64,000 nt of DNA from Deuterostichococcus epilithicus. Taxonomy: Eukaryota > Chlorophyta > Trebouxiophyceae > Prasiolales > Stichococcaceae. This document shows positions 1 through 64,000 of this stretch, one piece after another (the stretch's first letter is position 1; the number at the start of each line of letters is the position of its first letter). The DNA is taken from the NCBI GenBank assembly GCA_033439295.1, contig JAVTLE010000004.1, forward strand, positions 1,550,012 to 1,614,011, read 5' to 3'. Position numbers and translations under genes: made by a program. The notes below the pieces were generated by a model, which was not told the origin of the DNA, did no database searches, and saw only the letters and a program-made list of their open reading frames with translations.

Positions 1-153
1 ATGAGGGTGCGAAGTGCAGATCGAGTGCATGTGCGAGGCAACAAGGAGCGGCAGCGCAGGGCACACAATCAGCCGTGTGGCTCCGAGCCACAGGACGGTG
101 ACTGCAGGGGTCAACATGTGTGTTGCTGTGTCAGGAGCCCGCTAGGAGACAGC

Positions 154-2366
154 TCACACACCTGGCAGCGGTGGTGGGAATCGAATCCGGCTGCTGTGTG
201 CCTGGCGTGTGTCGACAGGGGGGCCATAACCGGGCGCCGGCGGCCCCATGTGCTGCTGCGGGTGCTGCTGCTGCTGGTAGTAGGCCTGATGCGCGGCCCA
301 CTGCTGCTGCTGCCACATGTACTCTGCCTGCTGCGCAGCCATCTGCGCCGCGTGCCGCATCTGCTGCTGCTGCGGCTGCTGCTGCTGCGGCTGTTGCTGC
401 GGCTGCGACTGCTGCCCGTAATAGTGCTGCTGCTGCTGCTGCTGCTGCGGGTACAGCTGCCCGGGGTGCCGCTGCGGCGACGGGTGCTGCGCATGCTGCT
501 GCTGCTGCTGCTGCACGCTCGGCCGCCGCTGCGGCTGCTGGCCCGCAGTGTCCTGCTGAGGGGCCCACTGGGGATGGCCCGGATGTTGAGCACGCAGATG
601 CGGCGCGCTCCGCTGCTGCTGCAGCAGACCGCCCTGCTGAAGCTGCGGCTGCGGCTGCGACGGCTGCTGGGGCTGCTGCAGCAGCTGCTGGCTTGCAGCG
701 GCGCCAGCGGCATCAGCGTTGGTGCCAGACGCTGATCGCACCGCAGGCTCAGCCGGCAGGGAAGGCTGTGCCTCCGCCGCCGGGCCTGCGGCCGCTGCGT
801 CCACCGCAGGTGGCGCTGTACCACCGCCGGGCAGTCTGCTGGCCGACTTGGCGTCGGAGGCCGCCAGCTGCTGCGGCGATTGGTCGCCAGTATGCCGTGC
901 CAGTCCTGATGGCTCCTGCTGCTGGGGGGCCTTCGATTGGGATACTGGCCCTGCAGCTGGCGGCGCTGGTTTCTCGTCCGCGCCGCCAGAGGCTGGCAGC
1001 GTCGCTGCAGCTGCTTCGGCTGACGGCGCCCCACCTTCGGCTGCCGGCGCCGTGGCTGCAGGGGCGGGAGCAGCGCTGTCCTCGTACGCCGCCGCTGCGG
1101 CTGGCGTCGCCGCTGCCGGCGATGGCGGCTGCCTGCCCGGAGACCCCTGCTGCTTCCCGCCGCTGCTGACGGCCACTCGACCCAGTTGCTGCATGGAGCC
1201 GCCGGCCGCATCGCTGCTGGATGCGGATGCCGGCCGCGACTGCCCCCGCGGCGGGACTCCCGTTGACGACCTGCAGGGTCAAAATCGTTTGCATTCAGCT
1301 CAAGGCTGCCGGAGAACGTCGACAATGCAGCGCAGGCCAGGTCACGATCGGGCCAGTCTAATGCATTGGAGTGGATGCCGGATGCATGCACATGGATTCA
1401 AGCAACCATGCACAATACGGCGCACTTCTGGTTTTCCGCTGACGCTGAGAGCCTAGACGCCAGGCTCGTGGGCGCGCCCCACCGACTGGCCATGGGTGCG
1501 GGCACTGCCGACGGTGGCTGGTTGCCAACGGCCTGCAGGGATGTCAGCGTGTCAGCAAGGACGGCCAACAGGTTTTCGGCTTTCACGTGCCGGCTGGTGG
1601 GGCGCACATGAGCCCACTAACCTTCCTGCATTCGCAATTGCAATTGTGATTGCAGATGAAGGGTGCAAGGCTGCTCTTCTGCCGCCAGTCTGAGCAGTGT
1701 TTTGCAGCACCTTTGGGCTGCCGCCGCTGCTGCTTCCGGCGGTGCTCGGCCGGCCGCCCAGCTCTGGGAATGCCTCCAGGGTCTGGGTCGCCCCATGCTG
1801 CTGCTGCCGCCCCTGCTGCTGCTGAGGCGGCTGCGTGAATTGCGGCGCAGGAGCTCAGCCGCAGGAGGATTAGGGCATGCGGCCGTGGACAGGGTCACAA
1901 GGAAACAGCATCGGACCAGCTGACTGGCAGCTGCCGCTCTGCCCTGCGGCGCAATTGACGAACAGGGCACTGACCGGGCGCCTGAAGTCGCTGTGGAACC
2001 CGTCCCTGGCGTCCTGACTGCCGTAGGTGCGGGCTGGGCCGTGGCCCCCTCTGCCATGCCCCTCTCGGCCCCCGCCAGGACCAGAGCTGCGTCCCTGCTG
2101 TGGCTGCGCCTGCAAAATGTGCGGTCGCTCGCTTGGCAGATCATGGGGGTACGGCGCTGTCTACACGCTACATTCCTGGCAGCAAGCGGCTGAAAGGCAT
2201 GCAACGGGCACGCTGACAGCCGTGCAGGGCTGCCCAGCCACATGTCGGACAAGCTTGCATTCAGACCCACTCGTGGGCCTCGACCGCCCTGCTGCTGCTG
2301 CGGATCCGATCGCGCGTCTCCGGGCTGTGCGTGACCATTCCTCGACTGCTCACTGTGGCTGGACAT
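154..2366 (-). CDS. Gln-rich low-complexity protein, 5 exons
   Basis: I do not recognise the family. Five exons join in phase: 2271-2366, 1975-2109, 1711-1830, 1426-1532 and 154-1270, giving 524 residues. The ATG at 2366 is the first in frame. Residues 1-117 are Gly/Arg/Gln-rich and include RGGHGPARTYG and the hydrophobic patch LEAFPELGG. Residues 118-280 are Ala/Pro/Ser-rich. The last 200 residues or so are dominated by Gln runs with Tyr, His and Pro, encoded by CAG/CAA repeats (the plus strand reads as CTG repeats at about 240-560). Such prion-like, disordered composition is common in RNA-binding and transcription co-regulator proteins, but no folded domain is visible, so function is left open. 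The stop at 154-156 may be bypassed: a donor (GTGTGTG) lies at 161 and a possible further exon (1-101) runs off the window. Start is divergent from the DUF1338 gene. Confidence 0.6.
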
Positions 2367-3021
2367 CCTTGCCGTGAGAGTTCAGTGTGCTGAAGTGTGC
2401 ATCACAGTTGGTGTTCTACTGGCAGGGTGTGGGAAGATGTGATGAGCGCAGTGGCCCTGGCGCAGAATTGTTCCGATAGATGGCGGTGGTGTAATTATTG
2501 CAAATACGAGAAGGTGGCCCTGCGCTGCGGCTGATCTGAACAAAAGACTGCAGAGTGGGAAGTCTTCAACACTGTCTCCAAGAAGGCAGGGGTGCAAATC
2601 GTTGCCCAAGATTGTTCTCAACGACGGCAGTTCCAGTTCAGGGCTCGTTGCTGGTGCAGCTAGCTGATTCAGACACTAAGAAGACCATCTGAAACACACC
2701 TGGCAACTGCATCTTCATCGCTTCGCACACACAGCGCTGCACCCCTGACCCATCAAACCTCCCACACTGGCGCCAACGCCTCACAGCAGCTACCTGTTTC
2801 ACTGTTGGCTGTTTGGAAGCAGTTAATTGGCACAGCCGCCGTGAAGTGTGTGCATCATGTTGCAAGGCGTCACTCGCGAGATATTGGCAAAATATACAGG
2901 TGATCACCTCCAGAGAACCTTGCGACGACACATCACAAGAGCTGTGTTGCATATTCAATTGACGTGCTGCAACTTTGTTAGCCTGTACTGAACCTGCTGG
3001 AATGATCGTATATGATTTATA
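2367..3021. promoter_or_regulatory. Divergent intergenic region
   Basis: 655 bp between the start codons of the Gln-rich gene (-) and the DUF1338 gene (+). It is noticeably less GC-rich than the exons and has no convincing ORF. It should contain both promoters. It may also hold a missing first exon of the DUF1338 gene (transit peptide or N-terminus). No TATA box or other defined element could be assigned. Confidence 0.4.
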
Positions 3022-5746
3022 TTGGCAAACCTATCCGACTGTCGATCTGCTTTCTGTGCACGTGCTGCAGCCAAGACGCCGACTGCGGCGGCGGTCACAA
3101 GTCTCATCCAGGAGCTGGCGAAAAGCAGCAGCCCCATAGTACATGATCACATGGCGTTCCGCACTTTCGGGGTGTGTACCGTCGGACATGGCTTTGCCAA
3201 GCATGAATGCATGATGCAGCATGGTTTGCGCTTTGACATGCTCAAATGTCTGACAGTACGTACAAGTATTGAACGTCCAGGCGCACAAGTATGGCTGCGA
3301 CTCTCTGTCCCGGGTGTTCACGGACGGCCACTACGTCCAGAAAGGCGTGCTCGCCTTTCCGGACAAAAAGGTGAGCAAGCGGCGAATCGTGTACTCGGTT
3401 GTGCCTTGGATGTTTGTGTACACCCATCGTTGTGCAGGTCGCTACCCTATATAATGCAACCCCGAGGTCCAAACGCAGGCGAATGCGGTTTGGTATTCAC
3501 CGCCAAAAAGTGACCCGCCGCTGCCGCGCCTCTTTGTCTCAGAGCTGCGGGTGGGGTGCTTCGGCTGCCTCCTTTGTACCCCCCTGACGTACACGACGAG
3601 CTTGCTGGACACATCGTGCGAATATGCCCGTTCTGAGATTGGAGCCGGCCTTCAAATCAAACTCAGTGAGCGCAGACGCTGCCACAGCTCACTCCCCGTC
3701 TCGACCCTGCCTCGACCCTGCCTCGCCCCGCTCCGAGCGCAGGTGGCGGAGCTGTCGCCGGAGGCGCAGAGGATCGTCCAGCGGTACGCCCTGTCAGCAG
3801 GCAAGGCGTTCAAACACATCGCGGTGTGCGCCACCACAGGTGAGGGTGGGCGCCTGTGGGTCGAGTGGCGGCGCCAGGCAGTGCAAACTGCGGCCACCCT
3901 GCAAGGTGGTGCCGGCGCCGGCGGCTGTCACCGCATGGCAGGATGTGCCTGTAATCGAACGATGCAGCAGCCTGTCGTCACAGGCCAACCATGGCGATCG
4001 CCGCTCGTGCAGAAGCGGGCGTGGGAGGCTGCGCATGCTGCCGGCGTGAGAGAGCGGCGTGGCATGAGACCGCACCCTGCGCAGACGTACCACCGTGGGA
4101 AGACCCCACAGGGGCGGTCCGCCGGCAGTCTGGGCAACACACGTTCAACCCAACTGAAAACACCATGAAAAAGTGGCACACATTGCATCCCATCGCGTCC
4201 GCAGGCGTGCTGCCCTGGGAGACGCCCAGCCTCGCAGACTACGAGGCGCTGGCCGCCGAGTCAGAGTTTGCCGCCTGGGTGCTGGTCAACGGCTACGGGC
4301 TGAGCCACACCACAGTGTCGGTGCACCGCACCGGCATAAAGTGCGCCGCCTGGCCCCACATTCTAGGGTTTTAATGCTAAGGTTGTAATCGATAGTGCCT
4401 GCCACAGCTGTGCCGTCGTGCCTCCCTGGACGCCCATGAGCGAGTTTTTGCCCTCTCGACGAGCACTCGCTCCGCGGCTCAGCGCACATGCATGCACGCA
4501 GTCGCCTGCAAATCATGAGTGTAGGGCGGGGTGGACTCGCGGCGGGCGCACGTGCGGCAGCGCCAGCTGCAAGAAGTTGAGCTTCAAGCGGTGCTCCGTG
4601 CAGAGGCGGCATCGAGGAGGTTACGAGGCAAATAGAGGCAGCAGGCTTCAAGCTCAACACCTCCGGCGGTGTCGTCAAGGTGAGAGAGTACTGCCAAAAG
4701 TTCCTGGGTGGTGGTTTCCAGGGCATCTCGGCTCTGATGTGCTCAAGCCGGTGCCTCTGGCACTGTCTGGCCTGCGCCAGCAGCCCTTCACTTCGGTGCT
4801 GCACCTCGGAGCCGCCGGCCTTGGCACCTGCCAACTCGCGTTCACGCGTGCTGTTGCATGCGTGGACTTGCAAGGGGCGTCATGTCTTCGACGGCTGCAG
4901 GTGAGCTCGGACGGCGGGCTGCTGCAGAGCTCCACGGTCGCCGACCGCAACGTCTTCAAGTTTGCCGGAGGTGGCCGCCCGTGATGACGTCTCTGCTGAG
5001 CCTGCCTGTCTCCGCGCTTGCTGGCTTTGGCTCACGCCACGTCACCTGCAGCAGCCCTGCATGGCCGGTACTGCCCTGCGGCGGCCCGCATGTCATGGCA
5101 GGGCCATGTGTTACTCCGTTTACACGGTCGACACACACTGTTGTGCAGGGGAGGAGCGGGAGGTTCCGGGCGCCTACATCGAGTTCGCCGAGCGTAAGCC
5201 GCTGCCCGAGTTTGCGAATTTGCCGGTACGTGGGCGCCACACAAGCCCTGCCGTGTCTCGGCATTTGTAAGTCGAGCACGCCTGCCGGCTGCCGCCGGCC
5301 CGCGAGCGCTGCGCAGCCTGCGCTGATCCTCCGGGGGCAGGTCGTCGGGTTTGGGTTGCACCATTGCAAATCTGGTAGTTTTTCCAGATCGTCATGCACG
5401 ACCTCGTGGACGTGATGATCATTTCGGCTGAATTGCAGGAGAGCGAGTTGGAAGAGCACCACCGCCGCGATGGCTTCGAGCAGGCTCAGGTCCGGTTATG
5501 GACTACAGAGTTTCGAATCCTGCTGGTGCCCAGACACCATCATTGCTGCACGAGTTGTCCCAAAAGAGTCGAGCATGCCTGCATCGTGACCCATGCGACT
5601 GACGCAGCCGTCGCCGGCGCCCGCAGGCCAACCGCATCTTCGATAGCACCTCGGAGCAGCAGGCGTCGGCGCCCAAGCACGGGGGCACCCGCGTGCTGTT
5701 CGACGACAGCGAGGAAAACGCCGCAAAGCAGGCCTTCGTACGGTAG
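3022..5746 (+). CDS. 2-oxoadipate dioxygenase/decarboxylase-like enzyme (DUF1338; HglS/FLO7 family)
   Basis: Ten exons join in phase: 3022-3171, 3281-3370, 3479-3550, 3743-3839, 4205-4340, 4604-4679, 4901-4970, 5149-5225, 5388-5489 and 5627-5746 (329 residues). Family landmarks appear in order: HDHMAFRTFG (residues 41-50), PRLFVSELR, ELSPEAQRIVQRY, DYEALAAESEFAAWVL, LSHTTVSVHR, LLQSSTVAD, VPGAYIEFAER and a final ANRIFDSTSEQ. Bacterial HglS is an Fe(II) enzyme of the VOC fold that turns 2-oxoadipate into 2-hydroxyglutarate in lysine breakdown; rice FLO7 is the plastid plant homologue. The residues expected to bind metal are present: His43, the His of LSHTT and the Glu of YIEFAER. The N-terminus is shorter than in relatives, and an acceptor at the AAAKTP segment (about 3070) means the true first exon may lie upstream. 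Substrate is inferred from family. Confidence 0.88.
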
Positions 5747-6581
5747 ACGGCTTGTTATTGTTTGAGCATGCTGCGGGTGGCGGCGCCACCACGTGACCAA
5801 CTGCCTCCCAGCAGGCGGGCTCGGCAGCGGCAGTCGCGGTGTTGGGAAGGGCGCCGCTGCATGGCGGCAGAACTGCCACTCTTCAGATCAACGGGTAAAA
5901 CGTGCACACGGCTGGCAGCTGTCTCAGAAGCGGGGTGCTGCAATGAACTGTTCAGAGACCTCAGAACCGCGACTAGGTGATGTGGACTGGCAATGAGGCA
6001 CTATTGACAGCATTGTGGCATGGATGACAAACCAAAATCCTGCATCAGTTGTTCGATACTCTTCTGGCAGCGTTGCTGCATGCTGTGACGCTGTGCTTCA
6101 AGGTTTCAGATTTCCATTTGCACATTTGACTGGGGCAGGCCGGGTTTCCATGTGGCGGCGCAAGTCTAACAACTGGCAACAACAGCGGCTGCATCCCTGC
6201 TGGTCCAGAAGCATAAGCACAGTCCATCTCCAAGACGTGTGCCTACAAATTCGCCAACATTGCAGCACGGTCAAAATCTGGAAGTCTCGGCTAGAAGCGC
6301 AAAACTCGCATAGCGCAGCTGCCTACCATGACTCCGAGTTCCTCAATAAGAGAGGTGCACTGCAACCTCTGCCTCTGTCGGCATGCACAAATATGAAACA
6401 CAGATGGGACAGCCAGCAAGGGCTTGTCGTTAGGGTCATTCATCGCATGTTGTGGCCGCCTTTGCCTCCAACTGCAAAGCCTGCACTGTCTTTGCTACCT
6501 AGCAGCAGCCGCCCTGCTGACAAGCGTATCATCCATCTCGTACACTGAGATGCACACTGAGCCCAATCCTGGCTGCCATGA
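5747..6581. other. Convergent intergenic region
   Basis: 835 bp between the stop codons of the DUF1338 gene (+) and the receptor kinase (-). It should contain both 3' untranslated regions. Short ORFs here lack codon bias and recognisable motifs. No clear TGTAA polyadenylation signal was seen close to either stop. Confidence 0.4.
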
Positions 6582-9500
6582 TCAGCGACTGACGAAAGCC
6601 GCCGCCGCCGCCGCCGCCGCCGCCAACTTGCCGCTCTCGTGCGCGGCTGAGCTACCCGTACTAAGGCCGCAGCTGTAGCCGCGCCGCAGTCGCGCCTCGT
6701 GCCGGAGAGCGGCGACGGCCTCTTCCGCTGCAGCACCGCCGCTCAAGCCCCCGGCGCTGGCTCCTCCGCCACTGTGGACGCCGGACAGCTGCTCCGCTGC
6801 ACTGTGGTGTGCGTGCGGCAGGTCGGGCAGGCCACCATCCGCTGCAGGCTGGCCTGCTGACGCTGCTGCAGTGCCCGCTGGGCGCGTGGACAGCGTCGCT
6901 GCCTGCGCTGCAACACTGCTGGCGCTGTCGGCAGCCGCTGCGCCCTCGACCAGATCGTGAGCGGCGGGCGCATCGCCACCGCCGCAGCTGCCGGCCGTGC
7001 TTCCGCCGCCGGGGTTGCCGGGCGCATCGGCCGCAGCATCAGCCGCCCCGCCGTCGCACCCACTGCCACCGGCGCCAGCGTCGGCTTCAGCGCTGTTGCC
7101 TGGGTCGCCCCTGAGCTCCCCCGCGGCGCCGCTGCCGCCACCGGCGCTAGGCGCGCTGCCTGCAGCAGCCGACGCTGCCGCACTGGCAGCCGGATGCGCT
7201 GCCCCTGGCGACGCCGGCGCCGCGCCCTCAGCGGTGGGCGCTAGCGCCCCAGAGCCGGCCGAGCCAGCCGGCGGCAGGCGGCCGCCGTTGCCGTTGCCGT
7301 TGCGGCCGCGACCGGCGGAGGCCCGCAGCCGCGCCACCTCGTGCCGCATCAGGATGTCGGTGAAACGCACCAGCTCCGTGCAGCTCGGCCGGTGCCGGGG
7401 GTCCTGCATTCGCTCTCACCACTGTCAATTCTGACGAAACTTTCTTGTTCTGGAAATCTGTCAGTGGCATTTGTCAACCACCAGAGCCATGCCGTCTCGT
7501 CCATACGGTGCGGCCTACATTCCAGTCCTCAGTTTTGAAGATTTCTCAGCACATATACGTACTTGAATAAACCTATCAAGTTGCAAGGAGAAGTCCTTCG
7601 CACCGAACCTGTGCAGCTGGTCCGGCAACATGACCTGCTGAGCTCTACTGGCGCATCTGTACAACTTCGACTACATTGACTAGAGCAAGTGCGGAAAGGT
7701 AGCATCAGCAACAGCAAGCCTCAGGTGGCATCAGCAACAGCAAGCCAAGGCCGCATTTGAAATTGACAGCGACAGACAATGCGGCAAGAAGCAACCTTAG
7801 AACGTGAGGGTCAGCCATGCTTCGGCAGCGGGCATGTGCACACAACACAGCGCAACAACAGTGGTGGATTCCAACACCACTGTCGTCTGCCTGCTCTGCC
7901 CACAGGTCCGCTACTGGCGAACCTCACCTCACGTGTCAAGGACATTGAAGGATCGCTGATGCTGATGTCGCGAAAGACGGCGGAGGGTCACAGCGGCAGC
8001 GCAGGCCACTTCCTTGATATGACCGTCTGCTCGATCAAGGATCCAGAGCAGTCGAGCACAGCTTTGACAGCACCTGCTCCCAGCACTTGCGGATGAGGCG
8101 GCGCAGCTGCGGCGGCGTGTCGCTCGCAACGGCCGGCCGCTCCCCGTCGATCGCCACCTGCTTGATGATCTGCAGCGTAGAAAGCGAGGAAATGAGCCCC
8201 ACAGCGCAGCGTCATCGCCATCCAAGGTTCAACCGGTTTTGCAAACATGTGCGGGCGGGGCTTCACTAGCGCAGGCTGCACTGTCCATTTCAAGGCAAGG
8301 CACACACATGTTGCTGCCTAGAGCGCGCTGATGCGCGCAGCAATTAGAGGTTTGACATTGTGGACTATGCAGGGCCCACAATAAATGAGCTGTAAATGAA
8401 GCCATACATGATGGTAGCAGATTGTACCTGGAAGAAGTGGGCGGACTCCCGCCAGGGTTGCTGCCGCGTCCAGCACTCGTTGATGATGCAGCCTAGCGAG
8501 TAGACGTCCACCTGGCATCAGCACCGTCGGTAGTTGCATCCAAATGACAGCGAAGGAATGCTGGAGCCACGTCCGCGCCCAAGCCAAAAGCCAGGCGTTG
8601 CATGCTGAGAACTTGTTCACGGTGCGCCTGCTGTAGCTGATGGTGAATCCGAACGCCAGCAAGGCGTGCGGCGCACGAGGCTGGCTGCTGGTGCAACAGC
8701 GCAAGACACGGCTTGCAGAGGCCCGTGGCCGCCAGCAAAACCTGACCTGCCCTTTCATGGCATGGTGAGTCTCGTCCGCGAGGTCGAGTGTCTCCCGGTC
8801 AGCTCGGGTAGGTAGTGGCACGCACATCAGGTATGCGGCTGTGCAGCCACATATCTATCTCAGCCTCTGGTGGCTCCGTGCCTGCAGAGGCCCTCATTGC
8901 GCATGCGAAGCCATGCCGCCTTGCCATTTACTGCAAGGTTTACGTCGGATTTTCGCCCAGGTGGCCGCATGTGCTCGGGCGCAGTGCAAGGTCAGGCTGT
9001 CTCGTGGGAGTGGCGAGCCCCTACTCGCATCTGACGATCGAAGCCCTGAATCTGATCCGCACCTTTTCGTCCAGGTGCGTCCCGTTGAACTGCTCAGGCG
9101 CCATGTACATAGGCGTGCCGTTGTTGTTGGTCGCGCTCAGGTAGCTCTTGGTCGGGTCCTTCACCCGGCTGATGCCAAAGTCCGCCACCTGCGGGGCAGG
9201 CGTACGAATGAGTACCCATGAATTTTAATTTCATCATTCCTCGCAGTCTCGAGCGGGGCGCATTGACAGCTAACAGTGGCGCCGTCGCAGGGCAACGGAG
9301 CCGTGCACAGCTTCAGTCCTGCTGCGGCGCTCGCCGCCTTGGGCAGGCGGCTGGGCACAGCAGCAGTGAAAGCCTTGACGGCACGTAGATGTGTGGGATT
9401 GCCCTGCCGCGGCGGCGCCGCCTCTGCACCTCGTTCCCATGCATGGCCATCCTCCTTTTCACATCTTGCTGCACGCTTCCCCACAGTTTTCAACCCTGCT

Positions 9501-12500
9501 CTGGGCACACCTGGGCTGTCTGACGGCAATTTGCTACATGCCCATCATCACCGCCAGAACGATTCTTCATATATGCTGTATTTTGGGAGACGTTGTGTGT
9601 AGCTGCGCACCTTGGCCCGGCCGGCGGGGCCGCCCTCCAGCAGGATATTGTGCGGCTTCAGGTCGCGGTGCACCACCGAGGGGTGCAGGTACGCCAGCCC
9701 TGCCGCCACGTCGTGCGCGATCTGAGAGTGCGGGATCAAGGACAAAACGCATTGTCAGTTCAGCGGTGCACCACTGGCAGCACCGAGGGGTGCAGGTGTG
9801 CCAGCCTCGCCGCAGCGGCATGCACGAAATGCATTTGAGGCACCAGAGACGTTAGCGTTGCTGGCCTGTTGGACTTTGATAAGCTCCCCCTTGTAGAACT
9901 CATTGCTCGCATAGCGGACAGGAAGAAGCTGGGGCTCGATGAGGCCAGCTGCCGCTTTTTTTCAGCTTCTGCAGCGGCTGCAGCACAAGGTTAGCGTCAG
10001 CGAGTAATCCTTTGATGCCCCACTACCTGAGTCCACGACGTGCCGGAGCCGCTCAAAAACCTGATGGCAGTCTCATCCGGGTTGGTCAAGCTGTGCTTCC
10101 AGTGGAAAGGATGCGGTTTCTAACATGCTGCTGCCAGCTGGCTAGGAGTCTCATCTCCTGCGCTGTTCCGTTCGCCTACTAGCCTGAATCGCCTTGAAGA
10201 GACTGGTTGGGAACTGCCGGACAGCAGCCGCTGCAGGAGCACGAGTGGGGAGGCCTGGCATACCTGCAGGATCTGCAGGTAGTTGAGGCGGCGCTTGCGG
10301 CGGTCGTGGATGCGCTCCGCCAGGCTGCCGCCCTCCACAAGCTCCATGATAAGGCATGCGCTGCCGGGCTCGCCCAGGCACGCGCCCAGCACCGACACCT
10401 GGAGCGGCAGCATGCAGCAGTCATCGCCGCATGATATGGTCATCAGTACAAGGACCCAGCAGGGGGTTGTGGCTTGGCCTAAGCAGTGGATGCACCCTCG
10501 ACACGCTGGCTCCCTGAGGCACGCGCCGGGCGCAGCAACGCCTGCGGCGCGACATTCGATGCGACCCAAAGGGCTTGGTGGAGGCCGTCATCTGAAGCGT
10601 CCTACTGTGTGTTTCGACTACTCAAGAGAAATCTGGCGAGTGCCTGACAACATTGCCATCGTGTCATGCTAATGTGTTTCAGCCTCAGTCCTTGCCGCCA
10701 TGATCACAGGCAAGTGGTGAATGGTGTCGGGCAGATGTACCCAGGAGCAGCACTCTCGGATAGTGTGCGCAGGGACTATTACTGCTACACCTGGCCTTTC
10801 AACACACGGAGTCGCTGAGTGTGCAATAGCAGCAGCCCATTCCTACACGCTCACATGCCACTGTGACGCACCCTGAACAGGACGCAACTACAGCGCAGTC
10901 TGCATGACAACATGTTTCCGAACGGTTCAGTGAGTTGCCCAACAGCACTAGGGCTCTCTTAAGTGGCCAACTGGAATTACTTGACGACTCATTTCCTGCA
11001 TGGTGACCACTTTTGGGTGGTTGCCGCTTGGCAAGCTCTGGCAGAGAAGTGCAGCAGAGAAGGGCACGCCAGCAAGCCAGGCTGCCTGATCGGCAGAAAG
11101 GCACTATGATGGTCTTATATTGGCATACACCTCTGGCCGCTAGGAGGTTCTGACACGTGTAAAAAGCCTGGGTGAAAGTGACTCTCCAGGCGTCATTCCT
11201 CCAAAGTGCACCACGCAGCCGGAGCTTTGCGATGACTGCTGCCTGCCTTGACGATTCAAACTGTGCCTTGACACAATGCAGGGGAACACAAGACCAAAAA
11301 ATCACCCACCAAGCGGCTGCTCTTGAAGCGCGACGACAGCCGGATCTCCGCAATCAGCGCTCCATACTGCGCCTCAGGCGACGGCGCGTCGCGGCAGCGG
11401 TCCAGCAGCGCCGGCAGCCGCTTGACGGCGACCTGCCGTCCCCGCCACTGGCACTCGTACACATCGCCGAAGCCGCCGGAGCCCTGCGGGGTCGGTGGAG
11501 CGCACGGCCGGTCTCGGTCGGGATCCTGCTGTAGTGCTGACCGATTGTGTCGTGCCAGTCACGCGCCTGGCAACGGCCTGCCGTCCTGTTCCAGATGCTG
11601 CCTATGGAGGGGAGAGTGGTACCGGATGACGGATGACAGCACCAGAAGCTCGGCTGCCAGCGCTCCGGTGCAGCCCAGTCAAGGAGCACTACTGGATCAG
11701 CTCAGCACTACTAGATCACCTAAGCAGCACTACTGATTGACTTCGGACCAGTGGACCAGCGGACCACTGGACAATCTGTGACCCAGGACCACCTGTGTAT
11801 GCACCGGGGGACGCGCCTCCAGGGAATCGCTCTCAGTACACCGCAATGCAGCATCGGCTAGCCCCCACAGTGCCGAAGCGCAGGACATCGGCTCTGCTGT
11901 AGGATAGGCAAAAGACAAATAAGATACAGTTTCGAAGACGTCTACCCACCAGGCGGGCCCCCAGAAAGGGCGCAATCTCGGAAGCGTAGTCCACGTTGAG
12001 GTCCACGCCTGCGGCTGCGGCGGCGGTGTAGGAGCTCTGGCCTGGGCTGTACGGCAGCGGCGGCAGGAAGTGGGTCCCGCCCTACGCAGAATGGAAGGCC
12101 AAAGATAGGGGGCCAGATTGGCGAAAGAGCCCTACCCATGGCCGTATGTCAGCGGTGTCAGGAAATGCAAATCGCCATGTGCACAGCATGGAAATTTCGT
12201 TATAGGCAGACTGGACCCGCCGGTGCGGTGTCAGATCGTTGCCCCGGGCCGCAGGGCGGCATCGGCAGGAAGTGCGTGCCAATCTGTTCTTCACGCAGGC
12301 CAGGCGTCAACGCACGCATCATGATTAGGCCTTTGTCAGCATTGCTATCATGAGGCTAGTTGTACCTAGAAATGCAATTATGTTGACGCAATTGGCGCCA
12401 AGCTGTTCTGAGCCTGACCGCTCATCAGCGCTGCCAGTGCTGCAATGGTTACATCATGCTGTGGGGTTTGCATGCAGTTGCGCGCTCACCAGGGAGGCGG

Positions 12501-15500
12501 CAACGTTGGCCTGCAGCACAGGCGGCAGCTCCTGCTCCGGCACGTGCAGCGGGCCACCCCAGGAGTGCCGCCGCGTCGGCCGCGGCGGCGCCCCCGCCGA
12601 GCCGCTGCTGCTGTGCCCCTGCGGCAGCGGTCCTGTGGTGCACAGTCGACGCTCAGCAAGGGGTTCAGCGCGGTGTGCCGCTGCATGCAAAAATCTTGCT
12701 GCTGATCTGACCCGGACACGGCGAACCCCTAGGGCAGGCGTTGCATTGTGAAGCTGCATCGCACCTCTGGTTTCGCCAGCACCCCCGGCACTCTTGTACA
12801 TACGAATGTGCGTATGCACTGCCTGGCAAGCTACGCCGCTACGATGCGGGCTCACGCTTGTGAAGGCCGGTTTGGGCTGGAGCACAATCAGGCCCATGGT
12901 TCTACTGCGGGAGCTCACAGCTGCTTAACCTCCAATCAGCGCTGTAGGGAAACCGGATTGCGGGAGGGTCGCCAGAACGAGGTCCCGCAGCACACAAAGA
13001 GCGTGAGGTGACGGTGGATGCGGCGGCATACTCACGGCTACCGCCAACAAGACGGTCATGCTGAGAGCGAAATCAGAGTCGGCAGCTGGCTCTCAAAGAT
13101 GGAAACACAACAGCTGGTGTGGTTTGCCGGCAGCACTACTGTGGGTTGTACCTGGCAGCAGTGAGTCTAGGAAGCGCACATTCCAGCGTGGGAGTGTGCT
13201 TCTAAGTGCGGAAAGGTTCACTCTACAAAAGCACACTGGACTGTGCAGATTGCTAGCGCTGTTCTTATGTGAAACAGCCCCCAGCTGTGGCATGAAACGG
13301 TACGCATAAGAGCCAGTTGACGAGAGCCGCTTGGCGAGTTCGCATACCTTGTGCGTTCTCCGTGTGGCGCCTCCTTCGCCCCTCGGGCACATCTGGACAG
13401 CTCTCACCAGCACCCTGTCCATCGAAAGTCTTAAGACATGAAGGCTGATGAGTTTAAAGGCACCTGCTTCCGCCTGCACCGAGCCGGCGACGGACGGCGC
13501 CATGAGCACGAAGTCAGGGGAGCCGGGCGCCGAGCAGGAAGAAAACCGCGCCAGCGCCGGCTGGGACGCGTAGCGGCGCCCAACCTCCGCCGCCGGCGCG
13601 TACAGATCGGCCACCTGAGGTTCGATTGATTCAAGAGTTGTCAGACTTGTCCCTTTGTAAGATCCTGCATCTGTGGCTGTCAGCATGCGCAGCTAGCAGC
13701 AGGCGTGCACCTGCAAGCTGCAAGCCATACAGTCTTATGCTACTTAGCTGCTGTCAGTGGTCGGTGAACGTGTGTGAACGCTCGACGCTGCTGCTTGAGG
13801 GCATGCAGTCGGAGAGAGTACACAGCCACACCTGCAGGGTGTCATCCGGGCGCCACCGGCTACCGACGCTGCCGTCTGTTGCGCCGCTGGATTGCCGGCT
13901 GGTCAGTGCCAGAGCGCCTGTTGCACAGCAAGTGACAGCAGCAACAGTGTTCAAGAACAGTCGGCATGCGGAATCCATCAGCCTGGGATGGCCGGCCGCC
14001 GGCAGAGCAGCGGCTGCAGCCGACGAGAGAGCTGCATCGAGCACCAATCAAGGGTGCTGTGACGCAGGACCTAGAAACAAGTGGAAGCGCCTGCATGCAC
14101 CATTGAGAGCAGACCGACGGCAATGCCGCAGTAGTGTAGTGGCATGTTGCATCCCTTCGGCGGAAAGCGCCCACCTTTCCTCTGCTGTGCCAACCCACAC
14201 CCCAGCAGCCAGCAAATGCTGCCACACTGCCGCACTTGGTGTACTTTGGTTTTCCTGCAACATGATATGCTTTCCGAAACCGCTCACCAAAGGGGCTGCC
14301 GCCCGGCTGCTGCTTCCAGGACTCGTCCGTCTTGCGCCGGTGCCAGTTGCCCCAGCTCAGCGCTGACGGCTCCCGCTCGCCCACACCCTCCCCGGACTCG
14401 GCCTGCGGGTGCAGTCAAGTGGTGCACCTGCTGAATGATTTCATTCTGGTGCTGAATGAGTGCACCTGAGTGATTTTACCTCCATGCAGCTGCAGGTTCT
14501 GAACAAGAAGCTGAGGCATGTCATTCCTCAATGGTCATGGTTCTTGCAGTGCTGGCTCAGCGGTTTGCAGCCAGCCTGCCGCAATCGACCGATAAAAGCG
14601 AGTCGAGCAGGAAGCGAATGGTGTTCTGCCGCAGCACATGTGCATGCCGCCCCTGGCAGACCTGCTCTGTGTGCAAAAGGCACGATAGCTTCTGCAGCAG
14701 CCGATGGCAGCGTGCCCAGCACACCGGCAGCCCAAAGCAGTGCTCTCACTACTGCAAGCAGCAGTGGAAGGCGCCTCACCGCCAGCGGCGTCTGGCCGCC
14801 ATTTAGCAGCAGCTGTCCCTTGGCGGCACTGGAACCGGATCCGGAGCTGCCGGAAGGCGAAACGCGTGCCGCCTCGGCGTCGGCGCGCGCCCGGGCCTCG
14901 CGCCGCAGGCGCAGCTTGCGCCGTCGCAGGCACCACAGCAGTCCCACCGCCAGCACTGTCAGCGCGACTGCTCCCGCTGCAGGGGCAGGTCGGCTGGATC
15001 GGGCTAGATTTGGGCTAGATTATGTTGATGCGCCCACCAGCTTGGCATCAAATTCACGTTGGCAGATCGCGCACGCTGCAGGTCCATCTGGTGTCAGAGG
15101 CATCTGTCCGTTAGTCCAAGTGCCAACCAGCACTGCCCTTCAAGCTGGCGAACTCGAGGGTCCAGAGTGCACATGCCGACATCAAAGTCAGCCGGCATCG
15201 CCTTCTCAACCAGCGAACCGTGTCTCCTCACTTTGGAACTGCTCGAACTCACCTGCGATGGGCGCTGCAAGCGCCACTGCGCTAACGCCGCTGCTCCCCG
15301 ACCGAGGCGGCGGCGGCGGGCGCGGCGGCTGCTGCGCTGCCTGGGCTGCGGTGGCAGCGCTGGCGTTGGCAGGCTGCGGCGGCGGCCCCGGCGCAGCGAG
15401 CGACAGCGGCGGCGGCGATGGCGCCGGGGGCGGCGGTGGGAGGATAGACTGCGCCGCCGAGCTGGGCGGCGGGAAGACCGTAGGGATGGTGGCTGACAGC

Positions 15501-18500
15501 GGGTCCCCTGAGGCACTCGAGCAGCAATACATGGCCAGCAGCACGCAGTGCTGCACAGCAAGCGAGCAGAGGCTTCAGGTTGTGCTTCGAGTGATTGACA
15601 GGTCTCCTCAATAGGGTAGACACGTAGTGGGCCGGACCGGCACATCGCGCGCGCATCATCCCCAGCCGTCATGATGAAGCAGCAGAATGGCACTTGTGCC
15701 CTTTCGTGGAGCTGGACCACAGCTGCGAATGCGCCGAAAGCGTACGTTGGTCTGTTTACCTGGCTGGTGCTGGCGTTGCCGGGGAGACCCAAGGGGCACA
15801 TGATGCCCTCCGGCAGCAGGCCCCGCGCCGCTGGAGGCGGCGGCGGCTGCACTGACACCTGCGCGCGGCATGCCAGACCCATGTCACACTCATTGCATGT
15901 ACACTTGAGCAACTCCTGCGCTGCACAGAGCCCACGTGCGCCAAAAATGGATATAACACACTCGCGTCATGGATGCAGCCTTGATGGCTCAGCAGACGAC
16001 AACGTAGTCAGGGGCCTCCTGCCCAAAAAGCAGGCAGCTGCCTACGGCGCTGCTCGCTTTTTCTCTATCTTTGTCCAGCCACGGTCGGGGCACATGAGGC
16101 AGTCGGAGCCAGAAAAAAGTAACGACAAGAAAATACCAAATACGTATGTACCGCCGGCGGCTTCGGCGGGCTGCCCCAGGCCAGCGTGTTGTTGATGTAC
16201 GCCGGCATGCCCCAGTTCGGCACAGGCTTCCGCGGCACCGTCTGCAACAGGTGACGACTTTCTCAGCTCCAGGCCTTGATGCTCTACTTGGTCGACACTC
16301 ATCGACCCTCAGCATGATTGACGCTCAGGCCCAGTTACATTCATCTAGACCATTTACATCCAGCTAATCCGACATCTGCCACCCCAGGGGGCCAACAAGA
16401 TCAGCGCGCGGCCCTGCTCCTGTCCCAGTTACTGCGTCGCTCTGCAGTTCACCAAGCCAAGCTCCTGCTCACAGCCTACCCACCTGGGAACCGTTGGCCG
16501 CCTGATTGCTGACGGGGGTGTTAAAGAAGCTGTAGTCCAGCGTCTGGTTCATCTGCACCAGCGCCAGCCGTTTGATCTGGATGCTGGCCAGCACCTGCCG
16601 TGGGGCGAGGCAGGAAGAGTGGTCAGGCCAGGGCCGTCAGACAGGGTGCTCGATCTGGTTGCTGACCGGCCACTGAAGAAATCGAGACAGGTGGTTGATG
16701 GGTGCGGTACACCGATGGCCAGAGTCCAGTTCAAATAGAGTCGTCCAACAAGATTTCGGGACTCGTCTGAAACATGCTGGATATCAAACAGCAAGACATG
16801 CCGTCTGAAAAATGCAACTAGCCATACTGATCGGACCTGCATGACGCTCAGCACCGAGTTGGGCGGCTGGTGCGCCTGGCTGCCTCCCGTGAAGTTGCCT
16901 GCAGGCACAGCCAGGGCCTGCTGATCAGTCATCTGGGTAGATCGTGTCCAGCCATTGGACGTGCCAGTGCTGCTGCTGGGGAGGGTTGTGCATCTGCAAA
17001 GCGCAACCTGGCTAACGGGCGCCTGTCTCCAAAACATCGATGCTCTGCCTCTCCATGTTCTGCAGCTAGACACGCATGAGCTAGGTATGCAGCTTATGCG
17101 TGAGCTCTGATCTGCTGCGTTGTAGAAGCATAGTACATGCCAAAGGGGGCGCGGACCGATAGAGTCGGCGGGGATGCGGCGCAGACGGCCAGCCGCCGGG
17201 GTGAAGCCCACGCTCAGCACGAACAGGGCGCCGCGGGTGTTGCTCAGGCCGCGGGTGAAGTTCCAGGTGATTGTGTTGCAACCTGCACGCAGCAGGCGCA
17301 GAGTGCTTTCAGAGAGTTGCAGACCCGCCGCCTGCTGCACTGCCTGTCGGTGCGGCGGACGGCTCTGGACAGCTGCGTCACGTGTTGGCAGAAGCACAGG
17401 CCCGCTGCATGAGTGCCAACCCACTGGCAGTGGGGACTGTATAAGCGAGCACGGCCACACCAGTCGTGGTGTCCGAGCACTGCAGCTCGAACAGGTCGCT
17501 GGGTGCAGAGGTGTTGAAGGCGGCGACGCCGTCCGGGCCGTTGAACCAGTACTGGTACGTCACTGCCTGCAGCGGGACGTCAGCGGCGCTCGCCACGTTG
17601 GCCAGTCTGCGCACCAGCGACAAACAGTGCTTCTGACAGAAGCTGTTGACAAAACATGTCGCTGAGCTGACCGGCGACGGCCAGGTGCCCATCGAACCTC
17701 GGCCAGCCACTTGCTCCGCTCTGACACGCACCTGCGTAGGCAAGTGAGCGGGCGGGCAGGAAACAGGATCACCTGACGAGAAACTGGGTGAACGCCGTCG
17801 CGAAGATGCCCAGGGGCAGCGTCACATACTCGATGGGCGCGTACTCGATGATGAGGCTACTGGTGGGGTCGGTGCCACCTGGGTCTGGAACCGCGGGCAC
17901 CGCCACGGTGACAGGCATCGCCGCGACCGCTGCCGCACCGGGCGCCATCAGCGCGCACGGCAGGTTGTTGAACGCCATGTCCTGCGCCGTGGGGCAGTGC
18001 AGTAGGAGGAAGGCTGCGGTGCCATGCCGACAGTGGCGTGCAGCGGTCGCAGCTGCTGCCACAGACCCAGCAGAGGGGGTCCCTGATGCTGGCAGCGAAG
18101 GGGGCGTTCTTCACTCGCGTCTCTTGATGTGTGCAGCTCACCGTGGGAGGCGCCACCCTGTAGGGGTTGCTTGGGTCCAGCTGCGTCGCAGACTTCGTGC
18201 CGAGGAAGGGGAACTGCATGGAGCCGCCAACGGCGATGCTGCCGGGCACAGAGCCGTTCCCAGTGCGCAGAATGACCTGCGAGGCCGCACAGAAGTGGTA
18301 ATTCTTTATAGGGTCAGAGAGGGTCCTGCGGCGCCCGCTCCGGCGGTGCGCCACCTGCACACCCGGCCTACTATCCGTCAAGTTGACGATGCACCCAGAC
18401 ATCTGTCCGTAATCCGCCTGTGCGACTCAACATCTGCTGCCACATCAATCTCACGTATGGCATGAGGTGTCGAGGGAGAGGCCTCGCGGGATCCCCGTTG

Positions 18501-19250
18501 CAAGAAGTGTGGCCACTAGCAAGCTGCAGCATGCCGATCTAGGTGTGCCCCTGCAAGCTACCCTCCCATAGAGGCAAGTAATGCCTGAGACGACGCCGTT
18601 GACCTGGTGCTGCACCTGCGGAGGCGCCAGCGTCACAGCGGTGACTGGTGTTGGCCCCAGTGCAGTCACGTCCTGTGGCCGCGCAATGCTCTCGCCGTCT
18701 GTGAAGTTCCATCCGATCTCAAAGCTCTGCACCGCCACCTGCAAACGAGAAAAGGGTCGGCCTTTGAGACTGATTGATCAGAAGGTGGTGCCAGGTGCTG
18801 TCGCACCAGACAATGACGGGCAGGGGCAGCGAGTATGCTGGCAGCAGCGGCACACGCTGCTTCTGAACTGGCATGCTTCCTGCACAAGCCCGGGCACCTG
18901 ATGCGGCACGCCCAAGAGCATCGCTACACTGTCAGAAGGCTCCTGCCGGGCAGAGCTGCAGTGCTGCCCACCTGCGAGGCTGCGTTGGTGATCTTGACCT
19001 TCCCGTCGAAGGTCGGTCGCCGGCTGTTCACCCCTCCGCGAGCCAGATCGGCGCCGTAAGCCACGGTCACAGGACAGTTTCCCGACGCCTGGCCGCTGGA
19101 GCGGGCGACGAGGCTGAGCAGCGCCGCGAGCAGCAGCGCCAGGTGTCGTGCTCGCGAGTCGAGGGGGCTACACCGGCGGAAAGTCCTGCGGCCTGGCCTC
19201 GCTGGTGGCGCTGCTTTGCGGGTCCGTGGCCGCCTGCTCAGGCCTCGCAT
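6582..19250 (-). CDS. Receptor-like protein kinase with signal peptide, large ectodomain and TKL-type kinase domain
   Basis: About 23 exons over 12.7 kb. The first (18972-19250) encodes a hydrophobic signal sequence ([12 protein letters not shown]). Ectodomain exons follow at 18562-18738, 18355-18402, 18142-18288, 17773-17981, 17461-17606, from 17282, 16483-16594, 16152-16241 and 15760-15858, then a Pro-rich stalk (15253 to about 15506). One transmembrane helix ends in LLWCLRRRKLRLRR (14780-14976). Cytosolic exons are 14288-14402, 13464-13614, 12490-12632 and 11950-12081. The kinase domain has GSGGFGDVY and VAVK (11310-11483), an acidic hinge (10264-10398), HRDLKPHN (9611-9721), DFG and GTPMYMAPEQF (9063-9188), DVYSLG (8428-8511) and the last helix with DPRHRPS (6582-7403), so all catalytic residues are present. 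Exon phases agree through the kinase, but not between 13464 and 14402 or at the stalk start, so small exons may be missing. The tail is Ala/Gly-rich. Ligand and pathway are unknown. Confidence 0.82.
9781..9827 (-). repeat. Ghost copy of the 5' edge of the HRD exon
   Basis: Matches the start of the kinase exon at 9611-9721 (the part encoding AGLAYLHPSVV). On the coding strand it lies in the intron just upstream of the real exon. About 80% of bases agree, with no open frame through to a donor. Confidence 0.65.
10510..10553 (-). repeat. Ghost copy of the 5' edge of the hinge exon
   Basis: A diverged copy of the start of exon 10264-10398, preceded by its own GCAG. Translated, it still reads GACLREP against GACLGEP in the real exon. 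It sits upstream of the real exon within the intron. Confidence 0.6.
12250..12283 (-). repeat. Ghost copy of the 5' edge of exon 11950-12081
   Basis: Minus-strand sequence reads GTHFLPMPP where the real exon begins GGTHFLPPLP. It lies in the intron immediately upstream of the real exon; the copy decays after about 30 bp. Confidence 0.55.
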
Positions 19251-20508
19251 CGCTGGAAAGCGGCCGCTTGCGCCCGGGCAGCTCGGCGCGGGACTGGTTG
19301 ACCCTGGGCGCAACTCGCCAGACGTCCCTGCCGCATTCTCAAGCGCTTACCCCAAGAAGCTGTCGGCCCCGGCTCATGCCAGGAACCTTACCGCCTCGGC
19401 CGATGCAGGGGCAGCTCCTGTTGGTCCAGAGTCCACGGGAAGCTGACAAATGACGGACTAAGGCTATGACGCTGCTTGAAAATCCGGCACTTTTGGGCCG
19501 CTGTCCGCTGCTAGCGCGGTTGAGTACCGTCTGCCAGATCAGTGATGCCACCGGTCTGATGCCAGCGGCGGTTCGAAAGGAGAGATTGACAAGCTGGAGC
19601 AGGCGAGACTGGTCTTTGCTCCGGGAACTGCCAGGGATTGGTCTCACGAAGAGGACAGCGCGTTGGCGGACATATTCTGCTACTTCAGCTTCTCAGCGAG
19701 TTCCTCATCAGCGAGCAAAGGCTTACAGAACCAATTCGCTGGCATCCAAGGCTCCTCTGCCTCACGCCCCCCGGCATCACGAGAATTTGACCTCCTGCTT
19801 CCAATGGACCTGACGAAACCCCCGCCACGTCCACATATTTTGCCGCCCTGTTACACCACTGAGAAGCAATGGGTTCTTTCTACGGCTGACTTCTGGCAGA
19901 ATGCGCGTGTTTCAGCTGGCTGCGGCGTCCGTTTGTCGCCGACGAGCCATGATTGCACGCTTCGAGGCCGGCACTCCATGTCTTAGTGTTCCCGCAATGT
20001 TACACCACGCACTTACTCGGGAAACTCCCGCAGAGGACCCGACCTCGTTTGCATTTTGCAACGACCTGGAGGTTTTGGCAAAACTTCTTGCGCCAGCTAA
20101 ATTGGCCCAACTTTCTGCATATTCAATAAGAAGGATTACTGTGCTTGAGTACGGCCGTGTGCGCGTCTACGATCCTCGCGGCAGTGAGGAGGATCGGTGG
20201 CTCCTGGCCATCTCGTGTCAACATCAGCTCGCAACTTTCGCCACTGACTGCATACCAGGCCAGCCACGAGCTGCGAAGCGAACCCAATTCGTATGTATAG
20301 CAACAAGCGACCCAGGGGAGAGGAGTGGGGCAATCCCCAAGCAGGTGTGCTGCAGCGCATGCCTTGAGGGTGGCACGAGAGCGACGTTCACCTGTCGCTA
20401 GGGCATGCAGGCCACCCATGTGCGGTTCGTCAGTATGAGACAATCTCTGCGCTTGCCCTCTGGCTGCGAGCGCCCCTGCGTCCAGCTGCCGGTGGTGCTT
20501 GGTAGCAG
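19251..20508. promoter_or_regulatory. Divergent intergenic region
   Basis: About 1.26 kb between the receptor kinase start (-) and the first recognised exon of the hnRNP gene (+). It is less GC-rich than the genes, and ORFs of up to 166 codons here show no motif or homology that I recognise. It probably contains both promoters and the unrecognised first exon of the hnRNP gene, which must end with one base of a split codon. Confidence 0.4.
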
Positions 20509-22302
20509 GCCGGGGCGGCTACCCAGGCGGCGGCTCCTGGGGCAGCGACCACCTGTACGGCGGCATGGAGCAGGCACGGGAGTACGCCCCGGGGCCCGCC
20601 GGCGCCATGGGCATGGCGACCGCCGGCGCCGGCGGCATGATGCAGGCCCCCGCCGGCATGCCCGCTGCAGGAGGTATGATGCCCCAGGGCGCAGGCGGCG
20701 GGGCCATGATGGGTGCGGGCGGCGTCGCCGGCATGATGGGCGGGCCGGGCATGATGCAGCACGGCGGCGGGCCGGGCATGATGGGCCACGGGGGCGGCGG
20801 CGGCCCGGGTGGCATGATGGGGGGCGGCGGCGGCATGATGCAGCACGGCGGCGGGCCGGGGGGCATGGTGATGCCGCACGGCGGCGGGTCAGGGGGGATG
20901 ATGCCGCACGAGGGGGGCGCGCGCGCCTTCACCGCGGTCAAGCTGCGGGGCCTGCCCTTTGGCGTGCGTGAGGACGAAATCCGGGCGTTCCTGGTGCGGC
21001 CTCGCGGCAGTGCACTCGTGGGCTGTGTGTTCATGTGCCGGAACAGTGTGCGGGGTCCTGCTGCCGGTCAGGTCGGGTGTCCTGGCGGCGCAGCTGTGGC
21101 AGCTGCGCGAGGGAGCGGCAGCTGGGTATGCCGTGCGGCGCCAGACTGTGGATGCGGGGGTTTGCATAGTTCGGCTGCTTCCCTGCCCCAGGCTTCCTGG
21201 GATGCCAGCGCCGGTTGAAGGATGCCTCGCCTGCTGCTGGCACCCTGGATGCGCAACAGATTGCGCAACACCGTCCAGCGTGGCTAAAACACACGGTCCG
21301 CCAGGGGGCCCACACCCAGTCGAAGGGAGGTATCACCGGGTCGTGGTCGCTGTGCGATGTGCTGACGAATTGCATTCTGACCGTTCCCTGAATGCGTCTC
21401 GAATGTCTGCTGCACCATTCGGCGAACCGTCCGTCAGCTGTACTGCCCGCCTGCTGAACCGTGTGTGCCGCAGTGCCAAGTGCAGGCGTGCGGCCCAATG
21501 TGTCAATGGCGCAGTGATGACTCAACTCCTTTCCGTTTAAGGAAAGCACTACTCTGCAACACATGCGCCCAGCTGACAGCTTCGTGACCCGCCCCGCAGG
21601 CGTGCGACCCGGTGGACGTCTTGATGACGCGCAAAGGGGGCCGCCCCAGCGGCGAGGCCTTCTGCGTGCTGGGGGACCTGTACCAGCTGGACGCGGCGCT
21701 GCAGCGCAACAAGTCCTACCTCGGGCGCCGCTACGTAGAGGTCTTTAAGGCGCACAAGCACGTGCGCGCCCCTCCCTTCGTGCTCCTCCACAGGGCCATG
21801 ACAGCTTCCATGCCCGTCGTTCGCCAGCCCGGGCTGCTTCCCTCGGTTCGGTTTTGTGGGTCCCTCGCCGGAGTCCTTGCACAGCAGCGCGACCACGTCC
21901 CAGCGGGCCGCCGCCGCGCGGACGCCTTCAGCGTGCACAAGTGCGTGCGCACCTTGCTGCGCTCATGCTAGGGGTGGATTTTCAAAGCGCCCCAGAATTC
22001 CATGCCTGCGCTGTACACCCATGACCAGGCGCCCGGACGTCGTGGTGCCTCGGCAGCACACTGTTGTGCTGCGACTGCAGAAATACTATCGGCCGGCTCC
22101 TCAGTCCGTTGATGCCACCTCATTTCAGGGTGTCTCATCCGTCCGCAGGGCCATGTCTGTCACCCGCAAGTGCACTACTCGGCGATCATGCATGGCATCT
22201 CATTCTAGCGTCATCAGCATTTTGGATTCTGTCCTTGTTCGCAGGAGTACTACTCGGCCATCACACAGCACATGCTGGAGGGAGGCGACGGGCCGCCTGG
22301 GT

Positions 22303-22339
<37 letters not shown>

Positions 22340-23727
22340 GGGGCGGGGATCCTATGATGGCCGCGGCCCGCCGGGTGCGCCCCTTCATCACGCTGCTTGC
22401 TGACTTGCATCTGTGCGCCAGGCAGCGCAGCGCCGCTGCGGCGGTCGACTGCCGTCATGACGCCGCGGGCTCGCTGCTGCTGCGCCGCGCTGCAGGCCTG
22501 ATGGGCAGGGAAACAGCCTCCAACCCTCCGCCGGCTGATGTGCCGCGCTGCAGACTCTGTCTGCGAGCCTCTGAGGCTCCCGCAAGCAGGTTCGTCGACT
22601 TGAAAACTACACAACGCCCCCTCCTGAAGCTGGTTCTTATGTTCCTGGAGCCTCTCTCAAGTTTCTTCCTCATGCAGTTTCTTATGCCGTAGCTGGCTAC
22701 GCTGACGTTGCAGGAGAGAGGGAGGGCGAGCACTCAGGGCACGGCGACGACCGGCGGCGCGACCGCATGGCAGCACGCCCCAAGCCCCACCCGGCGGTGC
22801 TGCAGCCGCCGCCATTCGTCGACCAGCCGGTTGAGCACACAGGTGCCGCAGGGGACATCTCGAAACTGCACATGCTTGGTGCCCTGCGCATCTCTGCGCC
22901 CAGCTCGTGTGTCGCACTGCGCGGCGCCGGTCGAGTCTCGCATCGAGCCAGGCGCTCGGCAGTGCCTGGAGAGGTCATGGCGCTTGTCCTTCACAAAGGC
23001 AATAGAATTAGTTTTGTTTTCGTTCTCAGATCTGGTTCAAGGCACGCTGCTGTTCCGACTGCCGGGCCAGTCGTGGGGCCCTAGCTGTGCCCGTTAACAT
23101 AATGCAGGGCTGTCGCGCAGCGTTCAGGGCCCTCATCATCTCTCCCTGGCCGCAACGCAGGCATGCTGAAGCTGCGGGGCCTGCCCTTCAACTGCACCAA
23201 GCAGGAGGTCATCGACTGGTTCGCAGACCTGCCAGTGGCGCCCATCTCCCCCGACGGGTGTGCCCCTGTTCGGTCGCCCTGCCCGTCAGCACAGCTGTTT
23301 TCGACGGTCAACACACGGCGGCGTCAGAGGCGCAGCCGGCGGACCCTAAATCCCCGAAACCCTTGCAGGCAGCATGGTGGAATTCTCTCTGACGCCTCTG
23401 CGCGTGGCCAAACCTCTGGGTTTCACTCCTCAAGAGGTTGCTTTGCGATGTCAATGTCAACGCAGCAGTCTCCCCTGGACCATGTCACGTGGCGACAGCG
23501 CACAGATCAGGCAGCCTGAACCCCATCTCTGTTGGCGGCTTAACTGCAGGGTGCACTTCGTAATCGCGTACGATGGGCGGCCGACAGGCGTTGCCTTTGT
23601 GGAGTTTGCGAGCGCGGAGGACGCCACAGCAGCGATGGCCAAAGACCGCCAGAGCCTCGGCTCGCGCTATGTAGAGCTCTTTGCATCCAGCCGGGAGGAG
23701 GCCACCCGTATATCCACCGACCGGTAG
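20509..23727 (+). CDS. Plant-type hnRNP H/F-like RNA-binding protein (two quasi-RRMs), N-terminus not found
   Basis: Six in-phase exons: 20509-20993, 21600-21761, 22245-22374, 22714-22842, 23161-23257 and 23550-23727. The first is a Gly/Met-rich segment (many GGMM units) leading into the first quasi-RRM, with [19 protein letters not shown] and then [14 protein letters not shown] and RRYVEVF. A linker contains EYYSAI, a poly-Gly run and an Arg/Glu patch. The second quasi-RRM has [34 protein letters not shown] and SRYVELF. The layout matches the plant hnRNP H/F family (Arabidopsis At3g20890 type), nuclear proteins that bind G-rich RNA and influence splicing. The first exon starts with two bases of a split codon, so the start codon lies in an unassigned exon upstream. 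Stop TAG is at 23725. It faces the MRS2 gene tail to tail. Confidence 0.87.
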
Positions 23728-24777
23728 AGAGAAAATGTGGTAGCAGCGGCCATCTGGCCACCCAAAGGGAGTCCGCCAGTGTCTTCGCCTTCGGGTAGAA
23801 GCGGCGGCGGCGGTCACGGCGGCGGCAGTCGCGGCGAGGGAGAAAACAGCTAGGTATGCAGGAGCCCGAGCACACCTGTGTCCAGCCGGAAGGAGGCCAA
23901 CCACATCTCCACTGACAAGGAGCGCTCCAGTTCCTCTGGCGCAGCGGACGCGGAGAGTGTGCTAGCGGTTGTGTGGATGAGGAGCGGTGCCATGATGGAC
24001 CGGAAGGAACAGTGAATGCACGGGCACCGTGCAGGACGCTTGACAGACGGCAGTTTTCTAGCACCGCGGGGGATGCGCAGCGCAGTAAATCTAAACAGCA
24101 ACCGAAGCTGGGGTGTCTGCATTAGGCTTCCTGCTGGTTGTCAGGCCTGGCACCCAGGTCAATCAACCTGTTGAGTGGATGAAAGGTGTGGAAGCTGGAC
24201 GAGCCTCTGCATGTTTACCCACGTCATGCGTATGCCACCACAAATTGGTAGCCAGTGCGGCGCATGTCTTGCTACCTACACATATTCTGACTCTATTCTG
24301 AATCGTTGTTAGCAGCACTGCTCACTTGTTCACAACGATGGCAGCACCGGACTGCGAGTGGACGACCATTCAGGCATAGGTAGATATTGTGGCATGCTGA
24401 CCCAAATCAGTCGAGCGCCTGGGCAGAGACCAAGCGCACTACGAGGCAGCTCAGGCGGGGGTGCAGGCTGATCAGCAAACGGTGGCAGTGTCTAACGCAT
24501 GGCAGCGAGCAACCTGCAATCGTCACCGCGCTTCCACCAGAAAACGCAGCTGCTGGCGAGAGCGTCCCGGTCGCGACCCTGTTGGCGAACCGCCAACTGT
24601 GGCAGGACTTGCAACGCTAGCGGTTCGAGCATGACAACACGCGTCCGGCGCCGGCGAAGCCCTCATCCACAACGCTGTTCCCAACCTTGACTGAGGTCGT
24701 GCCGGCAACTGTAGCAGCAAACCATGGAGCCGCGACGCACGCTACCGCCGACCAAAAGAGGCGGCACACAGTCAGCG
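23728..24777. other. Convergent intergenic region
   Basis: 1.05 kb between the stops of the hnRNP gene (+) and the MRS2-EF gene (-). Apart from the duplicated hnRNP tail at 23872-23925, I see no coding exon or structural RNA. It should hold the two 3' untranslated regions. Confidence 0.4.
23872..23925 (+). repeat. Duplicate of the hnRNP 3' coding end, possible alternative last exon
   Basis: This 54-bp stretch repeats the end of the last hnRNP exon (about 23685-23724). It reads SSRKEANHISTDKERS where the real exon ends [13 protein letters not shown]. Its frame stays open to a stop near 24015, giving a different Ser-rich C-terminus. Confidence 0.55.
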
Positions 24778-27700
24778 TCATGCGAGCGCCCGTCCGATCT
24801 CCCGGGCCGCAAGGTCCTGGCGGCTGCGCATCGCATCGGCGGCATCGATGCGGCCGTCACGATTGGTGTCAAAAGCCTGCGGCGGCGCGCACATAGAACA
24901 AATATCCGCCTCGGGCTGTCAAAAGGAGCTTATCAATGCAGATTCATTCGGCACATAGGGGTTGGTTGGGTACTGCAGGCCAGTACCGAATCCAGCGCCG
25001 GCGTGCGTTGCATCGATGCCAGAATCTGCTTCCAGCACCAGTCGTCCCGTCGCCATGACAGGTGCACTGCTCTCACGCTGTCGGTGCAGCACCCGACTGG
25101 CCAGCACAAAGCGTGGCTGAGCCATGCGCCTTGCGCGCCGCGCACGCGGCTGCAGGCGCGGCCCTGCCATGCGTCCGACGACAGACATCCGCTTCATTCG
25201 ACGAGCTTTCGCTCGAGACACAGGTTCACGCCTGCGCCACGCACCTTGAACAGCAGGTCGATCTCGGCGCCGGTCAGGCCGTCAGCCGCGCCGGAAAGAT
25301 GCTGCGACTCCTCCACCAGCTGTGCGAACTGGGCCCGGCTCACCGGCTCTGCGCACGGCAGGCGGAACGTATTCGAAGCAACCAAAGAGAGCTGGGGAGC
25401 TCATGCTGCTTTGGGCGGCTGGCCGGTGGGCGGCCCGGGGAGGCGGCCGCTACGGAACAGGAGGCACCGGAACGGGTGCGATACTCCAGCTTGGGTGACG
25501 CAAATAACCCACAACCGTGGCTTGCAGCCAGGAGCAGCCCGGGCTTAGCGGGTGGATTGCTTTGTCGTTGAAGTCGAACGCCAGACAGCAAGGTCTCCCT
25601 CCGAGCAACACAACTGTGCATCGTGCACGGCGGGCCACTGCAGGCTCCGTCACCGTTCAGCATGGATGCGCGGTGCCTCGGGACGGGAAGTCCAAGCGGG
25701 AAGTCCACTTAGAAGCACCCAAGGCTGGCAGGGCAAGAGGGGAGAGCCCGCCGCTGCAGGAAGCGAACCCCACCAGACGCCCTGGCGCCTGCGCCCGCCG
25801 CGGAAGGAGGAAGAAGCAGATGGGCACATGCCGGAAGCTGGGGAGCTGGGTGTGGGCCGCAGGGTGCATGTCAGCGGCGGCGGAAACATAAAGTTGAGTG
25901 AGCAAAAAGAAAACGGCGCACCGTCGCGGACGCGCAGCGCCGCCAGGATCTCGTCCAGGTCGTTAAGGTGGTGCGCCAGCAGTTCCCGTGTCGCGCCCAG
26001 GTCCCGCACCTGGGAAAACAGGTATGCTCTCAGGGTTTAGCGCACTCTGAAGTTTCGTTGCACACATGTCATGCGCCGTCCCGTATCGTGTGCTGAGGCT
26101 GCGCAACGCGCACTTGCAGCGAATGGCAAACCCTGGACGACGCAGCCGGTGCGAGGCGGCCCAGGATCACTGAGCACACCTTCCGCTGCTGCTCGGTGTT
26201 GGGCCACAGGCGCTGGCCGGCCAGGATGCCGAGGAAGGTGGCGCTGGACAGCGCCAGACAGCCGCCCGCCACCCACCACAGCAGCAGCGGGTTGTCCTGT
26301 GGGCAGGTCAGGCCGAACCAAGGAGTCGGGGCACGGCTTCGGAGGCGGGCATGCGCCAAAAGCGGGGACGGCGGGAAGCAGGAAGGCCTTCCAGTACAGG
26401 GGGGGCCGCGCCTCGACGCCAGACGGCCAGAGTGCAAGGTCGTGCCGGAGGAGGAGGCTGGCACAGCGCCGGAACCCGGGCTGTGTTGAGACGGCAGCAA
26501 GGGGACGGATGGCAGGCGGTATCTCAAGTGCGAATTGATGTTGTTTGTCTTGTGTGTGCTATTCAGGCATGAACGACAACACGCACCTCGATGCCGGAGT
26601 GCAGGTTCATGCCGAAGAAGGAGGCGGGCACGGTGGAGGCCATGAGCGCGAAGGAGGCGACGCTGATGGCCAGGTTGAGCTGCAGCGTGCGGTTGCGCGT
26701 GTTGTCGAGGCTCATGTGCCACACCTGCGGGGGGGGACGGCGGAGGGATGGGTTGGTTGCTTCCGTGGTGCAACAGCCGGAGGTTTCAAGGGCCATGGCG
26801 CGCGGTAGCGGGTGTTCTCCAGCGGTCTTGTGTGCCACATGTGCCGTCCTCTGGTTGTGCACGCACGATTGGCCCGCTGCCGCCCAGCACCCGCAGCGCT
26901 GAGATTAGAGGACCAGGAAGACGAAAATTGGCAGGGTAGGGCGACAGGGGCGAGCAGGACTGGGATGGGTCCTAGCACACACATGGTGTCAATACTGTCT
27001 TTCAGCTCCCCCAGCCCGCATTGCCAGCTGAACTTCTTCACATCTTTCGGTGCCTCTCTCCAGTTGAGCACGCAAGCAGCTAGCTGAGGCCGCGAGCAGC
27101 TACCCATGGGTATCCAGTCCCACCTCGCGCACGGTGTCGATGTTTTCCTCCAGCTCCTGCAGCCCGCCGTCAATGGACTGCACCTGCCGCTGGTAGCTCT
27201 CCAGCAGGCCCGCGCCCCGGTACATGGCGGCCGTCTGCTGCTGCTCGCCCCTGTGCCACGCAGGCATTTTTCAGCGCCAAGCAGTAACTCTCCAGCAGGC
27301 CCGCGCCCCGGTAACATGGCGGCCGTCTGCTGCTGCTCGACCCTGTGCCACGCAAGCCCTCATTGGCGCCAAGCAGTAGCACGAACAGGAGCAACTCCTC
27401 AGAGCCGCCATGAACGCATCTCGAGCGCTCGCCAAGCAGCTGCAGTCCAGGGTTGCAGTCAGCAGCAGGCAAGCCGCAGTTGCGGGCGACGTCTGCGGCG
27501 TGAAGGCAGGGCGGCGGCGTCACAGTGAGGCAGCCAGATGGCGTTGCGGCTGCGTGCGGTGCCAGGCGCGGCAGCCAGAACAAGCGGTGCCACAGCCCGT
27601 GAGCAGGGCCTCCCGCTTGATGCAACGAGCGGACATGCGTCCATTCACATAGGAGCGCGGCGCACTTGAGCAGGGAGGACACCAGCCACGACCTGCCTAA

Positions 27701-30700
27701 CAGCCGGGCGCTGCTATGTCGACTGGGTGGACATACTGCTCGGAATGAGAACGGGCCGCATGAGCAGGGAGGACACCAGCCACGACCTACCTACAATCCG
27801 GGGCAAACCAGGTTATGTGGGTTGAATATACATATTCGAATGGAGAGGACTGGCCGCACTTGAGCAGGGAGGACACCAGCTCGGAGCCTGGGCGGTCGGA
27901 CAGGCAGATGGCCGCCAGCTGCGCATCGTCGTTGGCGACCGCGCCGATGGCGTCCTCAGTCTCCTTGACATCCGCCGTCAGCTCCGTCAGGCTCCTGCGG
28001 AGGTGCGAAGGGTTTAGGGTTCTGGGTTTGGGACGAGCAAGGCGTCCTCACTTTCCTTGACATCTGCCATCAGCTCCGTCAGGCTCCTGGAGTCAGACTG
28101 GGTTGTCAAAGATAGTGAAGTACTGATTAGACAGCCTTGAGGGTGTTCGTCTGACGTTCACATTCTTTTTGAAGCAGGAGTCTGGCTGAGCGTGTCGGTG
28201 TCAATGCATGTTCCAGCCGCCCGGCAGTCCCATGTCATGTGCCTCCTTCGCGGCTGTCGCCAGTCCTGTCAACAGGCTGGCCCCTGCGGGGAGTTGCAAG
28301 CAATGCACAAGTTTCGGGCAGGGTCCAGACGGCAGCGGTGCAACATGCGAGATGCTCACGAACCCAGCCCGCAGCGGCACTCCTGCGACGCTGGCGGCTG
28401 CCACACGGCGCGCTGAGCTGGCTGCGCCGAGCTGGCTGAGCCGGGTGCAGGCAGCAGGCTGGGCCACCGCAGAATGGGCAGCAACAGGCTGTTTAGCCCA
28501 TCTGTCAGGGCACCCGATTCGAAATTCGAATCTCTAAAGCCGAAACACACCGCTGGATGGGCAGCAGCTGCTTGAGGTCGACGCGGCTGGACTGCAGGCC
28601 CCCACTGCGCGCCGATGCCCCAACGGCGTCCATGACATCCGTCAGCACGCTGTCCGTCAGCATCGACAGCCGCTCCGCCTTGGCTGCGGTTGATGAATGA
28701 ATTCTGATAGATCATTTGAATCTCGCTATCTTTCAAAACCTAATGAAGTGCGAACAACCCTTCGAACCAGCAGCACTACCTATCCTTCCTCTGCGGGGGC
28801 GCAGTCGGCTTTGTAGGTCCGCCATGTGCACTGGTGTCAGCCCGATCCAGGGCACTGAAGCAGGATGCAGGCCGAGTGTGCGACGCCGAGGCAGCTGTCT
28901 TCCAGCTGCGCGGCATCCCCTGAAGCCATGCAGTGCAACACATGAATCACACCACCGGACATGCAGGGACGTGCTGCCGGCAAAGCCCTCTGTGAGCTCA
29001 GCACGAGCAGCGCGTTTACGAAGCGGAGCTGATAGGCATTCCTCGCTGAAGATCATGACTGCAACAACCTAGTCACCCTCGAAGTAGCCGACGGTGGCGG
29101 CCAGCAGGCACTCTAGGACACGGAACTCGAATGGGGTGCCGCCGTTGTGGCCGCCGCCCTTGCTGCTGCTCCTCCGTGCAATGTTGACCCGCATCGCCTG
29201 CGCCAGTTTGACGGTGTCCGCCTGGCGCCTGCGGCCACAGACTGGCGGCGTCAGGGTGGACTATCAGCCTTGAAATTGACACCTGCTGCTTGCCTTTGCA
29301 GGGGCGAGCGGGCCCCTGTTCTGCAGGCTCCGCCGCACGGTGGGGTTGCGTTTCTTGCAACACGCCGGCACGAAAAGCGATTACAGCCTGAGTGTCTGCT
29401 TACCACCTGTGGGCGCGGATGGCGGCGTTCCGGGCAGGTTTCAGCGACTCAGCTGTCACATTCTGTCCTGGAATAGCTGCTTCCGCAGATGCGAGACGTT
29501 TGCACATGGAAAGGGTCTAGCTTCACAAGCCGCCGCAAGGGGTGTGCATCGCCTCGTCTGCAGCAAGCTGGCAGTGCCGCGAATCGCAACATTGAGAAGA
29601 TCAGCTGCCTCTGTACTGCGCATGGTGTGTCATCATGCGGTCGGCTGCAAAACGAACCGGAACCCACTGATCTGTCCTGCGCATGGTGTGTCATCACGCG
29701 GTCGGCTGCAAACGAATCGGAACCCACTGATCCTGAGAAAGAAAACGCAGCAAGTAGGCAACCTGCAGGGGAAGAGGAAGGCGCGGTCGGCGCGCACGAT
29801 AGCGCGGCAGCACTCCGAGCGGAACAGGATCTCGTTGCCGCGCACGCTGATCGTCGCCCGCTGCTTGCCTGCAGGGGGGCGCCACAGCCGTCAGGACATC
29901 CTCTGAAGCAAATCCTGCGGTGGCAGCAGGCCCGGAGCGGCACTGCGGCAGTGACAAGCTACCCATGCTGTGATGCTCTGGTATACACCGAGAGCAGGAC
30001 GCGCTGCAAAGGCCGGACGGCAGAGCCCGTCCCTCCTGCCATCTGCTCGGAAAGCTTGAAATTCTGAGCCCTGAGGCAGGTGCAGCATCGGACCTGGCCC
30101 TGTGGTGGCGGCAAACAGGCTGATGTCGCGCGGGGCCAGGCTCAGAATCTCCGGCGTCGCCGTCACCTGCTTCACGGCGGCGCCCTCACTGCCGTCTTCC
30201 AGCCGGAACTCCAGGACCTGCACGGCAGGAGCAAACATGGCGATGCTGCAACGTGACGATGCACTGCGACTTGCAGTGCGACATTGCCGCAGCCTTCCCG
30301 CCGTCGCGCAGGGCTCCTGCACGCGCCGACCAGGGCAGGAGCCACAGGAGCTGTGGCTGCGCCGCAGCCGTCCTCCTCACATGTCAGCTGAACAGATGGC
30401 GTGCTGCACATGCGTTGGCGGCTGCCTGGGGCTGCGACCATTCGGAAGCAGGATGCAGGATGCAGGAAGCGTCGCAGGGGAGCCACCCACCTCCCACTCG
30501 AAGCCGCTGCCGTCCTCCTCGTCCTCATGCCGCCCCTGCCGCCGCAGGATGTCATTTCGCAGCGGTGGCAGCTCCAGCTTGTCCAGGACCTGAACGGGGG
30601 CGCGGGGTCGGGTTTAGGGTTTAAGTTTTGACGAGCAGGCCATGCACAGGCCATGCGCGGAGGCTGGACTGGTTGCAGCAGCGGCTGCCGACTGACCCTG

Positions 30701-31561
30701 GGATGGCAGCTGCCAGGGCCCGGTTTGGGCACACGATGACAAGCACGCCACATGAACTGGAAGCGGGCCCCCTGGCATGCAGATGCAGCAGAGACGAGGA
30801 GTGTCGGTCGCCGGTAGCTGGGAAGCACTCACATCTTTCAGGTTGGTGTGGTCGCTGGTTTTGCCCCTGCGCTTGCCGTCGCTGCCGGGGGCGGCGCCAA
30901 AGCGCCTTGACGGCACGGAGTGGAAGTCACGCACGCTGCCGCTGCACGGGGCCTGCCTCGATAGGATGTGCCACGTGCCACAGCCCGCATCATCAATGTA
31001 CGGTAGCCGAAGTGTGCTGCTCTGCCTGAGCTGCCTCACGCTGCCAGCCGAGGGCGGGGCGCTGCCGCCGCGGCCGAAGCCGGCAGTGAAGCTGCGCTGC
31101 TGCTGGTGCCGCGGCTGCCGCCAGACGCTGGCGCCACTGCTGACGTCGTCGCCACTTGGCGAGCCGCCAGAGCCGCCGTCCAGGGGAAAGGTGCTGGTAT
31201 GCAGCATCCGACCTGCCGACTGGTGGACACAGCGGCTGCCACAGGCGGCGCCGGCCTGCATGGTCATGTCACTTGCCGGCGCAGCGCCGCTGGAGTCCTC
31301 TCTGCTGCCCGGCACAGCTGCCCTGAGGTCTCTGCCATCCCCTCTGCACTCTGCAGACTGTGAGGTCGGCTGCAAGGCTGCTTGCGCGGATGCTGAGCAG
31401 ACGCTGCGCAACACGGCAGCGCATGGCGAGATGCCGCCTGCGCTGCTGATGCAAGATGCGATGCCATAGCTGGAGTGCCATTTTAGCGCCTGTTCCAGCG
31501 TGGCCATTCGGCATCCGGAGTTCAGGGCAGCGGCCGTACGCAGCCGGCGCATGTTCATCAT
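24778..31561 (-). CDS. MRS2/CorA-type Mg2+ transporter with C-terminal EF-hand
   Basis: Thirteen exons join with every phase consistent (716 residues): 30833-31561, 30491-30589, 30094-30217, 29763-29868, 29077-29228, 28551-28683, 27860-27994, 27124-27250, 26587-26724, 26180-26296, 25922-26009, 25245-25348 and 24778-24876. Residues 1-243 are Ser/Arg-rich, as in an organelle transit region. The MRS2 core follows: LRNDILRRQGRHEDEED, ISVRGNEILF, TPFEFRVLECLLAA, long helices, NDDAQLAAICLSDR and LDNTRNRTLQLNL. Two transmembrane segments flank the signature GMN (ASFFGMNLHSG), which forms the selectivity filter of this pentameric channel family. After TM2 comes a tail not usual in MRS2: a helix (TRELLAHHLNDLDEIL) and then EIDLLFKAFDTNRDGRIDA, a canonical EF-hand loop with acidic or polar residues at the calcium-binding positions. 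Mg2+ transport is known for the family; Ca2+ regulation is inference. It is probably a mitochondrial or plastid inner-membrane protein. Confidence 0.9.
27284..27356 (-). repeat. Ghost copy of the 5' edge of MRS2 exon 27124-27250
   Basis: Nearly identical to 27190-27263, including the acceptor region, with a one-base insertion and a few substitutions. The insertion breaks the reading frame. It lies about 95 bp upstream of the real edge on the coding strand. Confidence 0.8.
27661..27699 (-). repeat. Ghost copy (distal) of the 3' edge of MRS2 exon 27860-27994
   Basis: Repeats the last 25 bases or so of the exon (VSSLLK with its donor). It extends into sequence shared with the second ghost at 27757-27794 but absent from the real exon, so the two ghosts are related to each other. 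Confidence 0.7.
27757..27794 (-). repeat. Ghost copy (proximal) of the 3' edge of MRS2 exon 27860-27994
   Basis: Second copy of the same exon end, nearer the real exon. The copies at 27661, 27757 and 27855 are spaced roughly 95-100 bp apart. Confidence 0.7.
28010..28029. repeat. Telomere-like TTTAGGG motif at an MRS2 acceptor
   Basis: GGTTTAGGGTTCTGGGTTTG on the plus strand, 16 bp upstream of the 3' splice site of exon 27860-27994. It is followed by GACGAGCAAGGC, a tail shared with the 30610 copy. Confidence 0.7.
28051..28090 (-). repeat. Ghost copy of the 5' edge of MRS2 exon 27860-27994
   Basis: Copy of 27960-27999 with five or six differences in 40 bases; it encodes the start SLTELTADVKE. 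A telomere-like motif separates it from the real exon, so this exon has ghosts on both sides. Confidence 0.75.
29616..29733. repeat. Two-copy 61-bp tandem repeat in an MRS2 intron
   Basis: Copies begin at 29616 and 29677 and share GCGCATGGTGTGTCATCA and CGGTCGGCTGCAAA with a few substitutions. It lies in the intron between exons 29763-29868 and 29077-29228. Confidence 0.75.
30610..30630. repeat. Telomere-like TTTAGGG motif at an MRS2 acceptor
   Basis: GGGTTTAGGGTTTAAG on the plus strand, 21 bp upstream of the 3' splice site of exon 30491-30589, followed by GACGAGCAGGCC. In RNA sense it reads CCCTAAACCC. Confidence 0.7.
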
Positions 31562-32028
31562 CTTGTGATCGTGCGGCCGCTCGGAGTGCAACCCAGATTA
31601 CAATAAACGATGCGATACATACTATTTGAGCAGTCCTTGAGGAGGAGTATCGCAGCCTCGTTTCACCATCTCAACACCATGTCGACGACGACTACGCAAG
31701 TTTGCTGCCCAAAGTTTCACCAAGCGGTCGGCGCCTCCAACCGGTTTCTACTCAGCAAGTCAGCTGTGTAAAGGGTGTCTAGTCGCTCGCGGTTGAATTG
31801 GCTAGTCTGGGACACCTTTTCTGGCCCCTCGCGCCAACTTCCGACACCTAAAATTGCGCGCAACCGGGAGCTGGGCAAAACGCAAACCACAGCTCGAGCG
31901 ACCGCTTGCAGCCATATTCCGCATCTTCCTTCAAGCCGGCTACGATCAGGTAAGAACCGCAGCGTTGTGCATCGCCGATCGCACGCCGCTCCGCGCTTGC
32001 GCTGCTCTGCACGACACATCACCCGCGA
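31562..32028. promoter_or_regulatory. Short bidirectional promoter region
   Basis: 467 bp separate the start codons of MRS2-EF (-) and the 147-residue membrane protein (+). The MRS2 side is relatively AT-rich (31590-31640). No TATA box or other element is certain. The shortness means the two genes probably share control elements. Confidence 0.5.
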
Positions 32029-32856
32029 TGGCGCCCCGAAAGTCAGCCGCGAGGGGCGACAAGCCTAAGCCCACAACCAACGAGCAGCCTACTTCCGCTC
32101 CAGTGGCAGAACAACCGGCGCCCAGCACCGAGCAACCGGTAGATCAGGTGCCAGTGCCCGTCCGATCACTGCTGCATTTTGGACATGCACAGCGACCGGC
32201 AGCACGATCGCGATGCATCTCGCAGATGGTATGCCATACTGCAAGCTGATGGAAGCATCTTCCGGTATCGAAAAGCTTTCCGGCCGCCAGAATGTGCATG
32301 TCACCTCTGCTGCGCAGGCCGCGCAGGCAGCAGGCGCGGCCGCAGATGAGCAGGAAGTTGAGCAGGAAGATGAGCAGGAAAACTACTACTACTACACCTT
32401 CCGGCAGCACATCGGCTTCGTCCTGGGCGCGCTGTCCATCTTCCTGACGTACTGGACCTGGGATGGGGAGGACCCATCGTCGGTGTGGAAGATGGTCGGC
32501 TGCCTGGCGCTGTGCTGCGTCGGCCTCATCTTCCACGAGTTGCGCCCCTTCAAGGTGAGCGACTGAGACGGTGTGCATCTAGGTGTCAATATGCCGCCAC
32601 CTCGCTGAGTGAAGCGAGAAGCCATGCGTCTAGGCTACGGCGCCGTGCGTTCGCTGCATTGCACCGCGCTGTGTGCCACAGCATCGCTGCCCTTGCCACC
32701 TTAACGTGACCACTCTCACGTTATCTCTGACTCTCTGAATCTCTGACTGCGTGCTCACATCGCGTGCAGAGGCGGGGCTATGGCGACGTGGCGTGGGAGC
32801 GCTTCACGGCCGACCCTACCTATGCGAACATGAGGGCAACAGGCACTCTACGATGA
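32029..32856 (+). CDS. Small two-transmembrane protein, unknown function
   Basis: Three in-phase exons (32029-32148, 32318-32554, 32770-32856) encode 147 residues. The N-terminal 40 residues are Lys/Arg then Pro/Gln/Thr-rich (MAPRKSAARGDKPKP). An acidic stretch rich in Glu and Gln ends in four Tyr (ENYYYYTF). Two hydrophobic segments follow, GFVLGALSIFLTYWTW and MVGCLALCCVGLIFH, separated by a short DGEDPSS loop. The C-terminus is RRGYGDVAWERFTADPTY and is soluble. I do not recognise the family; the conserved-looking C-terminal block suggests a real small membrane protein, but no function can be assigned. It is divergently transcribed from MRS2-EF. Confidence 0.65.
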
Positions 32857-33403
32857 AGGCCGGTCGGCCACTGCACCACTAGTGTGCAGACACGATGAAA
32901 TCGTGCCAGGAATATTCTGCACTTCAGGCTGCATCTTTGCCAGTGTTAATGTCTTGAGTGTTGCAGTCAAGTTGGAGGGCAAGTTGCCGGTTGTAGAGCA
33001 ACCGGCATAGACTTGAAAGTCTCTCTCCAGTAGGTACGTTGATGGCATTTGGCGTATGTGTTTTGGAGAGCCCAACCAGTGGTGAAACTCTCGATGTAGC
33101 TTGCAGGGACCCTGATCTGAGAGATCAGTGAACATTGACAACAGACCGAAACGTGAAGCAGAGATGGGAAGGGAAGACTGTTGGATGCTTGACGACATTT
33201 TCCCAAGGCAAAAGAAGCGGTCTAGACAAGTTAGGCGACCAGCCTTCAGCCACAGCTTCTCGATACCACATGGTCAACCAGATAGGTATTCAACGATGGT
33301 CAGCGACACCCAACGTCAGCAGCAAATGAACTATGGGTACATTACAGAGAAGCTCAGGCGCTCGGCCTGATCGCCACTGCCCGTAGCATGCGCTGCTAGG
33401 GCA
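32857..33403. other. Convergent intergenic region
   Basis: 547 bp between the stops of the 147-residue gene (+) and the bZIP gene (-). It is AT-richer than the genes. Small ORFs here have no recognisable features. It includes a likely bZIP polyadenylation signal. Confidence 0.45.
33344..33348 (-). terminator. Candidate TGTAA polyadenylation signal of the bZIP gene
   Basis: TGTAA on the minus strand, 56 bp past the bZIP stop. TGTAA is the usual green-algal polyadenylation signal. The pentamer is short, so chance occurrence is possible. Confidence 0.35.
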
Positions 33404-35404
33404 TCAAGCGGCAGCGGGGTCGCCATCAGGCAGCAGCAGCGCCAGGATGGCGGCCGGGTCGCAGCCCTCGTCCAGCAGGGGCCGGATGTAGCCTGTGGCA
33501 AGACGATAAGCCCGCGTCAGCAGGCCTTAACTGATGCACACAGCAGTCCATGACCAGCGACCTTGATCAGCGACCAATCGAGATGCACGCACTCAGATGG
33601 AACAGCAAGTGGCCGGCGGGCGTCCCGGGCACAGGGAAAGCAATTGCTCCATGTGTCCAGCATGAGTACGAGAACAGGTGACGCAGGCGGACACGGAGCG
33701 GCGGGGATAACGCACTGGCGCACTCCTCAGAGGCCTCGGCGGTCTCTGCGAGCGTCGCCATCGCAGCGTTCTCCGCCCGCAGCGCTGCGGCCTGCTGCTG
33801 CAGCTCCTCGAGGCGGGCCTTGCGACGGTAGTACGTCGCCAGCGCCGTCTGCCGGTTTCGGTCCCGCCTGCGGGCGGCAGGCTGTCGAGCTCAAGCTTGT
33901 TGGTCATGGCAGTCCACAAAATAAGCAGATGACGGCACGGGTTTGCCGGGGTGTTCCACCTCCTGCAGGTGGATGTCTGATGAATGTCTGGGTCAATGAG
34001 CAGGCACGCAGCTGCTGCGCAGATAAGGCGGTGCACAAGGCGGCGCAGCAGCCCAGTGGTCAATGCCGCCTGCAGCAGGCAGCCAGGAAGCCCAGCGCGC
34101 GCTGCAGCATGCCAAGTGAGGCCCGACACAGGCACAAGCCAGCATCAGGGCACACGACAAGCTGCTGCAGAGGACTTCAACTGCTCAGCACTCAGTCCTT
34201 GCGCAACCTCTTACCGCTTCGCAATGGCCTCCTCCTGGGTGGCGCACAAGTACTTGGGCTTCGCGCCGCGCCGCTTCCTGACAGGCGCCTCGGCGCTCGG
34301 CTGCCGCTGCAGGGTGGGCGCCGCAAGCGCCGCCTCCAGCACCGGCGTCACCGTGTCGTACACGCGCGGGCGGCCGCGCTTGCGCTGCGGCAGGCCAGAC
34401 CGGACGTCCGGCTGCTGCTGCTGCTGCGCCGGCTGCTCGGCGCGCCGCTGCTGCGCCGGCGCGGGCAGCGCCGGCATCGCCGGCGCGGGCAGCACCAGCN
34501 TCGCAGGCGCGCCGCCGCTGGGCGGGCGCGGTAGCGGCGGCAGCGGCTCCGGCACGCCGGGGATGGCCAGCTCCGCTACGGAGGCAGGGACCGGCGCCGA
34601 CTGCGGCGAGGCGGTGCTGCTGAGGCTGCGCTGCAGAAGCTCCGTGGCTGCGCTGTCCATGGGGGCTGCAGGCGGCGGCGAGCGTGCGCCGACGCGCAGA
34701 GAATGCAGCCGGCGGCATGTGGACGTTGCCAGCTGGAGGCTGCCCGCAGCGGCTGACTGCAGGCGCGGCGGCGGCAGCTGCTCGACAGAAGGCTCTTCCA
34801 TCGAGCATGGGCTGTGGGCTGGCTGGCTGATCGGTGGCGGCTGCAGCTGCTGCGGTTGCAGCGGCGGCAATGGGGCATCTTCTTCAGCCAGCAGGGCCTC
34901 CAGTGATGGCGGCGCAATAGCCGCCGCCGCCGGCACTGCCCACTGCTCCAACAGCTGCTGCCAATCGACAGTCGCATCGCCGCCGCTGCAGCCATGGACG
35001 CACCTGGGCTGCGCGCTACCACCTCCGCATCGACAGGACATCTGCTGCTGCAGCGACGACAGGAATGGCGCCTGAGGCGCCGACACCTGGGGCGGCAAGC
35101 CCGTGCTGCAGGCCGCAGGCTCACCGCCGCTGCTGCTCGGCCACGACAGCCCACCTGCCACGTCCAGCGCTGCAGCTGCCTGACTGCTGGTCCAGCCGCT
35201 GCTGCCGTCGCCGCCATGTCGCTGCATGTTGGGACCCAACGCGTCTGCGAGGCACTCGCTGGAGGAGCCATGGGAGGCTGGGCTCAGACCGCCCGACTGC
35301 AGCAGCCACTGCTCGTCTCGGGCCAGCTCTGCGGTAAGACTGTCGCCGCCGTGCTGCGGGCTGCTGCACAACCCCTGCTGCTGCGCCGAAGGCTGCCACG
35401 CCAT
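33404..35404 (-). CDS. bZIP-like transcription factor with AT-hook-like motifs and Tyr in place of the invariant Arg
   Basis: Three in-phase exons (34215-35404, 33716-33867, 33404-33492) give 476 residues; the ATG at 35404 is the first in frame. Residues 1-340 are Gln/Pro/Ser/Ala-rich and probably an activation region. An AT-hook-like RKRGRPRVYD and a second basic patch RKRRGAKPKY follow. The basic region AKRRDRNRQTALATYYRRK leads into a short zipper with Leu, Leu, Met at seven-residue spacing (LEELQQQAAALRAENAAM). In canonical bZIPs the signature is N-x7-R/K-x9-L; here the position equivalent to R/K is Tyr. The C-terminus (YIRPLLDEGCDPAAILALLLPD) is a short hydrophobic helix. It is probably nuclear and DNA-binding; the target sequence cannot be predicted. 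One ambiguous base lies at 34500. Confidence 0.8.
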
Positions 35405-37254
35405 CGCTGCACCGCCATCGCTGCAGCAGTCTGCGGCCAAACACACAGATGATCGAGCGATTTACGACTTCGCGGCAGTTCCACGCGGGCCGCGCGTCTC
35501 TGCACATAAGGACACCCCACATCAGTGATCACACCACACCACAAAGAGTTGCAAGGTGTAACTGGTAAAGCGGCAATGCAAGCAAGACGACTCACCAAAG
35601 CCGTGTGCGATCTGTGCACTGTCTGGCGACGCCCGCTGCGACGCGGGTCGCTCATTGCCGCAGCTGTGCACCAGCCAGGCTCTGATTGGACACATGGTTG
35701 ACACACAGCGCAGCCAGGACAATGTCTGCACACACGACAGCTGCAAGACAAACCATGAGGGAGCACACGAAAGGTGCGAGCAGTGGAATCGCACTGAAAA
35801 TCTGGTGACCAGGGTACAATATTGTAGTCGCTCCACATGAGCGGAGCATATGTTGAGCAAAGTCACAGCGCACGGAGGTGTGTTGAGGTGAGGTGAACTG
35901 TTGCCTGATTACCTGGCGAGCCAACAGGCTCGTCACCGATCCAGAGAAGCACTGGACAGGCACTCAGGGCACGTGCAGCCGTGAGGCAGGCCTGCAAGCG
36001 CGGCAAAGTGCCGGCACGCTTCCCGACGCAAGCATTAACTTGGTCCGGTTATGAGGGTATGATCTCAGCCGGGCGGGCCGTGAGGCCGCAACCCAGCACC
36101 CCTAGCGTGCTGTTTGGAGTTAGTTCATGTGTCTCGGGGGCGTTTTCTCGCGGTGGTCAACAGCACATCTAAAGACCTAGCACCAGCAGGTCTCGGATGG
36201 GTCTGCTGGTACAGCAGTGGGTGCTGTGTTGTCATACGGCGGCTGCTCCAGGCAGAATCCCCCTGAACAACACGGTTGCGATGTCTTCCAGGGTGATGTG
36301 TCACCTGTCGCGCGCGGCATCGGGGCCGGGCCCAGTGGGCCACAGGGGCGAGGAGGAGACGCTTCCGAACGCCAGCTGAGGAGTCCACGTCGCGGGCTCC
36401 TCAGCAGTAGAGGTCGCAGAGCGAAAGCTGGGACTGCCCGAATGTGTGGAGGCGCTAGCCGTCTTGCCGCGGAGCGCCGCGCGCTCCGCCAGAGCTGAGC
36501 TGACCGCCATGTTGTCGGCCTGCACAAAGGCTCGCAGCCGAATGGCTGCCGTCACTGCGGTGGAGACCTGCGCAAGAGAGTGCAACAGGTTGATCCTGGG
36601 TGTCAGGCGTGTTATGAGGAGGCAGTGCTGGGCACCGCAACGCAGGTAGCTTCTGTGAGAAATATCTCCAGCGACAGCCTGAAACAGAGTCCGCAAATGC
36701 GCGGTGGCCGTGGGAAGCTGGGACTGAAAAAGGCACAGCGCTAATCAAGTGTGCCAGCCGAGATGGCCGACCGGCTCATAGCAGGTCACCTAGATCGTGG
36801 GGAAGGGCCAGGCGGCGGTGCACGCCCACCAAGCGATACACAAGGCCGGAGCTACCCTTGCCTGGCGTGGCGGGTGTCCTCAAGTGCCTGCGGCGCGAGC
36901 GTCAGCATTGGCAGACCAGGCGGGAGGCTCTCTGCGTGACCTATGCTGGTCGACTGCCCTGCGGCTGCTTTCGTCACCAGGGAATCCGGATGCGTAAACG
37001 CGATGAGAGAAACAGTCTGCCGCGTCAGCCTCACCTGGTTCGTGTTCCTGCCTTTCTGCTTTCTCGGTGCGGCGGCCAGCCAATCTTTCTGCTTTGCAGC
37101 ATTGCACATCAGTGGTTCATAGCATACATTACACTCTACATTTCCAGTCGCCGATCTTTCCAATCTTGCAACCCTGCGCTCAGCACCGCTCAGCAGCATC
37201 GCCTTGACTTTTGCCATTTCCAAGCCAAGCACCACGCTCGCGTAGTCGGTCACG
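35405..37254. promoter_or_regulatory. Long divergent intergenic region
   Basis: 1.85 kb between the bZIP start (-) and the OsmC-like start (+). Most shows no coding signal. The exception is a possible minus-strand exon at 36301-36567, listed separately. It presumably contains both promoters. Confidence 0.4.
36301..36567 (-). CDS. Possible orphan coding exon, uncertain
   Basis: An acceptor (TTGCGCAG) precedes an open stretch of 88 codons beginning VSTAVTAAIRLRAFVQADN and ending in a stop at 36301. The first 40 residues look helical; the rest is Ser/Thr/Pro-rich. Upstream minus-strand fragments (MAKVKAMLLSGAERR near 37217; ALEDTRHARQ near 36890) might be earlier exons, but phases could not be joined and the first would almost touch the OsmC start. 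I do not recognise the product, and it may be noncoding. Confidence 0.25.
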   Translation of the reverse strand, partial: VSTAVTAAIRLRAFVQADNMAVSSALAERAALRGKTASASTHSGSPSFRSATSTAEEPATWTPQLAFGSVSSSPLWPTGPGPDAARDR

Positions 37255-38498
37255 ATGCTGCAGCGAGCGATGAATCGTTGCCGCTTCGTTCCCCAGGCCT
37301 TGAGGATTGCCCACAGCGCAGCCGCACAGCCGACTCAAGCGGCCTTGCTGCATGTGGACGCCGGGAGCCCAGACTGGGCGCTCTGCAGGATCTCAGCCGA
37401 GTCTGAGCACGCGAACACAGTCTGCGTGCAGGGCGGTCACACGATTACAATAGATCAGAACCAGAGCATGGCGCCCGGTCCTGTGGCGCACTTTCTTGGC
37501 TCACTGATCGGCGCGCAGCAGGCGTCGTTGCAAGCAGGTAGGAAGCTGTCCACTTCCACAATTCGTATCATTCCAACCACCATGAGACACTGAACGATGT
37601 CAAGGCTGTGCGCCAGGCAATATGGTACACTGTCTGCCAGTCTGCTGCCGCTGGGGCGCAGCAAGCCAGCGAGCCAGCATGCAGCGCGACCACTATGCCC
37701 CGCACCCAGCACCACATCACAAACTGTAGAGATTCATGAGAGGCATGCATGCGGATTGCTCTCACAGCCCGTCGGTGTTCTCGCCGCAGTGGCCGCAGAG
37801 CAGCATCTGACCCTCGGCAAGGTCTCCTGGACGGCGGAGGCCAAAATGGATGCGCGGGGCGTGCACGGCGAGGGCAGGTTAGCGGACTCGCATTCCTGTC
37901 GGCCGCCTTGATGTCAAGAGGCACGGACTGGAGGGCTTTGCATGTGCGTGGGGAATCGCAGACAGCAGCCAAGGGGGAAGCCAGTAGATGTGTGGTTTTC
38001 AATCCCCCTGAACCTGGCCAGGGGTCACCGGCTTTGGACACCATCAGCTGGCGCAGGCCCGAGTTGGGGACCGGCGTCTGGGCTTGAGCACGTGCAAGGG
38101 CCGAGCAGGATTTGTTAAATATTGTGCATTACACTGGAGGATTGGCACTGCCAACTGGTTGCAGCACCACGGCAGTTGCGCGTGTATCGCGGTATAGCCA
38201 CTGGTCGGGATCCAGGCGCAGGCCACAGCGTCCCATTGCCAAGCTGCTTTTCCAGCTGACCCGAGGCTCGACTCGTTGTCTGCACTGCAGCGCGCCGGCG
38301 CAGTTTGACAGCGTCTCGCTGCGAGCGGACGTCGAGACGGATCTCAGCGCCGAGCGGCTGGCGGACCTCAAAGCCGCCTCCATGCACCGCTGCGTCGTCG
38401 CCAACACGCTGGCCAAGGCGGGCGTGACGCTGGATGTTGTGTTCACACGGAAGGCTGCCTGGATGTTCAAGAGCAGCATGGGAACGTACATTCCATGA
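37255..38498 (+). CDS. OsmC-like domain protein lacking the first conserved Cys
   Basis: Three in-phase exons (37255-37537, 37790-37877, 38291-38498) give 192 residues. The Arg-rich start MLQRAMNRCRFVPQALR resembles a mitochondrial targeting peptide. OsmC landmarks: GGHTITIDQ, PGPVAHFLGSLIGAQQASLQ (the helix that in OsmC/Ohr ends with the peroxidatic Cys), LTLGKVSWTAEAKMDARG, VSLRADVETDLSAERLADLK and MHRCVVANTLAKAGVTLDVVF. OsmC and Ohr enzymes reduce organic hydroperoxides with two cysteines. Here the second Cys (HRCVV) is present, but the first is replaced within GAQQAS, so ordinary thiol peroxidase chemistry is unlikely. The length is a little above the usual 140-150 because of the leader. 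It lies tail to tail with the neuferricin-like gene. Confidence 0.82.
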
Positions 38499-39213
38499 CA
38501 GACCAGCGGGCGCTGGTTCAGAGGCTGCGCGCCAAAGCACATGGCTGCAGATCTGCGCGCGCTTTACATTGGGTTTGCCTCGAACAAGCGATGGGTAGAT
38601 TGTCCGTAAGCATTGTGTAGTGTCAGTCTCCAGAATTGAGAACCTTCCTAGATGCCAACGAAGCCTGCGAAGTCTGCTGGATTGTGCGATGCATCGACTG
38701 GGCAGGGAAGGTAGTCGTAGAGGTACGTCAGTATTGAGAAGCTGAGCAAGATCGTTGTGCTGCCCCACCGTGCAGCTGGACCAACATCATGAGAGGCTTG
38801 GACGTTATTGGCACGTATCATGGAAGTTGTCACACAGCAGCAACAGCTCCTTTCCGGGAACTCTCTCAGTCAATGTGCCTCGTCATGTGTAACACGAAGC
38901 ACGAGAGCTTTCGAGCATCACACATGCAGGCAACACTTTGTATGGCTCCCACGTCTCAGCGCACCAAACATTGGCAGGAAACTGCCTAGACTAGGAACAC
39001 CTAAGGATCACAACCTGCGTACTCACAGGCCGCTGGACGCAAAGCCTGCCTCAACTCATGGCGGCGCCGAACGTGGCAGCCTGCACCGCCGCCCGCCGGC
39101 CTGTCACGCCGCTGGCGGATCGCCAGAGACCCTGGCTTGGCCTGACCGGGGCCGCCAGACCCGTCGTCGTCCCGCCAGCTTTGTGCCAGCTGTCAGGCGC
39201 TGAGCCGCGAGCG
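38499..39213. other. Convergent intergenic region
   Basis: 715 bp between the OsmC-like stop (+) and the neuferricin-like stop (-). I see no exon, RNA gene or clear polyadenylation signal. Confidence 0.4.
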
Positions 39214-41819
39214 CTACACCACGTCAGGGATGACGCACTTGGCGGCGTCTGGCGAGCAGCCGTCGTACGGCTTGAGCACCGCGTTGGGCGTCGCGGGCCG
39301 CGCCACACACACGCAGCGGTCCGAGGAGGCGTCGGCGTCGGCGATGCGGCGCGGCAGCCCCTTGCCCTCGCCGCACCACAGCGTCTTGCCTGCGCGGCGA
39401 AAGAGCACACAGTCAACAACACCGCTCGAGGACACTGCTTGCTGGCAGCAGTGTGTTGCAGGCGGCATCCTGTTGCCCTCTGCACCGCACCACAGCATCT
39501 TCCCTGTGCGGCGCAGGGCCGAGAGCATTGTGATGATCAGGAGTCATCATGCCATGACAGGCACAGGAGGCGCCGTGCGCTGACAATCAGGGCTGACTGC
39601 GCAACACAAGCAGACGCAGCACGGCGACGAGCAGCGCTTGTGGGGGGGCGCTGGTGCTNTGCTGGGCGGCGCTGCGGCGCTGCTGTGGGTCTGACAGCTG
39701 GTCGAGGTGGTTCTCTGCACAGGGGGCACCCGCAAGGAGGGTCTAGGGTTCAGTGTGCAGCACTCACCGCCACCCTTGCTCCACTGCACGTTGCACTCCG
39801 TGTTGCCGTTGTTGCTGTCGGCCGCCTGGGCTGCCGCCTGGGCGCCCACCTGCACGGGTGCCCAGCAGGGGTTGGGAGTCCTGCAGGAACCCTAAACCCT
39901 AATCCAGGCAGGGTTCCGAGGGGAATCGGTCGTCGCCTCAGCGCCCGCATGCATGAGCAGTCAGGGGCCGCACGCCGTGGTGCTGGCAAGCCGCAGCATG
40001 CGCCACGAGACGCGCACGCTGTGCCTGATATTGTACTTCTAGGAGGCGTGCTGCGCCGAGTCAGAGGCGAGCGTCTCGCAGAGCCTGCCTGGACAGGTCG
40101 CGGTGTGCGGAAGGCGTTGATGGAGGCTGCTTTCCTCCTGAACTATATGCGCACAAGCTGCAATATGACTCCGTACCTTTTCTATCCGCTGCAGCTCCTC
40201 TGTGGGCTGCCCGGCCGCGGTGTAGAACCGTCCTATCAGCCGCCCCACTGGTGTGTAGGTCTGCAGCGCAGCAGTCACCCACACACAGTAACTACCCATG
40301 CGAAACCGTCAGTCTGCAGCAGGATGAGGTGTAACGGCAGGTTACTGATGAACCAACCAGTCAACATGCTCTGCGCCAGCCGCCAGCAGGGCTGGCGCAG
40401 AGCATGTCGAATTCGTGCGCGTCTTCGGTCAGCCAATCCCGAAGGAACAAAACCAACGGAGCTCAACCCTTTTGGACCAGAAGTAGTTGCTCCGGTCAAG
40501 GTTGGTCCAGGCTCCGACATCACAGGGAGCAGTTTGCCCGTGACACGCAAGGTGCGCCCACACACCTTGTGGTCGCGGAAGAAGTTGCGCCACCGATACA
40601 CGCTCGCCAGCTCGTCGGGCTTTGCAGCGCTCAGGTCGTCTGTCTGGTCTGCCGTGAAGTTGCCTGCGGCGCGCAAGCACCAGCTTTCCGCACAGGCGCA
40701 TTGCAGCGAGCTGGCGCAGCAGACCATGTGTTTCTATACAGGCGTGGCGCAGCGAGCGCACAGTAGAGGGGTGTGCCTCTCCGCGCAAGCATGGCGCAGC
40801 AAGCAGAGAAAGAGCCGAAAACCCTTTGTTTCCGGACATGCACAGTGCAGGCGGCGGGCAGAGGGGTGTGCTGCAGCACAGGCGCGGCTCAAGCAACCAC
40901 TGAGCGCTCGTGCAGCGGTGCGAGCAGTGTTTGTACGACTTGCGGGTGGCGGCCGCGCCGTGCACCACCTCTGCGCACTCACCTGAGTAGAAGGCCTTTG
41001 ATGCATCACGCCCCGCGGCCCCGTTGTAGTTTCCACCAGGACCTGCACTCCATGCGCCACCGTTGGCAATACGCTACGGCGGAGGTCATGCCAGCAATAG
41101 CTGCAAGCGGGACATGCCACAGCGCATCGCCAATGTGCAGCATTGAAGCATCCGGGGCGGGCTCAGATGAAGCCTACGGACCGCCTGCTCACCATAGTGC
41201 TTGGTGCCCGACGTGACGTCGAAGACCGAGCCCAGGATCGAGACGTAGGTTTTCTTGCTGTGCATCGGCGGCCCGGCGCCAGTAAACCGCGCCAGCTGCT
41301 TGGGCGTCAGCAGCGCCTGGTGCAGCGACAGGGCATTGGAACATCAGGACTGAATTTTGATGCCAGATGAACAAGAACTTGCTGAACTTGCGACATCGTG
41401 ACCGCATCTGGGGCCTGCCTGTGCGTGCGCATGCATGTTCGCGGCGTGCAGCTGTCTTGTAGCATGCTGTACCGCTGAGCAGCATTGCGCAGCTGCCATG
41501 CAGCTATGTGCGCAGTTGACTGGGTACCCTGATGAGGTATCGGTTGACCGAACCCCAGGGTGCTTGTGCCCACCTTATCGGGGGTGCTCTGACCCAAGTA
41601 CAGGTTGACGCCTGCAATGATGACGGCCACGAGCGCGGCCATGATGACGCCCTCCCGCATGACCCGGCTGATGAAGCTGCGCTGTGGAGCAGGCCGCTTG
41701 ATCGTGCTGACCGATTTGTGGCGCTGTGCCTCGTCTGCTACGCGCTGTGCATCTGCTAGCAGCGCATCCGCTGCTGCCATGGACGCTATAGCATGAGCTG
41801 GCTGAGCCTCTGAGCTCAT
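39214..41819 (-). CDS. CYB5D2: Neuferricin/CYB5D2-like membrane-anchored cytochrome b5-type protein
   Basis: Seven exons join in phase (41574-41819, 41193-41316, 40983-41042, 40566-40663, 40177-40260, 39768-39849, 39214-39389), giving 289 residues. An N-terminal cytosolic stretch precedes one membrane anchor (VIMAALVAVIIAGVNLYLG). The MAPR-type cytochrome b5 domain follows: LARFTGAGPPMHSKKTYVSI, VFDVTSGTKHYGPGGNY, GRDASKAF, YRWRNFFRDHKTYTPVGRL. The two Tyr of HYGPGGNY match those used for haem binding in PGRMC-type proteins. The C-terminal Cys-rich module, with ECNVQWSKG, KTLWCGEGKGLPRRI and RCVCVARP, is typical of neuferricin (264 residues in human), not of other MAPR proteins. It is likely an endomembrane haem-binding protein with its domain in the lumen or outside; the physiological role in algae is unknown. 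The last exon is preceded by a ghost copy. Confidence 0.88.
39470..39515 (-). repeat. Ghost copy of the 5' edge of the last CYB5D2-like exon
   Basis: Matches 39360-39400: on the minus strand it reads KMLWCGAEGN where the real exon reads KTLWCGEGKG. It lies about 110 bp upstream of the true acceptor and loses similarity after about 45 bp. Confidence 0.7.
39887..39903. repeat. Telomere-like CCCTAAACCCTAA motif at a CYB5D2-like acceptor
   Basis: AACCCTAAACCCTAA on the plus strand, 38 bp upstream (coding strand) of the 3' splice site of exon 39768-39849. In RNA sense it reads TTAGGGTTTAGGG. Confidence 0.7.
40364..40407. repeat. Perfect inverted repeat, 18-bp arms and 8-base loop
   Basis: The left arm ACATGCTCTGCGCCAGCC is exactly complementary to the right arm GGCTGGCGCAGAGCATGT, with loop GCCAGCAG. 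It lies in the CYB5D2-like intron between exons 40566-40663 and 40177-40260, so either transcript strand could form a stable hairpin. Confidence 0.9.
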
Positions 41820-42605
41820 CGTGCCAGGGGACGAGAAGCAGACGCTATCAAGGATCAGAAGCTACTCCTGCAGAGTCTGCAGACGGGCGCAACACTGACA
41901 CTGATGCAGCCAGCCTGATGCTCGTGCTCACGCGGTGCCAGCTAGCGCAGTTTCAGGCAGGTCTCCGTGAGCAGCTTCGTACTAACGTGAGTACGTGCAC
42001 AACATGCCACTCTGATGCTTGGCGCGATCTCCGTGTCGAGTGAGTATGTTGTTTCGCACAACGGTTGAATTGCATCGCATGAGCGATCCTGCTGCAGTCT
42101 ACACAATTGGCAACAGATCACGGGATCGTCAGTCCAATGACAAGAACATTATTCCCTGCTGTGCGTGATGCGTCAAGGTCTCGAGGCAGAATCATTGAAT
42201 TTCAGATGTAGTTCTGTTTGCAACCATTTCCAGGCAAGTTCTGTTTGCAACCATTTCCAGGCAACCTTTAGCTGGTTTCCGAAAACTTTGGATTACTGCC
42301 GGGCCATTGCGCCATTGGGCCAGCTGCAGCCTCGAGCCTTGCCGAGAGATGAATAGACATCCTGGAACCTGTTCTGCATTGACATAGCAACGGCTTTGAA
42401 GTGCTCACCCTGCGGCTCAGATCTGAGTCTGTGACACGCGATGGCAAACCCTTATGGCAGCAAGCCGGTGAGACATTCCCAGCCTTTTGTTGACGTGCGC
42501 TGACTCATACAGCACCCACTTGCGCATGCTTCTGTGGCATGATGGCCAGCTTGTCTCAAGCCTCGCAGATGGCTTACCTCGCAATCACCCTGCCCGCTGC
42601 AGCGG
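41820..42605. promoter_or_regulatory. Bidirectional promoter region of CYB5D2-like and ERCC6L2 genes
   Basis: 786 bp between the two start codons. It is AT-richer than the coding DNA and contains a perfect 27-bp tandem duplication at 42210-42263. No TATA box is obvious. Alternative ATGs for the helicase (42538 onward) are in another frame. Confidence 0.5.
42210..42263. repeat. Perfect 27-bp tandem duplication in a divergent promoter
   Basis: Two identical adjacent units beginning AGTTCTGTTTGCAACCATTT, at 42210-42236 and 42237-42263, about 340 bp upstream of the ERCC6L2 start and 390 bp from the CYB5D2-like start. Perfect identity suggests a recent event. Confidence 0.9.
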
Positions 42606-45600
42606 ATGTCGCTACGGGCGCGCTTCGACATGCTGTCGCAGCCCATCAGCGGCGCCGAGCCGCCCCTGGCGCCCCGGCCGCAGCCGCCGGCCGACGTCTC
42701 GCAGGCCACATCTGCAGCCCCGAGAACGTCCAGCGCTTCCGCAGTTCCGCTGCCGACGGTGCTGTTGCAGCCGCGGGCTTCGGCCAGCAGCCAAGCGCCC
42801 ATCTGGAGGCCGAGGGGCACTGCAGCATCTGCCCCCGCAGTTGCCAACTACATGGAGGCCGGCTCTGCGGAGCTGCGCTCCAGCCGCGGCCGTGCCGCGG
42901 CGCTCAGCTCAGCAGCGGCATCGCAGGTGGGTGCCTCTCTACTGTGCGCATCAGAACCACTGCCCAAGAGGCTCGGTGAGGTGTGTGACCCAGGTGCTCT
43001 TGCGCAGGGTGCAGCAGGTCGATTTCAGAGCTGAAGCTGTTTGGATGTCTCAGAGACAAATTTTGGATGTCACAGGATCTGGACGCCTATTCCTCGGAGT
43101 ATGCTTGGATGCGATCGCTGCCCCTAGAGCCGGCGGCGGCACAGACTGCCGCTGAGGCCGCACCAGCACCAGGTGACTGCACGTCCCATTTCACATGTGC
43201 ATCTTCACCAGCGCTCCCAACCTTCATTCAGCATCTCGACAGTCTGGCTGCACATAAGGGTCTCGGCAGTCCGGCAGGAGCATATGGATGTAGACCATTG
43301 CCTGGGGCGTGATGTGCTTTTCTGACAATTCTACCGGGTGCAGGGCCACCCAGGTCGCCCACCTCTCAGCTGCTGAAGCGGAGCGCCCGCAGCATCACTC
43401 GTGTCAGCGCCCCAGCCGCGGCCCACCGCGCAGGTGCAGGAAACGCCGGCCAATGCCCGCTGGGCTGGCCGCTGCATGCTGAGTCAGCGGATTCCTGTGG
43501 CGCCCAATCGGCGGCTGCCCTCCGTCAACATCTGGTGTGCTGCGAAAGCATCCTGACATACCAATGTACAGCAGCACGCAACAAACATGGGTTGATGCAT
43601 CCAAACAAGCTGACGCTGTGGCGCAGACGACGCGCTGGCAAACGACTTATGGGAGACGGATTTTGCGCCGGCGTCAAAGGCTGCACGGCGGCGGCAGCGT
43701 GCCGAGGCCGCCCTGGCTGCAGAGGCCTCCGGCGAAGAAGACACGGGGCCCCGGGTGCCGGCCGCCCTGCCATCGCCATTCACAGCGCCGGCTGCCCCTG
43801 GGAGTGGGTACGGCTCAGAGGAGGAGCCGTACGTCTCTGACGACGAGAACACGACGCAGCGCCGTCGCGGCGGCGGCGGCGGCAGCGGCGGCGGCAGCAA
43901 AGCAGGTGGCGGCGGGGGCAGCAGAGCTGCCGGCGGCAGCGCCTCACCTAAGAAGCGTAAGGCGCCGTCGCCGGCGATCGAAACAGAGGAGGAGAAACGT
44001 GCGCGGCTGCTGCGCACGGGGCGCGGGCGGCCGGGTGCGCGCGGCGGCGGCGGCGGCCTTGCCAGCCAGGCGCCCGCTTTGGCCGTGCGCGAGGACGAGG
44101 TGAGACGGGCTGCGGGGTTGCAAATCTGGTTTTCTCGCACTGACTAGTTTGCATGCTGTGACGGAACAAATGAAGTGCGCAGCGGGTATTTCGAGGGACA
44201 GTGCTGAGTGTCACAATGTGCGTCACATACCAGGAGGCTTTGCATGCACAATTGCCGCTGCGGCTGTGCTGCATTGGCTGCTCGTGACAGGGCAGATGCA
44301 GGTCGTTGGCTCGTGCCTCCCGCGAAGCAGCACCTTCCCCGAGCTGTCGAGTCGCTCCTGAGGCATTTATCGGTATGAGCCGCACAGCATGGCGACGAGT
44401 TTTCCCTGGTGCCCGACCGGCTGGCTGGCAAGCGCAGGAGGCGCACCCGAACCTGGCCAACGCACCGCCGGCGGGCCCGGCCGAGCCGCTCGTCATGCGC
44501 GCCGACGCCGATGGCAACCTGCTGGCGCCGGAGGACGATGTCAGCACCGACGAGGAGGGTCTGGAGGCCGGCGGTGCGGCGCCGCCGCCGCTGACCGCGG
44601 TGGTCCCCGGCGGCATCGCTCGCTACCTGCGCTCCTACCAGCGCGAGGGCGTCCAGTTCCTGTTCAAGTGAGACTTTCGATCCCGCTTTCGATACCGCGT
44701 TGATTGATGTTGTTGGGTCCCTCCTGTCTGCGCCCCTACCGGCGCGAGTGCCTTTATTTTCTGTTCGAGTCCATGTTCTCTACTTCTTGCTGTGCCGTGC
44801 TGCGTGCCAGTGGCGTTAGCACCGACATCCGCCTCATCCTCCGCTTTGCTACGCTCGTGCACTTGCTAACAAATGCTCTGCTGGCTGGCTTTGTGGTGTG
44901 TACGACACGTCACAGCAGCGGCCCCTGCCGCCACCCCTGGCCAGCTGGAACAATGCCGCTCCGTGCAGAGGTCAGCGGCTCTCAGACCCAACAACCTGAA
45001 GGCACAGCGCCGCTCACATTGAGCGCAGGCAGTACGCCGCCGGCCGTGGCGGCATCCTGGCGGACGACATGGTGCGCGTCTGCTGCCCTTAAACCCTACC
45101 AGACTGATGTTGCAGCGCGTCTGCTGCCCCTGAAGCCTTACTAGACTGATGCTGCAACGCTGCAGCCCTGTCCTTGTCTTGCTGCGTTGGACTCGCAGCG
45201 CCCGGCAGTTTGTGCAGCGAGCTGGACGACGGGTGCCGGCACGGTGTCCGGCAGCGCTGCCAAACATGCACTCGATGACCAGTGTCCCAGGGCTCCAGTG
45301 CTGTGACCTGCTCAGGTCGAGCATCGCATGCAGCGAGACCATTTGGTAGCTGCACACAGTCCCTCAGTTTGCCACTGCTTCTGACTGTGCTGGATCTCCC
45401 GCTCCCCCCAGGGCCTGTGCAAAACAGTGCAGACCATCACCATTGCTGCGGCACTGCTCGACGACTTGTCGTGCTCGAAGAGTGCCAGCTTTCGGCTGAC
45501 AGATCTTGCAGAAGGTTTGCTGCCAATGTGACTGACGCGCCCGCTGCATCTTCCCAGGGCCTCGGCAAGACGGTGCAGACCATCGCCTTCATTGCGGCGC

Positions 45601-48600
45601 TGCTGGGCAAGTGCGGCCACGGCGGCGGGCGGCGGCCGCCGGCGCCACCGGACGCGCCGGTGGACGCGGTCACCGCCCCCGCCCGTGACCCGCGCCGCCG
45701 GGCGCCCATCCTCATCCTGTGCCCGGGTTCCGTCATATCCAACTGGCAGCGCGAGTTCGTGACCTGGGGTGAGGCGCCTACCTGTGCTGCGCTGCCTGAA
45801 CGGAGCACTATGTCGAAGATGGGGTCTCGGCGATAGTTGCATCTACATCACGCAGCGGAAAACATATGTGCAGAGGCTGCGGGGCGCAGTCGGGCTAGCG
45901 ACCTGTTTTGCATCGACAGCTCGTTGCACACCTGGTGTGGAGAGCTGGTCTTCAGAGGATTTCAATGGCTGCTTACTTCATTGGCTGCTCCGCCGCAGGG
46001 AGCTTTGCGGTGGTCAAGGGCCATGGCGCCTCAAAGGGCTCGGCGCTGCTGGCGGTGGCACGCGGCGATGCCGAGGTGCAGTGTCCACTTCCCCGCATGC
46101 TCCTGCAGAACGACACTCATGTTCAGGTGCATCTTGGTGAAGCTGCCACCATGAGGCCCCTTCCTGCCTCGTGGCATCTGTCTGGATCAGCAGTCACTGT
46201 GTGTGCAGAGCACTGCCTGTGCTCTGGAGGCTGTGACGGCGGCTCTCAGCCCGCACCAGCATCGCCATTTTTGCAGCGGCGGATGGGCTGAGGAGCAGCG
46301 GGAGGCCTCCTGCTGGCCGATTTCGCAAATCCGGCCAGATGCTTCATCGTGGCTCCATCGCCGCAGTTTCCAATTCCTGCTGTGCAGCCCTTGGTAACCA
46401 TGAATGGCATGTAGCATGACAGCGTGGATGGCAGGTGCCATGCTGGCGGCTTCTTGTTCTTGTTCGAGGCTTGATCCGCTGCGGCGCATTTCCTGGCCAC
46501 GATGCACAAGGCCTTCCGCAACTCGCTGAACGCCCTGTGCTGGCGCCACCATGGCACGTCCTGTCACTGCCGCACGGAAGCATCAGATCTCCTACTGGTG
46601 ATATTCATATACATCCGTACTGATTATGCTTGTTTTTGCAGGTCCTGGTCACCACCTACGACACCATCCGCACCTCCCTGGACGAGATGCTGGATATCCT
46701 ATGTATATCAGCACAATAAAATAATAATAGTAAATAAATTCATTCTTGCAGGTCCTGATCACCACCTACGACACCTTCCGCACCTCCCTGGACGAGATGC
46801 TGGACATCCCGTGGCACATTGCGATCCTCGATGAGGCGCACAAGATCAAGAGGTCGACGACGCAGATCACGGTGGCCGTCTCGCAGCTCAAGACCTGCTT
46901 CAGGCGGGCGCTCCTATTCTCAGCTCGTGTGGCTCCCTGGCTCCCTGGCGCTGCCCTGCTGCTGCCCCAGGGCTGCCGGGGGCTGTGCACGGCAGCGGTT
47001 GTATAGGCGCACACCTGTTACATGCGCATTGCGCTCGCAACTCGTCGTTGGAGCGTGCACCATCAGAGGCTGCGTGGCATTTGATTATACACTCCTCCTC
47101 CGGATGTTCGTGACAAGCCGTGTGTATCCACCCGCAGATACGGCCTGACGGGCACAGCAATGCAGAACCAGCACGAGGAGTTCTGGTGTGTCTTCTTTCC
47201 AGCAGGGGAGCTCACCCCTGTTTGGTCCTCGTCTCCTGCTTGTCTGACTTCCAACCTCTGCTTGACCGTCATGCCCGTCGCTCGTCATGTGTATGCCAGC
47301 TGCCGCCACCACACGAGCGCAACGGCTGCTCTGTAGCTTCCTCCTACAGAATGTTGAGTATGCATGTGCTCGACACGTCCTGCTCGAGCGTCGCCCCCAG
47401 AGCCGCGCGGCGGTGTCTCCATGTTGCAGGACGCTGATGAGACCTGGTCCAGCTTCGGCTGCTTCGGGAGCTGTCGCCACCGCAATAACACCAAACAAAG
47501 AAACAACCAAACGGCAAGGTGTCTTCCTGGCTGCAGGACGCTGATGGATTGGGCAAACCCCGGCTGCTTCGGGCTGCTGTCGGCCTACAAGAAGGAGTTC
47601 GCGAAGCCGATGAAGATGGCACAGTCCAAAGATGCTTCGCCGGAGGAGCTGCTGGCGGTGAGGATGGGAACTCGTTGAATGTGCGATGTGGTATATCTGG
47701 AAAATGTCTGAAATGGGTGCCACACCGCCAGCTGGACAGCGTTCAAGGCCACTCGCTAAGCCATCTGGGAAGCGGGGTTCGGATCGCAATCTGGAATGGT
47801 GGGATTTGGGCATCAATTCCCCCAAACAGTTGATGGCATGTCCAAGGCATGTCTCGTGCGTTGGGACTCCTTGAAACCTGGCACAGACACACAAGTGTTG
47901 GCACAAGGCGGCCGGGCGCCCGCAGCAGCATCGCCTCTGTGCTCACGCTAGGCCTGGGGCTTAACGCAACAGCTCGTCGCTGAGTTCTGCCGCTCGCCAC
48001 TGCTCCGATCACCGTCCGATGCCCAGTGAACCGGCGCAGGTCCGCCACAATGCAGTGGTGGTCCGCCCCCGCGCCGCCGCGCAAGGAGCCCCTCATCCGC
48101 TGCAGGTCTCTGGCCCGAGCACTGTGCTCGAATGCCCACCCTCGCTGCAGGGCAAGGAGGGGCGCAGGAAGGCGGTTCCTGCGCCCGGATGACATCATCT
48201 CCTGCCGCCCCGCTGCGGCGCTCACCACGTGTCTGTCGCGCTGTTGGCCACAGGGTGGGGAGGCGCAGGACAAGCACACCGCGATCCGCAACCGGTTCAT
48301 GCTGCGCCGCGAGAAGAGCCTCATCAGGCACCAGCTGCCGCTCAAGACGGACCAGGTCGTCTTCTGCGAGCTGTCCGCGCTGCAGGCGCGCGCCTACAGG
48401 TGAAGCTCCGCCCAGGAACGTCGCGACGGTTTTGGCTTGTCTTTGTTGTGTATGAGAGGCAGCTGGCTGTCCTCTTGCATTTCTCATCCACACGACGCGC
48501 ACCCGGCTGGCTGGCCGTCCTATCCCATGTTTTGCTTTCTGGGGTTGTGTGCCTGCCGTTGCTGGCATGCGCGGTGCTGCCGACAGCCCGGAGATCACCA

Positions 48601-51600
48601 AGACCAGCGTGCTGCAAGCTCTTGTGTGTGTTTGCTGGCGGATGGGCATGATGCAGCGCTCTGCGCAATTTATCACTTCAGATGGCTTCATAGCATTGGT
48701 TTCAGGGCCTGGTGGGTTTTCAGGCTTCAAGTGGGCGCCTCTGTGGCATGCTGCATGCGCACATTCGACTCCCCCGCCTTCGTGTACATCATGTCCACCA
48801 GCCCTAGAATCCGGACTTCTCCTTTCCGTAGCAAACCACGACTGGTGTGCTGCAGGCGCACCCTGGACTCGCCCGACTTTGTGTACATCATGTCCGGCAA
48901 GCCCTGCCACTGCGGCAGCGGGCGGAGAGGCTCCGAGTGCCACTATGCCGGCATGGAGGTGCGCACAGCCTCATGCCTCATGCCTCATGCTTCGTTCAGC
49001 TCTTTGTCACGACCAACAACGGCGCTGCCGCTCGCATCAGCTGGGTGGTGAGCGGCACGGCTGAAGGGGGTCGCCGCGCTGTGTGCTGACCTTGTTTCGT
49101 TCCAGACGAGGCTGCATGCCAGCGGACGCTGCTGGTGGGTAACATGACACAACAGGTGCATTTCTAATTATATGGAAAGTTTTATCTATAAAGGGCACTG
49201 CCGACGACCGGGAGGACACGTGCACGCTGTGGCGCCACTACCACATGTGCGACTGCCCCGATCCGGCAACGACCACCAACCCGAAGGCGCGTCCCGAACC
49301 GAGCGCTCCAACGCCTCACGCCGCTGCCGTTGCCCGGCAGGGGACATGGAAGAGAAGCGGCACCGGCGACCGCAGTGCCTGTGCAGTGGCGTCTGTGCAG
49401 CGGCGCCCGCCTGTGCAGTGGCGCACACCCCTCACAGTGAGTGTGAATGGTGGGGTCAGCATGCTACCTCCTGCGCCATGGCGTCTTGAAACAGAATTCG
49501 CTTGCGCCGCAGGGCTGCAAGTGGCACAAGCCGGACGGCTGCGACGGAAGCACCTCTAGGTGCCCCTGGTGCCTGGTCATGCCCGCGCTCGTGGTGCTGC
49601 GCAAGATCTCTAACCACCTGGAGCTCGTCAAGGGTGCGGCTCACACACATTCGGCACATATTCGGCCACACAGCCCCGGGAGCGTCCGGACGTGTCGGCA
49701 GCGGATGTGTGTGATGTTTGCGCCGTGGCTCAGCGACTCTAGCGGCTTTGGCGGCTCCTGTCTGCGCTCCTCGTCTCTGCAACACAGCCCGGTGTTTGAG
49801 ACACAGAGGGCCGCTGCCCGGCGCGCAGCAGGCTCGGCCATGCAGAGGGTGGACCCGTGGGGGACTTGCGAAAGCAACAGAGCCACTCTGGGGTTTGGCT
49901 TGGGCTGTGTGACGCAGGCGCTCCTCCCTGCTGCGTTCAACCCTGCTGAGTTCCACCCTTCTGACGCTCAACTTCCGCTCAAATGCACCTCAACCGCGCG
50001 GCTACAGGGGAGCTGAGAGGGCGGGCAGGCGCAGGGTTTTCTATCCTTGACAAGCACCCGCAGCGCCACTGGCGCATAGTGTTCACTGTTGATGCATCGC
50101 GCACCTTCTCTGACCTGCAGCGGACCCGGCCATAGAGAAGGCGGACTGGCGGAAGTACCAGCGCCACTCCGAGGTGGCGCGCCTGGTGCTGGGCCCGGAC
50201 GCAGCGCAGCTGGGTGGGTGACTGTTTCTCCTTCGGCTGTGCAGCACCACTGGCTGCCAGTCTGGAGCATGTGTGCGATGTGCGTTGGCTCTGCTGCACG
50301 GCGGGCGAGTTCTGACGTCCGCAACGAGTCCCCTGCGCTGCAGGCGGCACCGACTTGGACCCGCGCTTCCTGCGCAACATGGACACCGGCGACTGCGGCA
50401 AGCTGCAGGTGCTGGAAGGGCTGCTGGCGCTGTGGGCATCCCAGCGCGACAAGGTGGGCGGTGTTGGAAAAATTATACTCTTCATTTTCAGAATATACAA
50501 GGAAGAGCGGTTCCCTGCTCGAGGTTTGCATAGAGAAGGTTTGCTTGGGGAACACGCTCCCAGGCCGAGCCCACTTGATCACCTAGGGCGGCCGGAATGG
50601 CAGCCGCTCATCGCCTGTGGCACACGGCGGGCACCCTCAGCTTTGCCTCTGCAGACGGCATCGCCATGTTGGGGGCATGCACTGACGAGGCAGCAGGTGT
50701 GAGCGGGCCCGCCACCGCGGCGAGCCTCCCGATGCGCCACAGCTGTGAGAGCGCGCCGGCGGGTCGTCTGCTCCGAGCTGTCTGCCAATTTGACAAGCCC
50801 CGCCGCCGGTCGTGTCTCGGGTGATTTCCTCAGTATCAAAGGCCGCCGCCGCCGCCTGCGGCCTCATCCCACAGCACCAAGCGGCATGCCCTGCCGCCGG
50901 ACCTGATCAGCGACCGGTACTGTGCCATGCAGGTGCTGGTGTTCAGCCACTCGGTGCGCATGCTGGCGCTGGTGCGCGCGACCGTCATCAGCCACGGCTG
51001 GGCCCACGAGTACCTGGACGGCTCCACGCCGCAGGCACGCTTTTAGATCACTTGATCCAAATCAACTTGGTCAATTTCATCTTGATTCCTGTCATCCTTT
51101 TTTCTCACCTTGCCGGCGCCTGGGTTCCTCATCAGCCCGGATGGCTCCACGCCGCGGTCATCCAATTCTTGTTCCTGTTGGTTGTTTTGTCCGATTAGCT
51201 TCCAGCGTCTGCATGTTCAATATGCCACGGCTGGACCCACGAGCACCTGGACGGCTCCTGGCCGCCGGCGCGCTTCTCATCCCCATTTCTTCCACTTTCC
51301 TTGGCTTCCCTTGCTTTGCGTCCGTGTTGGTGTTTTGTGTCCACATCGCTCGGTTGCTTGTCATTGTTCGCTGCTCATGGTCTGTGCTGCAAGGGACGGG
51401 ACTGCATTTGAATCAGGATCAGCGGGCGCAGCGGGCTCTGGGCGGCGGGCAGTTCTTGGAGTCCTGGCATCAAGCCACCTCCTGATCGAATCAGGCTGGC
51501 CTGGCGCCTTGGTACAGGGGCGATTTTGGTCACTTGCTTCAATCTGCACAGCTTCTGCGCGCCCAGCCGGTTTCAACGCCGGCGCCGGTTCCCGCCTGCA

Positions 51601-54600
51601 GGTGGAGCGACAGGTCAAGGTGGACAGCTTCAACGACACGCCGTCCACGTTCGTGTTCCTCATCAGCACCCGCGCCGGCGGCCTAGGCCTCAACCTCACC
51701 TCTGCCAACAAGTGCGCTCGCCCTGGCACAGCTAATGTTTCGCTTTCAGTTGCGAGCATGCCAAGCGAGGCTCGTCGCCCTGAGCACTTAGCTTGCCTCA
51801 ATCCGGAGGGCTGCAGCCGCCATATTCCTAAGACCTTTGCGATCTGCGGGTCGAGCCGCGGGTGTTTCATGCCGTGTGCAAATGTGTCAGCTGCTCCGCG
51901 TGCACGCACCGTGAACCTCAAGATTTCACGTCTGAGCTTCCTTCCCAACCTGCTGCAGGGTGGTCATCGTGGACCCGTCCTACAACCCTGCCGACGACCT
52001 GCAGGTCTGCCTCTGATATGCAGGTTGCGTCTGATCCTGATTCCGACGATTGTGCGCCCCTCAAGGGCGCAGCGGCAGCAGCTTGCATCCCATCTCCTGC
52101 CGAACTTCCGGATGGGATGCCATGCAGCGCCGCAACCGGCTGGCGCCACCGTTCTGCACCCCCTCGTCATAATTCCCACATGTTGGGGTTGCACACTCTT
52201 TAGGGTTTAGGGATTCCGATGCGCTGCCTGCACAGGCGATGGACCGGGCATTCCGCATCGGGCAGCGCCGCAATGTGAATGTGTACCGCCTTGTCGCCAC
52301 CGGCACCGTGGAGGAGCCCATCTACAGCCGACAGGTGCGCAGATCTCATTCATATAACACACCCCGGCACGAGACTGGCTGTGGCTGAGCCTCGGCCCTG
52401 GCGGCCGCCGGTTTTGGGGAGCCATTTGCAGCTGCCAGATGACGTAATGGCGCCGGCACTGCTGGAACTCCAATCAACTGTTGCACAGCATCAGCCTCGC
52501 GCATTGGCTGTGGTCTTAGCGCCAGACTGGCTGCAGTCTGTTGTAAATTGATGCAGCCCGCCAGCTGTGCCGCATCCCACTTCTACGGACCTGCATCCGC
52601 CTTGCAAGTGGATGGACTGCCATGCCGGCATTTCTCCATGAAACACTGTGCATTACGCTGCTCGTGACAGAGCTTCTCTGTTCGCCCCTGCAGATCTACA
52701 AGCAGCAGCAGACGGCAACAGCGACGGAGGGGAAAGATCAGAAACGCTACTTCCAGGGTGAGCACACTTCCTCCGAGCTCATTCACTCACAAGCTCCCCG
52801 AATGATACTACTGTACTACTGGCGCCGCATGCTCGCTTATGTGAGGACCGAGTATGATGCTTCGGAAGGCTAAGCCATAGATGTGCTTCTACATCGGCTT
52901 CGGAGAGTGCAAGCATAGAAGCACAGAGCAGGCTCTGCTGCACACCTGGCCATGCGAAGGTGAGTATGTTCCGCAGTGCCTGCACCGTCGCAGTATGTAG
53001 GTGCCAGGTGGCAAGCTCAGAGCTGGGGAACGTAGCACCAGCTGCCATGGTGCGGCAGGATGCACACTCATTAAAACGAAAATTGAAATGCGCCTGCGTT
53101 GTGCACCGCAGGCGTGCACAAGGTGAAGGTTGTTTTGAAGTTTCAACAAAATTCAAGTTACAGGGACGGGAACGCAGGCTGTGGGGCCTGGCCAACAGTG
53201 GTGAAATGCTTAGCGCATCCCTCTGCGGGAAGTCGCACCCAACCCTCTTGACGTCTCGACATCTGTATCCATCCTTTGCGTCCGCAGGCGTGCAGACGGT
53301 GAAGGGGCTGGAGAGGGAGCTGTGAGCACTCTCCTATAGTGGTGAACCCCTTAGAGCACCTCCGACGAAAGTTATATCATGACACGTGTCTCCATCCTTC
53401 GCCACCCCCGCAGGCGTGCAGAAGGTGAAGGGGCGCGAGGGGGAGCTGTGGGGGCTGTCCAACCTATTCGCATTCACTGGGGACCGCATCAAAACCCTGG
53501 ACGTGCTGGACGCCTACCCGCAGCAGGTGGGACTTTCTGCTCCGAAGTCGAGGGTTGTTTCTTTGAAACCTGAGCTGGGTGTTGTGGGGTGGGGCGTGGT
53601 CTTGCATTGGTGGCGGGCCTTTGAGCCCCCGGCCTGCGCTGGGAATGGAGCGAGGCATGAGTGCACGACCTACCCAGGAATGCATGATGCGGCCGGGTGT
53701 GCATGTGTGGCGCAGCGGCGTACCTGTGCAGATTTGATGCTTTGTCACAGCTGATTCGCTGGAGCTGTGGCGTGGTCAGCATTTTTCACTACATGACACG
53801 CGCTGCATCATCGTTATGCGAGGAGTGCGTCTCGCCGCAGGCGCAGGAGGCAGTGAGGCGCCACATCGAGGACTCCCCAGAGGTTTCATCAGAAGCGCTT
53901 CAGTGGGAGTGTCGTAGGCTTCGTTTCATGCAGGACTCTTGTCGTTCATAAAGGGACTCATCCGAGGAACTGCTGGCTTCAGGCGGAGCGCAGGCGCTAC
54001 CACATTGAGGACTACCAGCCGCCGGAAGAAGCGGAAGCAGAGGAGGAGGGGGATAGGGCCGAGCATGCTCAGGATGCCGCCAGCGCCGCCGGCGTCGGCG
54101 TCGCCCAATCGCAGGCGCGCTGCTGACCTGATGTGAAACACATGGTGTCCGACAGCACCAGCGAGTCTGGCGCATTTCCGGCTCTGTACCGGCCCGGCTT
54201 CTCCTTGAACTGGCTTGCCACGCAGCCCGCTTGTGCCACAGACGGCGACCGACTCCGATGACGAGGGCGCCGGCGTTGGCGCCCTGGCGGAGCAGCTACT
54301 CAAGGCGGAGGAGAGCCGCGAGGAGCAGCGCCGCGAAAGTGAGGAGGCAGATGCCATGGAGGAAGCAGGGGAAGGCGAGGAAGCAGCAGAAGGCGCGCCG
54401 CTGGACGCAGATGCCGCCATGGAGCTAGCCACCCTGGAGGTGGGTACTCATCAGTCGGAAATCGCCTGTGTCAAACCTTGTCTGCAAGTGCATGCGTTGC
54501 TGCGGGCGCATACAATGCTTTGAGGCGCTTGTGCTGTGCAGCTCCACCACAACCTGCCTGTGCATCGAGTTTTCTGCAACCGGGTGCTCGGGAGCCGGAC

Positions 54601-55467
54601 GGGAATCTCTTGGGAAAGCAATGTCGCAGAGGTGGAGCAGAGGCACCAAGTGCGAATGCAGACATGGCAGTGTCGGGTCTGTGCCCAGTCCCTCAGGTGC
54701 GACCGGGTTTACAATGTCTGCGACACAGGCGGCCGGCGTAATGGGCATCCGCTCTCACAGCGGCCTGATGGGCTCTTCAGCCGCGGAGGCTGCGCGCGTA
54801 CGGCGGGCACGGGCTGCCGCCGCCGCGGAGCGCCGGGCAAGGGTGGCGGCCGCCGCCGGCGCCAGCGGCGGTGCACGCTTTGACTTGTCGATTCGGCAGC
54901 TTTGCTGCTCTGTGAATATATGTGCTCTCTGCTGATGTGACCATGAGAGGCTTGCTTGGGACACCAGACGAGCTGCCATGAGGAGCAGGACCAGCCTGTG
55001 GGCATCCACCGACTATAACAACCGCGACCGCACTTCGACTGGCCTGCGAGCTTGCTTCGGTAATTGCACCCTGCTCATGTTTGCATGGCGCTGTTCCTGC
55101 TGAATGGCCAGGTGCCGGTTCGGGCGATGCCGATGCGGGCGGTGATGCTGCCATGTCTGACGGCGACAGCGACATCGCGGCGCGTGGCGGCGGCATCTGG
55201 GCCGGGCCGCGCCGTGGCTGTGCGCCGCCGTCGACGCACGAGGCCCTGGATGACGACCGGCAGTGGCTGCCGCCCAACCGCAACGGCGGCTGCGGCGCCG
55301 TCATGTTGACGGCGCTGGAGTCGCTGGCGTCCTGGCAGGGCGTCTCCGTGCCAGCCATGGCGGAGCGGCTGCTCCAGCTGGAGGCGGAGGATGAGCGGCG
55401 GCCAGCGGACCAGGAGTCGGCCATTTTGACGCTGCAGCTGCACTACACGAATGCGCACCGCTCCTAG
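42606..55467 (+). CDS. ERCC6L2: SNF2-family DNA-dependent ATPase, ERCC6L2/CHR9 type
   Basis: About 27 exons encode roughly 1,270 residues. Exons 1-3 (42606-42926, 43076-43172, 43627-44099) are disordered, with a basic patch (SPKKRKAP). The ATPase core starts with [15 protein letters not shown] (44438-44667). Motif [16 protein letters not shown] is split across 45029-45071 and 45558-45768; motif [10 protein letters not shown] is in 46752-46903, motif [11 protein letters not shown] in 47138-47185, and lobe 2 has [11 protein letters not shown] (50933-51034), [11 protein letters not shown] (51602-51711) and [14 protein letters not shown] (52236-52334). The Cys cluster CHCGSG...CPWC (48856-49633) and YKQQQT...[24 protein letters not shown] are diagnostic of Arabidopsis CHR9/SWI2 and animal ERCC6L2, linked to DNA repair and double-strand-break end handling. 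Phases agree for all joins except the exon at 49194, whose donor is unresolved. The acidic C-terminal tail ends at 55467 after a globular-looking segment. Confidence 0.92.
44728..44769 (+). repeat. Ghost copy of the 3' edge of helicase exon 44438-44667
   Basis: Reads [14 protein letters not shown] where the real exon ends [14 protein letters not shown]. It lies about 60 bp downstream of the real donor and is too diverged to splice as a clean replacement. Confidence 0.65.
45074..45156 (+). repeat. Two-copy 41-bp tandem repeat next to a helicase donor
   Basis: Two units start GCGCGTCTGCTGCCC, at 45074 and 45115, and share AGACTGATG and TGCA. The first begins two bases after the donor of exon 45029-45071. 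Confidence 0.7.
45401..45459 (+). repeat. Ghost copy of the Walker A exon 5' edge
   Basis: Translates as [16 protein letters not shown] against [16 protein letters not shown] of the real exon (45558). It keeps its own CCCCCAG acceptor. The Gly to Cys change in the P-loop would be expected to damage ATP binding if it were spliced in. Confidence 0.75.
46634..46699 (+). repeat. Near-identical duplicate of helicase exon 46752-46903 (5' part with acceptor)
   Basis: 66 bp offset by 110 bp from 46744-46809, with only about three or four substitutions including the TTGCAG acceptor. It encodes [19 protein letters not shown], then runs into a TAA within seven codons, whereas the real exon continues to the DEAH box. 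Confidence 0.92.
47421..47477 (+). repeat. Ghost copy of the 5' edge of helicase exon 47537-47657
   Basis: Shares TTGCAGGACGCTGATG and GGCTGCTTCGGG with the real exon edge at 47531-47585, 110 bp upstream. Frame is not maintained throughout. Confidence 0.75.
48750..48806 (+). repeat. Ghost copy of the 5' edge of helicase exon 48856-48958
   Basis: Reads [17 protein letters not shown] where the real exon reads [17 protein letters not shown]. The acceptor CAG has become CATG, so it is probably not usable. Confidence 0.75.
51232..51285 (+). repeat. Ghost copy of the 3' edge of helicase exon 50933-51034
   Basis: Resembles the exon end encoding [13 protein letters not shown]; the copy reads [14 protein letters not shown] weaker fragment lies at about 51117-51160. 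Both are downstream of the real exon. Confidence 0.65.
52199..52212. repeat. Telomere-like TTTAGGGTTTAGGG motif at a helicase acceptor
   Basis: Two exact TTTAGGG units, 24 bp upstream of the 3' splice site of exon 52236-52334. Confidence 0.75.
53108..53325 (+). repeat. Two ghost copies of the 5' edge of helicase exon 53414-53526
   Basis: Copies at about 53108-53190 and 53285-53322 both start GCAGGCGTGCA like the real exon. They retain GVHKVKV and [12 protein letters not shown] against [12 protein letters not shown]. The nearer copy is followed at once by a TGA. Confidence 0.75.
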
Positions 55468-56099
55468 GCGTTGTTCGGGTGGAGCTAATCCTCTTTGGCA
55501 CCTCGCAGTGTCGGCTCACATGGAACGCTCGGTTTTGTTGCAAACTCTGACATGTCCTGCCGCAATTATGCTTTGTGATGCACCGCCAGACGGTGCCAGT
55601 AGACTGCCAATTTTCAAGGGGCGCCATTGTATCAAGGACACATTAAGTCACAAGTCCGCTGGCAAATGTCAGCACTGCCGAGGTGCTAGGAATCCTGCGC
55701 CGCCGTGCCTCGTCTACATCTGAGCACTGGATCTTGAGCTGCGAGATATTCTAGAATGTATTTGCTAGCAAATCCGAAGTGCGGCGGTGTTGCTCCGCAT
55801 CAGTGCGTGTGGGAGTTCATATCTTGGTAGACCCAACTGCCGCACGGCTGTTTGCACAGGGCGGCAGCTTGCAGCTGGTCGTACGGGCATTGCCTGTCCG
55901 TCACCCTTGCCAGCGCCACTTCATCTTTCCCCAAAAGAGCCTGATTGGGGATCAGTCTTGATGTATGTGGTGTAAACATCTCTCTCTCTCTCTCATGCTG
56001 GCGACAAGACTGTGGTGTCGCACATGGCCTGGCACGTGGTCCCACACAAGTGCCGAATGACTGCTTCCGCTACTCGAAACCTTCGCAGGGCGCCAGTCG
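55468..56099. other. Convergent intergenic region
   Basis: 632 bp between the ERCC6L2 stop (+) and the stop of the 121-residue gene (-). It contains a TGTAA at about 55971 and a CT microsatellite at 55979-55994. No coding signal. Confidence 0.45.
55979..55994. repeat. (TC)8 microsatellite
   Basis: Sixteen bases of uninterrupted TC repeats in the convergent spacer. Confidence 0.9.
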
Positions 56100-56831
56100 T
56101 CATTGTTGCAGCAGTCGGTCCAGCAGCTTGGCCGTCACACGCCGATCCACTGCACAGAAGAGAGCACAGACATTTTAGCACCAGTCCACTCGGGAAAGCC
56201 ATGCTCACAGGCGGGTGATGCATGAAATGCACAAGTCTGCAAAACCGGGCGCAAATGCAGCAATGCAAAGGCGTTTGCACCTTCCAGGGCGTCCACCCTA
56301 CTGGTGAGGCCAGTGACCACAGTCTCCAGCCGTGCTACCTGCGCTGCTAGCCTCGCAGTAGATCTGCCGCCTGCCGCATCATGCTGTGCCACTGCCGCTG
56401 GCTTTGCAACCTGCATGACATCCGCGCACGCAGCCGCAATTGACAGAGCCAGGCAAGGGCTGGTGTGCTGCCACGGCGACCAACATCCAAAGGCGCATAT
56501 GATTCGTAGCGCATGCCACAGCAGCGGCGGCCTCAGCGTCACGCACCTCAATGTTGGGCGAGTGCAGACTGTTGGCTGCCAACCGAGGCCCAGCGTCCCG
56601 GGAGGGCTTCGGAAGGACAGCCTGAGCGTTGCAAACGAAGTTGCGAGTTCCGCAGAAAGTGCCTGGCGAAGCTGCGTCATTGTAACTGCTCCCTCAAACC
56701 AGCGGTCGCTGGGAGCCCACCTGAAACGCCAGGACCATTGCCAGGCACACGACCAGCATGCCGCCGGCCTTCAGCAGCTCGCTTTTGGCAAAGCTCGTCC
56801 GCCTGTTCGAGGGCGTTGGCGCGAAAGCCAT
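56100..56831 (-). CDS. Small single-pass membrane protein with coiled coil, unknown function
   Basis: Four in-phase exons (56721-56831, 56547-56621, 56281-56410, 56100-56149) encode 121 residues. The N-terminus MAFAPTPSNRRTSFAKSE is basic and is followed by one hydrophobic anchor, GGMLVVCLAMVLAF, so the bulk is probably luminal (type II). After a 25-residue linker comes a predicted coiled coil (ARLAAQVARLETVVTGLTSR, then DRRVTAKLLDRLLQQ). All phases agree, which supports a real gene, but I do not recognise the family. It is transcribed divergently from GnT-I, which has the same single-anchor type II layout; that resemblance may be coincidence. Confidence 0.6.
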
Positions 56832-57500
56832 TTGCAGGAGGCTATGTGCGCTGCTGTATTTGGTGCTTGCATTAGGTGTCAAAATCGTAGAACCATGCAA
56901 GTCCCATTATTTGGGCTTGAGAGACTGCCAGAAGCCTGTCACAAAGGCTGCAACGTTACCCCTGTAGAATGCGAGCCGAGGTCCGAGATGTGGGGACAGT
57001 GTCAATCTCGAAGCCTGCGATTCTGGGCATAGCAGAGTTGCAAATTAGTAGGTAGAAAGTAGAAAGTACAAGTGAATGACTGGGTGTAGACGCCGTCCTC
57101 ACGTCGCCTCAGGTGCAGCCTTATGTAAGATCTCTGATACACATCTCACCCGCCTGCCCGTTGAACCTTCAATTTCCTGCATCTGCATTTCCACCACAAC
57201 GCCATCCTTTACACGAAACTGGGCACATACAACAGCCTCGAGTCGTTCGCTGCACTGCGTCCACTCTCCCTGTATTGATATATCATTCTGTGTGCGAGGG
57301 ATCTGCACACACACGGTGCTCGATAAACACCTCACGCGGGAGAATTAACAACGCTCAGGGCCTCAAGCTTGCTTAATTTGCTTAGAGAAAGGTGCTGCCG
57401 CCATCGGCACGCTCACGAGACTGGAGCTTGCCATTGGTACCGCCCTGCGCCTGTGGCACACATGCGCTGCTGATGCAGCCTGCCAGCCGGCTCTCAGCGG
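56832..57500. promoter_or_regulatory. Divergent promoter region
   Basis: 669 bp between the 121-residue gene (-) and GnT-I (+). It is AT-richer than the coding DNA, for example at 57040-57080. No defined promoter motif was identified. Confidence 0.45.
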
Positions 57501-60500
57501 ATGCACGCCTCGGGCCGCAGCAGGGGCGGCGGCGTCCGCCTGGCGCTGCGGCTGGTGCTGCTGCTCGTCTGCGCCACCGCTGCCGTTCGACTCCTGCAGG
57601 TGCTCTGCTCGATCCCGCATGCCACATGCATCCATGCGACTGCATCCCTGAAGGCTCGCAAGTGATGCCAACGGTTGCACCCTGCGTCCTGCGAGGTAAA
57701 TTGTCCATGCAGATGGTGCGGCGACGTCTGAGCGTGCTCCGCAGGTGGGGCGGCGGACGCCCGGCAGGAACCTCATTGGCAACGTACTTCCAGGAGGCGG
57801 CGCTGCTGAAACAGAGGTGAATTGCGCAGCGGCTCTACTGCAGGTGGAGACAAGCAGTCCCTTCAGTGGGGTTGCCGGCCTGCCCGGTTGCGACAGCATT
57901 GCCGAGCCCAAGTTGCCACGTCCGTACCCCCGCTTGGGGCTTGGTCAGCTGGGACTGGCCGCTGGGGTCACTGCCAGACTTCCGTCCACGTTGATGACGT
58001 TCCTCTGCTGTACGATCGCGTTGGAACGGCGCGAGAGACTAGGGGAGCCCCAATGAACCCGTTTCCCACTGCAGGGCACTGGTCTCATTGGCTTGCGCGG
58101 CGCAAGCGGCGGGCAGCCTGAGGCTTCAGCGGCGGGGAAAATGACAGCCGGCGGGCGGCGCGCAGACAAAGAGGATGCGGGGCGCGAGCTGCCCCGCCTC
58201 CAGAGCCTGCTGCAGGATGCCAGGGCGGAGCTGGACGCCATGAAAGGTGCACTGGTGCTGAGTGGCCGCGCATGCTGGGCGTCAGAGCCGGATAGCTGCT
58301 GAACGCAACGAGCATCGTGAAATTCTCACAAGCAGAAGCCGCACGGTGTGAGCTGCGTCACCGGCCTTGCAACGCTAAGCTCTGCCAGCGCTCAAGCCGC
58401 TCAGGGTTTTGCGGGGACACACCCTTGTAGTGGAGACGACAAGGACGCTCGGCTGCGGTCTCAATCCATGCGGCTGCCCCGCGGCGCCTTGCAGCTTCTC
58501 TTGCACGATCAAGGGGATTTTCTACAGCTGAAGAAGACTTTCCGACGCGCGCAGTGGACCGAGCCAACACGGCGCGCCATTTGGATCATTCGCTGCGCCT
58601 CAGGGCCGAGGCCTATGCGGCAGCGGCGGCGGCGGCAGAGTCACCGGCCGCAGGTGTGCGCCTCCACCCTTCAGCCTGCCACGGCTGCTGCCACTGCCGA
58701 TGCAACAGTGTGCAGCTGCTTCTGGTCATGCTGGATGCCCGGCCACAGAGGGAGTGTGTCCAGCAGCCGCTCTGCGCTGTGTGTGCACGGCCGCTGGGCA
58801 CACGAAACAGGCCGCCGGCGCTGCGCACCTGGAGGACCGCAGACCCCAGAGGAGGCTGTCAGCGTGACCCTCGAGATCCTAAGCATGCACTGCGCCGCCA
58901 GTGCAGGCATGGCGGGCGAGCAGTGGCCCAGCGCTGGAAGGCCCGAGGCTTCCCTCCCTGACGCCGCCGTCGCCGCCGCCGCCATTCCTAGGCTGCAGTG
59001 CGTAGGCCCAGCAGTGGGCACTGCCGGCGTCGTCGCGGCGGTGGTCACAGTGACCTTCAACCGGGCGGACTACCTGCGGCAGCACCTGGACTCGCTGCTG
59101 TCGGTGCACGGGCGGGACCCCGCCAACAGGTGGGCTCAGGGCTTCTCCTCAAAGGTCCCTCGAAGACATTTGCACAACCTCGAACGTGATGACACGGTGG
59201 CCTTTTGACGGTGTCTGTCCACGGGCAGACCACCTGCGGCAGCACCTGGGCTCGCTGCTGGCGGTGCATGGACGCGACCCCGCGAATCGGGGAGGGCGGG
59301 GGGGGGGCTCTGGCAGATTACCCGATGTTGGGACGGAGAACTTCGGCGGGCACACTAAGGAGGTTTGCAGCGCACCCTGGTGTGCTGGGGTGTACCGTCT
59401 CTCGCCACGAATGTGTGGCCGCCGCAGGGGCCCAGGCTGGGTGGCGCATGCCTCGGCCGCTGCATGAGGAACTCGTTGCAACGGGGCGGAAAGTCGCCTG
59501 GGACAGGCGTTCTCGTATCAGACGACAGTGCTCGTATCAGACGACGTGCCATGTAGCTTTGCTGGACTCAATGGCAGCTGCTGGCACGGCGGTGCTGTGT
59601 GGCACCTTTCGACGGGGGCCACAGTCGTGGCTCCCTGGCTGGTCTCCTGCTGTGCGGTGCACCCACGTTGATTGCACACGCTCCTGACCACCGCTGAGCG
59701 CTGCCCAGCGGATGATGCAATATTCTTTTCCTGGCAAATGATTGTTTGCTCCATGAGCGTCCTGTCGCTTGCATCATGCATGGCAGTGTTTTCCACCATG
59801 CAGCTCGCTGCCATGCAATGCAGGCGGCGCTTCCCGCTGCACATTGCGCAGGACGGTGCGGACTCTGACGTGGCGGCCCTGGCGCGCAGTCTGGAGCCCT
59901 TCGGCATCAGGCGCGCAGCTCTGATGACATCTGCTGCTGCTGTCGCCCACTGCACGGTGCCGCTGGCTGCTGCGAGCCGCTTGCCTCAGAAGCCCCGTGG
60001 CTTGTTTGCCGAACGAAGCCCGCTACTGGCCATTGGCCAAACTGTTGCTGGCCGCAGCGGCTGGCTGCAGTGTTGTTGGGGCATTGGCCTGGCGGGGCCG
60101 CTGCGGCAGGGGGAATGAAAGAGATTCTGTCAATCTATGAAATCCTTTCATTGTTCTTGATTGCAACAGGGTACTTCGCTGTGCGTGCTACTTTGGCACG
60201 TGTCCCACTATGCATGTGCAGCTGCAGCAACAGCGCCAATCATCGGTAAACGGACTGTCATCTCGACGGGCTCCGGCAAATCGAGCTGGCGTCTGCGCCA
60301 CAAAGTTTCCGACTCTGCATGCGGCGCATGGTCGGGGCCTCGAGCCCGGAGCTGCCTGTTCTCTAAGTACAGTTGCCGCTCGAGTTGTGTGTTCTGCTAA
60401 GCACGGTCAAGACGTGACTTGCTGTTGCAGGTACCTCGACCACGGCGGCATCGATGGCGTGGCAGAGGCAAGACAAGGACGCGCACGAGCTCATTGCGTG

Positions 60501-63500
60501 CAAACTCGTGAAATTCCAGGCCGCCTGCGCAGGTACTTGAACCACCGCGGCAGCGACGCCCGCCGGAAGCACGAGAGGAACGCGCACAAGCTCATCGGCG
60601 CGCACTACCGCTTCCTGCTGTCGCAGTTCTTCGACTGCTTCCGCTACCCCAAGCTCATCATCCTGGAGGTGCGGAGCAGCTACAAGTAGAGCGGCTCGTA
60701 TGGCAGGGCGGCAAGACGGATGCACGGGCATCGCCATCTCTGACACCTGTGTCGCACAGCTGTGACTGTGTTGAGCATCCCAGGCTGATCGTTGGAGAAC
60801 AGTGTGAGGCAGCGAGCCGGCTCCTCGCGAATGACCTCTGCCGTCCATTCGCTGCCGCAAAGCTAATCCCGTGATGCTGCTGTGCCATTGTGGCTACCGC
60901 TGCCGCAGCCATCACTCAGCCGTGCCATGTGCAGCCGGTGTTCAGCTTCACTGCAGTGGCTATGCTGCTGCTGTCCGTGCAGAGACTGCGTCGCTGACAG
61001 TGGACTTCCTTCCCCACTTCCGCGCTCTTGGCTGCCAATCTTCAAAACAGATCTGCTGCTGCTGCCACTGCAGGTCGACAAGCAGCTGGCGGCGGACGTC
61101 TGCGCGGCCTTTCATGGGACCATTCCCTCACATTTTGAACTTGAGAAATCTCAGGGATCTCCTGCTTTCAATGCACTTCGCAGGACGACATGCAGCTGGC
61201 TGTTGACTTCTTCCCCTACTTCCGCGCCGGCGCCCGGCTGCTGGACGACGACCCCACCCTGTACTGCATAAGCTCCTGGAACGACAACGGCCAGGTGCGC
61301 CCAGGGCCCTCCACGTCGATTGCTGTCTGGCATGAGTTTCACCGCAGCATTTGCTGCATGCGCCCCGCCCGGCGTCATTTGCCTGCAGTCTGACGAGGAC
61401 GCTGCCGGCTGCACTCGTGGCCCGCATCATGATGCGAGGCAGAGGGTTGAACCCAGGCCTCGCCGCCGTGTCTGAGGTGGTTCTGCTGTCAAACTGCTGC
61501 CCGCAGCACTGGAACGTGCGGGATGCGGTGGCGCTGCGCCGCACCGACTTCTTCCCCGGCCTCGGCTGGATGCTGTCCGAGGAGGTCTGGGCCAGCATCA
61601 GGTGTGCTGTGACCGACCTGCTGGCTCAGAACTCTCGCATGCCAGCCCTGGCAGTCAGTCGACCCTTAACCCTTGCAAAGTGAGGCAGAGGCGACCACCG
61701 GCAGGCATGGGGCCCCTGCATCCTGGGAAAGGGCCGTCGTCGCCCCGCATCGCTGGTGGGCTGCTGTGCCACGCAGTGCACGGCAGACGAGCTCAAAGCT
61801 GCGCTCCAGCTTCAGAATGGGCTCTGGAGCAGGCAGCCGGGGGACGCTTGCTTGCAGATCATAGGCTGGCCGTGCAGCACCGCACACGCCTGCAAGGTTC
61901 GACACCGTTGTCCAGTCGCACAGTTGTGTGGTGTGCGCCTTGATGCGTGGGCGGCTCGTAGGCATGGGACGGCTGGGGTTGAATGCCATCTTGATTGGGA
62001 TTTAGAGGTTAGGTCTAGTAGCTCTCCACCTGGAATGCCAAAATGCTACTCTCCCAGCTGCAGCGCCCGCCGCAGTGCGTGCAGCTGCTGGGTACCGGGG
62101 CAACGCCTTCAACGCTGGGCCTCGCCAAACGGTGCCGGGCCTGTTGACCTGTTCCTGCTGCTCGACTGCAGGACGCGCTTCATGCCGGGCAGCAACTGGG
62201 TGTGGGGCGTTGTCTCCAAAACCCTCGACCGGGGTTTGGACACATTGAACCTCGACTGTTTTGCACCTGTCATCTGCCCGCAGGACGCGCTTCATGGCGG
62301 GCAGCTACTGGGTCTGGGACGACTTTCTGCGCATGGCCACTGTGCGGCGGGGGCGGCAGTGCATCCAGCCGGAGGTCTGCCGCAACTTCAACTTTGGCGC
62401 CCGGGTGAGGCAACTCTGGCGCCCGAGTGCGGCCTGCATGTCATGTTTCATCTGGGTTCCGGCCGCGCGGAGAGGCGCCGCCAGCGTGTGGCGTCGTGTG
62501 CTGGGGANGGGGGGGGCTGCACGCCACCTGAAGTGCACCCTGTCTGCCGCACAGCAGTGCCAGGCCGTGGCCGAAGCGGCCCTGTCAGCACGGCGGCACG
62601 TACAATCTAACACAGCTGTTCCGAGGCAGCTGGCGCCGCAGTTGCAGAAGTGCAGAGGCCACCCACCTCGGCACACAGTGCAGCAGGCCGCCCCGAGCAA
62701 ACTGGCCTGCACCTCCACCTCACTGGGTTGCTGTTGCTGCGGGCAGGGCTCGTCGAAGGGGCAGTTCTACGCGGAGCACCTGCTGCCGGTGCGGCTCAAT
62801 GGCGAAGACGTCGACTGGGGCCGCCAGAGCCTGTCGTACCTGCAGCCCGATGCTTACCTGTCGCTCATGCAGTCGCGCCTGATGGGTGTGTCACCACTGC
62901 CTTTCAGACAGGGAACTGCATTCCAGGCAGGCGCTGGTGCCTGCCGCCAAGTCGAAGTGCGTCCTGGAGAGTCTGTTAGGACCGCCTGGAGAGGAGAAAT
63001 GTCGACTCATGCCCGCAGCGAAGCATGCTGGTCGTGCATGCCCTCCCAGCAGCAGTGTGTGGCTGCACTTGTTCTGGTCACGGGACTGAAGCCCAAAATC
63101 CAAAACCAATCGGCCACTGCTGGATCTTGGAGTCGGATGTTGATGTAAGCCGACCTTGCAGCTCTGCCTGTGATGCACCGTCACAGGCATGGCTTTGATC
63201 GGAACGAGCGACCCTTGTGCAGCTGCTGATGCAGAGCAGCAGCCGCTAGGAGCTCAACAGGTATTGCGCACTTCAAGTGCAGTGCTCTGCTGTTCTCAGG
63301 TACACCAGCTCCCTGGCGATCCTCATTCTATGTCACAAAGGGTGGCAGTACCGCCTCCTGTAAGCTCCCGTACCTACCCTGATAACCGAACTGCACACAG
63401 GTGCAGCGCCGGTCGCGTCTGTGGCAGCGGCTCGCGCTGCAGCGGGCGACGCAAAGCTGGAATACGACAGCATGGACGGTTTCAAATCGCTGGCGCAGAA

Positions 63501-64000
63501 CCTGAGCTGGTTCAGCGACTGGCGGGAGGGCACACCGCGTGGCGCCTACCACGGCGTGTTGTTTGCGCCGGACTCCGGCGGCGCCGGCGCCTCGGCCGAT
63601 GACACTGAGAGCGGCAGCCCGGTCGGTAGTGGCGGCAGCGGGAAGCGTGCACTGGCGGCTGGCTTCACGGGCGGCACGGCAGCCTATGGCGCCGCCTGCG
63701 CCGGGGCGGGCCGCTGTGAAAGCCCCAGCAGGCGGCTGCTGGAAGGGGGCCAGGCGCACGGCACCGGAATGGGTCCCGCCGCTGGCGCGGCAGGGGCGCC
63801 AGCTGTGGCAGAGCCGGCAGGGGAGGCCAGGGTGCAGTCAGAGGGTGATTCGCTGGGTGCGCCAAAAGGGGCACGGGATCCCATGCGCAGCGGTGACAGT
63901 AAGGGGGCGCCGGCGGTCGGGAAGGCGATCTTCCTAGTGCCGGGCGCCGTCTTCCGTGCGCCAATCACCCAATTCTCGGCACAGACGTATGTGGACGAAG
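57501..64000 (+). CDS. MGAT1: Alpha-1,3-mannosyl-glycoprotein 2-beta-N-acetylglucosaminyltransferase I (GnT-I, GT13), 3' end outside window
   Basis: Thirteen exons fit in phase: 57501-57599, 57745-57816, 57844-57966, 58075-58246, 58528-58653, 58907-59129, 59824-59910, 60533-60668, 61184-61294, 61507-61601, 62284-62404, 62747-62885 and from 63401. Residues 1-33 form a type II Golgi anchor (basic RSRGGGVR, then LALRLVLLLVCATAAV). A disordered and coiled stem follows. The catalytic domain has VAAVVTVTFNRADYLRQHLD, FPLHIAQDG, LIILE/DD (the metal-binding EDD motif split by an intron), YCISSWNDNGQ, RRTDFFPGLGWMLSEEVW, YWVWDDFLR and SLSYLQPDAYL. GnT-I adds GlcNAc from UDP-GlcNAc to Man5GlcNAc2 on N-glycans in the medial Golgi. 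The last exon carries an unusual low-complexity insert of about 100 residues after GVLFAPD, before FLVPGAVFRAP. Donors for exons 3 and 7 are least certain. Confidence 0.92.
59219..59290 (+). repeat. Ghost copy of the 3' edge of GnT-I exon 58907-59129
   Basis: Matches 59074-59130 (encoding RQHLDSLLSVHGRDPANR) at roughly 80%; it reads RQHLGSLLAVHGRDPANR in one frame. It lies about 100 bp downstream of the real donor. Confidence 0.8.
60428..60511 (+). repeat. Ghost copy of the 5' edge of GnT-I exon 60533-60668
   Basis: Starts GCAGGTACCTCGACCACGG against GCAGGTACTTGAACCACCG. It retains YLDHGG and KDAHELI against YLNHRG and RNAHKLI. A functional-looking acceptor is kept. Confidence 0.7.
61072..61121 (+). 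repeat. Ghost copy of the 5' edge of GnT-I exon 61184-61294
   Basis: Reads VDKQLAADVCAAFH against DDMQLAVDFFPYFR, preceded by CTGCAG. A second, more decayed copy lies at about 60985-61035 (VDFLPHFRA). Confidence 0.65.
62166..62210 (+). repeat. Ghost copy of the 5' edge of GnT-I exon 62284-62404
   Basis: 39 bases with four substitutions relative to 62283-62321, including the CAG acceptor. It reads TRFMPGSNWVWG against TRFMAGSYWVWD and then diverges abruptly. Confidence 0.85.

Follow-up and report, generated by a model that had tools for sequence, protein, structure and literature searches.

How do diverged copies of exon ends come to lie in the introns beside those exons, and do they require a process that is special to exon edges? 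The question is raised by a 64-kb stretch of the Deuterostichococcus epilithicus genome (the window). We surveyed 264 kb, namely the window and 20 ten-kb samples from the same 46.8 Mb genome; this sequence contains a few N positions. The exon models are predictions from sequence alone by a home-made gene finder, which called several of the copies as small exons. Local repeats were scanned over the 264 kb at a score of at least 45 and a lag of at most 2000 nt, with two dinucleotide-shuffled replicates as a control for direct repeats only. In addition, 377 confident internal exons (83 from the window and 294 from the samples) were compared with about 400 nt on each side, matches scoring at least 38 being counted as strong, and the window was compared with itself at E<1e-3 and lags of up to 3000 nt.

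The 264 kb contain 55 direct and 4 inverted local repeats, and neither shuffled replicate yielded a direct one. Forty-seven of the direct repeats have lags below 500 nt, with 22 of the 55 at 100-149 nt, and the other 8 lie at 500-2000 nt; that copies always flank their parent, as stated in the preliminary description, is not established. In the window, all 16 direct repeats found by self-comparison have lags of 61-233 nt. In their direct orientation and close spacing, these resemble small local tandem duplications. Most of them involve exons: among 44 direct repeats with lags below 300 nt, 29 pair exon with non-exon sequence, 8 lie wholly in introns, 2 are intergenic, 4 are exon-exon and 1 is of another kind. 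Pairs of identical 11-mers linking exon to non-exon sequence peak at lags of 100-120 nt (0.80 per nt of lag, against a baseline of 0.063) and are absent at lags of 11-40 nt, the range in which non-exon pairs are commonest.

Identity among the 47 repeats with lags below 500 nt, from the window and the samples together, runs from 72 to 100%, close to the divergence of 5-35% first claimed, and at least one such repeat occurs at 13 of the 20 sample loci. Both observations bear on the possibility that two haplotypes were merged in tandem during assembly. The presence of a few N positions counts in favour of such an artefact, but graded identities, unrelated spacers, stops in mid-exon and the spread over the genome all speak against it, and we give it almost no weight.

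At the exons themselves, strong matches were found upstream of 24 of the 377 and downstream of 15, where 0.25 and 0.26 were expected; the window exons account for 11 and 4 of them, and the sample exons for 13 and 11, so that the copies first noticed in the window are real and extend beyond it. Twenty of the 24 upstream matches start near the 3′ splice site, and 11 of the 15 downstream matches end near the 5′ splice site. A second exon-anchored search, at a score of at least 36, returned 47 matches, comprising 23 at 5′ edges, 12 at 3′ edges and 12 others that were excluded from the edge statistics; among the 12 at 3′ edges, one is a repeat seen from both sides (sample locus L018) and another pairs exon with exon within repetitive coding DNA (L012, exon 2440), and some repeats at L004, L012 and L018 are counted twice because they were seen from both sides. 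The lags of the 35 edge matches kept are 74-167 nt, except for five at 194-322 nt, and one exon at L008 has two copies, with lags of 114 and 236 nt. A mid-exon piece has also been copied at L014 (exon 7806-7998), and there a portion of the copy is itself predicted as an exon.

Table 1. Exon-edge copies and related duplications in the window. The last column gives the start positions of the pairs at which exon-edge copies are seen.
Feature	Position	Strand	Support	Pair
Receptor-kinase exon, 5′ edge (source)	9670..9720	-	self-comparison; kinase domain support	9670/9777
Copy of receptor-kinase 5′ edge, upstream in intron, 80% identical	9777..9827	-		9670/9777
Receptor-kinase second exon: 5′ edge 12023-12078, weak copy 12225-12280 (73%, score 37)	12023..12280	-		
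MRS2-like gene: 3′ edge 26593-26631 of exon 26587-26724, downstream copy 26426-26464 (82%)	26426..26631	-		
Young pure tandem duplication, unit ~92 bp, spanning acceptor of exon 27124-27250	27193..27378	-		27193/27284
Copy series, lags 94 and 194, of 3′ edge of exon 27860-27994	27661..27880	-		
5′ edge 27949-27997, upstream copy 28041-28089 (92%)	27949..28089	-		27949/28041
Intron-only tandem duplication, 61 bp unit, 94%	29610..29732	-		
Cytochrome-b5-domain gene: 5′ edge 39351-39399, upstream copy 39462-39513	39351..39513	-	domain support	39351/39462
Helicase: 3′ edge of exon 44438-44667, downstream copy 44728-44770 (79%)	44627..44770	+		
Helicase exon 45558-45768: copy 45407-45458, real edge 45553-45604 (81%)	45407..45604	+		45407/45553
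Copy 46633-46699, real edge 46743-46809 (94%)	46633..46809	+		46633/46743
Copy 47412-47476, real edge 47518-47582	47412..47582	+		47412/47518
Copy 48749-48805 (acceptor AG lost), real edge 48848-48905	48749..48905	+		48749/48848
Probable 3′-edge copy: source 50991-51042, copy 51224-51275 (88%)	50991..51275	+		
Full tandem duplication: copy 53258-53324, real 53381-53450	53258..53450	+		53258/53381
GnT-I: 3′ edge of exon 58907-59129, downstream copy 59222-59286 (88%)	59062..59286	+		59062/59222
GnT-I: copy 60427-60494, real edge 60529-60595 (~75%)	60427..60595	+		60427/60529
Weak copy 60993-61025 of 61195-61227, near 5′ edge of exon 61184-61294 (82%, score 36)	60993..61227	+		
GnT-I: copy 62168-62209, real edge 62280-62321 (90%)	62168..62321	+		62168/62280

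Six genes had been named as carrying such copies (Table 1). Five of them clearly do, with domain comparisons backing the gene assignments, namely the receptor kinase, the MRS2-like gene at about 27 kb, the cytochrome-b5-domain gene at about 39 kb, the ERCC6-like helicase and GnT-I, while in the hnRNP region (19800-25000) nothing scored above 42 outside a repeat within one coding exon, and this weak example is not counted. The source at 50991-51042 probably marks where a helicase exon, absent from the gene model, ends at a GC donor.

We consider it likely, at a probability of roughly 70%, that the copies are remnants of recurrent local direct duplications straddling the exon-intron boundary. 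The duplicated unit would measure about 75-170 bp, in some cases with added filler where the copies join, and its mutational source may be the repair of staggered breaks or nicks. Duplication of an acceptor would give intron tail, exon start, intron tail, exon start and the rest of the exon in that order; were the second acceptor used in vivo, the message would be unchanged and the first copy stranded in the intron. For a donor, the mirror image would apply, the first donor being used and the copy lying downstream. Such duplications would be tolerated because splicing removes the extra copy and keeps the message intact, whereas those inside exons, or without a working splice site, would be purged; selection would thus act through splicing. 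Each survivor would lengthen its intron by about 110-140 nt and add a decoy splice site. In agreement with this, introns with a copy have a median length of 306 nt (n=23), compared with 222.5 nt for those without (n=264), and AG is kept at the acceptor position in 16 of 22 scorable 5′ copies, 15 of these 16 scoring above the 5% quantile of confident acceptors. The earlier interpretation, in which local duplication is an ongoing process that makes introns longer and creates decoy splice sites, is supported by the mostly direct orientation of the copies, their proximity and graded age, the acceptors kept in most of them and the greater length of their introns.

The same acceptors might be taken to mean that the copies serve as alternative or decoy exons maintained by selection, and in some duplications the exon half looks better preserved than the intron half; for instance, the tandem at 27193-27378 has 2 mismatches in 58 exon positions and 7 in 33 intron positions. 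However, mismatches in the 9 youngest pairs (identity of at least 90%) are flat across codon positions (8/118, 6/116 and 8/118), with no signal of purifying selection on the codons of the copies, and only a slight third-position excess appears in 26 older pairs. Coding alternative exons are rejected on these grounds, and the suggestion that copies seed new exons finds no support in the 9 youngest pairs. The 6 of 22 copies without AG are about what we would expect, by our own arithmetic, from roughly 15% divergence. Furthermore, protein alignments leave no room for extra segments: the translation of 62168-62209 falls among 48 unaligned residues, at a place where MGAT1 has 6, and the helicase aligns with ERCC6 without an insert at the junctions after four introns that contain copies (exons 45558, 46752, 47537 and 48856). 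Function as alternative or decoy exons is, in our view, very improbable.

If the copies derive from boundary-spanning duplications, the exon half, facing a constrained partner, would stay recognisable, and the intron half, free to change on both sides, would fade. In at least four cases the intron half can still be aligned: colinear ones are seen at 53258-53450, where the intron half can be aligned along the spacer, at 62168-62321, in the 92-bp tandem at 27193-27378 and at exon 5304 of L008. With random intron windows as the null, the intronic flanks of the 5′ copies stay similar (Fisher p=0.001; p<0.05 for 5 of 23, or 6 of 23 with another null draw), and their exonic flanks do not (p=0.89; none of 23). 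With the flanks of other loci as the null, both sides look similar (intron p=0.003, exon p=0.0016), so that the asymmetry between the two sides hangs on the random-intron-window null, which we prefer. The 3′ copies give no clear intron-side signal with random intron windows (1 of 12 anchored and 2 of 12 local at p<0.05), and p=0.16 on that side with the other-loci null.

The number of surviving intron halves is nevertheless lower than simple tandem duplication predicts. Among 14 pairs with at least 84% identity, neutral decay of full tandem units at a ratio of about 1.5 predicts 13.8 intron halves, and 5 are seen; a ratio near 5 would fit the count (4.1 of 14), and the ratios measurable in six cases are 1.3 to 7.1, L019 being left out with 0 mismatches in 14 nt. 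Most young 5′ copies thus lack the intron half expected of them. The deficit fits a different origin, in which synthesis-dependent strand annealing on a proximal template fills an intronic break with a short copy of nearby DNA, so that only a piece of exon edge is inserted and the spacer is original intron. In 9 of the 14 copies no intron half is found at a power of at least 0.93 under the neutral ratio. At 46633/46743 (94% identity) it is missing at a power of 1.0 even for a ratio of 5, so this case had a sharp edge and a filler-like spacer; the spacer is 43 nt long, A+T-rich and without a second occurrence in the genome at up to 3 mismatches. The telomere-like CCCTAAACCC (at 28010) in the spacer of the 27949..28089 pair, and the copying of some mid-exon pieces, as at L014, point the same way. 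On the assumption that such repair yields both orientations, however, the 39 direct and 2 inverted exon-anchored matches scoring at least 38 are hard to reconcile with it; it also leaves unexplained why the sources start at splice sites, and in several cases the whole unit is duplicated in tandem. Given the intron-side similarity beyond the 5′ copies under the random-intron-window null, we reject templated patches as the only process and regard them as an unlikely account of the series.

The geometry can be compared with simulations of boundary-spanning duplication. A length distribution falling with size, combined with a requirement for at least 45 nt of intron, yields lag quantiles close to the real ones, with parameters tuned after an earlier misfit; wider distributions give lags that are far too long (medians of 184-198 for 5′ edges), and a fit to the 3′ lags demands the same intron minimum of 45 nt on that side, for which we see no good reason. 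In the simulations, duplications confined to introns are about 15 times (mean extra length 40 nt) to 54 times (25 nt) as numerous as those across a boundary, whereas the observed repeats comprise 8 of the former and 29 of the latter, and we estimate that boundary duplications are still about threefold too many after allowing for faster decay. Upstream matches also exceed downstream ones (48 and 25 at a score of at least 30), whereas the simulations predicted near-symmetry or the reverse. It is conceivable, although we consider it quite unlikely, that the duplication machinery or the retention of its products is tied to exon edges, either through a boundary set near the splice site or through gene conversion or a decoy role that keeps exon halves similar; if so, intron-rich genes would carry exon-guided intron growth. 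A special exon-edge process is nonetheless mostly unnecessary, as duplications spanning the boundary, filtered by splicing and followed by fast decay of the intron half, give the main picture, if not every detail.

Tandem duplication can also create introns outright. In the model of Rogers, an exon piece containing AGGT is duplicated and the lag equals the length of the new intron, and sample locus L003 offers a case in register (7427/7566, lag 139, predicted intron 139 nt), but its exon call is weak (confidence 1.2) and the pair can also be read as a 5′-edge copy. Across 628 introns, 3 reach a register score of at least 12 where 1.06 are expected, but only 1 reaches 18 where 0.5 is expected, and mean register identities (0.263 and 0.260) do not exceed those of shifted controls (0.274 and 0.265). 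Without a register excess, this form of intron gain is rejected as a general explanation and seems extremely unlikely to account for the copies, although a few single introns might have arisen in this manner. An introner-like mobile family in the spacers is likewise rejected: 35 spacers compared with the 264 kb gave only short hits (up to 44 nt, best E 7e-4) besides same-locus copies and telomere-like bits, so that the spacers are not repeated there, and the one at 46633-46809 is unique in the 46.8 Mb.

The type of mutation is already known; the new part is its density and the fossil series at exon edges. According to the passages of each source that we cite, one close parallel comes from an RdRp gene of potato, where a tandem duplication spans the boundary between intron and exon (PMC4974935); the unit likewise comprises intron tail and exon start, and the second copy inherits the splicing signals. 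In that single case a cryptic donor gave rise to an extra intron, confirmed by RNA-seq, whereas in the alga the first copy appears, from sequence, to have been left inside the old intron many times over. In vertebrates, repair by proximal DNA capture has produced local and continuing duplications of up to 619 bp, with filler or microhomology; the donors include intron splice sites, and two duplicated exons show no coding constraint (PMC2671141). Unlike in the alga, where direct exon-edge copies dominate, 278 of 824 human donors are intronic, only 4 are partial exon/intron and one exon copy is inverted. Fill-in at staggered breaks, which generates small direct tandem duplications of tens of bp independently of repeats or homology, is by analogy a plausible source of the algal copies, although it was described for induced breaks in mouse and human cells, with duplications mostly below 100 bp (PMC8355091). 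Intron gain by tandem duplication in Drosophila shares the duplicated exon piece of which one copy becomes intron, but requires a proto-splice site inside the exon and creates a new intron (PMC2891723), and the algal register test is negative. The passages of the Coccomyxa genome paper on introns, exons and tandem duplication hold no prior report, and among the literature matches listed, as judged by titles and the starts of abstracts, there is no genome-wide series of exon-edge copies.

Such copies can mislead gene prediction. If the explanation given here holds, about 6% of the confident internal exons sampled bear a strong scar upstream and 4% bear one downstream, and the genome would offer a readable fossil series of intron lengthening and of the buffering by splicing of insertions that would otherwise break genes. 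Given that 16 of 22 5′ scars keep AG and 15 score like real acceptors, the alga would amount to a natural experiment in splice-site choice.

The genome is eukaryotic and comprises 46.8 Mb in 21 contigs, and our analysis covered 264 kb of it, made up of the window (G000:C4:1550012-1614011) and twenty additional stretches of 10 kb (L002-L021) that did not form part of the preliminary description. G+C content was 62%. Exons and introns were placed using a small gene finder, trained on the sequence itself and permitting GT donors only, which returned 65 genes and 664 introns (median 185 nt; exon median 90 nt) with the splice consensus CAG/GTGCGC at donors and YGCAG/G at acceptors. Pfam identifies a kinase, an MRS2-like transporter, and a cytochrome-b5-domain protein among the predicted window proteins, which also comprise an ERCC6-like helicase and a GnT-I that matches MGAT1. 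A probable helicase exon, judging from its sequence, ends in a GC donor, a long stop-free frame runs antisense to the cytochrome-b5-domain gene, and a TPP riboswitch aptamer was also found (Table).

The preliminary description proposed that introns carry copies of the edges of neighboring exons, and these copies proved to be real: matches at exon edges lie far above expectation, including among exons outside the window. We scanned 377 confident internal exons, with other exons used as queries to give the expectation. At scores of at least 38, upstream matches were found for 24 exons (0.25 expected) and downstream matches for 15 (0.26 expected), while at scores of at least 30 there were 48 and 25, respectively (3.8 and 3.1 expected); three repeats, in L004, L012, and L018, enter the counts from both sides. 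The 83 window exons contributed 11 upstream and 4 downstream matches, and the 294 sample exons 13 and 11; overall, upstream matches outnumber downstream ones, an imbalance that the explanation preferred below does not account for. Most upstream matches (20 of 24) start between -1 and +15 nt relative to the acceptor, where the intron part of the query was limited to 15 nt, and most downstream matches (11 of 15) end at most 15 nt from the donor. In the commonest layout, the 5′ edge of an exon with a few nucleotides of intron tail is paired with an upstream intron copy that ends mid-exon. The 47 matches with scores of at least 36 consist of 23 upstream 5′-edge copies, 12 downstream 3′-edge copies, and 12 others. 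One exon in L008 has two upstream copies (Table).

When the window was compared with itself, with lags (distances between the two copies) of up to 3000 permitted, 16 direct repeats were obtained, and every lag fell in the range 61-233. Across the 264 kb, there were 55 local direct repeats with scores of at least 45, 39 of them in the samples; 22 had lags of 100-149 and 8 had lags of 500-2000. No direct repeat was found in two dinucleotide-shuffled replicates, and the only inverted local repeats were four in the samples, with lags of 300-499.

Given the flank tests, the alignable intron halves, and the lag and simulation results, we consider it likely, with a probability of about 0.7, that the copies derive from tandem duplications spanning an exon-intron boundary. 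In such a duplication, similarity would be expected to run on at the intron side and to stop sharply at the exon side. With random intron windows as the null, the 5′ copies gave a Fisher p of 0.001 at the intron side (p<0.05 in 5 of 23) and 0.89 at the exon side (p<0.05 in 0 of 23), and the intron-side test for 3′ copies gave no clear signal; an earlier test of the 5′ copies, in which the flanks of other loci served as the null, yielded p=0.003 at the intron side and p=0.0016 at the exon side, and thus no asymmetry. Intron halves can be aligned along the spacer at 53258-53450 and, more faintly, in L008 and at 62168-62321, and the repeat at 27193-27378 is a simple 92-bp tandem, mismatched at 2/58 positions in its exon half and at 7/33 in its intron half. 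Among 11-mer pairs, those within nonexon DNA are most frequent at the shortest lags, and exon-to-nonexon pairs increase at lags of 60-80 and reach a maximum at 100-120. Simulating duplications over broad length ranges produced excessively long lags; a better fit, from a simulation tuned to agree, came from lengths that fall off steeply in frequency, with minima of 45 nt of intron and 33 nt of exon (5′ lag quantiles 88-92, 97-108, 114-131, 135-162, and 156-195, versus 93, 101.5, 113, 134.5, and 193.8 observed).

Some observations fit less well. The intron half is still visible in 5 of 14 pairs that are at least 84% identical, versus 13.8 of 14 expected under neutral-ratio decay. Decay ratios in the six alignable cases range from 1.3 to 7.1, with L019 omitted because its exon half, 14 nt long, has no mismatches. 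The shortfall of visible intron halves would follow if these turn over several-fold faster, if the similarity of exon halves is maintained, or if an intron half was never present in many copies; 46633/46743 is a copy of this last type. Intron-only duplications (8 of 44 at lags below 300) are scarcer than simulated, and one of those counted, 50991/51224, is probably the 3′ edge of an exon that the gene finder overlooked. Their share is higher among pairs at least 88% identical (4/13) than among older pairs (4/31), which, in these few cases, is the direction predicted by decay. The Rogers model, in which tandem duplication of an AGGT-containing exon piece makes a new intron, requires the lag to equal intron length; it was rejected as a general explanation, as across 628 introns there was no overall excess and a single case conformed.

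No shared family was found among 35 spacers in the 264 kb, and the A+T-rich spacer, the sole one searched genome-wide, had no second occurrence. The telomere-like CCCTAAACCC occurs interstitially 8 times in 264 kb, versus 0.6 expected from base composition, once inside a copy-pair spacer, as if the filler were telomeric DNA. Local duplications containing splice sites are already known: published work describes them among vertebrate repair-mediated duplications (PMC2671141), in a single potato gene (PMC4974935), and in Drosophila intron gains (PMC2891723), and a further paper describes small tandem duplications from fill-in at staggered breaks in mouse and human cells (PMC8355091). Among the open-access matches listed, we found none that described exon-edge copies as a fossil series across a genome.

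Table. Positions of individual features in the window and samples
Position	Strand	Feature
27316-27342		copy called a small exon by the gene finder
39486-39503		copy called a small exon by the gene finder
60431-60458		copy called a small exon by the gene finder
62172-62201		copy called a small exon by the gene finder
28010, 30610, 39890, 52203		interstitial telomere-like CCCTAAACCC
L005, L011, L012, L017		interstitial telomere-like CCCTAAACCC
L008 7238-7523		single exon with two upstream copies, lags 114 and 236
50933-51026		probable helicase exon with GC donor (CAG/GCACGC)
38995-40986	+	stop-free frame, 663 codons, probably spurious in G+C-rich DNA
36004-36113	-	TPP riboswitch aptamer, 62.5 bits

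In the nine pairs that are at least 90% identical, mismatches are even across codon positions (8/118, 6/116, and 8/118), and among the 26 older pairs they lean mildly toward the third position; therefore, one copy of a pair is not coding. Of the 22 scorable 5′ copies, 16 retain the AG, and for 15 of these 16 the score exceeds the 5% quantile for confident acceptors; 5′ copies with such retained, acceptor-like sites would be decoys on paper. When the helicase is aligned with ERCC6, none of the four junctions that follow copy-bearing introns shows an insert; the alignment is gapped elsewhere, which points to missed or wrong exons in the gene model. In GnT-I, the gene finder called the copy at 62168 an exon, and the MGAT1 alignment breaks there, with 48 residues versus 6. 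Copies that are called small exons in this way are a hazard for annotation.
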